Of a DNA stretch of 64,000 nt, positions 1 through 64,000 are shown piece by piece. The notes beneath the pieces were generated by a model, which was not told where the DNA came from, searched no databases, and saw only the letters and a list, made by a program, of their open reading frames with translations. The stretch lies in NCBI GenBank assembly GCA_037043015.1, contig CM073324.1, positions 22,770,097 to 22,834,096 on the forward strand, written 5' to 3'. The stretch is from Bryum argenteum. Its lineage: Eukaryota > Streptophyta > Bryopsida > Bryales > Bryaceae. The position numbers and the translations under genes are program-made. Positions within the stretch are counted from its first letter, which is position 1; each line of letters opens with the position of its first letter.

Positions 1-1020
1 AAACCGCCCACAATGTTGAAAAACAACATTTTGGATGTACATGAGAAACTTTGAATAGCCATATCTTCTTCATCCGAGGTCCGTTTTGGATGAAATCACT
101 TGGATTAGGTTCCAAATCAAGTCTAGTTTGTGTTGTAAAATTTTCAAGCCCATACAATAAAGAATGAATTAATGGAATGCACTTTAGTGAAGACAACTCT
201 TGTTTTTGGGTTTCCAAGCATGGGGCATGTATTACCATTGCAAGCCAATTATGTGAAATTAAAAATAGTTTTTCATGATTTTTTTTTTTTTTTTTTTTTA
301 TTTTTTTTTTTAATTTTTTTTTTTTTTTTTTTTTTTTTTTTCATGGTCATGATCTTAAGTTGATTCTTAACAACTTTGTAGTGAGAAGTTTTTTGATCCA
401 AATGATTTTTCTATTGGATTTGCAATGATGTTTTGTCAACAGAAAAAGCGAGAAAATGGATGATATTTGAGGAGCTATATCTCCCTCATCCACCGTTGGA
501 TTTCAACTTAATTTTTTGGGATGGCCTCCAATTAGAGTCTAGTCTAAGTGGTAGAAACCTTAACAAGATCGAAGATGTTTTGAAGATAAGGCATGAAATT
601 GAATGCAAAGGGTCTAGTTTTGGACTATTTTTCCTTTGTAAAATGTTCGGTAGTTTTTACCATTGCATGGTTTTTATTTGAGCCAAGAAATTTTTTTGAT
701 GAATTTTTGTTGGGTAAAGGACTTATTAAGATGAAGGTGAACATCTTTTTAGTAGGTGATTTTTTCATTGCAATAGCCAATAGGTATATTGGTAGCATTT
801 CCACCTCAAGGTGAAAATGATGAAATTTTGCAGTTTGTTTTTGATATTAATATGTTATGATCTCCCGATCTATAAGGCCTAATTTTGGTCCACATGATCT
901 TCGATAAGTCTAATACAAGTTTGTACGGTTGAGATCTTAATAGCTTCTCTTGATTTTCATCTATGACGATTTCTATGGAAATGTGCTTTTTTGCTAAAAA
1001 TAGGCTCGGGCGTTTAGGGG
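1..1020. mobile_element. TTAA-flanked piggyBac-like MITE, left end cut by window
   Basis: The right end at 1004-1020 reads CTCGGGCGTTTAGGGG and is followed by TTAA (1021-1024). The first bases of the window (AAACCGCCCACAATGT) match the inside of the terminal repeat of the complete element at 54219-54647, so the true left end lies only a few bases upstream. No protein is encoded. The middle (about 172-820) is related to 38195-38760 and 42540-42720. Assignment as a piggyBac-type MITE is inferred from end structure alone. Confidence 0.55.
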
Positions 1021-1660
1021 TTAAGGAACTAGGCTTGTGGCAAGATGATCTTTTCATATTATTTCCATTCAACTTCTTTGACACAATATGAATATGTACC
1101 TTTCTTTCAACTTGTACTTTGTAGTTCGGAAATGTATTTGGTAGTTTGTCTCGATCCTAACTCAAAATATAGCCTTGCAATGGTGAAACTGCGAAAAAAT
1201 GTACAAAGAAAAAATTGTTCAAAACTAGACCCCTTACACTCAAATTCATGCCTTATGCTCAGAAAATCTTCAATCTTGCCAAGGTTTCTACCACTAAAAT
1301 TAGACTCTAATTGAAAGTCATCCAAAAAAATAAATTTGAAATCCAATGATGGATGAAGGAGATATAGCTCCTCAAAATTCATCCACTTTTTAACTTTTTT
1401 GATTGATAAAATTTCATTGCAAATCCAATAGAAAATTAGAAATAGTATTTGGATCAAAGAACTTCAAACTAGAAAGTTGTTACGAATCACCTCAAAATCA
1501 TGATCATGGAAAGAAATAAGATAAAAAATCTTGAAAAACTATTTTGGATATCACATAGTTGGCTTGCACTGGTAAAACATCTTTTGACTCAAGAAAATAA
1601 AACTAGCTCCTTTTTTCATTGCAACATCACAAGAAACTCCTCTTTTGTTAAAATTTTCTT
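172..1660. repeat. Imperfect inverted repeat, arms about 0.5 kb
   Basis: The left arm (about 172-720) reappears in reverse on the right (about 1107-1660). For example, the stretch near 455-500 (GAGGAGCTATATCTCC) recurs reversed near 1350-1380, and GCAAGCCAATTATGTG at 240-255 recurs reversed near 1550. The arms are diverged and reading frames in them are fortuitous. It could be two related elements inserted in opposite directions or one large foldback. A T-tract at about 278-340, interrupted by a few A, lies in the left arm. Confidence 0.6.
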
Positions 1661-1890
1661 AGATTTGGAATTTCAACTTCAAAATAGAATATCATCACTT
1701 GCCATATGTACTTTCATTGAACAAAACCAGCCAGGGGTTGCACAAATCTTGAAAAGAACCTGTAAGTTTCCCTTTAACACTCCTGAGAGCATCTCAAAAG
1801 GTGAGACACCATTTAAAAATAACTCCGTAATAAATTATCCTTGTGTGCACACATACAAAGATTGAACAATGCACACTACCAACTCTACCT

Positions 1891-2101
1891 CAGGCCAGGT
1901 GCAGAATCTTCCGCACCCGGCCTGATCTTAAGTGTTGAATGCATCAGAGGCTAATTTGTGTACAAATGATAAAGCCTGTCGATGTTCAGAACTCTAAATC
2001 ATAGAAAGGGCAGATTTCTAGGTAGATTTAGCACCACAGGCTGATTCTGGCATTTCAATGTAGTTGGGGAATGTTCCAAATCAGCCTCCGATGCATTCAA
2101 C
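1891..2101. repeat. Small foldback: hairpin plus 25-bp inverted ends
   Basis: A hairpin at about 1891-1926 pairs CAGGCCAGGTGCAG with CCGCACCCGGCCTG around a six-base loop. Just inside, 1934-1958 (starts GTTGAATGCATC) is matched in reverse by 2077-2101 with two mismatches in 25. No coding sequence. It may be a small MITE or a transcribed hairpin. The rest of 1661-2503 shows nothing recognisable. Confidence 0.5.
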
Positions 2102-2503
2102 GAAATTACAGACAACAAAATAAAACAAAGTCAACCCCAAATCTACTCCTAATATGAGTATGCCATGGATATATGCAAGTATATCCACTTTGTTTGGTTG
2201 TGGGTACTTGCAAAGAGCACAACACAAGAATAATGGGTAAGTGTGGCCCCCATTTCACTGGCGAGCCATAGAATCCCAATCACGGTCATGGAAAAGGGCA
2301 ACGCTTAAAGGAAAAGATACAATGAACCTACAGATGAAAATGTACAAATGAACAAGATGTTATTAGATCAAAAGAACGCCGTAGGACATGCATGCAATCG
2401 TTTGATCAAAACCCCCGGCCCCATCGAAACGATCGATCAGGCCCCGGATCAATCAGAACCGGCCGAAGCATCGATCAGAACAATCCGATCGGAGCCCGGA
2501 TGA

Positions 2504-5500
2504 TCAGATGTAGCGGACCATGCCGACCTGGAGGAGATTGGTCTGCGGAACTTCAAGGGAATCACTGCTGCTCCTGGAGTTACGGCGCAGAAACCCGTAA
2601 AGATCATTGATAACAAACTTCCGCAGCACAGACGAAGTCTCCTTGCACTTCAGATTCGTATGCCCCAGCACATACACAATCCCACTCTCCCTCGCATGCC
2701 GCAGATGCTCAATCTGTCCTTGCGCTCTCGCATCGATCTCACTCGTAATACTGTGCGCGCCTCCGGTCACAAGGCTGCCCCCAAGCACCGAGTTTTCACT
2801 CGCAGCCAACTGCAAATCCAAAGCCCCCGCTGCTTCCGCCCGAATAAACTCCTCGAGGGAACTCATCAGAAGGGTCTCGAAATCGTTGTCCCCACTGTCG
2901 TTGTAACCATACCGGACTGCGCATCGGTACATGTTGTAAGCAGGTGGACCGACTCTTCGGAGCAAGATCCGCTCCTCCTGAGGAACCCGCGGGACCGGGA
3001 GGTGTTTTACGCAGACGAGTACTAGTGTTGAGTGCATGGCGGGTAAGTTGTTGATCAAGTGTCCGAAGATCTCCGGTACTCCTTGTGGAAGCTCGGTGTA
3101 GATCAGGGCGATTCCCGGGACTCTGACGATGCCGAGGTTGGAGCCGAGGCCGAGGAGCCAGTTCATTGATAGCTTGTTATTGATTTCGTACTTGAAAGCC
3201 TCCTTGCGAGTGTAGTACCATGTGTACATGATAGTGGAGAAGACTGCTACGAAGGCTAACGGGATCCAACCGTATTGCGGGATTTTGTACAGGACTGAGG
3301 AGAAGTACACTAACTCGATTGCGCCGAAGAAGATCCCGAATGCGAGGGCGACGAATAGTGGTTTTTGCCATACCATAACCATGATGAGGGCTATCATTAT
3401 GGTTGTTATCACCATCACAGCCACCACCGTCACACCTGCAGCACAAGTCCCATAATTATCAACAATATTATCGAAACAATGTCCCATATCAATCAGGATT
3501 ATGTTTGCTATAGGTATCGAAAGAATGTAATGATAGTGTTAGTACCATAAGCGTTGCCGATCTTGACTGTGTCTCGAAGCGAAGTAGTGATGATGACGCA
3601 CAGAAACATGAGGATCCAGTTCACTTCGGGAATGTAGATTTGGCCTTCGTATTTGCTGGAAGTGTGGATCACTTTGCAACGAGGGAAACATCCGAGTGCC
3701 ATGGATTGATCGACAATCGAGAACACTGCTGAAATCATAGCTTGGCTAGCAATCACGGCGGCTGCCGTGGCCACGACGAACATCGGCCAGTACACGGGCT
3801 CTATCAACACACACACGACAAATCCGTCAGTAAAAAACCTCCGTACTAACCACGAGGAATTTAATGAAGATGGGTAAGTTTTTGAACTCACTTGGAATCG
3901 AGGAATAGAACGTGGTGCTAACCATGTCTTCGTGTTTCATCAACCACGCAGCTTGGCCTATGTACGCCAACAACAAACTCGGGTACGCAATAAACGTGCA
4001 CGAGATCTGCTCAACCACCAGCAAATGCATTGTCAAGTCTAAGTAGTGCATTAGCTCATGTCAACTAATGTGAGAGTGAATGAAAAGAGCTCCTGACCTG
4101 AATGGAGCCGACGGAGAAGTGAGCAAGATCAGCAAACAAGGCTTCCGACCCTGCATATCATCAGCCTCTCTTAAGAATTTCATTCGAAATGTAGTGTTTT
4201 TTATATGATTTTGATTCTGAGTAAGAATTTCACTTAATTTTGTGGTGTTTTATGTATGATTCTGAGTCTGTGAGTATGATTTGATGCATGATTCTTTGAG
4301 TGGTGCTGACCTGTGATGGCAAGCACGACGCCTCCAAGCGACACCCACCCATCGTGTTTGTTACGCTTAAAGAACGTGTAGATGTAGTAAGGATTGAAGG
4401 CCTTGAAAATTGTCGGGTCGAATTTCACGATGTTGTACACACCGATAAGTGCGATGCAGGTGAACCAGATCGAAATGGCCGGCGCGAAACTGTAGCCCAC
4501 TTTGTCTGTTCCAAACCTCTGCACGCAGAATAGCACCACCAGAATCGCCACCGACACGCCCACCACCACATCTGCACACGCCAACGCTCCTAAATACTTC
4601 TACTGATTTCGAAATAAGAGTTTCGAAAGGAGACGATCGAGCACTAACCTTGTGAGAGCGATGGTTTGTTGACTTTGATTCCAGAAACGGCTGAGAGCAC
4701 TGCAAGAAGCACAGGGAAGCGCGAAGGTTACTGGTCAGATGAATGGGTCGAGATGGAAGGAATGAGGAGATGGGATTGACCGACGGACGGACCTGAGATG
4801 GAGGGAGTAAGGACGCCATCGCCGATGACACAACAAGTTCCGATGAGCGCGACCGTGAGCAGGAGGTGCTTCATGAACCGGGAGCGCTCCAAAAACTCCT
4901 TAACCTTTGCAGCGCGTTTAGCAGGTCGCGTCGGCAAGTCCAACTTGTACGATGACAAGTCTCGATCATCAGGACCTTGGTTCGTCGCCAAGTTAATCCT
5001 CGCGTGCCGGCAAATCAGCGAGTAGAGCGCGAACGTTCCTCCTGCAGTCAGTCAGTCAATTACCATCAGAAACAGACAAATCAGAAGAAGAAAAAAAGGA
5101 CTGACCGGTTGTCGAACCGTCGAAGAAATCAGAAGTCTAAAAAGCGGCCGGCAGGTCGAAGTGAGTAGTACCATTGCCGTTATCGTTGGCCCACAAGACA
5201 ATGTGACAGTACTTGATTAGTGGCACAAGAGTCAAGGTGTAGATGATGAGACACAAGACGCCGAGAATGTCCTCATGAAGCGCAGGAATGTAGTTCCCGT
5301 CCACGTCCGTCTTGTTGAGCACGTACGTGCTCGCGTACACGTACAGCGGAGAAGTCCCGATGTCGCCGTATATCACCCCGATGCTCTGAAACGCTAACAA
5401 GGCTATGGTCCTCTTGGACAAGTTCTGCACCCCCAATTCCAAAACTCCCCAAACTCAAAACTCCCTCCACACGAAACCCATCGCATACCGACAGTTTAAG

Positions 5501-5800
5501 CTCGTACACAACAATTTCAAAAGTCTGCAAGCTATCGAATGGACAGTACCCAGACCGAAATCTCTCCTGAAAACAAAGCTAGAAAGAAAATGGAATGTAC
5601 TCCATCGCCAGCGAAGGAGGAATGTAAGGGATCGAGACCTTGGTGCTGAAGGAGCGAGCCATGCCGCGGATTCGGCTGGATTCTTCATCGAGAGAGTCGA
5701 CGCGCTTCATGGGGCGCGTGATGGGCGACGAGTGCTCGCCCGGGGAAGTGGAGTCGGGATCGTCAAGAGGGGTTTTGCTCTGCTCCGGAGTACCCTCCAT
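2504..5800 (-). CDS. KUP/HAK/KT-type potassium transporter, 9 exons, 776 aa
   Basis: High-affinity K+ uptake permease family, expected at the plasma membrane or tonoplast as a proton-coupled K+ transporter. Exons on the minus strand: 5800-5639, 5424-5172, 5041-4793, 4699-4649, 4571-4311, 4150-4098, 4006-3892, 3800-3546, 3435-2504. All introns (77-214 bp) are GT-AG, and the exons sum to 2331 nt, giving 776 aa plus stop, the usual family length. Family signatures are [13 protein letters not shown] (about residues 70-82), [15 protein letters not shown] after TM2, [10 protein letters not shown] (about 212-221), GQAAWL and FSIVDQ. There are roughly 12 hydrophobic segments and a long cytosolic C-terminus. 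The N-terminus has an acidic/Ser/Arg tail, as in plant HAKs. The start ATG at 5800 is the first in frame and lies about 120 bp below a TATA box. No frame breaks, so it appears intact. Subclade is not assigned. Confidence 0.95.
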
Positions 5801-5914
5801 CGCTGCTGCCCCTGCAATGCAATCTCGAGCAGGCTAGGAATGGGAATGGCACAAGCAGGCTGGAGGTAGAGCACGACAGAGAAGCGAGAGAGAAGCATGA
5901 TGATCATGGGGGGG

Positions 5915-5922
5915 CTTTTATA
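5915..5922 (-). promoter_or_regulatory. TATA box of the potassium transporter gene
   Basis: TATAAAAG on the minus strand, 115 bp upstream of the transporter start codon. A start site about 30 bp below it would give a 5' UTR of roughly 85 nt. Spacing and match to the plant TATA consensus support this; no transcript evidence is available. Confidence 0.6.
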
Positions 5923-7974
5923 ATCCTAGCCTCTAGCGGCACCCTGCCGCGCCTTGGCGGCCGGGTGGGATCTTCCCGGCATGGCCCCCAAAAGTGTGCT
6001 CATTTGAGCTTCCATATCTGTGTGTGGGGTGCATGAAGATCTTGGGAGTTTCTTAGCAATTACCTTCGCTTGGAAAACCATACAAGTCATGTATGAGAAT
6101 GTTTCAAATGCACCTTGACCACTAGATGATTATTCCAATGAGGTAGATGATTATTCCATTACATTAATTGATAAAATACAAAGGGGTGTTTGCTTATGAG
6201 TGCTTCTACTATGAAGGATGAATTGGCAGTATTAACCTCGACTTCTTCTTGGCTACATTTAGCCCGTCCTTGAGCCATGGCGCTGTGAACATTTGCTAAT
6301 GTTCTTCAATTTGAGTGAATTTGCTTTTGAATATTCTCAAGAATCTAGCAAATCCACATATTGATCTTATTTGGAACTTTAAGAATTACTCATATCATGT
6401 TATGCAAATTACATCAACTGATACATTGATGTGATATTTTTTAGGTGATAACTATGAAAAGGACATTCCAAAATGCTAAGAGTGATGAACAATTTTTCTC
6501 ATGCAAAATCGTAAATTATAATATTTCATCAAATTTCAAACACATAGATGAACTTCAGAGCTTGAAGATATTTTAGATTGCTACATTAAATACTGACATT
6601 AATAGAAAATTACTGCAATTTTATAATGATGCCAAATATAAGGTGGTGGGGACAAAAAGTAACCAAAAATATATGAAGTTGGACCACAACCACAATGAGA
6701 AGGAATGTAATATTGTGGAAAGGAATGTATTATCTTGGAGGATGTAATATCTTTAAAGGTGATAGAGATGGTATATGTAGCCCTTTTAAGACTTAAGTTT
6801 CCAATTTTTAATCAACAAGAATATTTTTTCATTGAACCTTCACGGGTTAAGAAATCTAACAACAATATTCGAAAACCACAACTCTATTCAAATGGTAGCG
6901 TTTTGCCATACCAAATTCTGTCACTTTGTCGCAATTTTTAATCTCTAAAGCATATTTTGTTATGCTTGAGATGAGTGACTTTATGGAAAATCACTTGTCC
7001 TCTTATTTATTCCAAGGTTACAAGTTTTTTGCTCCCTCTCGTGATTACAAGCCACACCAGTATTTGTATTCAAATTTAACAATTATGAGATTTCTGTGAA
7101 GTAATAGGTAACCCTATTAAATTACTCATGATTCTCGATAAATAGGTTGCACTTTAGAAAAAATATGTGATTACAATGCTTGCTCAAAGTCCAATACCTC
7201 AAATTTTTCTTCATAGCCAGATTCTTTACCGAATGCACGATCTTGCAATTGGTGTAACAAGAAAATTTTAAATATCTGGTGGAACTTCAAATCTTTATAC
7301 CCAATAAGTTCCTACGGTTACAATTTCCAAAATAATTTTTGAAGAAACTTCGAATTTGGTTACAATTTCCAAATAATTTTTGAAGAAACTTCAAATTCAC
7401 AAACTGACTTGCTCATTGTGAAAGAAAGATGAAAGTTGCTACCGCCCTAAGGTCTAAACTTTATTTGATTCTTCCTACAGTAGGTATGTCTATTTTCTCT
7501 ATTTTCTTTTTCTCTTTTCTTTTTCTCCCATTTCACACAAACAAGAGGGTACCTTCCTAGCAACAAGTTCCCATAGACCCCTATCAACTTGTGTAAGAGG
7601 AAGGAACGTGGTGAGAGCGTTAAAAAGAAGCGGAGACGAGTGAGTGACGAGTGAGTGAGTCGGAAAGAGCGCACAAAAGCAACGACAAAGATTGGGCGTA
7701 AAAAGCGTCGGTCGGCGAGCGCCACCGTCCCCAGGCAGTCCCCACTCGGCTGCTCTGAGCACCTTCCGCGATCTCATCATCCCAGATGCCACAGACTCCA
7801 CCTACTAACCTCACACTCTGTCTCTCACTCCCTCACGTCATCCACCACCACCACCCCCATCCTCCTCTCATTCCTTCTCCACACCCTCACTCCAACATAT
7901 TATAATATCATTTCATGTACTGTCAACAGTCAACAGTCCCTCCACTAGTAGAAGAAAGTACCTTGAATACACCA
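5923..7974. other. Intergenic, no recognisable gene
   Basis: AT-rich up to about 7440 with no credible coding. At 7447-7850 the composition rises in GC and several overlapping short frames appear on both strands, but none resembles a known protein and none is favoured. The stretch near 7630-7660 has short GAGTGA-type repeats. Confidence 0.4.
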
Positions 7975-8342
7975 GGCATGATACCAGGGTCCCTTTACAC
8001 TGTGGACCAAGAGCCATAACCAAGTATTGGATCACAGCACCTTCTGGACTTGGGCATCATGAATAGTGCACTTTTTGAACTTGGGCATCATGAGTGATCC
8101 AATCAATGATGAGCTTGCAACCTCCTGCAAGGTTGTGTACAACCCCAACCTACCTACCGCAATCCTTTCAAAGCACAAAATCACTCATACAAATTGTGAT
8201 TTGAATTCTAAAAATTTCATTTTTTGAATGCATCACAAGAAGGTGACCAGTCTGACATCAAAGTTGAGTACATTGAGAGCTACAGAGGAGATTCTGTTGG
8301 AATATGACCCCTCGGGTCACCTCAGACGTTTAAGTTTAAGGG
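7975..8342. mobile_element. TTAA-flanked MITE, decayed copy of the 362-bp family
   Basis: Same sequence as the elements at 37829-38190 and 55833-56194 along most of its length (shared blocks include GACTTGGGCATCATGA and ACAACCCCAACCTACC). The right end is AAGTTTAAGGG followed by TTAA (8343-8346). The left terminal repeat is no longer readable, so the left border is approximate. Confidence 0.7.
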
Positions 8343-8346
8343 TTAA

Positions 8347-9409
8347 CATCATTTTCACTTGCTCAGCACCTTCGACAATCCGCTCATTCTTCCTCCACAC
8401 CAACCAGGCTCATAAGAAATTTAAAAAACAGTGTATGTATAACTAAGAGTTTCTCCCTATCTACAAGAAATTAGATCAGTTCATGCATAACAGTTCCTCC
8501 CGGCTTTCTACAGGAATTAATAATAATAACAAAAACTGTTGTTCCCGCATTCGATCAGGGCGCGCGGGACTGGTCATCGATCATGAATCGAGGAGGAGGA
8601 TCGATTTGCTAATGCGGGGCGATCGAATCTAGCTATATATTGCATATGTAACTGCCGCTGCATTGCAGGAGCACCATCAGTCCGTCTGTGGCCCAGGCCG
8701 CGCGCGCGCGGCGCTGCGAGTGCTGCCTCTAACTAAGCTGCAACAAGTCAACCACTAGTGTCTCACTGGGACCTCCATGATAACCTCTCTTTTATGTGTG
8801 ATAAGCTGCCATATCTACGGCGCACTGATTTTATATTGAAAGCATCTCGATCAGTGAACCTCTCAAGCTCCGATCCTGTTACAGTGTACGTTCATAAAGC
8901 GGGCCAAGGGGTCTGCATTCATGTACACCGGCTCAACGTGTGCTTGTTCACGAGCTACTTTCAGATTGAAACTGGCCTTGGGGGGAGGGGGCTCTTTATT
9001 GTTTCTTATGCAATTTTGAAGGTAGAATGTGGTTTTTGGGAAATTTAGTGTGCCAATGCAATAGAATTTTTTTATTGATGTGGGAATCGAGTCTAGTTTT
9101 TCAGTGGGCTATTTCAGTGGATAAGTTTACGATTTGACAGTCGTGGCAGGTGTACTGTCTTGAATATATCACCTTTTGGGCGATAACCCAAAGACACTAC
9201 TTTTGGATATTGGTATCTTGAGTTGTTTTCTTATTTAATGAAACAGGTTTTAACCTTAGATGTTTCAAGTATTTAGCTTTCTCACAAAATGCAACAAAAA
9301 GATTCGTTTTTGCAAATTTGATCAAACAATTATAGTTTTGTAATTTCAAAACTCTATGACTTTGTAGTGATTGATGATGTAGTTGTTTGTCGTTCCTCCC
9401 AGTTGTTGT
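8347..9409. other. Intergenic, no recognisable gene
   Basis: A GC-rich patch around 8560-8760 includes a CG-dinucleotide run (GCCGCGCGCGCGCGGCG) near 8697-8713. The only longer frame (8758-9048, +) has no protein-like features that I recognise. Nothing else is supported. Confidence 0.35.
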
Positions 9410-9411
9410 TA

Positions 9412-11608
9412 CTCCCTCCGTCCCGAAGATAATTATTGTCCAAGTTGTGTTTAATCAGCGATATTAAGCTTAAATAAATTGATTTTCATTATTTTGTGGT
9501 GTAAATATGCAAATTCTTGAAGCGTCTTTCCCTTTCTATAATTTTGAACTTTGTCACCGTTTTGCAAGTTTGAATTTTGGTGCCAAAACCATTGTCATTA
9601 TTTGTCGTTTTTTGAGGAGGCACCAATGAAGCTTCGTATTGGTAATCAACTCCGGTGAAGTGATGTCTCACCGTCATCGACATCTGTGAAGGCTAATACG
9701 ACTTCGATCACGCGGTAATCAACTTGTAATCTCACCGTCATCGACATCGATGGGGGACGACTGCCAAGAAGCGTCATCGACTCATCATCAATTTCAAGGG
9801 CCAGCTCAGTGAAAGCTCAAGGCTCTAAAAATGTCTATTCCCTCGTTGGAAACACCAATTTCATTGAAGGGAACTCATGCCTATTGGTAGCCAATAAAAT
9901 TAGCTTTGAAGAGGAATTTTGAACTACATATTGATCTTGTAAGGTTTACTTGCACATGACTGATTTTGTAAGCTTGATCAAGTGAGAGCTTTGCAGTACG
10001 TTTTCTGTATTGTTGTTATGGTGGTTGATTTGAGAGTTGTTTGATTGCATACTTGATAGGAGTATGTTCAGGGTACCATCTGGGTTAATTATCTGTTGAA
10101 AGTATGGGCTTGAGCAACTTTGAGCTTTGTGAAGATTGTGCGAGTTTTGTAGTGGTGGTTGATATTCGAGCAAATCTTAAAGCTTAAAATTCCATGTTTG
10201 ATGTTGTTAGGATCCATCACTGTCGATTTGTGAAGGAAAGAATTTGACAGACGGACAACGGCGAGTAGTGTACGAAGTTCTATTGCAACGATTTTAACAT
10301 GGAAAGCTTCAGTATGGCCCCTTGAAAGTAGCTGCAGAGGAATTTGATGTCAAAGCCCGCACAATCAATCGTGTATGGACTGGCAATAGGGAGTCGCTAG
10401 CCAGTGGTAGTGTGTACGCCGATGTATCATCGCGAATGGCAGACAAGATAGGGGCAAGAAGGTTGTTGTCGACATGGAGAAGTTCAAGGCGATTGATAGA
10501 CGTAAGCAAAAGAATATTCGCTCGGTAGCGAGCGCCATCAGCATAACCAAGTCAACTCTCCTTTGGCGCATCATCGAAGGAATTTGCAAGCGTCACACAA
10601 ATGCATTGAAGTCGTTTCTAACCGATGCAAATAAGACGTCTCGACTCGCCAATGCTGTTGAACAAATCAACAAGTCTACAGTCACTAGTGACGATCCTCA
10701 CTTCTGCACTGAATTGGATCGTGTTGATGTCGATAAGAAATAGTTTTATTTGACTAAAGAATGTGGGACATTCTATCTTGCATCTGATGAGGAAGCACTA
10801 CATCGAACCGGAAAGATTAAGCGTTTTATCCTCAAAGTGTTGTTCATGGCCGCGGTGGCTCTTCCCCGTTTTGATCGAATCAAAAACCAGTGGTTTACTA
10901 ACTGAAGGATTGGGATTTTTCCATTGGTCTACAAAGAGACAACAAAGCGTTCATCCAAGAATCGACCGGCCGGAACAATGGAGACAAAACCAATTGAATC
11001 GGTGAACAAGGATTTCACGAAGCACTTCTTGATTCAACATGTGTTTCCGGCCATTCGAGCATCTTGGCCTCAACAACCAACTCGCAACTCCAGTCCCATC
11101 AGAATTTTTGTCTAACAAGACAATGCCAAGCCTCACCTGAAACCTAATGACCCGGAGATGATCAGATAAAGAGATAAAGATGGCTTTCAAATCAGATTGG
11201 TGTGTCACCCGCCAAATAGCCCTTATATGAACGTGCTCGATCTTAAATTCTTCCGAGCAATCCCATCACTTCAACATCAGAAGGCGCCAAACAATATCAA
11301 TGAGCTTATAGTAGCCGTCTTGGATTCCTTCAATGCAATGGACCATCACAAGCTCGAGAATGTGTTTTTTAGTTACAACAGTGCCTTATCGAAGTCATGA
11401 AATGCGGCGGCGGAAATGATTACAAACTTCCACACATGGGCAAGGACAAGCTAGCTCGACAAGGCCTTCTCCCAGACACCATTGCTTGTCCATTGGCGCT
11501 CTACAACAACACATGTGAGCGTTTTAACATTTGCCTAATAACAACTAGACAATATAAATGGGACGCAAAAAAACCATGAATTGGACAATATCTTTGGGAC
11601 GGAGGGAG
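9412..11608 (+). mobile_element. Tc1/mariner (plant MLE) transposon, full length but dead
   Basis: The left end begins CTCCCTCCGTCCC and the right end finishes GGGACGGAGGGAG, the standard plant mariner/Stowaway terminal repeat. Both ends abut the TA dinucleotide (9410-9411 and 11609-11610), the expected target duplication. The inner terminal repeat continues imperfectly (ATTGTCCAA left, TTGGACAATA right). Total length is 2197 bp. The interior holds a broken transposase. Confidence 0.9.
10258..11520 (+). pseudogene. Mariner-like transposase, inactivated
   Basis: Cut-and-paste transposase of the plant MLE (DD39D) group. Recognisable blocks in order: an N-terminal helix-turn-helix part (about 10320-10560), the catalytic region where the usual DEKWF appears as DKK-stop-F (TAG at 10741-10743), FMAAVALPRFD, ETKPIESVNKD, QDNAKPHLKP carrying the second acidic residue, and PPNSPYMNVLDLKFF, where the third catalytic Asp (normally SPD) is Tyr. 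There are at least two frameshifts (near 10470 and 11100), a second in-frame stop near 10904 and another near 11167, so no functional protein can be made. It lies between intact terminal repeats and could still be mobilised in trans. Confidence 0.85.
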
Positions 11609-11610
11609 TA

Positions 11611-12246
11611 CTTATTAGGAAGAAAGGTATACATGGCATTTGTAGTTTATGATTAAGAATTTGACTACAATGAGCATAAGATAGAGTGATAACACGTATT
11701 TCATTACAATGAGAATATTCAATGATTTTGGGAGAATACTATTTAGCTCAAGTCAAGCTAAAGGTACCTATAGATTGGGTACCTTTAGCTCGACTCAAGC
11801 TAAATTGTCATTAAAGTGAGAATTTGAATATTCCATTATAACGGAATACATGTTTGATTTGTTAGGAAGAGAGTATAAGTTGGAGTAGTCAGTAATCAAT
11901 GAAAGATGTAAAAATTTTAAAAACATAAAATAAAAAGTAAAAAAACATTTCTCCGCTTGCTCAAATAATGCACCCCTTACATGCACTCATTTCACAATTT
12001 GCCAAAAGCTTAACACTTCAACGGGCCGAATTGGGCGGAGCTTAAGTAATAATAAAGTGAGCTTCGATGATAATATATTTAGAATTATGGCAAATTGCAT
12101 TTGTGAGCATGTGTAGGCTGTAAAAATTCTATGCAGTTGTATAGAAATATATAATTATAGTGGTGACCATCGAAGGATAATCCTACGACTGGCTATATTC
12201 TACTCTATAAATCAAATAAAGGTCAAAGTTGTTCAAAATACTTGCT
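11611..12246. other. Intergenic with a 57-bp hairpin at 11752-11808
   Basis: TTTAGCTCAAGTCAAGCTAA followed by AGGTACC pairs with GGTACCTTTAGCTCGACTC and onward around a short TATAGATTG loop, about 24 of 27 positions. Flanks (GAGAATATTC and GAATATTCC) suggest weaker pairing further out. No coding sequence. Confidence 0.4.
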
Positions 12247-12251
12247 ATCTC

Positions 12252-13035
12252 TGTGAAAGGAATCTTTTTCTTATTCCTTCAAAAATGAATACTGTCCTAA
12301 AGCTCTCTGAAATCCTGCGAAAAATTCTGTACTGCCCCTGAAACTGCCTTGAAACTGCCCAAAATCCGGGTCCTAGATCTGAAACTGCCAACTTAGATCT
12401 ACTCAAATCCTGATGGTATTTTTCTAGATCTGATACATTTTTCTACTCTCCTTGGTCTGATCTACAATACTCACTCATTTAAACACCAGATCTACTGGAC
12501 CCACCAGGTGAATCCACTAACCTGGTTCCTCAAGCACTTATACTGCAATTTCAGACAATTACACCCAATGTAATCAATTCCTTCTCTTTACTCACTGTAA
12601 ATCCGTGCATGATTATGCTCCCTACTGATATCACTATCTGGACCCCCCAGAGTCCTGAAAACTGCTCTAACAGCATCTCCCTACAGTCCTACAACATATC
12701 CTACACACAAAAACTCCCATCTGAGAGTTCTGCACTGAGAGAGAGAGAGTCTCAGCTTTGCAACCCCCTCTCCCACAACCCCATCCAAAACCCTAGCCGC
12801 CACCCCAAAACCCTAACTGCCAACAGTTTTCATCCGACCACCAGACTTCATTCAACCACCAGATTTCATCCATCTGGAAGTTTTCATCCAAGACAGGCAG
12901 TTTTCATCCAACAGAGTTACTACAGGGCAGGACGGTAACTTAACAGTTTACTGCCCCCCCCAGTAATTGCAGTTTTACTGCTCCCCTACAGTTTTACTGC
13001 CCCTCTATTCTACTACCTTAAATTCCCAGTTAACA
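12252..13035 (-). repeat. 3' LTR (784 bp)
   Basis: Begins TGTTAACTGGG and ends CCTTTCACA on the minus strand. Nearly identical to 28390-29172. It contains two telo-box motifs (AAAACCCTAG at 12787-12796 and AAAACCCTAA at 12807-12816, + strand) and a short GA tract at about 12737-12750. The PPT lies immediately upstream of it on the minus strand. Confidence 0.95.
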
Positions 13036-13049
13036 TTATCCCCCTTTTA
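13036..13049 (-). other. Polypurine tract
   Basis: On the minus strand the sequence AAAAGGGGGATAA runs directly into the 3' LTR start TGTTAACTGGG. Position and composition are those of the plus-strand primer of an LTR retrotransposon. Confidence 0.85.
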
Positions 13050-13174
13050 GTCTGCATCTGCCCTCAAATGCTCGGTTTTAAGTTTTATGGAGTTAACCAA
13101 AAAAACTAAGGTATCAAAAAATAAAAAAAACAAGTCCTACTGGTCCTACCAGTAATCTGTCATACGTCTACTAT

Positions 13175-13921
13175 CTAGCTACTAACTGGTGTCGCCCCTC
13201 CTGCTGCCGATGCTGGTCCCCCTGGTGTTGCCTCTGGTCCTGGTACTGGTGGTGCAGCAGAAGCGGTACCTGCTGGTCCATCACCTGACTGAGATCCAAT
13301 ACCAGAAGTGGTTCCCAGGCCACTGCTGGAAGCCCCTCCATCATCCGCAAACTGCCCCCCATCAGACATCTCCTGGTCCCCCTCATCCTCGTCATCCTCA
13401 GACCAGTACACGAAAGATAGGTAAGCCTCAGCAAACCTCATCAAATACCTGGAGTACCTGGCCTGGTCCTCTGAGTAGGCCTGAATCTGGTCCAGTACCT
13501 GCTTCTTGGTGGTAGACAGCATATGTCTGGTCAACCCCCTAGAAGCCTGGGTAGAACTGGCCTCAGCCAACTCCACCCTCTGCCTGAGCTGCTGGTTCTC
13601 CTTGGCCAGCCGATCAAAGTCCCTGAACCTGGCACTGGTCCTGGCCTCCAACTCCAATCTCTGGGCCCTGACTGCCTCTGCCTGGACCCCCTGATCCGCC
13701 CAAGTCTGCCTCTCCCTATCATGGTCCTCTTGGAGTACTACCAGCTGGTGCTGAGCCTGCTGCAGCTGGTCAGTCAACTGCCGAATCTGCTCCTCCTGGG
13801 CCTGTCTGGTGGTCAACAACACTTGGTAAGTCGGTCCAGACCGGTCCTCCTGCCCCTGTAACATCTGCACCCGAGATGCTTGGGCCAATGCCACCTGCAA
13901 CTGCTGGACCAACTGGTCCAC
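13175..13921 (-). CDS. Retroelement extra ORF: Gln-rich coiled-coil protein, 248 aa
   Basis: Open from 13921 to the stop at 13175. The N-terminal 140 residues are a Gln/Leu/Arg-rich coiled coil (QLTDQLQQAQHQLVVLQED and similar heptads). The C-terminus is Gly/Ser/Pro/Ala-rich with an acidic patch (DDEDEGDQEMSD). It lies between pol and the 3' LTR, where some plant gypsy elements carry an additional or envelope-like frame. No transmembrane segment is visible, so an envelope role is not supported. It may be the C-terminal part of a longer product with 13940-15243. Function unknown. Confidence 0.5.
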   Translation of the reverse strand: MDQLVQQLQVALAQASRVQMLQGQEDRSGPTYQVLLTTRQAQEEQIRQLTDQLQQAQHQLVVLQEDHDRERQTWADQGVQAEAVRAQRLELEARTSARFRDFDRLAKENQQLRQRVELAEASSTQASRGLTRHMLSTTKKQVLDQIQAYSEDQARYSRYLMRFAEAYLSFVYWSEDDEDEGDQEMSDGGQFADDGGASSSGLGTTSGIGSQSGDGPAGTASAAPPVPGPEATPGGPASAAGGATPVSS

Positions 13922-13939
13922 TTCCTTAGTGACATCCTC

Positions 13940-14389
13940 CTAGTCCCCCATCCCTGCTGGTCCTGGCTGAATCCTGGTCCCTCCTGAGCTTGTGGAAAAA
14001 TCCACAACTAGCTCATCCTGGTGGTCCATGGGATCCTGCTCATGTACTTGGTGCTGCTCCTGAGGCTGGTCCTGGTGCTGGCCCTCTGAAACTGGCTCCG
14101 CCCTGGTGGGTGTCGATACTAACACCAACTCTGGACTACTGGAGATCAGTACTGGACTGCTCACCTGGCCCCTCATCCTCCTGCCATGATGTCCTCCTGC
14201 TCCTCCTGGTGTTGTGACACACCTCTCACCTTGCTCCAAGGAATCTGGGCTGGTCTCCCGAAATCTGGGATTGTTACCCATCCTCCTCAGCCGCTTGAAC
14301 CTGCCCGGCTGCTCCCCTGGTCCTGGTGATACTACAGCCTTTCTCTTGCCCTTCCTCTGTCCGGGTGAAGATGAAGACTGGCGCTCCAC
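13940..14389 (-). CDS. Retroelement extra ORF: basic, low-complexity, 149 aa
   Basis: Ser/Pro/Gly- and Gln-rich, with basic stretches resembling nuclear localisation signals (RKGKRKAVV, RFKRLRR) and a Gln/His-rich repeat (QDQPQEQHQVHEQDP). It sits between the frames at 14411-15243 and 13175-13921 on the same strand and is probably the linker of one longer protein broken by frameshifts. No known domain is recognised. Confidence 0.4.
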   Translation of the reverse strand: MERQSSSSPGQRKGKRKAVVSPGPGEQPGRFKRLRRMGNNPRFRETSPDSLEQGERCVTTPGGAGGHHGRRMRGQVSSPVLISSSPELVLVSTPTRAEPVSEGQHQDQPQEQHQVHEQDPMDHQDELVVDFSTSSGGTRIQPGPAGMGD

Positions 14390-14410
14390 TGAAGTGGCCT
14401 GGTCCTCCTC

Positions 14411-15243
14411 CTATCTGGTCGGCTGGGTCTCAAACCCCTCTCCACTGGCCATATCTGGTAGTAGCAGTCCTGCTGGTTTGTCCGGTGTCGCATCTGGTGG
14501 TCCAGCACTGTCATCCTCCTCCTCACTGGAGCTCTCTTGGGGGGCTGGATCCACATACTCCTCATCATCCGGGAACCAGTTTCGGAGCAGGGCATCCATC
14601 AACTCTGCCCCCTTGATCTCTCTGGTCGGGCTGGTGTGAATCCGGATAAGTAGCCTCCTCAAGCTGGAAAGTATAAGGGGGGCCCAGTTGTGGTCTCCCT
14701 TCCTCACAGCCTGGTACAAGTTCTCCAGTAGCTCATTGCTGGCATACTGGGAAGTCTTCTTCATACACATGATCTCCACCAGTGCCTTGACCCGCTCCTG
14801 GTACTGTTCATCAAACCCCCTGATCTTGGTTCCATCAGTGGTGTGGTCTGCCCTGGTCAACCCAAACATGGTCATATACTTCTTCTCTAAGGCAGTACCG
14901 CCCTTCGGAACCGGTGGTGTCCTGGTCCTCTCAATCCCCAAAGCCTGCTGTATGGTCCATGCTGTAATCTCCACTGGAATACCCCTTACTGTGGCCCGAA
15001 TTGGCATGGAATACTCAATCTTCTCCCCCTTGGTGTACTGGAACCCCTCCACGAGGTGCTACTGCGGCTCATGTGCGTGGTGCGGGCGGTGTGTTCATAA
15101 AAAGACCCCGGACCTACCGCTCCGCCTGGGCCACTATCCTGGAGGTCTCGCCATCCCTGCCAATGCTTCAAGGGAAGAAAAGTGAGCTGAATAGCTCTGT
15201 CTACCTTCCTCTCAACCCTGGTCCTTCTAGGAACTCTGGCCAT
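14411..15243 (-). CDS. Retroelement extra ORF, plant transposon-protein-like region (two frames)
   Basis: Two overlapping frames, 15243-14986 and 15052-14411, read as one protein if a frameshift near 15050-15100 is allowed. The first has LPLKHWQGWRDLQDSG and GPGSFYEH. The second has YSMPIRATVRGIPVEITAW then TIQQALGIE. This resembles the pattern of the plant 'putative transposon protein' region carried downstream of pol by Athila-like elements (short motif, VRG, then an LGI-type turn), but the similarity is from memory and weak. The C-terminus is acidic and Pro-rich (SSSEEEDDSAGPP). Function unknown. Confidence 0.45.
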
Positions 15244-15733
15244 GGAGTTGGTGAACTTCCTCCTGGTGGTGTTCCCTGTCCCGGTCCTCGCTCACGATCT
15301 CTTGGCCGCAGTCCTCGCTCTCGCTGGTCTTGGTCTTTGGTCCACCCTCGCTTCCCCGTCTTTGTCTTTGGTCCCTCTTTGTGTCGGGCCGTGGAGGTTC
15401 CTGCCCCTCCATTTGCTCTAGGTCCATCTCCTCCTGGTGTGGCGCTACCCCTGGTCCCTGCAGGTATGCTCTAAGATCCCCCTTGACTGATGGTCTCCTG
15501 CCCTGAATAGACTTCTGCTGGTTACCTGGCCCTGCACCCTGGTTGTTGTTCTCACCTGCTCCCTCTCTTAGCTCATTTGTGTTCATTTTTAATTTTTTCT
15601 GTTGTATTTTTCTTCTCCTTACCTGCACTTCTTCCTCTAAAAGACTTTCTTCTCCCCAATCTCTGAATGTTAAGGCTGAGCTCTCCCCTCTATCCCTGGT
15701 GTCAAGTCTCTCTTCCTGGTTCAGCTCCGCCAA
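15227..15733 (-). CDS. Retroelement extra ORF: charged protein, 168 aa
   Basis: Rich in Glu, Gln, Arg and Asp, with a mixed-charge helix (LEEEVQVRRRKIQQKKLKM). It overlaps the start of the next frame by 17 bp on the same strand. No recognised domain. It probably forms the start of the post-pol protein region. Confidence 0.35.
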   Translation of the reverse strand: MAELNQEERLDTRDRGESSALTFRDWGEESLLEEEVQVRRRKIQQKKLKMNTNELREGAGENNNQGAGPGNQQKSIQGRRPSVKGDLRAYLQGPGVAPHQEEMDLEQMEGQEPPRPDTKRDQRQRRGSEGGPKTKTSESEDCGQEIVSEDRDREHHQEEVHQLHGQSS

Positions 15734-16163
15734 CTGGTCTGCATCCCTCCACCTCCTATCACTATCCTCCCTTCGCTTCCGAGGTTCGATCCCACAACTC
15801 CCGGTGAAAAGCTCTCGAATTACCCTGGTTTCGGTCCGTTACTCTGCAGTGGTGGTGGTGGGTGTCGGACTTCTTCTTTGTTGTTCTTGATTCAATCCCG
15901 AATCGCTTTGCCTCGTCCCAGCTATCGCTGCCGCAGTGGGCCTCGTCTGTCGCCTCTGCAAGCTCCTCTCTACTCTGTCCCTCAATCTTTGTTGCGGCCA
16001 GCTATGGCGAATCGCCTAAAACCCGCGCCTTGAAACCCTAGCTGGTCGTCTCCCCCCCACGTTGTGGTTCTCTCTGTCTCCTTCTGCCTTGCTTTACGTA
16101 TGCGACTTCCATAGCTTCTTTGCTGTCCACCTTTCATTGTTGTTGCTCATGTCGTCTGCTCTC

Positions 16164-16955
16164 TCACTGTCGGTGTCGACTCGCTCCCCGGTTGGTGTCG
16201 TGTTGCTCAATCGCCCCGCTCCCTTCACTGCTCTTGATCTGCGGCCGCTGCTCCGATGCCGTGTGCTTGGCGCCTAGTACTCCTCTTCCTGCCCCTAACG
16301 ATTGCTGCCCTCCGCCTGCTGCTAACGGTCTCGCTCCACCGCCGGTTGACTGCCTTGCTCCTTCGTCGGCTGACCGCCTTGCTCCTTCGCCGACTGCTGC
16401 TCCTCCGGCGTCTATCAACTGCTGTCGTCTACGGCCTGCCCCTCCCCGCGTATCCTCTCTCTCCTCCGACTGCTGTCGGTGTTGGCTATGGTCCGCGACT
16501 CCGCCCTCAGCTAACCCCACTGCCCTAAAAACCCTCGTTTCTCTCTGCTGCTTGGTGTCATTTCTTCTTTGCCCGCCTGCTGAGCGCCCCCCATTCTTTG
16601 CCTCTTCTTCTTGGCGCGCCCCGGTTCTTTGCCTCCTGCTGTTGAGCGCCTCTCGGTGCTGCTGTGTTCTTCTTTGGGCGCCCTGGCGCTTGCCTTCTAA
16701 CATTGAGCGCCCCTGCCGCCCGGTTGGTCTTTGTCGGTACACTCTGCGCGCCAAAAACTCTCTATCACTCTTACTCCCGAACCCTGGCTGCTGTGACCTT
16801 CCACTGCTGCTCTCGAAAAGACCCAGGGTTTCGGTCCCATAGGGTAAGTCCCCCTCCTCTGGTCGTCTTCTTCTCTTCCTGCCGGATGAATTGCTGTGGC
16901 CGGGTATCATCCCTGCCAGTACTTCATCCACCTGCGGTTGCTCCGGCTGCCCCAT
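16164..16955 (-). CDS. Retroelement open frame, Arg/Gly/Gln-rich, 263 aa
   Basis: Highly biased composition (Arg, Gly, Gln, Ala) with imperfect repeats of the type ARRSADEGARQSTGGGARP. It lies just left of the foldback insertion. The opposite strand is also open over the same stretch (16120-16842), which suggests composition rather than selection keeps both open. Weak support for a real protein. Confidence 0.25.
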   Translation of the reverse strand: MGQPEQPQVDEVLAGMIPGHSNSSGRKRRRRPEEGDLPYGTETLGLFESSSGRSQQPGFGSKSDREFLARRVYRQRPTGRQGRSMLEGKRQGAQRRTQQHREALNSRRQRTGARQEEEAKNGGRSAGGQRRNDTKQQRETRVFRAVGLAEGGVADHSQHRQQSEEREDTRGGAGRRRQQLIDAGGAAVGEGARRSADEGARQSTGGGARPLAAGGGQQSLGAGRGVLGAKHTASEQRPQIKSSEGSGAIEQHDTNRGASRHRQ

Positions 16956-17542
16956 CTCCCAAGTCCGTTCTAGCGAGCCGTGGGTGCTGGCCCTTGGTGT
17001 TCGTTCCTCTGCCCCTGATCAGGGTTGTCAAATCGGTCGACATTCGGGGTAAACCTAGTCCGCGGACGTAGTCCGGACTATGTCGACCGGGACCATAGTC
17101 CGGACCATGGTCCGGGGTAAATGGGAGTTACCCGGTCCCCCAGTAACTTCGGGGCGTTGGATCATCCACTGCCACATCTCGGTAGTCAAAATTTGATCCC
17201 GGTCTCGAACGACCGGCCTCGGTCGCTCCGTCGGATCGGACGGCGGCCGACCGCATGAGATCATGACCGTCGGATCAATTCCAGCGCTTGCGGCCCGTTG
17301 GATCGGGCCGCCGTCGCATGCCCGACGGCCCGTCGGATCCGGCGCGCGGCCGACGGACGGGGTCGGCCGTCGCCGTCGCCGTGGCGGTCGGGGGTCGGGC
17401 TGGCCTTCGCCATGGCGGTCCGGGAGTCGGGCTGGCCGTCGCCGTGGCGGTCCGGGGGTCGGACCGGCGGTCGGCAAGGCCGTCGGATCGGTCGGCGGTC
17501 GATCTGACTGCCTGCAGTGGCTCTTCAAACTTGAAATGCCCC

Positions 17543-17813
17543 TAACTTAGTCAAAACTTATCCGAATCGAACATTTAAGATGTTTTTTGACATCTACAGA
17601 ACATGTACATGCCAAAAAACATCTTAAACGTCCAATTTGGATACGTTTTGACGAAGTTATAGACCTTTGAAGGTTTGACGGCCTTTGAAGGCCTATAACT
17701 TTGTCAAAACTAATCCAAATTGTGCATTTAAGATGTTTTTTGGCATCTACATGTTTTGCAGATGTCAAAAAACATCTTAAATAAGCAATTCGGATAATGT
17801 TTGACGAAGTTAT
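17543..17813. repeat. Two tandem palindromes of about 120 bp inside the foldback arm
   Basis: 17543-17660 and 17693-17813 each fold on themselves: AAGATGTTTTTTG pairs with CAAAAAACATCTT, extending outwards through GTCAAAAC/GTTTTGAC to TAACTT/AAGTTA. A CCTTTGAAGG-type spacer separates them. Mirror copies lie at 19371-19489 and 19524-19642 in the other arm. Confidence 0.8.
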
Positions 17814-18782
17814 GGGCATTTGAAGTTTGAAGAGCCAATGCAGGCAATCAGATCGACCTCCGACCGATGTGCCGACCGATTCAACGGCCGGCGACCGATT
17901 CGACGGCCACACCCGGTCGGCCCACCCAACCTTCTTCTTTCAATACCCCTTCTCTTCCTAACTTCCCTTCCTCCCTCCCCCTCCCAAATGCTTGACTTTC
18001 GTGACAAATGAAAGGATCGTTGAAATCGTTGAAAGTTGGAAGTTAATGCAATCTAATAATTGTAATAAATTGTCAAATTGTCCAATAGGCACAAACATTT
18101 ACTGGAACGTGGTTTACGTAGTCTATAATCTATAAAAAACCCAAAATACTATGTGGTCTACGTATGAGAGATGGAGGTGATTTAGTAATTACGACTTGTG
18201 TGAATAAGGTACAAAAGGGCATTAGTCACATTAGTCACAACCTACAAAAAATTAAATAGAATTGTGTCAGGTCCTTCTTGACATAGATGAGGAAGAAGAG
18301 GAGAAAATCCAGCCAAGATAGCAAATTAGATTTGTTTAATTCCTACTCTATCCCTACCTTGTGTTTTAATTTCTATCTACCAACGCTAGTATTTTAAATC
18401 TTGTCCTAAACAACCTCAACTTCTAATTTTGATTTATTGCCTTTCAATTTTAATTAACATGTAACCCTCCTATATAATGTAAATTTGTATGCTATTTTAC
18501 TTAAAACTTTAATTTCAAAAGTTTGTCTTCTTGCCTTAATTATCTTCTTAAATTCCCAATTTATTTAATTTTTTGAATTTGCAAGTATCTTCCTATTAAA
18601 TATTAATGTTTTTTCTTTCCTTTGTAATTTACATCTACCGCCCCCTTCCCTCAAATTTCATTCCTTTGTTTCACTCTAACAACTTAATTTTGCACCACTC
18701 TCCAAAAACTAAAATTAAAAACTCAAAAATGAAACTATTAAGTTCAATAGTTTATATGTATACCCATAAGTATACCCCTTAA

Positions 18783-19044
18783 CCCCTAAAGGAGAGTTTG
18801 ACCCGAATCGGGTCAATTTGCTTGAAAAAGATATGATGTTTTTTACAAAAACTGAAAATTTGACTCAATATATCTCAAGATCCGTACAGTGAAATCTAAT
18901 AAAAATTGATGGGTGGACTAATTCAACCGTTATGAACAAGATCCTACGGTTGGATTTCCCAAAATCAAATTAATAAAAAAAAAATTGTTTGCGGATTTGA
19001 GATATGGCCGTCTTGGAGGTCACTCTAGAGCTTCTCCTTTAGGG
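18783..19044. mobile_element. TTAA-type MITE in the foldback loop, 262 bp
   Basis: The left end CCCCTAAAGGAGAG is preceded by TTAA (18779-18782). The right end CTTCTCCTTTAGGG is its inverse but is followed by ATAT instead of TTAA, so that flank has mutated. It contains CAAGATCCTACGGTTGG, a motif shared with sister elements. Confidence 0.65.
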
Positions 19045-20083
19045 ATATGGTCCTTCTTGCAAGAGAATCTTTCGGACATTCTTTTGACTATTAATACAAG
19101 TATCAGAAATTTCCCAATTAGGCCTATATATGTTAGATTGTACGTCCTAAAGCAGTAAGTCTCAACGATCCTTTCATTTGTCACAAAAGTCAAGCATTTG
19201 GGAGGGGGAGGGAGGAAGGGAAGTTAGGAAGAGAAGGGGTGTTGAAAGAAGAAGGTTGGGTGGGCCGACCGGGTATGGCCGTCGAATCGGTCGCCGGCCG
19301 TTGAATCGGTCGGCACATCGGTCGGAGGTCGATCTGATTGCCTGCATTGGCTCTTCAAACTTCAAATGCCCATAACTTCGTCAAACATTATCCGAATTGC
19401 TTATTTAAGATGTTTTTTGACATCTGCAAAACATGTAGATGCCAAAAAACATCTTAAATGCACAATTTGGATTAGTTTTGACAAAGTTATAGGCCTTCAA
19501 AGGCCGTCAAACCTTCAAAGGTCTATAACTTCGTCAAAACGTATCCAAATTGGACGTTTAAGATGTTTTTTGGCATGTACATGTTCTGTAGATGTCAAAA
19601 AACATCTTAAATGTTCGATTCGGATAAGTTTTGACTAAGTTAGGGGCATTTCAAGTTTGAAGAGCCACTGCAGGCAGTCAGATCGACCGCCGACCGATCC
19701 GACGGCCTTGCCGACCGCCGGTCCGACCCCCGACAGCCACGGCGACCGCCAGCCCGACCCCGGACCGCCACGGCGACGGCCACCGATCCTTGACCGCCAC
19801 GGCGGCGGCGGCCGACCTCGCCCGGTCGTCACCCGATCGGCCGGCCGACCTCGACGGCCGTCGTCGCGCCGGCGGCCGACCTCGCCGCCTCGCCCGCTCC
19901 GCTCCGGCTCGGCGGCGGCCGACCTCGCCGGTCCGCACACCGGCCGGGTTTTAGGAACGCCGGTCCGACACGGGCGGCCGGGTCAAGCGTCGGACGGGGT
20001 GCGGTCGGCCGAACAGCGGTCGGACGGGTGCGGGTCGCCATCGGTCGACGGTAATTTACCCCAAGTAAATTATAAAAATCCCG

Positions 20084-20944
20084 TTATGTCACCGACAGTC
20101 CTAAGTGGGACGACCGGACCATGGTCGGCCGGCCGCCCCCGTCCGGCTCGTCACGACAACCTCGCGCTGATTGACCCACCCGAACTCTTCTCCAGCTTTC
20201 TTCTACTTCGTTTGTGGTTCCGTTAACCCTACACCACCAATAACTGAAAACAGGTTTTAGTGTTAGTAGCCGTTTTTCATCCATGATGGATGAAATCTGT
20301 TGAACGGATGAATTTTCTTCATCCTCTTCCTTTATTGGCCGCCCCCTTAGCTGTAACATAGCCTCTGCCACGTGTTGCTCTTGGACTGGGATGACCTCCA
20401 TTACTCCACATAGTACTGGTGGCTGCTTCCTTTCTTTCTCTTCTGCTCCTTTTTTGATTGCTTCCTCTTTTTCATTATTTTTTTCTTTTTGATTATTTCC
20501 TCTTTTTTCTTTATTTTTTCCACTAATTTCGCCCTCATCCCCTTTGTCTACTTCCTGGTCCCCTTTCAACCTGTTCTGCTGCTGTGGGATTTCTTCCTGC
20601 CCCTCTTCATTTGTTCTGTCCTGGTCCTGTCTGGTCCTGTCTTGATGGTCTTGACGTCTGTCCTGTTCCTTGGTGCATCTGATGTCCTGTGTTCCTGGTG
20701 CATGTCTCTGTCTGGTGCTGGTACTGTCCCGATCACTCAAACTGGTCCCTTCGTGGCCCGCTTGGTCACCCAAACTGGTCCCTTCTTGGCCCGCTTGTAC
20801 ACTATCCCCCTTTTGCTGTTCGACTAGTCCCTTGGTCGAATCACCTGGTGTTACGGTAACAAGCTGGTCCTGGTCATAGAACCGGTAAGGCTTCAACTTG
20901 TTGATGTTGACAATCACCGGGTCCGCTCGAATTCTCGTGATCAA
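20084..20944 (-). pseudogene. C-terminal tail of pol (post-integrase), broken link
   Basis: Starts with the end of the integrase C-terminal region (PVIVNINKLKPYRFYD), a motif typical of plant gypsy integrases. About 200 residues of Glu/Gln/Lys-rich low-complexity sequence with repeats follow (GTSLGDQAGHEGTSLSD). A frameshift near 20940 separates it from the integrase frame at 20874-21551. It ends close to the foldback insertion. Confidence 0.6.
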
Positions 20945-22363
20945 ACCAAAAGAAGCAGATTGTTAGGCGACTGTCTTGACCCCCGTAAGGCCCAAACCAC
21001 CTGCTCTTAAATTTGCCCACATGCTCCTTGTGCCCCTTGGGGTACCAGAGTACATAGTCCCCAATCTGAAAATCCTTCATCTTGTAATGCTGTTGGCTCC
21101 AGAGTGACCTGTTCCACTGTCGAGTCCCTGCCTGCTCCTGTGCATCCTGTCTGGTGGTATCCATCTGCTCCAAGTCTGCTATCTTGGCCTGTAGTACCCT
21201 GGCTGGTGTATAATCAGTCTCCATACTGGTCCTCCTGGTCGGAACTAAGTATTCCGTGGGCATCAATAGATGGAACCCATACACCAGTTGAAATGGTGTA
21301 TATCCGGTGGTCACCTTGAAAGCAGTCCTGTAGGAAAACAACACTGTAGGCAGGTGTTCATCCCAATCTGTCTTCTTTTCATTGACTAGTTTGCTGAGCA
21401 GTTGGCCAATCACCTTGTTGGTCGACTCTGCCTGACCATTACCCTGGGGGTAGTAGGTCGTAGAAGTCCGGTGCTGGAGCAGAAAATGCTCCACCAGGTG
21501 CTCAATGGCCTCATTGATGAAATGAGAGCCTTGGTCACCGACCGGTGTCAATGGACACTGTACCTAGTGAGATCTGCTCATATACATGAACTTAGCGATT
21601 CATAATTGCCGAATTCGTCTTTAACGCCTGGCCTCCACCCACTTGGTAGCATAATCAGAGCCCACCAAGTATGTACATTTACGACCGGCGACCATAGGCT
21701 TGACTGGTCCTATAAATCCACTTCCCATTTCAGCGAATGGCTCTGTGGCATACTCGGTCACCGTGGTGGCTACCCGATGATCGCCATGCCTCCAACCCTT
21801 TGACACCGATCACGGGCCTTACAATCTTCGGAGACATCTCGTATGCTGCTGCGCCACTGATACCGGCATCTAGTATTTTTCTCGGTGGTTATCTCCTGTG
21901 AAAAATGACCACCACCCCGCTCCATAATGCATCTCTTTCATCATCAAGTTTCGGCCTCGACCGGGTCGAGTACCCTCCGAGGACCGAGATCTCGCCCCTC
22001 TTGTGCGTCTACCCCGGATCCGGGTGTATGGCGGTGCCTTGAGGATCGATTTCATTTGCTCCTCCTGGTCGATCCTCTGCCGTACAACACCGGTTTAAGG
22101 TAAGAATCGACATCCTCTAACCATTCCGGCTTCACATAAAACAAATCGGGATCATTGGTGCGGTCCTCAACACTGGATTGCGGGTTCTCCATTGGGCGAT
22201 CTGACCCAGCGCATGATTCTACTCCATGGTTCTTCCCTCGCTTATACACCACAAATAACTCAAACTCAAAAAAAGAAGAACCACCTCCTCGCAATCGCCC
22301 GCCGGAGCACTGCGGTTTGTTGACCGGGAATACACGATGCCATGTGGTCAACATAAAAAACAA
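20874..22363 (-). pseudogene. RNase H end and integrase of the gypsy element, broken
   Basis: RNase H C-terminus (VNKPQ, ELFVVYKRGKNHGV) at about 22363-22220, then a degraded zinc-binding region, then the integrase core: DYATKWVEAR (21621-21806), DQGSHFINEAIEHL and the TTYYPQGNGQAEST motif bearing the catalytic Glu (21551-21400), and the C-terminal QIGDYVLWYPKGHKEHVGKF. The 3' half of integrase (20874-21551) is one clean frame. The part at 21560-22360 is fragmented over all three frames, and the first catalytic-Asp block reads GSGFIGP where GLDFIGP is usual. No intact enzyme is encoded as the sequence stands. Confidence 0.8.
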
Positions 22364-22986
22364 ACTTATTGCCCAAATGAGATAATGTCTATACTTGTTC
22401 GAGCATAAACCATAGCTAAGGCCTCTCTCTCGGTGTCAGAATTTTTCTCAATGAGAATTCAAAAGTCTGTTTGCATATAAGAAATCGGCCGTCACACTTC
22501 CTTGTTGGGTTAAAGGCGAGCATCACCCCGATCGCGATGTTCGAAGCATCGGTATGCACATGAAACTCGGTGTCCCATCTCAGGCAATAAGAATCGGTGC
22601 GTTAAGTGTCGCTCTCCTTAATCTTCAACCAGGCTCGCTTCGCACCGGTGGGACCAGATAAAGTCCTCGTCTTTCCTCATCGATCAGGTGATGGGCTCCA
22701 TGATCTGGGCATAGGCCTTGATGTAACACTGTTAAATCGGGGCAAAACCGTTAAAAACCGAATATCAACCGGTTTAAAGGGGTCTAGGCATTTTTTCAAT
22801 GGCCTCAATTTTCTTGGGGTCCGAAACTTACCCTCCTGGGGACACAATATGGCCCAGGATGATACCAGAAAAACACCAAAAGCACATTTTTTCCGGGTTC
22901 GAGGCTTATGCCATACTCCCGACATTTCTGGAAACACATCCTCAACTTGACCGGATGATGATTATGTCATCAGAAACACTTTGAAA

Positions 22987-23718
22987 TCATCCAAAAAGCA
23001 GTTTCATGAATTCACCAATAAAATCACGAAAAGCACGGTTCTCGCCCTCTCGGTAGGTCGGTGAGCATTCTTGACCGAATGGCATCACCACCCGCACAAA
23101 GGCCCCCGATCTGTCACAAAGCGATCTTGTGCCGTCCTCTGGTGCTATCTCGAATCGGTGGTACCGGAGTACCCGTCCGAGAAATGAATCTCGCTCATGT
23201 CCTGCCACAGAATCCAACACCTCCTCAGTAAATGGCAGTGGGTAAGGATCCTTTTTAGTAGCAGCATTCAACTTTCGAAAATCAATGCAAATTCTCAATT
23301 TTCCATTTTTCTTAGGCACAATAACAATAGGTGATAACCAGGTGGCATCCTCCACTGGTGCTATGAACCCGGCCTGGAGCAGTTTGTCCACATCCTGCTT
23401 CACAATACTGGCGTAGTTCGGATTCATCCGATATCTGGCCTGGTGTGCTGGTGGTATGTCCTTCTCCAACTCTATCTTGTGCTGTGCAATTGATGGCGGG
23501 ATACCCTTCAGGTCCTTGTAGGTCCAGGCAAATACATCCTTGTATTCCCTGAACAGGCCCTCGCTTCCTGGCTCACCTGACTGGGTGATATGGGCATTAA
23601 TTCGCACATACCGGGGTCCTCCTCTGTCCCGATTCATCTTTCTTAATCGCTCCGACTCCGGTAGGGTCCCGGCGCGGCGATCTTTAATTTCAACACTTTC
23701 TCCCGGGTGGTGTCTCAT
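22987..23718 (-). pseudogene. Reverse transcriptase of the gypsy element, N-terminal half clean
   Basis: RT palm/fingers of Ty3/gypsy type: YKDVFAWTYKDLKGI, PPAHQARYRMNPN, LSPIVIVPKKNGKLR and ICIDFRKLNAATKKDPYPLP are intact. From about 23200 downwards the frame degenerates: the usual FLDGFSGYHQI block and the F-[VL]-D-D catalytic block are not readable in a single frame. The same strand upstream (23989-23690) links protease to RT through a Gln/Asp/Arg-rich spacer. The transition from perfect to garbled sequence is abrupt. Confidence 0.85.
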
Positions 23719-24309
23719 CTACCTCAATATCCCCCTCCTCAAAGGTGTAGAATCCCAGTGCAGGATAGGCTCGACTGGTCCCCCTCACGGTGCTCGACGA
23801 CCGGGTCCTGGCTCTGGTCCTGGTCTTTGGCCTTGAACTGGTCCGGGTGCTTGGCCTTCGCCTTTGACTTGGTCTCAGGTCTTTGGCCTTGAACTGGTCC
23901 TGGTCATTGGCCTTGTACTGGTCCGGGTCCTGGTCCAATCGTGGTATAGTCACAGTCCCGGTGGCTATTAGATCCTGTTCTGTAGCCAACCATCTTGCTT
24001 CCTCCTCGTCTGTTAGTCCTTCGGTGAAATTATAACAGACCAGGACCTCAGGCAGTTTTGGCCTGGGCCCCTTCCTTCGATCGATCGAGACGCTTTTTTT
24101 TGTCCCATTACTACTTGATTGTAACGATTATTACCCGATCATGATTTACTTTAGCATCAATTAACCAAGGACGACCTAACAAAGATGCTATATGCCTCAT
24201 TGACCTCCTTGTTTTTAATTACAATCAAGGTGATAAGGTAAGGGATACCATGAATGTGGATCTTCACATTTCGAATCAACCCCACCGGATCTACCACATG
24301 CAGTGCGCC

Positions 24310-24800
24310 ATTCTCAATCAAGAAGTGCGGTGGGGTTCTTCAATCCCAATCGCTTACGCTCTCTCTTGGTGATCGAGTTGACACGGATCCACCATCCAAC
24401 AATACATTGTCCAGGGTCCGTTGCCAACTGCACCGTCAACACGGGCGCTTCCTCATCAACATCTATAGCCAAATCGCTAATTAACTCCGGCTTACCCGGG
24501 TAAGTGCTGGTCGTTGGTTTCATTTGGCTGTGTGCAGTGCGGTCGTCTGAAATTCTTGTCTGGTCCCCATTCCGGAAACAGTGTGCTTTGACATAATCGG
24601 TGATGTTTGGAGCTACCTTTAGTAATCGCTCCAACGACATCAGAATCGGATCGCCCGATATCTTCCTACCCACCGATTTCGTGTAGTCGCTTCGATCCCC
24701 CTCAGATCGGTCCTGCGCGATGCTGCGGGTCCCAGGTTGTTCGACCTTCATATTGTAATCAAGGGCATCGAAATCCGAAATCTGCCCAATCATTGTCCAC
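24310..24800 (-). pseudogene. Aspartic protease region of the gypsy element, frame-broken
   Basis: The strand reads VLTVQLATDPGQ and VNSITKRERKRLGLKN in one frame. The active-site block LDNVLLDGGS (a plant gypsy variant of D-S/T-G) is seen in another frame at about 24380-24410, so a small indel interrupts the catalytic site. The preceding part (ISDFDALDYN) is the gag-protease linker. Confidence 0.65.
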
Positions 24801-25139
24801 CTTCAACTGTGTCCTTATCTTCTGGGTGGTTGAACTGGTTTGGCTTCCTCTCTGCTCTGGCCTCCTCCTCCTCCTTAAGTTGAATTTCCTTCAGGGTCTC
24901 TATCATAGAGTTCCTGAGTCGTTCCTCTTCCTGCCAGTCTTCTATGGTCCTGACCTTCCTTGGCTCTGGTACCTTTGACTGGTCTTCCATTGGAGGCAGT
25001 CCTGCCTTCCGCCTCTGGGCCTTGGTCATGCTGGCCACGTTTACCTGGTCCTCCGGATCCTCCAGTAACTCAATCTCTACGTTGTTTACTTGGTGGTCCG
25101 GTTTCTTGGTTCCCTAGTCCCATTGTGCCCGGAACTGGT

Positions 25140-27690
25140 CCCACTAGGCCTTCAGAGGGCAGTTCCAGCTCCTATGCCCTGTTCCACCACACAAATAACA
25201 ACATTCAGGCTTGTCTCCAAAACCACCTTGCTGGCCATTACCTGACCTGGTGTTAGATGATCGCTGGTACCCCGGTTTGTAGTTCTTTGTGTAGGTGGTC
25301 ATTGGCTTTGGTGCGGCACACTTCATTCACCCCTCTTGGTTCCTCTCCTTCTTTCTTCATACCTGGACCCCTCGATTTCTTTGGGTTGTACCGTGATCGC
25401 GATCTTCATGGCCCGATTTCTTGCATGTGCCATGATTCGCCTAGGAGCATCCTCGCCTGGTTCCTTCCTGGTCACGATTCTTTGGCTTCTTTGGTGGTCT
25501 CCACTTTCTTGACTTCAATCTTAGTTGGCTTGCCACTTGAATCGGTGCGATTTTCTTCACACCTCAGCAAAGATCCACCACTCTCTGTCGGGGTCTTGAT
25601 CGTGCAATCGGGTCGTAATCTTGATGTACTCCAATAAACTCCGCCCAAAATTTGTAATTCGAAATCCTTCTCCGGGTCATTGCGGACACTTGATCGAGGT
25701 CATAAACTGTCATAGTAATCCTGCACCTTCTCCCTATCTGCGTGCTTGAAGGACTTCAACTCCCATAAAATCGCTTCATCGGTTGTTTGGTCCTCGTATC
25801 TTCTCCTCGAAGGCCGCCTTGACTTCTTCCCATGAAGCGAAAATGTGACTCTCCGAGAAAAATTCTCATACTAGGCCCCGACCTTATCCAGGTAAGGTGG
25901 TACCCATCGGTTAATGATAACTGCTCATCGCTTCCATTGTGCCACAAAGTGCGCTCAAATCGACGAATATGAGCATCGATTTGTACCTTCCTTGTTTGGA
26001 GTATGGCGGTGGCTTCTTATGTGCCATACTTACTTGGTCGATCTTTAATAATCCATTGGTCCTCCAACTAGTGGGTATCTTTGGTCCTCTAGTGGTGGGT
26101 ATCTTTGGTTCTTTTAGCCGGTGGGTAGCTGGTCAGTCTCAGTAGGCCGTGGGTATACCGGTCCTCCAATCGCTGGGTCGATGGTCCTCCAATCGGGTGG
26201 GTCATCGCCTTCCAATCGGTGGGTAGATCGGTGGTATCGGGCGGTCGGATAATCATTGGTTTGTTGCCACGGTACTCCACCCCATCGCGGTGGTGCGGAC
26301 CCATACGATGTTCCTTCAATCGCCTGCTGGTCTTGAATCCGTCCTGGATTGGTGGCTCTGCTCCCCACCTCTTCTCCCCACACGGCCGATCGCTAATCGG
26401 GGGTGCCTCTCGGTTTGGTATAGATCACCTGTCAGGTGGTCCACATAGGTTGTTGATGCTCCTCCTCCTCCCGATGGACCTGCTGGTCTTGTTTGGTGGT
26501 GGAAATGGCTCTCTGCTGGTCCCTGGGGTATAGCAGTTGCTTGTACTGGTACCCCCATCACTTCTGCTGATTTTCCTAGACCAGATCTTCCACCTGGTAC
26601 CTCACAGTGTTCATATCCTGGCCACATTGGGCCTGTAATTTCTGACTTTCCTCCCTCAACACCTCCTGCCACCTGTACATGGTAGACTAGCGGATTGCTT
26701 CTTGTCTCTCCTCCTTCTTTTTCTTCTGGTCCTCCAGTCTCTGGGCCTCCTGCCATAGACGCATGGCCTCCTGGCGTAGCCAATCCTGCTGCATGGCTTC
26801 CTGCTTCTCTGCCGCCTGCTTGATTTCTTCCCTCGTTTGAGCCTCCTGCCAGGATCTAAGGGCTTCCTGCCTCTGTCTCTCCTGGTCCTGCTCCTCTATC
26901 CTCTTGGTCTCCTGCCATAGCCTCATGGCTTCCTTCATTTGTATTTCTTCCCTGTTCTTCTGCTCCCAAGCCTGCATAGTTTCCTTGAACCTGGTGGCTT
27001 GTCCTAGCTCCTTCATCTGGTGTCTGTACACCTCTTCCATAGTCTGCTGGTCCCTTCTGGCCTGCTCTGCCTGCCTCCTGGCCTGCTCCCTGGCCTTAAT
27101 CTGCTCCAGCTGCCTTCTATATTCCTCTTCTTCATCCTGCTCTGGTCCTTGGAACTGGTCCTGGACGAACTGGACTGTCTGCTTTCCGGTGGTCTGCTGT
27201 CCCTGTCTGCTGGTCCGGGTCGGGTCTGAATTGGGTACTGCCTCTCCTGAGGCCCTGTCTTCACTCTTGACCTGGTCCAGTTTCTTCCTCAGTGTCTCCA
27301 GCGCCTCCCCTAAGTTTCCTGGTGTCTGTATCCCTGGTCTTGGTGTATTGGTCGGCTCGTGTTTCTCCTCTGCTCCTCTTGAAACTGGTCGTATGCTACT
27401 GCTGTCTCCAGTTGAGGATTCCAACTGTGATGGACGTCTCCTCCTCCTGGTCTTGGAAACTCCCTTCTGCTGGTCCTTGGTGATGGCATTGTGCCATCAT
27501 ACTTCCTGATCTCTTCATCTTCCTGCCAGTTCTTGAAACTGAGACCAGGTTCGCCCTTAGCTGATCCGATCCTCCTGCTTACTCCAAGCAGTGTCTCCTG
27601 GCTTGAATTTTCGCCCACCAGGTCCATGTCAATCAAGTCCCTGGTCTTTCCTTTGGCAATGCTCTCCTCAGAACTGGGTTGTCCACCCAT
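25140..27690 (-). pseudogene. Gag region with CCHC zinc knuckle, frame-broken
   Basis: N-terminal part at 27690-27310 and a long Gln/Glu/Arg coiled-coil part at 27424-26687 (EEEEYRRQLEQIKAREQARR and similar), in two frames with a shift near 27420-27500. The capsid-like block is at 25947-25756 (YENFLGESHF-type region, degraded). A nucleic-acid-binding knuckle CYLCGGTGHRSWNC (CX2CX4HX4C) lies at about 25160-25205. The stretch 25270-26420 between coiled coil and knuckle is the most garbled. Confidence 0.75.
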
Positions 27691-28371
27691 GTTCTGTGCA
27701 GTTCAATAACTGCTCTTTCGCTGCTCCCGAGCTCGTGTCGCCGCCTCTCTCTGTTGCTGTCTTCTAGCCAAATCTTCCTTGTCCCACCCTTGGTGGTCGC
27801 CTTCCATGATAGGGCAGTTACTGCTCCTCCCTCCTGGTCCTTCCTGCTGGTGGTCTTCTGGTCTGTCTGCTCCTCCAGTAAGTCGAGTCTGCCCTTCCAG
27901 GTGATCTCTTGGGTAGGTACTGTGGATCTCTGTCCCAGTCCTCCTCCGGTCCCTGCCGGTACTAGTCCTTCGTCTCACCGGTCCTTGTCAAGTACAACCG
28001 TCACCGCCACCCTAGTCTAGTCTGGTGACTATCCCCTTTTCTTTGTCAGAGGCTGCCCTCGCCCCCCGAGATGCCTCCTCTCTCGGTGTTGTTGACTACT
28101 CCCTCTACCGGTGCAGGGATCGCATCGCTCACTGGTGCCACGGATGAAACGCCTCCCATGACTGGTTCGAAAACTCTTCTTTATTCTGAGATCGTCATCA
28201 GAACTTGATCGCTGAGATCCGTCATCGTGATCGCCATCGCGCAAATCTGCTCCCTGGAAGTAGTAGATCTGCTCCCCCTGCACTGGATCGCCATCGCGCT
28301 CTGTCACCCCTAGAACGATGACGGATCTGCATCTTGTCATGGTGTGGGCAGCTAGAGCCACATGGTTTGAA

Positions 28372-28389
28372 CTGTTGCATGGTCGCCAA
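28372..28389 (-). other. Primer-binding site candidate
   Basis: Directly inside the 5' LTR end the minus strand reads TTGGCGACCATGCAACAG. A TGG start next to the LTR fits a tRNA 3' CCA. I do not assign the tRNA. This spot lies inside one of the garbled patches, so the exact bases may be unreliable. Confidence 0.6.
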
Positions 28390-29172
28390 TGTGAAAGGAA
28401 TCTTTTTCTTATTCCTTCAAAAATGAATACTGTCCTAAAGCTCTCTGAAATCCTGCGAAAAATTAATGCAGACGCCCGAAATCGCTTTGAAACCGCCAAA
28501 ATCCGGGTCCTAGATCTGAAACTGCCAACTTAGATCTACTCAAATCCTGATGGTATTTTTCTAGATCTGATACATTTTTCTACTCTCCTTGGTCTGATCT
28601 ACAATACTCACTCATTTAAACACCAGATCTACTGGATCCACCAGGTGAATCCACTAACCTGGTTCCTCAAGCACTCATACTGCAATTTCAGACAATTACA
28701 CCCAATGTAATCAATTCCTTCTCTTTACTCACTGTAAATCCGTACATGATTATGCTCCCTACTGATATCACTATCTGGACCCCCCAGAGTCCTGAAAACT
28801 GCTCTAACAGCATCTCCCTACAGTCCTACAACATATCCTACACACAAAAACTCCCATCTGAGAGTTCTGCACTGAGAGAGAGAGAGTCTCAGCTTTGCAA
28901 CCCCCTCTCCCACAACCCCATCCAAAACCCTAGCCGCCACCCCAAAACCCTAACTGCCAACAGTTTTCATCCGACCACCAGACTTCATTCAACCACCAGA
29001 TTTCATCCATCTGGAAGTTTTCATCCAAGACAGGCAGTTTTCATCCAACAGAGTTACTACAGGGCAGGACGGTAACTTAACAGTTTACTGCCCCCCCCAG
29101 TAATTGCAGTTTTACTGCTCCCCTACAGTTTTACTGCCCCTCTATTCTACTACCTTAAATTCCCAGTTAACA
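28390..29172 (-). repeat. 5' LTR (783 bp)
   Basis: Direct copy of 12252-13035. Outside 28463-28497 I find only a handful of single-base differences. Inside that short cluster the two LTRs differ heavily, and the ACTG-containing words of the 3' copy (AAACTGCC) appear here as AAATCGCT. Confidence 0.95.
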
Positions 29173-29177
29173 ATCTC

Positions 29178-30237
29178 ATGCTTAGATTACAAATTTTTAA
29201 ATCATACCTTTTAGTTTATTTTGTTTTATTTTTAGAACTTTTTACACAGAGAGTGGTGAGAAAGAGTTTTAAAGTGTCATTTAGTTGAACTTCTAGTGAC
29301 CTACTTGGCTAATGTGGACTTACAAAGATATCATAAAGAGATTTCATATATAACTACTTTTAGAACTTAAATAGTCCAAAAGTAACACATGGGGGGCTCC
29401 CCCGATGGCTGTATTACTAGTAGAAAACAAAACCAAAAGTGACTTCTATAATGACTTTCCGTAATTTACATTTAGTTGAACATGGCATAAAGGTTGTAGA
29501 TTAAAATTTGGTAAAAATAGTAATGGGCCATGCACGGACCATCATAATTTCCACCGTTATCTACCCAGATAAAAAGTGTGAAATAAGATAGCTTGGAAGG
29601 TGCATTGAAACAATTGAAGAATTTGTTTGATGAAAGATAAGGAATCCAATAATTTGTGGATCTTTGATGTAAACATGAATGACGGTGAAACTTGGAAGTC
29701 AAGGCAACCCACCACTTTGAGATGTGATTCGTCTTAGAATGATGAACCTTTTACCCTTTGATAGCAAGAGGTGGGGTATAAAACATTAAAAGCATCCACA
29801 ATATATCTAAACAGGTGAAAGTGGCTACATTTAGGAAGAAAATGGCTACATAACATGTCAACACACGCACCGAATTCAATGAAGTTTTTTATGTTCTTCA
29901 ACTTGCGAAAGGTAGAGACCCTCCTCGTCCCACCCTCTTAAACCCTCTTATATGCCTAACCACCTACTCGCTTCTACCCAAGCGTGTTGTCTTATTCACT
30001 TAACTTAACTTTTGAGTAATTTCACCTCGTCTTTTTGAAAAATTTCAAGAAATTTTGAACTTATGAACTTCAAACTCCTGAGCTTTTGTCATGGTAGAGT
30101 AGTACGATGGTGTAATATAGAGGGAAATCTAATATGGATGGTTGAGAAAGAGTGTAAACATGAAGAAATGCACAATTTTACATCCCCTATTTTCTAGTAC
30201 GTTGGGATGGTCTAATGGGCCATGGAAATTGATATTA
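29178..30237. other. Intergenic; possible lone CACTA end at about 29416
   Basis: ACTAGTAGAAAACAAAACC followed by AAAAGTGAC near 29415-29443 resembles the terminal repeat of the CACTA elements nearby, but no partner end is evident. No gene is seen. Confidence 0.35.
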
Positions 30238-31470
30238 CACTAATAGAAAATGGCGAAAGTGACATTCGTAGCAGCTTGTCCCTTGTGACAAAAGAGTGTT
30301 TGTTTAACCCCTAAAAATCCAGGGGTTTCCTCGACCTCCAGAACCAAAAACTGCCATTTTTCACCTTTGTTGGGAAATGGGGAAATGGAGAAACTTTTTT
30401 TTCCGGTTTTAGACTTTGAACCGTAAGATCTTGTACCTAACTTGTATAAAAAGGACAAGTCAAAATTTCAACCGTTGGATGTTTGTCATTTGTGAGATCA
30501 TAACAATCAAAGTTTGACCAACACTTTTTTTTGCCGCTGCGTGAGAGGCATTGTCTAAATAGTGCCAAGGGCAACTTGATGATTGTTATCCCAAATATTT
30601 TTCCCTCATTTTTTTTCATGTAGGTAATCAAGTTGGGTATGCTCATGCAAAATTTTAGAGACCAATTCCACTTTTGACCTTAATGTAAAATATTTTATGA
30701 AAGAAGGTCTAAAAACAACCATATAGAAAAACAAGCACCACGTATGATATATTTAGTTTGAGAAAAATCTCGACGGTGAGAAGGTGCATTTATGATAATG
30801 TGAATTTCGAAAAAAAAATCTTGGAAAAAATCCAAAATCTCGAATTTTGGCAATTTTTGAAAGAAAAAATTGTAAAATTACTAGAAATTGTGAAGATTGT
30901 TTTTGAAAGTTTTGGAGGCTGCCCTTGTAAAATTGGTAAACTTTTTGACTTTGGATACTTTGGAATTTGAATAGTAATTTGGTAATGAACATATTTCTTA
31001 GAAAAAAAAAATTAAAAAAAATTATTTTAAAGTGCCCGTTTTGGACTTGAAACCTAAAATTTCTAGATGAAGGTTATAAAATTAAAATCTGACTTTGAAA
31101 ATTTTACCACATACACATTACTGTATGGGGAGCACCCAATAAAAATCTTAAGCAAAAATATCAATTTAAATGCTTAAAATGAGCTGCCCGAAATCTCAGA
31201 AAACCGAATCAGTTTTCCTGGATTTTTAGGGGTTAAATTGTGTTTTTAATGACACAAGAATTATTAGTTATACATGTCATATTTTCTTAGAACTATGCCA
31301 ACCTGGTAAGCTATAGAATAGACTCTTACACCAAAAAAAAAAACCTAAAAAGAAGTGACAAATATAACTATTTATTAACATGAGTTTAGAAGCACAATTG
31401 AACATGCTCTATCGCATCACTAGGAACAAGCCATTACCAACTACACTTTCAGTGCAATTTTCTACTAGTG
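30238..31470. mobile_element. CACTA (En/Spm-type) non-autonomous element, 1233 bp
   Basis: Left end CACTAATAGAAAATGGC, right end CAATTTTCTACTAGTG, an inverted pair starting with CACTA. Both are flanked by the 3-bp duplication TTA (30235-30237 and 31471-31473), as expected for this superfamily. No transposase. A separate TTAA-flanked element sits inside it. Confidence 0.85.
30308..31232. mobile_element. TTAA-flanked piggyBac-like element, 925 bp
   Basis: The left end CCCCTAAAAATCCAGG and right end CCTGGATTTTTAGGGG are exact inverses over 16 bp. Both sides carry TTAA (30304-30307 and 31233-31236). The interior has AACCGTAAGATCTTG near 30420 and is related to 43105-43648 and 52680-52960. No transposase frame. 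It is nested in the CACTA element. Confidence 0.8.
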
Positions 31471-31473
31471 TTA

Positions 31474-32054
31474 ATACACTTCATGCTGCATAAGCGTGAA
31501 TATTTTAGTTCACTTTCTATGAAATATACGACCTTGACATCTGAAAGTTTTAAGAATAATACAATAAGGTAGGACGCTCTAAACCGTAGTGCACTTGACG
31601 AAAACCCACACGTTGGGGGCATCCAAGCATAAGGTACATTATAGCTTTCAACTTCATACTTTGATGTACCCATAATATAAAATTTAGAATGTGTGGTACA
31701 TCTAGAACTTCCACTTCCATAATTCTTAACTTATTTATTGTAAATCCAAAATTTATGATTCAGATTTGTCCAATCACCTACATACTTTGAACAATTTCCA
31801 ATATTGATCCCCTTTGACACTTCCCAATGAGCTTGCCAACCTAAATTCATGTGGATATAGGAGCATTATCCCTTACAAAACAACACAATTTAGGGACATT
31901 TCAAAAGGGTCCAACAAGGAGGTAACTCTCACATAGACAAATCTCATCCATCTAAAACCGGATGAAATCTGTCCACAGACAATCAACAAGGGCAGAGAAT
32001 GAAAGCTCAGCTTGACGACGCAATTGATGCTCTCGTTGCTTGTCTATCGTGGCT
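31474..32054. other. Upstream region of the PhyH-like gene
   Basis: AT-rich, no gene. It should hold the promoter of the gene starting at 32055; no convincing TATA box was identified. A short stretch TCATCCATCTAAAACCGGAT lies at about 31946-31965. Confidence 0.3.
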
Positions 32055-34140
32055 ATGGCGGAGACGGAAGAATCCAAACGCCAAGGCGATCGCTACATTC
32101 TCTCCGATGAGGACATTTCGAAGTACAAGAATGATGGATACGTGCATCTTAAGGTAAAAAATTACTAATCCAATCCCCGCACACTTCTCTTGATCAATTG
32201 AACTCCATCATTTTAATCGCCGTCCTTTACATCGCTGCCACCAATTCTAGCTCAATGCCGACTCCTTTGGACATACCATGGAATCGAGCAGCTTTCATAT
32301 TGAAAATTGAGCATCTCTGGTTCGTTGATTACGATAGAGATTGTTGGCGGGCAGGGTTCGGTATTGAATTGGAATCGGGATATTAGCCTCGGCACTAATT
32401 TCCACTCATCTGTAGCTCCTTGCTGACTCTTTTCTCATTATAAAATTGGATTGTATGGAATCGAGCAGCTTCCATTATCGTGAATTGAGCATGACTGGTT
32501 CGATAGAGATTGTTGATCGATAATGGAATTGGCACCTTTGGACTCGGGATTTCACCGATTTCTAGCTCCTTGCTGACTCTTTTCATTTTAAAATTGGATT
32601 GTATGGCATCGAGCAGCTTCCAGTAGTGTAATTAGATCATGTCTGGTTCGTCGATTACGATGGAGATTGTTTGGCGGGAAGGCCTTGATAATGGAATTGG
32701 CACCCTTGGACTCGGAATTTCGTTTCAACATCAAAGTCCACCGATTTCTAGCTCCTTGCTGACTCTTTTCATCGTAGAATTGGATAGTATGGAATCGATG
32801 CATTATCGTATCTAGAGCTTGTCTGGTTTGTTGTGATTGTTTGATGGCTGTTTTGCTCTTTTGGTGGGTATGGAATTGGATTTGGAGTTTTGAATTGAGG
32901 AGGCTATAATGTGGTCGGATTTCTAGTTGGTCATGTGATTCATAATAAGGTGCATTGTGTGCATCTTCTCGCACTTGTTAGGGCTGAATGTTTATTTGAT
33001 GTAATTAAGAGTCATCTTCAAGAGGGAAACGGCGGTCATTTCTCTCTATATTACGATCTGTTCAGTGTTATGTGCTCTTTTCTGAGCTTCGGGTGGCTGC
33101 AGGGAGTGATCTCGGAGGAGGAGATGCAAGGGCTGGAACAAGAATTCATGGCGTTCGTGAGACGAGAAGTGCATGTTGAGGGTCGTGATTTCTGCGACAT
33201 GTCGGGGGACTATACTAAGCCTATCGAGAGCTTCTCTATCATCAACATCATGCTCCCATCCAAGTAAAATTAGGCCTCTTCTCTCTATGTTCCACTGGTT
33301 TCAGTCTCTTGCAAGTCCCCGGGCCCTCCATTAATTAATGAATGGAGAATGAGGTTAAGTTGCATTCTCTATTTATCAAAGGGCTATTAGGGTATACACT
33401 ATAGTCCACTTTGTAATAACATGAGTATCGTTGTAGGTATAATCCCGGCCTTAAAGGGAACATATACGAGAAACGAGCCGCGTCTATCACCGAACAGTTG
33501 CTGGGCTCCGACATGGTGCTAGACTATGATCAATTACTTGCCAAGCCACCAAACAAACCAGATGCAGAATTCAAATGGTAAGATCCTTCTCTCTGTAGTC
33601 AAAGATGAGTCAACGGTGTCTGTTTCGGTAGAATGCACCATGCTCCATGACTTTAAGTGCAGACAGTGGCTTACACTATTTGCTGACTAAATGAGTGTTG
33701 GATCGTTCGAGTGTTGTAGGCATCAAGACTTGGCGTACTGGCCCGTCACGAAGGACACAAGAACAGCGTCCTTCTGGCTAGCAATCGACAACTCCCGATT
33801 GGAAAACGGATGCGTGCAATTTGTTGCAGGCTCACACCTAGAGAAGCACTTGAGGCATCACGGGCCACTACATGGTGACAGGGACAAGTCACACACATTG
33901 GCAGCGACATTGTCCGAGGATGACAAGCCCAAGGCGGCCGAGATCGACAGAGGCGATGTGACGGTGCACCATGAGCGCATTCTGCACGGCTCAGGTGGAA
34001 ACTTCTCGTCCAGCAGCTGGCGGAGAGCGTGGGTGGTGGCATTTCGGTCCCAGGAGACTGTGGCCATGGAGCGGGAGATGGGCTTCACGCACTCCCATAA
34101 TGACAACCTCAAGGTGCTGAATGAAGTGGGAAAGGAATGA
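32055..34140 (+). CDS. Phytanoyl-CoA dioxygenase (PhyH) family protein, 4 exons, 273 aa
   Basis: Fe(II)/2-oxoglutarate-dependent hydroxylase of the PhyH family. Exons 32055-32153, 33103-33263, 33437-33577 and 33720-34140 join in frame with GT-AG sites and total 822 nt. The metal-binding facial triad is visible: H135 and D137 in WHQDLAYWP and H223 in ERILHGSGGN. An Arg at 235/236 (SSWRRAWVV) is placed to bind 2-oxoglutarate. The N-terminus (SDEDISKYKNDGYVHLK) is the usual helix of the fold. Length fits small plant PhyH proteins. The true substrate is unknown; plant members include a peroxisomal phytanoyl-CoA hydroxylase, but no clear C-terminal peroxisome signal is seen (ends EVGKE). Intron 1 (949 bp) is unusually long and repetitive. 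Apparently intact. Confidence 0.9.
32230..32880 (+). repeat. Imperfect tandem repeat in intron 1 of the PhyH gene
   Basis: About four units of 150-190 bp share TAGCTCCTTGCTGACTCTTT, AAAATTGGATTGTATGG, ATCGAGCAGCTTCC and GGTTCG...GATTG. Units start near 32245, 32410, 32565 and 32750. The first is the most diverged. Confidence 0.65.
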
Positions 34141-35569
34141 ATCCCTTGCCTAGAACGTGTACATAATACCTCCGGTACGTTTCTGCCAAACCTCCGACCT
34201 CCGATCACCCTGAGCAGTGTTCATCGTCCATCCGATGCTTTCATTCTAGATGTGGTGGATCTGAAACTTCTGTTATAAAATGGAAGCATCTTGGGAACCT
34301 GATTTTAGAGTACTTGAACTAGGAAGGTACTTGACGAATGTGATGGTTGCAAGTTTTCTCTTAAGAAATTGATACATGTGTTTCTGGTAAGAAAATGCAC
34401 AACTGTGGTTGTTGTATCATCATTCTACTTTTGCTATCATGACCAGTGTTCGCTTGTCTTGTTTTATGAGGGGCAACAAATACTCCATCTCAGATGTGAT
34501 CATATCATTAATCATGCCATGAAAAGTTGGTATCATCGCATCCAAGATTGTGGGCAGCAATGATTGATTTTGGCAATCTTTCTCTGGGATTCGTTTAATT
34601 TTAGTTGGGCCTCGTGGTGCTACCACGGGAGTAAAATCATTGGTTCTAAGAAAGGAAATAATACGTTGCTTGGAAAGGTGTTTTCTACCGATTTATTTCG
34701 GTCTGTATACTGTAGTGCCTGTAACCCATCTTTCTTGGGGTAAAGTCAATTTTATTATAACACTTAGAGTACCACCATCACCACGCTTTTACTTGAATGC
34801 TCCATGTACAGTACACACCACAAATGATGGCTACTGTACTACCACAGAATCAAGTCTCACAGAAGCAACTTCCTATGAAGACTCTCCATGGTTGGTATTA
34901 GTGACACTTTCCTTTTTGAAATAATTGTCTGTGTACAAAAGTACAAGGAACATATGGTAGTTGCTTCGACTTCTTGAAAGTGTTTTTTAAAAAGGTGTGT
35001 TGAAAAAGACAGCTCTCTTCTGATAGTGTCAGAACAGGACCCTTATGGCCTACTAGCCAATAACCACTATGTTAAGTCAATACTACAATCATGCACTTGT
35101 GTACATTTTTAATAGAATCAAGTATATTTTGGTGTTGGACCATGTACTTACAATCTAGCATGAAACATTCAATGGATTGCAGTGTTAGCTGTTATTAATA
35201 ATTTTTAAATCCACCTTTTTTTTCAAAGAATTGCTTCTAAATCTTCATTACAAGGTGTTGCATTCTAAGTAAGGTACTGGTGGAAAGCGTGACTTGATGT
35301 TGGAAAATCCACTATGCATCTGAATGCTTCGCAACAAAAATATACATGGTACACCTAATGCTCAGAAAGACTCTAATTTAAAGCTTTCGGAAGTGATCAA
35401 AATACACTTACTGAACACAGCAACTCAAATTTCTTTACACCTCATCAAGCCATCACATCTTGAACAATTATCAGATAACTTTCATGAACCAGATGCATAT
35501 TGAAAATAATAGTCACAAGAATGTATGCAAAAATGAAGCGACCTATAAAGGTCTCTGGGAATCTAACAG
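34141..35569. other. Intergenic between PhyH-like and tRNA-binding genes
   Basis: Holds the 3' ends of two convergent genes. AT-rich with no further coding that I can support; short frames on both strands look random. Confidence 0.4.
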
Positions 35570-37520
35570 TTAATGTATACCAGCTCCATCAGGCAATCCA
35601 GGCACTTTAATTGAACCCGAGGATGTAACCAGTGGCTTGCTATCGAACACAGCTAAGCCCCCTGCACCAATCAAGGCACCACATATTAACATTTTTAGTG
35701 CTGGTAAAGCTCCAGTATGACAATCATGAAAAAACAAAGCAACGAGGTCATTGGATTCAATGGTCAACTACGAAATGAGAACATACCTTCAACTTTGAGA
35801 AGAGGCACGATCTTCTCCCAGATTTTTGAGCTTAGCTGCTTAACTGGACTGGCGCTTGGAGACCCACCCTGCAAAGAATGATATAAATGAACATCAGTCG
35901 TGAGTGTATCTGTGTGATGGAACGTGATTACATTGGCCTTGTATCAAGATATGGAGGCTCACCTCTTGAAAGACACGGTCTCCTGGAACAGCATCTGAAG
36001 GAGGCTCAAGTACCTACACAACAATTAACAAGCCATGAAACAGGATTATTTCCATTTTATTAAGTATGAATTGGCTTCATGTGTTACGAATAGGTCATGT
36101 AGGAGTTTATGTTTGTTCCAAAGAATATCGAATTCTAATCAGCATAGACAACGTTTGATCAACTGTCTTCATTCAACAAATTAAAGTAGAAGAAGCCTAC
36201 CTTGACAATCTCACTTCCTTCCGGAGTAGCCACTGACCCCGCCAGAATCATCGCTTCACTAACTTCTCCTGCAAGCTTGGCAGTCTTCAAATTCAGGATG
36301 ACGCAAACTAATTTGCCCTGTAGCTCTTCCACCGTCACAAATTTCTTCAAACCTGCAACAACCTGCAGACGATGGATCTTCAGCAAACGGGACGAGTCCA
36401 TGTCGGTAGAGACCGTGCACATGAACATGTTACACAAAACAAAAAGCAGCGAACTCAGCACCTGTTTGATAGTGCCGCCACCCACGTCTATTTTACACAC
36501 GTACAACTTCTCGGAGTTCGGATGATTTTCCACAGATTGCACTACGGCCACCTGATCTCCCACAACTCACGGAGTCAATAAATAAATAGGATGACAAACA
36601 ACCACAATGACGATTTCAATGACGATTGCAAGGACTTGATACTCTAAGGACAAAGCTTGAGGTTGCAACCAAACTTCTGATTTGTCACAAGCTTTGGTAT
36701 GTCACAAGCAGATGTATACAATTACATCAAATCAAGAAAATGTTCACCATAATTCCATGTTAAGATTAAGGATGTACATCCCAAACACATTTGTTAAAAG
36801 TGTAGGTTTCCAATTGGCTTCAATTACGTTCCAAAACAAGTTCATTGAAAGTGTAAGTTTCCAATTATGTTTCAGACCAACAAAAGATAATGTCCAGGTT
36901 CACGAAAATCACAAATTGATCTAGAAATTACCACTTTTAAGATTATGTGATCCAAATTCCAGTAACAATACCTGCATGAGAGCTTTGTCGAAATTGTCGT
37001 TCTGCTCATTTCCACTTGCAACTGGTGCGTTAGTTGCAGCTTTAGCTCCCGGAAGCTTCACTGGCATACACAAATCAAAACGTTCAAAATCTTCACAAAT
37101 TCGAGGCTTTAAGGCAATATTGTAGGCCACTTTGAATTTATATGAAATGGAACCAGAACATGAGTTCAAGAACTATGAGTATGAAAAAAATCAGAGGCTT
37201 ACAATTGCGTCCCTTGAGGATGTCCGGAATGGGCTTCTCCTCCCTCTTCTTCGGCTTGACGTCCACAACTTCTTCCTGAAAAGATGAGGAGGTAACTAAC
37301 TTAGCATTCAAAATTCAAATAATTTCTCGCGGGCGGGAAAATATATCGAATTCTAAACCCTTACCGCGCTCTGAATGGGATCACCAGAGATTACTGCGGG
37401 CTTGGTGACTGCCGGCACGGGTGCAGCGGGAGCTGCGGCAGGCTCGGAATTCGTGAGACGGGCAAGGATGGAATCCAAGTGCGCAATGGCATCGTCGATG
37501 GCGCTTACGGATTGTGCCAT
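35570..37520 (-). CDS. tRNA-binding (EMAP-II/Arc1p-type OB-fold) protein, 8 exons, 264 aa
   Basis: Stand-alone tRNA-binding protein related to the C-terminal domain of AIMP1/EMAP-II, yeast Arc1p and plant methionyl-tRNA synthetase. It is expected to bind tRNA and assist aminoacylation. Exons (minus): 37520-37365, 37275-37203, 37060-36972, 36551-36462, 36362-36201, 36013-35963, 35868-35787, 35661-35570. They total 795 nt and stay in frame. A short N-terminal helix (DDAIAHLDSILARL) and a Pro/Ala linker are followed by a Lys-rich patch (VKPKKREEKPIPDILKGRN). The OB fold begins near residue 98, with SVENHPNSEKLYVCKIDVG, VVAGLKKFV, LVCVILNLKTAKLAGEVSEA and MILAG as core strands. PSDAVPGDRVF and KVPGLP are also family features. 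The 420-bp intron 3 interrupts the first OB strand. Appears intact. Confidence 0.9.
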
Positions 37521-37828
37521 CTCTCTCCCCACGGACTGAGGCCTAATCAGGCTTCACAATATGTGTGAGAAAACAAATTACCTCTACGATGCTAACAAAC
37601 TGCCACGGAAGCGAAATCGTATGGAGAATTGGTGCGATGATCCGTGCTGGAGAGAGGAAGGTGACGCAGTCGAGGGCTCACAGGGTTTAGGGTATAGGGG
37701 ATTATCATCCGTTTGATGATTTTGATGATAAAAATATTGATGAAGGAGCTCATCCAGGTTGGAGTTCACCTCATCGACCAGATTGTCACAAAGTTTGCTC
37801 TAAGCTTACTACCAAGCCTTGTGTTTAA

Positions 37829-38190
37829 CCCTTAAACGCCCATGGGGTCTTCAACGGGCAGTCCAAAATTGAATCACAGCATCTTTTGGACTTGGGCATC
37901 ATGAATAGTGCACTTTTTGAACTTGGGCACCATGAATGAACCAATCAATGATGAGCTTGCAACCTCCCACAAGGTTATGTACAACCCCAACCTACCTACC
38001 ACGATCCTTTCAAACCATAAAACCATCCATACAAATTGTGATTTGAATTGTAAAATTTCACTTTTTGATTGCATCATAAGACGGTGACCACTTTGACATC
38101 AAAATATAAGTGAAAAGTTGATTACAGTAAGAGCTACAAAGAAGATTCAGTTGGAATCAAGCCCCTCGGGCTTGCTTGGGCGTTTAAGGG
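37829..38190. mobile_element. TTAA-flanked piggyBac-like MITE, 362 bp (copy A)
   Basis: Flanked by TTAA at 37825-37828 and 38191-38194. Ends CCCTTAAACGCCCA and TTGGGCGTTTAAGGG are inverted over 13-14 bp. It is the same length as, and highly similar to, 55833-56194. It lies about 300 bp upstream of the tRNA-binding gene start; no coding capacity. Confidence 0.85.
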
Positions 38191-38194
38191 TTAA

Positions 38195-38760
38195 CCCTTA
38201 ACAAGGCCGATTGTCGAAAATCAACATTATGGATGATTGCAACAACTTTGAAGAGCCATAACTTCTTTGATCCAGAGTCGGATTTGGATGAAAGCAGTTG
38301 GGTTGCGTCCCACATTAATTATACTAGTGTATGTAGTAAAAATTGCATACTTGTAAAATGAAGTATGAATAAATCGCATGCATATTAGTGAAGGCACCTC
38401 CTCTTTTTGGGTTTTCAAACATGGAGCATGTTTTGCCATTGGGAGGCAACTATGGGAATTAAAAATGTTATCATGGATTCCTTTTACATAATCATGCTCT
38501 TAAGATGATGGGTAATAACTTTCTAGTACAAAGATTTTTGATATAAATATTTTTGGTATTGGATTTGCAATGATGTTTCTATCTTGAAAGAAAGTGAATA
38601 AATGAATGACTTTGGTACGCTATATCTACTTCAGCCACTATTGGATTTTAACTTTGTTTTTTGGGATGAATTAGTGGTAGAAACCTTAACAACATTGAAG
38701 GTAGATTGAAGATTTAAGTGCAAAGGGTTATGTTTTGGACTATTTTACCTTTAACACCTG
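38195..38760. mobile_element. TTAA-type element abutting copy A, right end undefined
   Basis: Begins CCCTTAACAAGGCC immediately after the TTAA that closes copy A (38191-38194), so the two share one TTAA. The interior resembles 1-600 of this window (AGAGCCATAACTTCTTTGATC, CATGGAGCATGTTTTGCCATTG). No right terminal repeat was found; the right border is where similarity fades. Confidence 0.5.
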
Positions 38761-39654
38761 CTTCATTAGAAGTGCACGTGGCATTTGAAAAGTGCACATG
38801 TCAATATTTTTGCAATTGGATTATAAAATTAGGAGGCAATTTGGGGCCAATTTTTTTGGAAAATAACATTCATAATTAATGTCTGCTTCAGAAAATCTTC
38901 GTATTCAATATCAACATGGTATAGGTTGTAAGAGAAAGAATTCAATTCATGACATTTGATATTGTATTGAAATTAGTACGAAGGTATGAAAATTCTCTCT
39001 AAACTAATTAAATTGCAATACAACATGATGCAATGATATCATATAAATTTCTAAGTTTTCATTAAAGCTAAATGACTTTGAAGATGAAGGTTCAAATGCC
39101 AATTCATGTTAATACTCCCCATGTATTGCCATTCTATTGACTCAAAATGCATATACATATATAGCTTCTCGCCATCAAGCATCTTCAACTCCTTCTCTGT
39201 TCTTATGCAACTAACACTTGCAAGATTTCTAGACCTTCCTGGAGTCCTACACATGTGCACCTCCATCTAAAATGCTCTTCACACAAACTACTTCATCTAT
39301 AGTTTGTTTTCAACGACCTACAACAATACTTCCAACTCTCGTCGTGGACCACACCGCGAGCAACCTATGTGCATGCCATCAATGTTAAATAGAGAAACAA
39401 GTTTTGAATTCTCAAATTCAGATCATGTTCTGAACGATGCAGATCCTTCATTCCTTCTCCACTTCGCCTAGGGCCACCATCCAAAGATAAACTACTATGT
39501 AAAGCCCCATTCATATCTACATAAAACAAAATGAATTTCAAACAAGTAAGGGGTTAAGTATATGCCCACCTAAACCATGTGAAGATACAAATATCAAGAT
39601 TCATGTACAAGAAGTAACAAAGAAGGTACAAGAAGTAACAAAGAAGGTACGACT
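38761..39654. other. Intergenic, no recognisable gene
   Basis: AT-rich. No gene or clear element. Short frames (e.g. minus strand 39051-39266) have no protein-like features. Confidence 0.35.
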
Positions 39655-40255
39655 TAGCCGAGAATCCAAGCCCAAGTGACCAAATTCTATAAGAGTGGGC
39701 ACGTGCCTACCCGGCTACCCCTCATGTAACTTACAAATATACAATTATTTAAGGGGTGTGTATTGTATTCACCCCACATTTAGTAATTGTAAAGTAAATG
39801 ATGTAAGTTGGAGAGTTACAAAGTGTGGGGACAACTCAATGAAAGCTCGCAAATACAAGAGAATATTTTTTATAAGGGTGGGCATGTGCCTACTTCTAAT
39901 GTAACATACAAACATACAATTATTGAAGGTGGGCTAGGCACGTGCCTACCTCATATCAAACATATGAACATATGAACATAAAATTTCATGTAAAAGACGT
40001 AATGAGAGATGGTACTACTCCACTTAAAATCCAAATCCAAGTGCCTAAACTTTATCGAGGTTGGCATGTGCCTACCCATCATGTAACTTACAAATATATA
40101 AATATTGAAAGCGGCTTCAATAATTAAAACAGAACTAGTTTTACAGGTAGAAATTACAAAATGGATACAATGTGAGTTTTAGCGTTGTACCCATGTCTCT
40201 TAATTATCCAACAAGATATGATATGAATGTAATTACCTTGCGGGGGTTTTGTATG

Positions 40256-41393
40256 TTATACAGTCGAATCCAATAACTCAGTGACAAATGAGTGGAACTC
40301 ACTCGCTATCTCGCAGAAGACAGTCGTCGACCGAGGTCCCATTAAAACTGCAAAACTGTCCTTGCTCCAACCATGACAGCACATCAACGTCAATGGAGCT
40401 GGCCATTCTTCGAAGGAGGATATGCTCTCGAAATCGGAAGGTGGAGTACTCACTATGTCGGAAAGCGTGGCCGAGAAGGTAGGTCGTTTTGAACCACGAT
40501 CTCATTCGTCGGAGATGTGCATACTGTTCCTGGATAGTTGTGACTGCATTGCCGCGGCATCTGCACAGTATTTGTAGCGGCAGAAGTGGTGGCCTCCTGA
40601 AACCAGGCTTTGGGGTTGGGATCAGCCCTCGTCCGATTCACAGTTGATATCGACAACAGGAGATCGTCGGAAACCCCAAAGGTGCTCGCGACGATGACTC
40701 GGCCATAGTTCAGAATCTGCAGAGTCATTTCGACGAAGTTCAGCAAGTTTCGCCTGCCGTAGTAATGAAACACTGCATCTGCACCGAGGGCAGCTTCGAG
40801 TTGAGTCTTGAACGCACAGAAGTCGACTTTGCTCCAGGAACTTGATGGCTTCCACGTCAAGATGAACTAGGTTTTGCGGTCCTTGCGGTCGCGGACTCCC
40901 CTGTACTCCCTCACCTGCCTTTCTTACTGAACTAGCGCCGAAGGCACTTGCTGGGACGGGTTGATTCGTCGTCGTTTCGAACTTCGATAGGTTGTTAAAG
41001 ATCCACGAAATCGATCTGGAGTTGCCAGAGCCGGGGGCTTCTCTCCCATGGTGTAATTTGCCCCCTCCATTTGCCGTGATTTGTCCCCTCAATTTTCAAT
41101 TCCAAGAATGGCCAGCTACGGTTACGTTTTGGTGCGTTAGGGAACATTGGAGGTATCGCGGAATCGCGCATTGAGAGGTCATTGTCCCAAATGGAGATTA
41201 TGAACCAGCGAATGCAGTAGCGATGGTGTCTCCGCCTGTTGTTTAAGATGCTTGAACACTTCTTGCTCGTCCAGATCTCCCCTAATCGGCCTGCCACTGG
41301 AGTGCCTCATGCCTTGCAGACTTCAGGCGCTCCTCTTGGAGGAGCTGGTTAATGGTGGTGGCGGCCTGTTTGCGGAGAAGGTCGGCAAGCATA
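40256..41393 (-). pseudogene. Decayed coding-like region, family uncertain
   Basis: GC content and open frames rise here. The minus-strand frame 40860-40453 includes FKTQLEAALGADAVFHYYG then LQILNYGRVIVAS, which loosely recalls the cofactor-binding part of NADP-dependent alkenal reductases, but downstream the match stops. A second frame near 41393-41280 encodes a helical stretch (LLRKQAATTINQLLQEERL). Several stops and no consistent exon structure suggest a relic; identity is not established. Confidence 0.2.
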
Positions 41394-41754
41394 TGACCCG
41401 GGAGATATGAAACCGTTTGTATTTGCTTGTATTTGTGCAAGTGACCAAATTTTTAACGGTAGGCATGTGCACACCACAATAATTGAATCATTTGCGAATA
41501 AATAATGTTCGAGAACGTAAACACTTAGTATAACACTACAACTCAATCCAAAATTCCGAATAGAAGTGACCAAGTTTTAGAGGGGTTGGCATGTGCCTAC
41601 CCCTCATGTAACTTACAAATATACAATTAAGGAAAAGTGACAAATATATTAGGGCGTGGTATGCATATTACAACAAAAAAAATATAAGAGAAGGTTACAA
41701 ATATCATAATTTATTTTGATGTTGTTGAAAGCATAATTAAAACTGTCATTTGCA

Positions 41755-41880
41755 TTGTGTCATTACGGTCAAGTCATTACGGCGGTCACTTTTAATGCCA
41801 TTTTTTACTAGTGTGATACTTGTGATACAAGTCACTACGGCCGTCACTTTTAGTGCCATTTTCTACTAGTGTGTTACTTG
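41755..41880. repeat. Two tandem CACTA-type right ends, unit of about 75 bp
   Basis: GTCACTTTTAATGCC then ATTTTTTACTAGTG, followed by GTCACTTTTAGTGCC then ATTTTCTACTAGTG. Each ends in CTAGTG, as at 31470. The unit also holds GTCATTACGG/GTCACTACGG. Probably a nested or duplicated CACTA terminus; no matching left end was located. Confidence 0.5.
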
Positions 41881-42539
41881 CGATACGGCAATGATATTTA
41901 GCATTTGAGGGCTCTGCTTGTCGACCTAGTTTTTGAAAGACTTATTTTTCTGAGATGGGAAGAATCTTGGATGATTAACCTCCTTCTGGTAATGACATTA
42001 TGGAGGAGTGTTGTGTGGGTTGATCGGCATTTGCTGTTGAAATCGATCCCTGAATTCTTGCTTCCTATATGAGCGACACTTCTATGGTGCTGAATACATA
42101 TATTTCAGAAACATTCTAGAATTTGTACTTAAGTTTCATAGTGTTGAGGCATGTGTCTTTGAGTGAAGAGTGTGCACATGCCTACCCCTTCTTTTCATTG
42201 AAATTGAATTTTGGTGAATAAAGAGGGTGGGCACATGCCTACCGCCCGCTTATTAAGACTTTTTTACTGTGTATAAGGAGGGTGAACACATCCTATCACG
42301 GCATGGGTGCCCGTGTGGAAGATAAAAAAGATATCCAAGGTACACAAGTCAAAAGCCATAAGTGTCAGGCACAACATCCAAAAAACTTACCACTTTGTAG
42401 GTCGTTTTTTATAAAAATGTAATTTTCAACGTAAAAAAAAGTGCACATGCCTATGAGTACTTTTAACGAAGCAGGTGTTCTTTGCAAAATTTTTGGGAGT
42501 TTTCACTTTTGCAAGGTCATTATTTGGGCAGAGAAATTT

Positions 42540-43030
42540 TTCTCCTGTATTATTTTGTTCAAGGGTCTTATTGAGATGAAGGTAAACACCTTTATAGTTG
42601 GTGATTAGTTCATTGCAATAAGTCTTTTATAGCATCTTCACTTCAAAATGAAAATGTTGACATTTTGTGATGTTTTATGACTCCCGATACGTTACTATCT
42701 CTCATCTATAAGGCCTCATGACACATCCTCAGAAAAAGGTCGTGGGGTCAAATCACAAGGCCCTATAAATAAGTCAAACCATATAGGGGTTGACCCCTCT
42801 ATGGCTTTAGATGAGAGCTCAAATTTGATGTGTCATGACTTTATTTAGCAACTTCATTGTGGGTCATATTTTGAATCATGAGGCCTGATAAATTTTAAGA
42901 TCATAACTTATTGGTACTAAAATAACGTCACAAAATCTTAACATTTTCACTTTGGAGTGAAGGTGCTATCAATAGACCTAATGCAACAAAAATTCACCAA
43001 CTACAAAAATGTATACATTTATCTCTACAA
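42540..43030. repeat. Foldback, arms about 150-190 bp
   Basis: CTTATTGAGATGAAGGTAAA (about 42568), GGTGATTAGTTCATTGCA and GCATCTTCACTTCAAAATGA on the left recur reversed at about 42890-43030 (TTTTCACTTTGGAGTGAAGG, TGCAACAAAAATTCACCAAC). The left arm matches 700-890, so this belongs to the family at the window start. Confidence 0.6.
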
Positions 43031-43104
43031 CGCGCTTCAACAAAACAAAAAACAAAAAAAAATTAAAAAATTTAAAAGAAAATAAAAAAATAAATGAATA
43101 AAAA

Positions 43105-43648
43105 AATATTTGGGTGCTCAAAACCCCAAAACTGCGATTTTTCTACCTCTATGCACTCCCGGGGGTGTAAACCAAAAATTCCCGCCTTCAAAAACTTCCA
43201 ACCGTAAGATCTTGAACCTAAGAATATTTTTAGTTAATGTTCCAAAAATAGACCATTGGATGTTTACCATTTGAGAGATCATGACATTCAAAGTTTGTCT
43301 CCCAAGTTTTTTGGGCATTTTGAAGATTGTTCATGGAATTTTTGAAGGCTACCCTTGTAAAACTGGTAAACGTTTTGACTTGTCACTTTGGAATTCAAGT
43401 AGTGATTTGTTTATGACAATATTTTCAGACAAAGACTAAATTTAAACTGCCCTTTTAGGTCTTCAAACTTAAAATTTCTCGATGAAGGTTTTAAAATTGG
43501 AATTTGGCTTTGCAATTTTTACCACATACTTTTTGGAGTATAAGGAACACCCAATAAAAATTTAGGCAAAAAATATTACTTTAAACACCTTCATCTAAGC
43601 TACCCGAAGTTTCAAAAACCGGTTTCAGATTTCAAGGACGGTTAGGGG
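43105..43648. mobile_element. TTAA-type element related to 30308-31232, left end lost
   Basis: The right end GGACGGTTAGGGG is followed by TTAA (43649-43652). The interior follows the 30308-31232 element (CCAACCGTAAGATCTTGAAC, GGCTACCCTTGTAAAACTGG). The left terminal repeat is not recognisable. Confidence 0.55.
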
Positions 43649-43652
43649 TTAA

Positions 43653-43911
43653 CCCCTAACTCTCCTTGAAGCCCGAAACGGGTTTCGGAGGTTCCCGCAA
43701 GAGAAAACTCAGCCAACTTTGACCATTATAATCTCACAAATGAGGAAGAATGAACGGTTCAAATTTGGTATGTGAGATGAATGTCAAGTGAACTTCGAGA
43801 TCTTACGGTTGAATCTTTCAAATAATGCTTAGATTGAGATTTCTTGAGCTGAATCTAAAGGAAGGTCAAATTTTGTGACTTAGACCGTTTTGCAACAAGG
43901 AGAATTAGGGG
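43653..43911. mobile_element. TTAA-flanked piggyBac-like MITE, 259 bp
   Basis: Left end CCCCTAACTCTCCTTG, right end CAAGGAGAATTAGGGG (inverse with one difference). TTAA at 43649-43652 (shared with the neighbouring element) and 43912-43915. The interior carries CGAGATCTTACGGTTGA, the family motif in reverse. Confidence 0.8.
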
Positions 43912-44332
43912 TTAAAAGGTAACCCAAAGAGCTTTACACATGGGGAATTGACCCCAATATATTGATTGTCTAATGTGGACTCCGAGCGGCCCACTGAGCC
44001 AATTGTTTTGAAAAAATGAGTGAATGAACATGGGAAATTGGTTGCCCTCAACTCCTCATGTTATGCGTCCCTGTAGTAGGGATTTTGCCCTAGTCTAAAC
44101 TACTTTCAGTATAGTATGGTTCAACGGTAGAAAAGCAAAATAGTCTGTCGTATTGTGACTAAGGTCACATGTATTCGCGGTATAAGTGTAACTATGTATA
44201 AACGTACCTGAGGGCTTGTCTTGCGGCGATTCACTCTTATACCCAGGGATCACTCAATTTGGGTTACTGTCATTACCAATGCACTATATCTAGACTCAAT
44301 GCAGTCTCAGTCTTGTCTAGTATTCTAAGGGA

Positions 44333-44750
44333 AGTCAATAGTTCTGGTCAATAGTTCAGGTTATGTCAATAGACCCAAATGCAGACTATCACCTAGTCAA
44401 ATGCCGATATAATATTTTGAAATACTACACATAAATATTTAGTCAATAGATCCAGTCCCAGTGTATTATATACGATACTATTTACACAATGCCTAACGAA
44501 CAGTTTGTCAATAGGTCCAGGTGCAATGAATGATTTAGAATCTGCCTACCTCTGTGCAGCTCTCCAAGTCTCTCAAGTCAATAGGTCTTGTACACATGCA
44601 ATATGTATGCAATTATGCCCTGCACAAACACACACTCAGCTCAATCTCATGTTCAAACACTCAATAATAGCTTAAAACTCCAAGAATATCCAAAAACATG
44701 TCAAACCCAAACCCAGGGACTTACCCTAAAATTTATGTCAATAGGTCTCA
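44333..44750 (+). repeat. Seven copies of GTCAATAG(G/A/T)(T/C)C-type word
   Basis: Occurrences near 44333, 44347, 44365, 44442, 44507, 44577 and 44737, most extended as GTCAATAGGTC or GTCAATAGACCC, separated by unrelated sequence. Spacing is irregular. It is unexplained by any element I recognise. Confidence 0.5.
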
Positions 44751-45062
44751 CTCAACTTCAAATTTCGGTCTTATTATTCAAATTCTTTAAATAATCCTAT
44801 TACTTACTCCAAACCAAAGGCAAACTCAAAACTCAACACTTAGTTTTCAAACAAATTTCGAACAAACTTGTCTAATTGGGGTATTTTGGAAATTGATCTT
44901 CCAATTTTAGAGTTGCATTTGAAAAATCCAACCGTAAGATCTTGCTTAGAGCTGTCCAATTAGTTTGTATGTTGACTTTCACAATTTTTGACCATACGGA
45001 TTTTGATTTATACTCAATCAAAGTATAAAAAGAATTTGAATCTGCATTTAAACCGGCAGTCT

Positions 45063-45215
45063 ATTACCACGCGATTTAACCCAAAGCTGCGGACTCCAGA
45101 CCCTATGGCCATGCACTGTGACCTATTGCCATGCAAATAAGTCCTAAAGCCATGGACAAGCAGACCCTACTGCCGTCCGAAGGAGGCCCTATGGCCGTGC
45201 GAATTTCGGCACTTC
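45063..45215 (+). repeat. Degenerate array of CCCTATGGCCATGC-like units
   Basis: About seven units (CCCTATGGCCATGCA, CCTATTGCCATGCA, CCTAAAGCCATGGA, CCCTACTGCCGTCCG, CCCTATGGCCGTGCG and two weaker ones) spaced 20-33 bp apart. Short and diverged; function unknown. Confidence 0.45.
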
Positions 45216-46792
45216 TCGCAGACGGACTGCCGGAAGCTCAAATCCCTAGTTTTGCCGAAACCTTCAGCGATTAGAATTCCTTCAAATTTCAAACCAATTT
45301 TGATGATTTCCACTGAATTCTCACCACCATTCATTCCTCAATCTCAATGCTATGAATGCAATGCATGATTACTCACAAACTTACGACAATATCAAACAAA
45401 TTACATTCAGTTCTAAAATTTTATGTACTTGCAGACTTCAACTTGCTAACAAAGACCAAACTCCATTGCCCATGAATCTCTTTGAAGTTTCAAAGAGAAT
45501 CTCCCTCACGATTGACTCCTACTTTCGATCCGCTCGACCTCCACTTCCCGACGATCACTTATCGGCCGCCTGAATTCCCTCACTGTCGATCATCTTTTAA
45601 CGATACGGAGTACGGTACTCGATCAATGCTCCATCTGCTATTTTGAATCTAATCCCCATTTACCGATCCCTCATTACTCTTGTCGAGACTCGCTTTAGTC
45701 GATCCCGCTCCTTCTTGAGCATCGACATTACCAAGCTACCGCAAACTCGATCGATCAATGTAACAAAGAGCTCTTAAAATTACGACTCTCAACAATACTT
45801 ACACATGAATCGCTTCCTATCCGGACAAATGTTATTGGCGACCTTGTTTGCCTGATTGTCGTTCTTAGTTCCTCTTCCTTCACCGCTTTGTGCTCTCCTC
45901 TCGTGACTCATTCCTACCATGACATTGATCGCCTATTGCGATCGCTTTTTTGATGTCGCCGGTGCTCTCGATTGGTCCTGCGCTTGCACATCGAAGTAGC
46001 CTCCTTCTTTAATTCTTCCGATACTCCGACGTCGCTTCCGCTTGAAGTTCTCGCTTTCGCACAACAGACTTTGCAATCCAGTTCTCACACTCTCTCATAC
46101 AATTTTACACAATTTCAAAAGATACTCCGACCAATTGCATTCACTTCGCATCACAAACTGGAGACGAAAAGAAAAATAATCACAAAGACTTAAAACAATA
46201 CAATGCATACAACTACACACACAAATTGCACAGAAATTTAGAGCACGAGAGGACAACGACGAGCATTATATACAAAATTAATGCCGTAAAATTACAAAAG
46301 CAGGAGGGTGGTTATGCGTGGGGAGGAGAAGGGTGCGCCCCCTGCGAGAGGCCGCGGCCACTTCATCCTGCCTCGTTCATCCATTGTCTTTTCATCCATC
46401 CTCTAATATACTAATTATTTTTAACACTAATTCTATCAGGTTACCTTTATTGAAAGCTTTCTACTTTTAATAACTTTTAAAGTAACTTTTTGATACTTTT
46501 TCGCATCTATAATATTATATCTATCCAAAAAGTAAAAATTTTCTAAAATAACTCTATAAATGTTAATAAATTGTTACTACAGTCCCTTTGTCAATATTTC
46601 GTTTAACTATCGTAAAAACTAAGATGCAATCAATCAAAAATGGTCCAAATGAAAAATCATCACTGCCATTGAGCATTCATTCATATCTTATCATGTCACA
46701 ACAATTCCAAAAGAATGTCCAAAACCAGTATTTTGATAGGCTTGCAATCTCCAACTCCTGCAGTCCTGCTATGCAAGTAGTGAAGGTCCTTT
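45216..46792. other. Intergenic, composition shift, no recognisable gene
   Basis: From about 45590 to 46030 the sequence is rich in CGAT/TCG words, like the odd patches in the gypsy element. A GC-rich block lies at 46305-46380. No gene is supported. Confidence 0.35.
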
Positions 46793-48130
46793 TCATGATA
46801 AAAAGTGCTGAAGGCACCTTACAACATCTTCCACAAAATAGACATCAAATCCTACACCAGTTGCGCTAGAACACCCAACAATCCTCTTGGGAGATGTTGG
46901 TATTAATCTCGTGAGATTTACACCTTCGCCGATCTTCCCATATGGTCCATATTTTCTTTTGGTGGTGATGAAGCTAATCGCGGTTCTACTGTTTAAGAAA
47001 CCTGTTGTATGTACATTCTTTGGAAGTTCCACTTGGACAAGATACTCACTTGGATAATCAAACATAATCTGTATTGGCACCCGTGAAAATGTCAAATAAA
47101 CAAAATAATGTATAATGACTAGCATGTTATATTATTAAATATTGACCACAAGAACCACAAACAAGTTGTGAGGAACCATCTTCGTAAGATGATAGTGCAC
47201 CACAATTACATGCAAATATGTTTGAATTACATCCTAAGAAATATTCATAAACATCAAGAAAAATTCACACAAGTAAATGCTGTACCTAAGTGGCACCTAT
47301 GTAAAGTGACACTTTACCATTTCCTTTTTTGCGATTATAAACTAGCAAATTTATCATAATTCTCTTGTAAGGCACAATATTAATTACTACCTTACTATGA
47401 TAGCATATTTGAAGGATAAATGTGCATGCTATTAAAGCTTGAAAGAAATGCTTACCCAGTCACTGGTGAAATTGCCGAAGTAATTTCAAAACGGTACATA
47501 TTGTGTAGACCATTGTCCTTCTGAAGTATAACCCACTGTAAATCCAACCACCTTTTCCATTAAGAAGTCCCTAAATTGGACGCTTATACCCCTGATGTCC
47601 AATAGCGATGGAAGGGAAAAGGCAGGTCCTCCGCTAACAGCCCCGGTGCCCTCCCTCTACAAAATCTCAAGATTATCATCATAAATAACATATTGTGGGC
47701 GTATACATGATGAATATGTATTACTCCTTGTGCCTTTGGAAAGAAACCATGAGTTGCTAGAAATGGTTGAATTTATTTTCATAGTAGGGATTACTCAAAG
47801 ATACGATTTGAAATGGTTTGGATGGTTCCGATTCCTCATTAATATCAAATCTTGGTTTTCATGTGAGACAAGGGTTCTAATGCATGAAATCAATCCAAGG
47901 AAATACTTGTATACAAAAGTATCACAATAAGTGTGTTCATCTTTTAATCATGCGCACTGTCTTAAAAATTCCAAATAATAATAGTCCAATGTGTGTGCTC
48001 GACACTCACCTCCATCAATAGGGGTATTCTCCCAAATGGCCATGTCGCATCTATTGGATACAGACTTGGATTCTCTGCAGTCAATCCATTAGTGAATTGG
48101 ATTAATGCTACAAAGATTCCTCGTATGATA
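46793..48130 (-). pseudogene. Jacalin-like lectin exons, probably a broken gene
   Basis: Three minus-strand segments read as carbohydrate-binding jacalin-fold pieces. About 48130-48010 (ALIQFTNGL, WPFGRIP) ends at a GTGAGT donor. About 47655-47456 (EGTGAVSGGPAFSLPS, EKVVGFTVGYTSEGQW, then NFTSDW) ends at GTAAGC. 47068-46793 (FDYPSEYLVQVE, FITTKRKYGPYGK, KRIVGCSSATG) runs to its stop. Phases agree between the last two. Typical jacalin signatures are F-x-TN...YGPFG, FSLP, KIVGF and DYPSEYL. The middle exon has an in-frame TGA just before NYFGNF, and the first domain lacks its N-terminal Gly-rich loop. It lies just downstream of, and on the same strand as, a kinase gene. Confidence 0.5.
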
Positions 48131-48205
48131 AACAAACAAATACGTCAGTATTTTGTCAAAAAGAAATTTCAAACATGTCGAGAATGACTATATTCTAACT
48201 CCAAC

Positions 48206-49894
48206 TCATCTCGTACCAAGCAAAGTTTGTACGCCATTGAGATATCTTAGCACTTTACACACATCTGCAAATGCGGGTCGCTCTCGTGGATCCGCATGCC
48301 AACACGCACATATTAGAGAAGACAAGGATGTGGGACAAGTCGGAGGTAGTCGTGGTCGTAGAGGAATTTGACCCGTCAACTTTGAGTACAACGAACTCAT
48401 CGCTACATCACTGTAAGGTTCCTCCCCTGTGAGAATCTCCGAGCAAATCACCCCAAAGCTGTAAACATCTGCTTTCATCAAATATGCATGCTCGAGATGC
48501 GCATCATCTTTGTTGGCTCCAAATATCTCTGGTGCCATGTATCTTCTTGTACCCATATTGTGTGTAAGGTGCGAGTACCTCGTTATTTCATGCTTCAATT
48601 TGGCCAAACCAAAATCAGCCACTTTTGCAAACACAAAACCATCCTCAAGATCTACACTGACCGTGCTCACTAGGTTCACAAGTATGTTTGAGGACTTGAG
48701 GTCCCGATGGGCCATTCCTTGAGTGTGCAAGTACCTCACTGCATCTGCAATTTAGAGCATCAAGTCTACTGCTGCTCGAAGAGAGAATGGTTGATCTCTT
48801 GTCCCTCCTCGCATTCGGGCTTTGATGAACTTGTATAGATCCGTGGACATCAAATCCAAGAGGAGTGAGTTCTCGGAGCAAGCATGCACTTTGACAATGT
48901 GAGGGTGATTGAGTTTTGCTAATGCCTCCGCCTCATCTCGTAAGAAAGTAAGCCCAGCAGAATCGAAACCAAAAAACTTCTGGGCATAATCAACTCCCAA
49001 CCACGTGCATTTTGTAACGGCACCAAAGGCTCCTGAGCCCAATGGCCGACCATGTGTCAGAACTTCTTCATCGAAGCTAAAGAGCTTAGAAAGGTCGTTA
49101 GAGTCATCACTGCTGGAGCCCTGTCTGGACCGCCATTCTTCGATGAGCTGTACTGCAAGACAAAAGCGGCGATCACTACGCCCATGCATATTGCCACACT
49201 CTCCACCACTACATTCATGATCTCCATCCAAATTCTCAAGTTGTTCCATCACATCCCACCAGTCTTCATGCTCTGCTATCTCTAGCAGTTCTTGTTCATA
49301 TTCCCCAATTCTAGCTTCCCATGGGAACTCTTTGAGTTTTGAGGATGATTTGTCCGCTGTGAATTTACAAATACGCGCATTGGACACCACAGATAGGGAC
49401 CACTGGAGCTCCTTCAAAATGTCGGTAAATTCTTGGGAAATACTGGCATGCTTGATAGCTGCGGACAAAGGGGAAATCGGCTTACAACACACCTCACTAA
49501 GAAGCCTCGCGCGTGTCAGCACCCTTTGCAGCTCCCGCGTCAGTTGTGACGGTGAAGGATGGTTGGGACGCTTTACTGTACAATCGCTCCAGTATGATAA
49601 AGGAAGTTGATTCCAAGGACCCCAAGTTTGAAGTCTATACCGAATAAAGCTTCCGAGAACCTCATGCTGTGCTCTGCAATATTTGACCTCCATCTCGCGT
49701 GAATGAACCTACACAACGATCGATCTGCACAAAAACCAGACGGGTGTGTAAGTAGGTCTCCCAGTACGACAGGGATTCTGGTCGACTCTTCCCCTATTCA
49801 AAAATCCCTCGTAACACGTGGACACTAGATAGTAGCCAGACAAGAATGACGTCAAATGAAATAAGTAGAGAAAGTAGCTTACCACATCGATCAT
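48206..49894 (-). pseudogene. DUF1221-like plus kinase-domain gene with one in-frame stop
   Basis: Plant protein kinase with an N-terminal helical region (YCRAQHEVLGSFIRYRLQTW, LTRELQRVLTRARLLSEVCC) resembling DUF1221/HeLo-type kinases, and a C-terminal Ser/Thr-Tyr-like kinase domain. Counting from the ATG at 49693: glycine loop GSGAFG (219-224), Lys 239 in YAQKFF, then LNHPHIV, HRDLKSSN (about 329-336), DFGLAK (about 360), MAPEIFG and DVYSFGVICSEILTGEEPY. All catalytic motifs are present. Codon 314 is TAA (48754-48752), where the family normally has Gln (LMLQIA...YLH), so a single C-to-T change splits a 495-codon frame. A short first exon (49894-49883) spliced to 49708 would add nine residues (MIDVVHSRE) in frame. 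Pseudogene, mutant allele or sequencing error cannot be told apart here. The N-terminal family name is from memory. Confidence 0.75.
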
Positions 49895-51094
49895 GCAATG
49901 GTTACCACTGCTAGTCTCCTCTACCGACAAGAGCAGGAGCGCGCATCATATGCTCCTTCTGCAGAGAGAACTACTGAGAGAGAGTTAGAGTCAAGAGAGC
50001 ATTGACAAAAAGTATGTGGGATCCCACTCAAGCAAGCTCCCGATCTTGAACTCTTTTCCGGGCGTCTCTTGCTGACAGGCAGGTCCTTCTCTGCCAGAGA
50101 CAGGAGACAGTCGTGAGGAAAGGAGAGGATCTGGCCTTTACCCTAGACTTATACGGAGTAGCAAACAATCATCCGGTGGATGGTGCACAGTGACACGGTC
50201 ACTACAGTAACACTGTAACACGTCTATGCAACTGCCCGGTGTCTTCCGGTGCTCTCCCATGATTCTCGACTTCCTGGAACCCCGAATCGTTTTGTCTGCA
50301 GTTGCATACCACGCAAGCGATTCCCACTTTTGCTCAGTCTTCTCAAGCAGAATAAAAAACAACTAAGATACTTACAAGACATACTCAATCTTGAAGCTTC
50401 GAAGTTCGACCATGGAGATCAGTGGAAATGAACCCTTAGAATGTCACGCAAAGCCAATTCTGTTTTAGGATTTTTGTAGCCCCTGAGGGCACTGACCCAA
50501 ATATGCTTACTCCTGATACCTCATGAGTAAGTGCCAATAGAGGGTCGATATATATTGACATTTATGTAACTTGGCATTTTTATTGACCGGCTTTTACATT
50601 CATTTTCATGGGTTTTGTCGAAGCTTTTCTAGATATGAACTCGGTCCTCTTTTGAGACCGGCGTGAATAGAGTGTTTATTTGTTCCTCTTGATAATGAGT
50701 ATGTGTCTACCAGATAAAGGAACATTAGTACAAGACTACTCACCCCTTTCGGGAATAAACACTTTAGTAGCTTTAGACAAGGGAGCTTTTCGATATAAGT
50801 ATGTGACAAAGTCTGCCCTCGGTTGGTAGGCAGAGTATATTAAAGAAAAGCCTTTGTTTTGTCCCTAGAATCTTGAAAAGAAATTATATTTATTTTGCTC
50901 GGGAAGATGACATAGTCTTTAGTTTGATCGTCTAGATTTGAAATTTGATTTAGCATTTCCAAAAGTACTTCATTGAAACTTTATAATAATGTAGGTTTTT
51001 ATGTGTAGGACTTAATGATTAGTTTCCCTATGTATGTGTTATAGAACCTCAAATTTCACACCCATCATGGTTCTACGTTATTTTCAATCTAAAA
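49895..51094. other. Upstream of the kinase gene; weak repeats
   Basis: The kinase promoter should lie here. 50640-50770 is distantly similar to 51110-51250 (both contain ...GCATGAATA/GCGTGAATAGAGTGT... and ...ACTACT(C/A)ACCC...). No gene is recognised. Confidence 0.35.
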
Positions 51095-51099
51095 CTCAT

Positions 51100-51905
51100 A
51101 AGAAGAAGAACACCAGACCCCTATGGGTTGGCATGAATATAGTGTCTGTTCGACCTACCCTTGATGATATGCCCACAAGACATAACAACAGTGGTATAGG
51201 ACTACTAACCCTTCTTAGGATGGACACTGTATCTAAAACACAACTTGAATGTGTGATAATCAGAAATAAAGATAAGATATCAGGACTTCAATTGTAAAAT
51301 CTTGTAATAAACTCTAAATTAAATTTGAAGTCACGAGGCTCTTAGATTGCAAAGATGTATTTGTACTAATAAATAATTATAATATTCCACCATTTTCACT
51401 TTGAAAATAGAAATATTATCAACCAAAAAACTATAACAAAAATATCACCGGTTAGAAAAATTATTTGGATGAAAGATGTTGGAATTCATCTTGAGTTCAT
51501 ATTCATGTATAAAAACAAATCATTAAAAAAATTATTTTGACTTCACATAATTTGCTCGCAATGGGAAAACATGCACCATGTGGCTACAAGCCCAAATATA
51601 GAAGTTGCTTCCGCTAAAGGGCATGCCATAAATTTATATTGAAGATAATAATTTGTATGTTACCAGTGTATAGAATTTAAAAGGATTTTACATCTTAGTT
51701 CTCGTTCTTGCATTGCATATATGATAATATAATGTGCTAATGTGTGTACATTGGTTGGCAATGGCATGATATGGGTACCACTAAGACGCTTCTTAATATG
51801 TGTGACCTATGTGTATGTCATGTGGGCATATCATCAAGGGTAGGTCGAACGGACACTTTAATCACGCCAACCCTCATGGGTCTGGTGTTGTTCTTCTTCT
51901 TCTGT
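51100..51905. repeat. Foldback element with arms of about 90 bp
   Basis: AAGAAGAAGAACACCAGACC, GGGTTGGCATGAATATAGTG and TTCGACCTACCCTTGATGAT on the left (about 51101-51180) recur reversed at 51812-51903 (ATCATCAAGGGTAGGTCGAA, GGGTCTGGTGTTGTTCTTCT). Roughly 0.8 kb in total; no target duplication defined, no coding. Confidence 0.6.
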
Positions 51906-52536
51906 GACCTATGTGTAATTCATTATATTTGTGCCAGAAATTCCTTTTAGAAAAGGAAACCCCATGTATACAACTATAGCCATGTCACCTATAATACCAT
52001 CTAGTTCAAATAATTTTTCAGTATTTTTTTTATCAAAAAACTGGTTTCAAAAAAATCACACTATTTTTGGAGGGGGTATCCATATTATGCTTTTACCAGT
52101 GTGTTTTTGTTTGGACAATTTTAGAGACAATAAAAACCATATTCCATTATCCAAGACAATGTCTTGTTCACGTGAAAGTTTTAGGTGGTTATCGTGAAGA
52201 TAAAGCAACTTGCTTGAAATCCACACAACATCAAAAATCAGCCTCTATGTACAATTATCCATAGAGGGCTCAAGAATAAACCCCAAGAATTCTCTGAATG
52301 GATGAGTTTTATGTATTTGTGCTAAACATTGCTAGTGTTTGGTTTAGTTGCACTCTATGTGCGGGAAGGGGCCGATCTAAGAACTTTAACTCTTTTATTT
52401 TTATGAATTTTACTACATGCTCAAATATGATAGTTTTTATTGGATCACTCTGCTTATTACTTTGCTCATCTATAATAATTTTCTCCAATTTGAGATATGT
52501 GGGGTTATTGTGCAAGTGACCTTATCCAATTCAAAA

Positions 52537-52618
52537 ATGAAGTCTTTGTCGTCAGCTTTATCACCTAATAAGCAAAAATATGGACCATATGGCAAAGTCT
52601 TTCCGGCAAAACATTGTT
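52537..52618 (+). pseudogene. Jacalin-like fragment
   Basis: A short frame reads SSALSPNKQKYGPYGKVF, matching the NK..YGPYGK strand-turn of jacalin domains, as seen at 46793-47068. No other part of the domain is adjacent. Probably a relic. Confidence 0.3.
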
Positions 52619-52817
52619 AAAACCATATTTTGGGAGAATAGTTGGGTTCAATAATCCTACCTCTGGGATTTACGTTACAAGAAATGATCCAGACATCCAA
52701 AGTTTGTGTCTCACGCTTTTTGGAGCATTTTGAAGATTGATTTTGAAGATTTTGGAGGTTGCCCTTGTAAAATTGGTAAACTCTTTGACTTTAGCCACCT
52801 TGGAATTTGAGAAGTGA

Positions 52818-52924
52818 TTTAGTAATGAAGACAGATAGATAAATACGCTGGTCCTTTTTCAAGGGCCACCGTGATTAGAATGTATGTTCGTCGAGCCAGC
52901 AACCTAAAGTTTAGTAATGAACAT
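52818..52924. mobile_element. Short insertion (about 83 bp) between 12-bp direct repeats
   Basis: TTTAGTAATGAA ends at about 52829 and recurs at about 52913-52924. The related copy at 30970-31000 has only one such word and runs straight into CATATTTC, so the intervening sequence is inserted. The insert contains two inverted words (GCTGG...CCAGC and GGTCCTTTTTCAAGGGCC). Nature unknown. Confidence 0.5.
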
Positions 52925-53559
52925 ATTTCCAAAAACTAATTCCCAGAGATGATGTAATGTTTACCATTTTCAGACATTTGTGATAATATCAAGATACAAG
53001 TTGTTAGTATTAATAATATCAAAAACATATGAATGTGCATAGTATTTTGCAATCTAATATAAAATTTCTAGCATCCATGAGGTTCATGAATTTTAAGTTG
53101 TGTATATATTGACTTGCATGGTATTACTTGTGAACTCTCAAAACAATGGAATTTAATGAAAAATATACTCTTGCTATTACAAAATGTCTCATTGATTTGC
53201 CTAAGGTACAAATACAACATTTTATCAATTGGGTCTCATAATAATACTACTATACACAATTGGTATATACTCATTACCTCATTACAATACCACTATACTT
53301 CTTTTATTTCTATGCTCATCACTCACAATTTAAAAAAGAAAAAATGAAGTGTCGATGCCATCGAGCAATTATCACTATATAAACAACTCATTAATAATAT
53401 TAAAAACAAGTAAAGTCATCGTCATATCAAACATGGCAGCTTTTTATTTGGTGTTTTCCAAAAATTATCTCATGTTTCTCGTGCCCTCGTTTCCGGTTCC
53501 CCTCCTTTGCCTTACTCTCTTGTTGATGGTTTTTCATCCTCCATTCCCTTGTTATTTCA

Positions 53560-53830
53560 TTCTCTCGTTCTGGATTCCCCGTCCCCAACTCCAGCCCCCA
53601 TTCTTAGTTTCCTATTCCCCGCCCCATGTCCTTTATTCCCTCGTTTTGGATTCCATGTCCCCCAACTCCGGCTCCCATTCTTTGTTTCCTATTCCCTGTC
53701 TCATGTCCCTAATTCCGTCGTTCTCGATTCCCTATCCCCCAACTCCGGCTCTCATCTTTTTTTCCCAATTCCCCCTCGCATGTGCCTAATTCTCTTGTTC
53801 TCCACTTCCATCCTCATGTTCCTTTATTTC
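53560..53830 (+). repeat. Minisatellite, period about 76 bp, 3-4 units
   Basis: The words GATTCCC(C/A), CCCCAACTCC(A/G)GC, TTTCCTATTCCC and CATGTCC recur with spacing of 75-77 bp (GATTCC at 53574, 53649, 53726). Pyrimidine-rich; frames through it are open because the period is close to a multiple of three, not because it encodes a protein. Confidence 0.75.
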
Positions 53831-54218
53831 CCGTTCACCATTTCATTTTCTTCACTATGGTATTTTTCCATTCTCTCAATCGTTTATTCACTTGCTTTTT
53901 TTTCCCCTTGCCTCCTTGCCATGTTAATGAGATCTAATCAACTCTAAGCAACAATCGCTCACCAAAACTCTTTAAACCCGTGAAAACTCTTCAGGCCATG
54001 CATGTATGTCCATGGAACTATCACATGGGATTGTCGTACGGACAGACAGACAAACAATAATTTTTTTATAAATAACCTCAATTCTATTAAAATGGCGGTA
54101 TTCTTTGTGCCATCTTGCCGAATCCCCTATGAGCCATTTTGCTTGCATTCTAAAATGTGTCATTTTATAAGTATATTATTGAACTGAAGTTCGGAATGCA
54201 AAATGGCATGTTTATTAA

Positions 54219-54647
54219 CCCCTAAACGCCCAAGGGGGGGTAAAGCTCCTAACAGTTGGTAATAATGTTGATTTTTTTCAAAACTGCGTAAAAACAAAAA
54301 AAAGATGGAAAATGGAAAATTCAACCGTAGGATCTTCTTTGGAGCATGGCAATTAATATGGCTGCCAAGTTGCATGCCATTTGGAGGTATGGATTTCAAG
54401 ATCCATCCAAAAAAGGGGTGAAGATCACACCACCAAAACTTTCATGAAAAATCTCTTTCGCCCACTCTCACAAATTGTGGATCAAGGTTTTTACTATTTA
54501 TCCAAGGAGGGAGTAGAGTAAACCCACCGAGGAGTTGAGCAAAAAAAACGGCGGATGAAAAATCGATGGGATGAAAGCGGGGTTGTGCACCAAAGACGGA
54601 GCCTCACATCCAGAATGTCGAAAAATGACATTGTGGGCGCTTAAGGG
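54219..54647. mobile_element. TTAA-flanked piggyBac-like MITE, 429 bp
   Basis: The left end CCCCTAAACGCCCAAGG follows TTAA (54215-54218). The right end TGTGGGCGCTTAAGGG precedes TTAA (54648-54651). The ends are imperfect inverses. The interior has CAACCGTAGGATCTTC near 54322. Its right subterminal part matches the first bases of the window. Confidence 0.8.
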
Positions 54648-54651
54648 TTAA

Positions 54652-55828
54652 TATCACACAAGTTCTCCGTAATATAACTTATTTCTGTAATATCACCAAA
54701 ATTTTCATAATATCACACATTTTTTATGGTTCTTGACCTTTGGACATAGTCAAGGGCAATATTTCTGAACGGCCGTTCAAAAACATTGATGTTTTTGAAA
54801 TGCGGTTTAGAAATATTTACCCTATCATGTCAAAACTCGACTAAAACCAACTTTAGAATTTTCATTTTGAGCACCCCGAAAAGTGCCATTTTATCGGAAT
54901 AACGTCATTTTAACGGAATAGAGGTTGAATGTTTAGATTTAACTTTGTATCTCATGGCGTTGCATGTCGGTGAGAACGACATCTTTTATTGCTTCAGAAA
55001 CTTTTTTCATCCAGATCACTTCTCATTGAAATCAATTGAGTCTTGGACAGAGGATTTCTAGTCAATCAAGTTTTGCTCAATCTTTTGCACGCCTACATGA
55101 CATGAAAAGTGAAGCAAGCATTGTAAAACTATATACCATTGCGAAGCTCTCATTGAGAGCTTTTCATCCATCTAAACAAATGCCCTTGAATATCTATATT
55201 CACCTTAATCCCAAGATATTTGTGGTATCAATGAAACATTTTGGGACTTAGGATGTATCAAACTCCAAATACAAATTATAAGAAGTATATTTGATAATAA
55301 TTTTCAAAGTCACAATATCTTTGATAATAATTTTCAAAGTCACAAATTAGACATTAATTAGAGTTATCCGTAAAGATAACAAATTGTTTGAGAACTCAAG
55401 ACTATTTTTTGGGAATTTCTTGTGTACCATAAGTTGGAGTGTAAACGTAAAAACAAAAAATTTGAGCCCTAGAATTATGCAAACTAGAGCAATCATGACA
55501 ACCACACTATTGGATTCCTTAGTTATAGAGCTCCAAAAGTAGGTAGAATAAAATACATGAAGTGAAAGCAGATAACACCCTAAAGTTACAAATATTATTG
55601 CTCTAAGCATTGGTGAAGCCTAAGAAAATGCAAAAAAATTAAGTAAGTGATATGTAATTAAGAACATCTTATACTTTACGTAAACATTTAATATATAAAT
55701 AAGAATAGACATTTAAAATTCCTTAGAAATTCCATGAACCCAAATATAAATAGTTTTTCATTTTGATTTAAGGTCATAGTATCTTACCGGAACAACATGC
55801 ATTTAACCATTATTTACATAGCTGCTTT
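54652..55828. other. Intergenic, no recognisable gene
   Basis: AT-rich. A direct repeat TTTGATAATAATTTTCAAAG then TCACAA occurs at about 55288 and 55319. No gene is supported. Confidence 0.35.
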
Positions 55829-55832
55829 TTAA

Positions 55833-56194
55833 CCCTTAAACGCCCATGGGGTCTAAAACGGGCAGTCCAAAATCGGATCACAACATCTTTTGGACTTGGG
55901 CATCATGGATAGTGCACTTTTTGGACTTGGGCACCATGAATGAACCAATCAATGATGAGCTTGCAACCTCCTACAAGGTTATGTACAACCCCAACCTACC
56001 TACCACAATCCTTTCAAACCGTAAAATCATACATACAAATTGTGATTTGAATTGTAAAATTTCACTTTTTGAATGCATCATAAGACGGTGACCAGTTTGA
56101 CATCAAAATATAAGTGAAAAGTTGATTACAGTGAGAGCTACAGAGAAGATTATGTTGGAATCAAGCCCCTCGGGCTTGCTTGGGCGTTTAAGGG
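55833..56194. mobile_element. TTAA-flanked piggyBac-like MITE, 362 bp (copy B)
   Basis: TTAA at 55829-55832 and 56195-56198. Ends CCCTTAAACGCCCA and TTGGGCGTTTAAGGG. Same length as copy A (37829-38190) and very similar throughout, which suggests relatively recent activity of this subfamily. Confidence 0.85.
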
Positions 56195-56599
56195 TTAACC
56201 ATGTGAGAATAAGTGGAAAGAGAATAATTTATCCATACCTACTATTCTTTTTAATGTACATCATTTGGGGCATCCTCTGCCTTATCCGAGCTTCTTCCAC
56301 CTTTTTCTCACCTTTTCTTCCCTTGATTTTCTAGACACTTACTCAAATACAATAATACAAATCGAGTTTATTTGTTTTCTTTTCTTAGGATAGTTTAGAA
56401 TTAGAAATTTAAGCTTAACTACACCTTGTTTTTGAAAACCAAAGGTAGAAACTTAAGTTTGCTACTTTTTTAAGGATACCTCTGTAAGAAACTTATGATA
56501 CTAATCTAATTTGAGGCATGAAGACGTATTCAAAATTTGAAAGTACGAGAATATTCTCGTACTCTGGCAGCATGATTTTGAGCCTTAAAAGACAAAGAT

Positions 56600-56765
56600 A
56601 AAAGTAAAGCATCCTCCTTCCTTTTCTTTCATCTTTCCTTCCTTACCCCCTTTTCTTTTTCTTTCCTTACCCCCTTTTCTTTTTCCTTCCTTACCCCCTT
56701 CTCTTTTTCCTCCCTTACCCCCAATTCTTTTTCCTTCCTTACCCCATTTCTTTTTCCTTTCTTTT
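56600..56765 (+). repeat. Pyrimidine minisatellite upstream of BUD13
   Basis: About six units of 21-24 bp built on CCTTACCCCC(T/A)(T/A)TTCTTTTTC. One strand is almost purely C/T. The reverse strand has open frames (KGVRKEKE repeats) that I regard as by-products of the repeat. Confidence 0.7.
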
Positions 56766-56946
56766 CTTTCAGCTTTCCTTCTCTTCCCGTTCTCTTTTTC
56801 GTTCCTTTTCTTACCAGTGAGCTTCTCTGGCCTTCTTCCACACTGCTTGCTCCACTTCACTCCATTGTTGTTAGAATCACGAGCAGAGACCGAAAACGAT
56901 GAAGCGCGCTCCAAGATAAGGGAGCTTTGGTGGATTGAGTTTTATC

Positions 56947-57030
56947 AAAATGGCGCCAATGTCGTTTCAATGTTACATTTTGGCCACCTGCGTCTTCTGG
57001 GACCTCGCCGTGCACCGCAAGATCTTTGCA
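56947..57030 (+). other. Upstream open frame or 5' exon before BUD13
   Basis: ATG at 56950 opens MAPMSFQCYILATCVFWDLA then VHRKIFAG, followed by a good donor (GCAGGTAATG at about 57027). It is hydrophobic, like a signal anchor. It could be the first exon of a short gene, a coding exon of an alternative BUD13 transcript, or an upstream ORF in the BUD13 leader. No downstream partner exon is convincing. Confidence 0.3.
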
Positions 57031-57727
57031 GGTAATGTACCAAGTACTAGGGTTTTCTTTCCTACTGCAATCTCTAAATCCTATTCAGCTGGCCTTCAAT
57101 GTGGCTTTGAAATTTTCTTTTCTCTTGTGCGCATTTGAAAATCAAGTTTAGGTCATTGTTGTGAGAGGAGTACTTCAGGTGATGAGGTAGAGTTTATGTG
57201 AGTCGTTGCAGCCAGATTAAATTTCCGACAATTGAGCACCTTAGTCCGGCAGGCAAGTTCGTGAAAAGTGAAGAGTGAGTAGGGCTTCGCGGGTGCGAGC
57301 ACATAGATTGTTAGGTCATTGTAGCGATCGAGGTGTACGATTTGTTTTTCTGGAGGGAATGGTAACTCTGTGTTTGAGTTTTGCAGCTATAAGTAAGTCT
57401 TAAGTTTCGCGACTCCATCGCTGAATCTTGTAGCAATTTACTTTGTGAGAATCAATGAGTAACTAGGGCTTTGAGGGGTGTTAGCTGTGAGCGTCTGAGT
57501 TTGATTGTTCCAATTGCATAGCGGAGAGGAGCAGCATGAAGAGGAGTGGACGAGAAGGTTTCTTTTGCTGAATTTCGTGCCACGCCGCAGTTTCGAAAAA
57601 TTGATTTTCGTATATCAGTTAGAATCTCTGTCTTGGTGATAGGAAGCTGATTTTTGTGTGGATCATGGTTGACGTGCAGAGGTTTAGGTTTTTTGTCGCC
57701 ATTAGGGTTAAGGGAAGTTTTGCAATC

Positions 57728-59734
57728 ATGGCGACGTCGTTAAAAGACTACCTGAAAAAGTATCAGTCTGCTGGAGACGAGGCTGCCAAGCAACCAAAGA
57801 AGGCGAAGAAGAAACGGAAAGTAGCAGCAACAGCAGCGAAGGTGCCGTCAGGGTTGATTATAGTAGACAACGATGCAGCGTGGCAGAAGAACATAGATGA
57901 GGATTCGGATGAGCCGGAAGTGGAGGCCGACGCGCCTCAAGTGATTGAAGACGTGGAAGTGAAGCGCATGCATCAGATGGAGCGAGTGAAGCAACACCGA
58001 CCGTATATGTCCATCGGGGATGATGGTAGCGGATGGAGTACAGTAGACAGGAATGTCAAGGCTGGCTCTCCTCCGCGGAGGGACCAGGACATCTCCCCCC
58101 CGAGGAGGACCGATACCTCAGATTATGCATCTCCTTCACGGAAGAGAAAGCCGTCTCCTGATCAGTCGCCTCCCAGGAAGCGACCCCCCTCACAGTCACC
58201 AGACATGTCCCCTCCAAGGCGAAGGAAACCTCGAGGTGAGTCACCCGATATGTCCCCTCCGAGAAGGAAACCTCGAGGTGATTCACCTGATATGTCCCCT
58301 CCTAGAAGAAGACCTGCACCGCAATCTCAAGACATGTCTCCTCCAAGGAGGAGGCCGCGTGCTGATGGCTCACCTCCCAGACGAGAATCCGCACAAGACA
58401 TGTCTCCTCCTAGGAGAAGAAAGTCGCCTGATGCCTTCAGGAAACCCGCACTACAGTCGCAAGGCATTTCACCTCCAAGGAGAAGGAAGCCGCGAGTGGA
58501 GTCACCGGATGCCTCGCCACCCAGGAGGAAACCTGCACCACATTCGCCTGACGCATCACCTCCAAGAAGAGGGAGGTCGCGAGCAGATTCACTTGATGCC
58601 TCACCACCCAGGAGGAAACCAGCTCCACGTTCACAGGACATGTCACCTCCAAGGAGAAGGAAGCCGCGAGCGGACTCACCTGATGCCTCACCTCCCAGGA
58701 GGAAGCCTGCACCACATTCGCCCGATGCATCACCTCCAAGGAGAGGGAGGCCAGGAGCGAATTCACTTGATGCCTCACCACCCAGGAGGAAACCCGCGCC
58801 ACATTCTCAAGACATGTCTCCTCCAAGGAGAAGGAAGCCGCGAGCGGATTCACCGAATGCCTCTCCACCCAGGAGGAAACCAGCTCGAGCTGATTCACCT
58901 GATGAATCACCTCCGAGAAGGAAATCATCAGCCTCACCTCCGAGGAGGAGACTCCCACCACCGTCACAGGATATATCACCTCCAAGGAGGCGACCACGAG
59001 ATGAATCTCCTGATGGTCCTCCCTCGAAGGCACGGGCCGAAGGAGATTCTGATCTAACCGGAGCTCGCAAAAGAGCGAAGATGACGGATGGTAGGCAAGC
59101 AGGGCTGATAGCAAACAAGGAAGAGCGAGCTGCGGAGCTTTTGAAGAAGAAGCAGGAGGACGCCAGGCGATTGAGAGAGATGGATGGCGGAGGTAAGACT
59201 GCAGAGACAGTGTACCGTGATAAGCGTGGGAAGCGGCTGGAGGGGCTCGAGGAGTTACTGAGGCAGCAACAGGGAGAAGTCAAACCTGAAGCGAAACCGC
59301 TTGAGTGGGGCAAAGGATTAGCCCAGAAACGCGAGCAGGAAGAACAGAACGCCGAGTTCGAGGCTGAAAAAGCGAAGCCCTTCGCACGAACTCGTGATGA
59401 CCCCGAACTCGACAAGATGTACAAGGAGCGGCTCCGGTGGGGAGATCCTATGGCTCATCTTGTCAAAAAGAAGGAGCCGGCTGCAGAGTTGGTGGATTTG
59501 GGAGCGTCAGAGGAGATGAAGGAGTCCGGGTTCATTATTCCTCAGGGCGTCCCTCCCCACAGTTGGATGAAACGCGGGGTGGGAGCTCCCATGAATCGGT
59601 ATGGCATCAAACCTGGACGCCACTGGGATGGTGTGGACCGGAGCACAGGCTTCGAAAGCCAGATGTTCAAGGCCAAGGCGGAGAAACAAGCCACGGAGAT
59701 GGAGGCTTACCTCTGGTCTGTATCAGATATGTAG
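57728..59734 (+). CDS. BUD13: BUD13 homologue, RES-complex splicing factor, 668 aa
   Basis: Spliceosome-associated protein of the RES (retention and splicing) complex, acting in the nucleus on pre-mRNA. Single-exon coding region. The start chosen is the ATG at 57728, because MATSLKDYLKKYQS is the conserved N-terminus; an in-frame ATG at 57656 would add 24 unlike residues. Layout: N-terminal Lys-rich part (KKAKKKRKV) and GLIIVDND...W; residues about 114-425, 21 copies of SPPRR at roughly 14-residue spacing, as in the repeat region of animal BUD13 but longer; then the conserved C-terminal domain (TVYRDKRGKRLEGLEELL, KPLEWGKGLAQ, DDPELDKMYKERLRWGDPM, PPHSWMKRGVGAPMNRYGIK, PGRHWDGVDRSTGFE). Intact. 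The central repeat DNA is itself a coding minisatellite and may vary in length between individuals. Confidence 0.95.
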   Translation: MATSLKDYLKKYQSAGDEAAKQPKKAKKKRKVAATAAKVPSGLIIVDNDAAWQKNIDEDSDEPEVEADAPQVIEDVEVKRMHQMERVKQHRPYMSIGDDGSGWSTVDRNVKAGSPPRRDQDISPPRRTDTSDYASPSRKRKPSPDQSPPRKRPPSQSPDMSPPRRRKPRGESPDMSPPRRKPRGDSPDMSPPRRRPAPQSQDMSPPRRRPRADGSPPRRESAQDMSPPRRRKSPDAFRKPALQSQGISPPRRRKPRVESPDASPPRRKPAPHSPDASPPRRGRSRADSLDASPPRRKPAPRSQDMSPPRRRKPRADSPDASPPRRKPAPHSPDASPPRRGRPGANSLDASPPRRKPAPHSQDMSPPRRRKPRADSPNASPPRRKPARADSPDESPPRRKSSASPPRRRLPPPSQDISPPRRRPRDESPDGPPSKARAEGDSDLTGARKRAKMTDGRQAGLIANKEERAAELLKKKQEDARRLREMDGGGKTAETVYRDKRGKRLEGLEELLRQQQGEVKPEAKPLEWGKGLAQKREQEEQNAEFEAEKAKPFARTRDDPELDKMYKERLRWGDPMAHLVKKKEPAAELVDLGASEEMKESGFIIPQGVPPHSWMKRGVGAPMNRYGIKPGRHWDGVDRSTGFESQMFKAKAEKQATEMEAYLWSVSDM

Positions 59735-60485
59735 GAGGCTTGGAGCATGTCAAAGATCTTGCACCAACCCGAACACGACTAGCTCTTAATTTACAGGTGC
59801 AGATTCTAATCTTGGAGATTTACATGTACGATTCTTATAACAGTTCACTTGGGGTTCTGCATCAATTTTTTCTCAGTTCGATTGCCTCGTTCAATCTCTT
59901 TCACTTGCCTGTTATGATTTTGCTCATGTCTTTCTGTGAGTATTGCATTCTGGAGGGTAATTCAAGCCTGATTCATGGTTTTTTGTAGGCAATAACACAT
60001 TTGTATGCTATCTTCTTTCTATTCCAGTTTGTAGCTCTCCTCTTGTATTTTTGTGAAGCAGCAATTGTTGTTGGAGTGGATTACATTCAAATATCATTTT
60101 CAACGTTCCAAGTGTGAAGACTTCAGGTTCTCATGAAACCTGATCTCTTGGCCCATAAAATTTTCTCAAGAACGCTTCTTAAATTGCACAGTTTGTCATC
60201 ACTGAAAACTTACATGTCAACATGAAACTTATGATACAGTTATGGAGAAGGGAGATTTCGAATCTTATTCCATATCAAATCTCGAAACCTAGACTTCATC
60301 AACTCACATCTAAGGAGGATGAATACCGGTACCTAAGATGCACTATTACATTATTGACAGGCTTTAGAAAGTAATTGTAGAGAATGTTTGTGACTGATGT
60401 AATCGTTTAAAAGGAAAATTATGTAGGGGGAATATATCATGTACACCTTAATCCCATTTGAACTGATGCGTATATACATTACAGG
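59735..60485. other. Intergenic between convergent BUD13 and JmjC genes
   Basis: 3' flanks of both genes. No further coding or element is recognised; a clear AATAAA signal was not identified. Confidence 0.4.
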
Positions 60486-63174
60486 CTAAGCTGCACAATG
60501 CAAAGCCAAGAGGCCATTCATGACCTTCTGTCGGCTCCGCCTAAACTTACAAAGCAATGCCTCTTGAACAGCAATAGACTCCAGGAACGATGCTTCTTGA
60601 CAGAACCGGTCTCGAAAGCTCTGGAAGGCAGTGTCCAGCACTTCTTCACTCAAAGATTTCAGTGCAGCATCCAAATCTTGACAAGGAGAACCACCTCCTG
60701 GCAAGTGGCGTGACCAGTCCAACCAAGCCAGCCCACCCTCCCGGTACCAGTTTCTTGCCCGTCGGAGACAATCAAATGTCTCACGGACTTCGTCGAGCAT
60801 GCCTCGAAACATGCTTTCGGCGTTCTTGCTCGGAAGAAGTGCTTTCCGAAAGTGCATGGAGCTGCTGCCTACATTCCTGATGACTACATGAAGAAGTGTC
60901 TCACAGACCTCGTTCACGTTGCTAGGCTGTTGACGAAGACTCCATAAGCGAAGCGCTATATGCAGCAAGCCTTCGCACCTGCAGGGTCCACACATATGTC
61001 AGACCTTGCTGCTAAAGTGAAAGGGCCTCGAAATTCAGTGACGTTGATAAAATATTGAATGGAAAGCCCCGATGTACTCTTGAATGTACAGATTGATTCT
61101 CGAAGACGGCATGTATGCTCCACCAGTGTTGATTGAAGAACGTTTCAGTTGCTGTGGAACAAGCCTTCAGACGGAGCAAAGATGAGGAGTTCACTTACTC
61201 AAATGCAGGTTCAACTTCAACACCGAATGAGACATGAAGGGAAGCCCCATGCCACTCGGTGATGTTGCTCCGGGATGTTGGAGATTCATCATCGAGATCC
61301 AAATTCTCAGTGAAAGCTTCATGCAAGAATCCTCGAGGAATGTACAGCAAGTCGCCTTCATGAAGATCATAAAGGGTAACACACTCTTTCTTCACTTCTG
61401 TGGCGAGCTTCTTAAAGGAGTAGAGGCGAGGGAGCGGGTCAAGAGGGGGATACACACTCCATCTTTTGCGACCCCTCAATTGACAAACAAACACGCAGTG
61501 ATCGTCGAAATGGACACCAAGGCCCTGTGATTCTGGCGGGGTCAAATACAGATTGGCTCCCACCGTCACTTGTCCCAGCTCCGCTGCGAGGCCATTTGAC
61601 ATTGCAGCAATTTCAGGAAAGCGAAACTGCAATCCTCGTATGACTACAGTGTTTCCCGAGGCGTAAGCTTCGAGACAATCTTTGGAGCTCACTGTTGTGG
61701 TGACATGAGGGTACGGAATCTCTACTCCAGCCTTGCATTTCAACAGCCGGATGTCCTGATTTATCACTGGCCCAAGACCAAGCTGGTGCTCCATGTCTTT
61801 GTAGAGAATCCACGGATCAAGCTCGTCCGCTTCCGCAGGAGGACAGCCTACTAAACCATTAACCAAAAGCTCGATCGTGGAAGTAGGCCCACCTGCTGTG
61901 AACCTCTCTGTGAATCCAGAGAGTCCACACCCGATCGTCATCGATGTCGGCGATTGCTCCCAATGCTTGTGTAAAAAATGTTCCATGCTTCCAAAGAGCT
62001 TGCTCCCATGTTCCATTGCAGAGTCTTGCATGGCTAGTCTCATAATCAGTTTGGCAAGCTGGGCTCTTCTGTTGTGAGAAACTCCACCAATCTGAGGTGT
62101 ATTAATTTGCCAGAGGCGTCGGAAGCTGAGAAGCGCATCGGCCTTTGTCTTCAAGCCAGCTGCACCAAAGTCCTGTGGAAAGATGGTGTTCACTGCAGCT
62201 AAAGCGAGATCGAAGAGTTCGGCTGCTTCATCTGACGATAAATTCCGTAGGTCCCGGGAACTTGCAATTGCATCTGATCTTCCAATGCCGAATTCTTCCG
62301 CGTCCACAGCCTTGACCGATTCCGTCAACTTATTCGCCAGAACCGACACTAAACCCCTGTCAACACAAGGAAGGCGTTAACTCTAAATCCTGTATGCAAC
62401 GACCCTGATAACCAAAGCGTGATATCATCAATAGCTGTAATTTGAGTGATTGATACTGAGAATGCAGTTACGATACGTCTTCTCATCCGAAGTATGCAAT
62501 GAAAGATGCACAGACGGGGCAGGAAGTCGGATTTTGTAACACTTGCTAAGTTTTTGTAATCGAAGTTTGTGGGGATGCTTACAAGAGCTGTTGTGGTAAT
62601 CCGGCAACTTCTTGCAAGGCAGCGGAACCAACGTCGCTCGTCGCCACATTCAGAATCGAAGCAATGACGATCACAAGAACATCGACTTTCGGCCATTCGA
62701 GCAACTGTACCAACGCGCTTAACACCTCCTGCTTCTCCGCCACATGACAACTAATTTCGTATGAAGCAATGGCCAATAAACCAACAGCTTCCGCACTCTT
62801 CTTGCCAACTTTGAGACACCTACAACGCCACATATAATAATCTCTTATAATTGTCTCAACATCGCTGTGATCATTGCTAGGGTTTGGGGTTTATGGGCTT
62901 ACGAGTAAGAGAGAAGCGGAGGTAAAAGCTCCAAAAACCCAGCTGAGCACAGAGCCAAGGCGGGGGAAGCACCATCAGAGGATTGCAAGAATGACAAGAG
63001 GCGCCGAAGATTTGCGAGGACGAGGGAGTCAGAGCAAAGATCAAGTGCGTGGCGGACCGCTGCTACCATTTCCTTGCAATCAATGGCGCATTTGAGTTTC
63101 TTACAACGCGGAGGTGAAGAAGACGACGAAGAGGATGACGACGACGTCGACGATTGCGATGACTCCATAGACAT
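60486..63174 (-). CDS. JmjC (NO66/MINA-type, cupin_4) oxygenase with ARM-like N-terminus, 719 aa
   Basis: 2-oxoglutarate/Fe(II) oxygenase of the ribosomal-oxygenase/NO66 class, which in animals hydroxylates histidine in ribosomal proteins and may demethylate histones. Exons (minus): 63174-62903, 62819-62583, 62356-61199, 60978-60486. They total 2160 nt in frame. Residues 1-30 are Ser-rich. About 30-260 are helical, with Leu-rich ARM-like repeats (VRHALDLCSDSLVLANLRRL, EVLSALVQLLEWPKVDVLVI). The JmjC core has GVHFDDHCVFVCQLRGRKRW (His about 452, Asp about 454) and GDLLYIPRGFLHEAF (distal His about 515). The 63-residue spacing matches the metal triad of NO66. The C-terminal 165 residues follow the winged-helix/dimerisation region of the class. 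Start: first ATG of MSMESSQSS; an upstream in-frame GTG is not used. It looks intact. Target in plants not known to me. Confidence 0.85.
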
Positions 63175-63827
63175 TGTGTACAATTCATAAAGCTCTCGCA
63201 CAACGCGAGCTTCTGATTTAATTGTGCATGTTGCATACTTTCTGACAGTGGGTAATTCCTTGAGTCGATGCAGCTACAGATTCGAATGACTGCTCTAATA
63301 GCTGCCAACTACAAATTCGAATGACTACCTCGGTGGCTGCATCATCGACACCGAATTCTTTTAGAGAGGGCCGTGGCTACTATGTCGACGAATGTCTTAG
63401 TTGACCCGCAAATTTACATCCACAATAATCATCACTGGATCAACTATCGCTGAGAAAAGTTAAAGGAAAAGGTAACGTTTTGATAAAGTGGACCGACGAA
63501 GAGTGCGTCGCTTCCTTCGAAGAGCGTTGCGGATGTGAGCTCCGAAATTGAATGTGTGTTTCCCGTTCCACGACTGCAACTGCTTCAATTCCAATCTTCA
63601 ATTGCCCGCAGTAACGCTGACCTCAATCGCATAGTGGCATTTCAAGCATTGCGCAGAATTTATCACTTTCCGGGTCAACCAGAGCTTCAAATTCTGATCG
63701 AGCCTTGCGCGTGATGGTTGGCTAGGACTTTTGGAGGCTAATTGATGAGAACTTGCACTGACCCGGCGAGGCGAAGGGAAAAGGAGAAGGTTTTAGGAGG
63801 AGGGTTTTAGAAATTAGGGTTTTAGAG
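63175..63827. promoter_or_regulatory. Shared upstream region of divergent genes, with telo-boxes
   Basis: 653 bp separate the JmjC start (63174, -) from the ATG at 63828 (+). Two TAGGGTTTT-type telo-box motifs (AGGGTTTTAG at 63801-63810 and ATTAGGGTTTTAG at about 63812-63824) sit immediately before the plus-strand ATG, as is common in plant translation and organelle-biogenesis genes. The divergent arrangement suggests a bidirectional promoter. Confidence 0.45.
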
Positions 63828-64000
63828 ATGCAGCAGGTATTGTTGCCGTCCAGGATGAGAACAAGCGGAATGTTTCGAGCTATGGTGCACATTCCACTTC
63901 TCTCTAGACCATGTCCTGCTGGCGGCGTCGGGACCGTCCGAACGATCAGATGCATTGCAACATCGCTCAAGGAGAATGGTACCTTTTCTTCAGAATTCTT
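63828..64000 (+). CDS. 5' part of a gene, transit-peptide-like N-terminus (cut by window)
   Basis: ATG at 63828, open to the window end (57 codons). The peptide is rich in Arg, Ser, Thr, Pro and hydrophobics and has no acidic residue until near position 50 (MQQVLLPSRMRTSGMFRAMV, then RPCPAGGVGTVRTIRCIAT), as in plastid or mitochondrial targeting peptides. The mature protein lies outside the window, so its identity is unknown. The leader carries telo-boxes. Confidence 0.5.
   Translation, partial: MQQVLLPSRMRTSGMFRAMVHIPLLSRPCPAGGVGTVRTIRCIATSLKENGTFSSEF

Follow-up and report, generated by a model that had tools for sequence, protein, structure and literature searches.

The window analysed here, a stretch of 64,000 nucleotides from contig CM073324.1 of the moss Bryum argenteum, contains five short elements on the forward strand that lie between TTAA tetramers and have an exact end at each: a 925-bp element (30304..31236 with its tetramers; element 30308-31232), two copies of a 362-bp element (37825..38194, element 37829-38190, and 55829..56198, element 55833-56194), a 259-bp element (43649..43915, element 43653-43911) and a 429-bp element (54215..54651, element 54219-54647). 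Five further elements, listed without strand, keep a single exact end each. One begins outside the window (1..1024, element 1-1020), has its right end at 1014-1020 followed by TTAA, and has stretches in common with 38195-38760; a diverged relative of the 362-bp family (7975..8346, element 7975-8342; 68% over 300 bp) retains the right end and TTAA and has lost the left end; a third (18779..19044, element 18783-19044) has the left TTAA and a CCCCTAAAGG tip, its right tip ending in TTTAGGG without TTAA. Of the remaining two, one (38191..38760, element 38195-38760) has only a left end and adjoins the first 362-bp copy, and the other, a relative of the 925-bp family (43105..43652, element 43105-43648; 77% over 155 bp), has only a right end and adjoins the element at 43653, a single TTAA being common to the two neighbours in both cases (38191-38194 and 43649-43652). 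All ten were located as the initial annotation had described them. One gene, too, places the host among the mosses.

The window has 15 exact occurrences of the motif TTAACCCYTAA and one more with a single mismatch, a count of 16 that none of 100 shuffled windows reached at the same tolerance (mean 2.76, maximum 12). Measured inwards from the tip, the perfect part of the terminal inverted repeat extends over 16 bp in the element at 30308, 14 bp in each 362-bp copy (37829 and 55833), 7 bp at 43653 and 3 bp at 54219; past the first mismatch the agreement goes on, to 15 of 16 bases in the 43653 element and to 12 of 14 tip bases in the imperfect repeat of the 54219 element. No ORF of at least 130 aa overlaps any of the five two-ended elements. 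Being short, non-coding and high-copy, with inverted ends and an autonomous relative, the 362-bp and 925-bp families have the defining features of MITEs.

Genome-wide, exact ends beginning CCY beside TTAA number 1555 and 9939, against 0 and 1 in the reversed controls, and of 38 genomic copies fetched for the 362-bp and 925-bp families, a number that includes two from the window itself, 35 are flanked by TTAA at either end. In copies of these families the first three bases beyond TTAA show no strong preference, and the sixth and seventh lean towards A (31/72 and 36/72). Paralogous empty sites hold one tetramer in all 20 cases fetched, one or two bases off TTAA in 18 of them; at the second of the sites concerned, none of ten has TTAA. 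The joined flanks of one further locus, L031, gave one 75% match, inside the locus itself, and those of the 30308 element matched another repeat at only 68-72% with gaps, too weakly to be accepted as an empty site. Since empty sites of canonical TTAA insertions are compatible with duplications of 2, 3 or 4 bp alike, they serve as support only. Taken alone, canonical sites and their empty sites would also suit Tourist MITEs of the PIF/Harbinger type, in which TTA or TAA is duplicated and the terminal A or T is part of the element; according to PMC10004981, Harbinger MITEs are common in plants.

It is the departures from TTAA that reveal the length of the duplication by sequence alone. At about 2% of counted ends, ATAA, CTAA or GTAA takes the place of TTAA; 16 of 32 such sites were resolved, and on these 16 the duplication counts rest. 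In 13 of them one and the same tetramer, ATAA or CTAA, flanks the element as a direct repeat; in three the far side has TTAA, and none of the 16 shows an inverted duplication. These ATAA and CTAA duplications occur in both element orientations (eight one way, three the other, plus L015), which means that the duplication takes in the first as well as the last base of the tetramer. The target duplication is thus 4 bp, and the TTA/TAA duplication of Harbinger and the TA duplication of mariner are excluded. The 3-bp duplication, which the initial annotation had named as speaking against its piggyBac assignment, was not seen, and a PIF/Harbinger origin, further contradicted by the partner elements examined, which encode only a piggyBac (PF13843) transposase, has next to no probability. 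Stowaway-like MITEs of the Tc1/mariner type would duplicate TA, and the middle TA is indeed retained at all non-TTAA sites, the search patterns themselves requiring it; Tc1-like elements are moreover known from moss, according to PMC4054914. However, a TA duplication predicts a right TTAA beside a left ATAA, whereas the outer base is copied in 13 of the 16 resolved cases, leaving this explanation with a negligible chance.

Which enzymes could have moved the elements? A genome-wide search for piggyBac (PF13843) transposases gave 116 scored stretches, 93 of them without an internal stop. Full-length partners measure 4.5-5.4 kb and have CCCTTAAACG or CCCCTAAA tips directly beside TTAA, which supplies the PGBD-like transposase with the same ends that the initial annotation had proposed to look for. 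Seven loci were joined at the 5' side: L039, L040, L048 and L054 have both exact ends at TTAA, L043 and L057 have one and L064 has none. L039 and L040 share 97.75% identity along 4534 bp that start exactly at TTAA. Five of seven clade-2 loci have an exact 3' end at TTAACCCCTAA, L064 and L042 being the two without. Every partner examined encodes PF13843 alone, with no other transposase. The aspartates D181, D260 and D373 are invariant in all 16 aligned moss transposases, their assignment as catalytic resting on alignment to the sequences of the solved structures rather than on the residue numbers of Trichoplusia ni piggyBac. The C-terminal cysteine-rich domain, much of which is missing from L065 and L041, has one invariant cysteine and four at 90% or more in the same alignment.

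A search against sequences of solved structures matched only piggyBac and piggyBat (best E 2e-29, core only), and both also come first in a fold search with the structure of a close relative. Like piggyBac of T. ni (PDB 6x67/6x68) and piggyBat (PDB 9c0f), the moss transposases have a PF13843 core with aligned catalytic aspartates, a TTAA target with a 4-bp duplication, CCY ends and, in most cases, the C-terminal cysteine pattern. Unlike them, they have long N-terminal parts, and similarity to the solved relative is limited to the core. In the proteins scanned, these parts have no Pfam match; model confidence there is low to medium, and we claim no function for the segment.

The window elements are thus almost certainly non-autonomous MITEs of the piggyBac superfamily, moved by transposases that partner elements, about 4.5-5.4 kb long, encode elsewhere in the genome. 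The central proposal of the initial annotation, that a plant has piggyBac-type elements targeting TTAA, is borne out by the PF13843 partners, the matching ends and the 4-bp duplication. A transposase would recognise matched ends, made up of the CCCTTAAACG or CCCCTAAA tip and subterminal DNA, and insert the element at TTAA, which leaves the tetramer on either side; excision would presumably proceed by cut and paste, and activity was probably recent. As each insertion would leave a TTAA next to CCC, a later element could land on it, yielding neighbours with a common TTAA.

The initial annotation had further proposed one TTAA-specific transposase for all of these elements, and the similarity of the outermost tips across the window families (TTAA-CCC(C/T)TAA) would fit a single helper. 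The subterminal DNA, however, matches different clades. The 362-bp MITE resembles clade 1 at both ends, its right end being 91% like the clade-1 5' end over 34 bp and its left end 95% like the clade-1 3' end over 22 bp, whereas the 925-bp element resembles clade-2 3' subterminal DNA (71-77%, at equal distance from TTAA) and the 5' end of L058 (68%); the proteins of the two clades are only 36-39% identical. As judged from these matches, the 362-bp and 925-bp MITEs would pair with two different clades, each probably mobilised by its own, and it is very unlikely that one transposase mobilises or mobilised every element of the window. The interior of the 259-bp MITE is partly like clade-2 3' subterminal DNA; no helper clade could be firmly linked to the 429-, 566- and 262-bp elements.

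How did such elements come to be in a moss? A recent horizontal transfer from an animal, akin to the acquisition that the initial annotation had considered, would agree with the named proteins among the matches listed, all of them animal (one of the two listings covering 120 of 130 matches), and with the homogeneity of some families, such as the L039/L040 pair. In the transposase tree, however, built from 30 of the listed matches and rooted at the midpoint, 16 moss sequences and eight unnamed environmental proteins form a group (support 100/98) apart from all nine animal sequences, and the starred branches force at least five moss-label changes. The moss transposases tested thus appear as several old lineages, a single recent acquisition is not supported by their sequences, and we regard recent transfer from an animal as highly improbable. 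Mosses might instead possess an old, diversified piggyBac branch of their own, made up of several lineages whose catalytic core is preceded by an unnamed N-terminal segment, here active now or very recently and having spread thousands of TTAA ends; we advance this only tentatively, as somewhat short of an even chance. If true, a land plant would have a native piggyBac system open to direct testing. The moss genome, which combines thousands of piggyBac ends with intact transposase frames, full-length copies that are nearly identical and MITEs matched to particular transposases, offers a natural system for studying what lets a superfamily prosper in a single plant lineage and how MITEs pair with helpers, and for asking whether plant-adapted transposases could become clean-excision tools.

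PiggyBac is best known from animals, which makes so many of its transposases in a moss unexpected, and as a genetic tool from insects; to our knowledge it is seldom discussed for plants. The superfamily is nevertheless not undescribed there, a possibility that the initial annotation had raised: it is listed for land plants in Table 2 of PMC4438587 and in the angiosperm MITE review PMC10004981, and tables in PMC6890710 and PMC8319324 give 1230 fragments (0.00%) for a fern and 1 (0.00%) for feather grass. What these catalogue passages have in common with our elements is the superfamily name; they are lists or classification counts, and none of the four includes full-length elements with matched ends. 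PMC10619864 was discarded as a source, the word there being 'piggybacking', and we found no description of piggyBac in moss in the open-access literature. The moss set is new and large within a superfamily already known in land plants. A close parallel is Daphnia Pokey with its MITE mPok, which, in the passages of PMC3849761 concerned with them, have a similar full-length size and MITEs with common ends; Pokey differs in its animal host and in being partly rDNA-specific. The same passages report mPok tandem insertions with a common TTAA (23%) and duplications of ATAA, TTAT and CTAA, non-TTAA sites making up about 12% of insertions there as against about 2% of ends in the moss.

What are the TTAA-flanked elements of this moss window, and what mobilizes them? 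They are piggyBac MITEs, for which we found likely helper transposases in the host genome. An end-pattern check bore out the positions that the initial annotation had proposed for five two-ended elements, 30308-31232, 37829-38190, 43653-43911, 54219-54647 and 55833-56194, whose terminal inverted repeats run without mismatch from the tip for 16, 14, 7, 3 and 14 bp, respectively, and for five one-ended elements, 1-1020, 7975-8342, 18783-19044, 38195-38760 and 43105-43648. The 64-kb window contains 15 exact copies of TTAACCCYTAA and another with a single mismatch; shuffled windows gave a mean of 2.76 and at most 12, 16 being reached in none of 100 shuffles. The element at 1-1020 seems to be followed by a reversed relative, judging from an inverted repeat at 407-656 and 1186-1435 (82% complementary). 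Element 18783-19044 lies within the 1138-bp spacer of a 571-bp inverted repeat (arms 17453-18023 and 19162-19732, 99% complementary).

Genome-wide, the best 40 scored matches of the 362-bp family (37829-38190 and 55833-56194), out of 2670 candidates, are 95-100% identical over 359-362 bp, and the 40 scored of 4028 candidates for the 925-bp family (30308-31232) show 93-100% identity. Exact ends of type TTAACCCYTAAANGNCC number 9939 (reversed-pattern control, 1) and those of type TTAACCCCTAAAAATCC 1555 (control, 0). Two pairs in the window stand back to back across one shared TTAA (38184-38201 and 43642-43659), an arrangement found at 407 genomic sites (control, 0); frequent neighbours of this sort are also described for Daphnia mPok in an excerpt of PMC3849761. 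The largest scaffold, C1 (44.1 Mb), which does not contain the window, is piggyBac-poor: it holds 61 of the 1555 TTAACCCCTAAAAATCC ends, 100 TTAACCCYTAAANGNCC ends in its first 21.4 Mb versus 38 per Mb genome-wide, and five of 116 scored transposase matches versus 19.8 expected from its length. It may represent a sex chromosome or a heterochromatic one.

TTAA flanks both sides of 35 of 38 fetched copies of the 362- and 925-bp families. The remaining three are L015, which lies between two ATAA, L020, which has TCAA at its right end, and L038, in which the final G of the element reads T and the boundary moves by one. As TTAA is its own reverse complement, canonical sites cannot separate duplications of 2, 3 and 4 bp, whereas non-TTAA sites can. 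Such sites make up 32 of 1587 ends (ATAA 19, CTAA 12, GTAA 1), a rate of 2.0% similar to the 2%, chiefly CTAA/TTAG and ATAA/TTAT, that an excerpt of PMC6651600 quotes from Li et al.; the kinds of tetramer agree with those given for Pokey in the part of PMC3849761 seen. At L015 and 31 other non-TTAA sites, 17 far ends were absent at the expected distance and 15 were identified, nine of these far ends by a script pattern and five by eye from the printed sequence. The same tetramer recurs in direct orientation in 12 and in inverted form in none, and three carry TTAA (L081, which finishes with the tip of another family, L094 and L096). A scan for TTATCCCC ends found 19, of which 11 have no exact ATAA partner and eight pair with ATAA ends; seven of these had already been counted, and the additional pair, 2.67 kb apart and judged on coordinates alone, brings the direct duplications to 13 of 16. 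At the 11 duplications besides L015 with far ends read, the element points one way in eight and the opposite way in three. Since both orientations occur, the first and fourth bases are both copied, which makes the target-site duplication 4 bp.

Searches with the joined flanks of two copies found 40 matches for L025 and 41 for L038, their own flanks among them. All 20 places fetched, ten per site and 80-90% identical, hold a single tetramer without gaps. It is TTAA in two (L112 and L119) and one or two bases off in the others; the L038 empty sites read TTAC in nine, TGAC in one and TTAA in none of ten.

A DDE_Tnp_1_7 transposase sharing the element ends, which the initial annotation had suggested seeking, is present: the PF13843 profile scored 116 places of 775 candidates in the moss genome (best E 7e-82), with full-length partners ending at TTAA, and matched none of 14 control genomes. 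The matched stretch is stop-free in 93 of the 116. In an alignment of 16 transposases, from 30 fetched loci, D181, D260 and D373 show no variation and D376 very little; of the C-terminal cysteines, one is invariant and four others are conserved in at least 90%. The transposase P0001 matched the solved structures of piggyBac (6x67/6x68, E 2e-29) and piggyBat (9c0f, E 8e-24) and no other at E 0.001, and DDE_Tnp_1_7 is the sole Pfam domain of P0001 and P0002. A model predicted for P0003, an environmental relative 64% identical and not the moss transposase itself (mean pLDDT 72.5), retrieved 6x67 and 9c0f at the top, with Tn5 next. Upstream of the core, a segment around GTVVxEFYDP and VPEAVV is common to L040, L054, L060, P0003 and the environmental P0004 and recurs more faintly in L046, L047, L053 and L067; it spans about residues 200-360 of P0001 and 30-120 of P0003, where strands are predicted with low to medium confidence, and had no match in a Pfam scan of P0001-P0004.

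The 5' side was extended for seven transposase loci. L039 (4950 bp including both TTAA) shares with L040 (5199 bp) a 4534-bp stretch of 97.75% identity that begins exactly at TTAA and a 202-bp stretch of 97% identity that stops at TTAA; their immediate flanks differ, with a 70% match of 300 bp farther upstream. Exact ends on both sides were likewise seen in L048 (5412 bp) and L054 (4469 bp); L043 and L057 have a single one and L064 none. In seven clade-2 loci checked, the exact 3' end TTAACCCCTAA was present in L057, L049, L050, L068 and L058, the last with both ends (4940 bp), and was not found in L064 and L042. The right end of the 362-bp MITE resembles the clade-1 5' end (91% over 34 bp) and its left end the clade-1 3' end (95% over 22 bp). 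The 925-bp element resembles 3' subterminal DNA of clade-2 loci at equal distance from TTAA (71-77%; 42-372 in L050, at most 104-374 in the remaining loci), as do the 259-bp element (43653-43911) and 43105-43648, and its terminal 140 bp the L058 5' end (68%, E 4e-6). Comparison of the 429-, 566- and 262-bp elements with partner ends gave no firm helper assignment.

In a midpoint-rooted tree of 46 proteins picked from hits (16 moss, 21 environmental, 9 animal; long ones trimmed to their C-terminal 580 residues), all 16 moss transposases group with eight environmental ones (support 100/98). Starred branches force at least five changes of the moss label, the fewest possible being seven. Several old moss transposase lineages thus coexist, no dates being implied, and this speaks against a single recent entry. 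In excerpts of earlier papers, PiggyBac is among the superfamilies present in all groups studied, land plants too (PMC4438587), and among those of angiosperm MITEs (PMC10004981), is listed at 0.00% in a fern (PMC6890710) and in feather grass (PMC8319324), and has plants among its sources of isolation (PMC10813416). Listings from the open PMC literature, to which our search was confined, contained no description of moss piggyBac elements. The moss set is a large new addition to a kind already known.

The window corresponds to C4:22770097-22834096 of the host genome, which comprises 258.8 Mb in 25 contigs, eleven large ones accounting for 258.36 Mb. A BUD13 gene lies at 57656-59734 of the window; among the 120 matches listed of 1351, its nearest named relatives come from two mosses, Ceratodon purpureus with 70% identity across 60% of the query and Physcomitrium patens with 67% across 58%, before liverworts and vascular plants. 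On the strength of this one gene, the host is taken to be a moss. Within the BUD13 reading frame, 87-bp tandem repeats (58178-58989) code for serine-arginine-proline-rich repeats. Direct repeats at 12252-12658 and 28390-28795, 99-100% identical, about 16.1 kb apart and with retroelement-like ORFs in between, probably delimit a young LTR retrotransposon.
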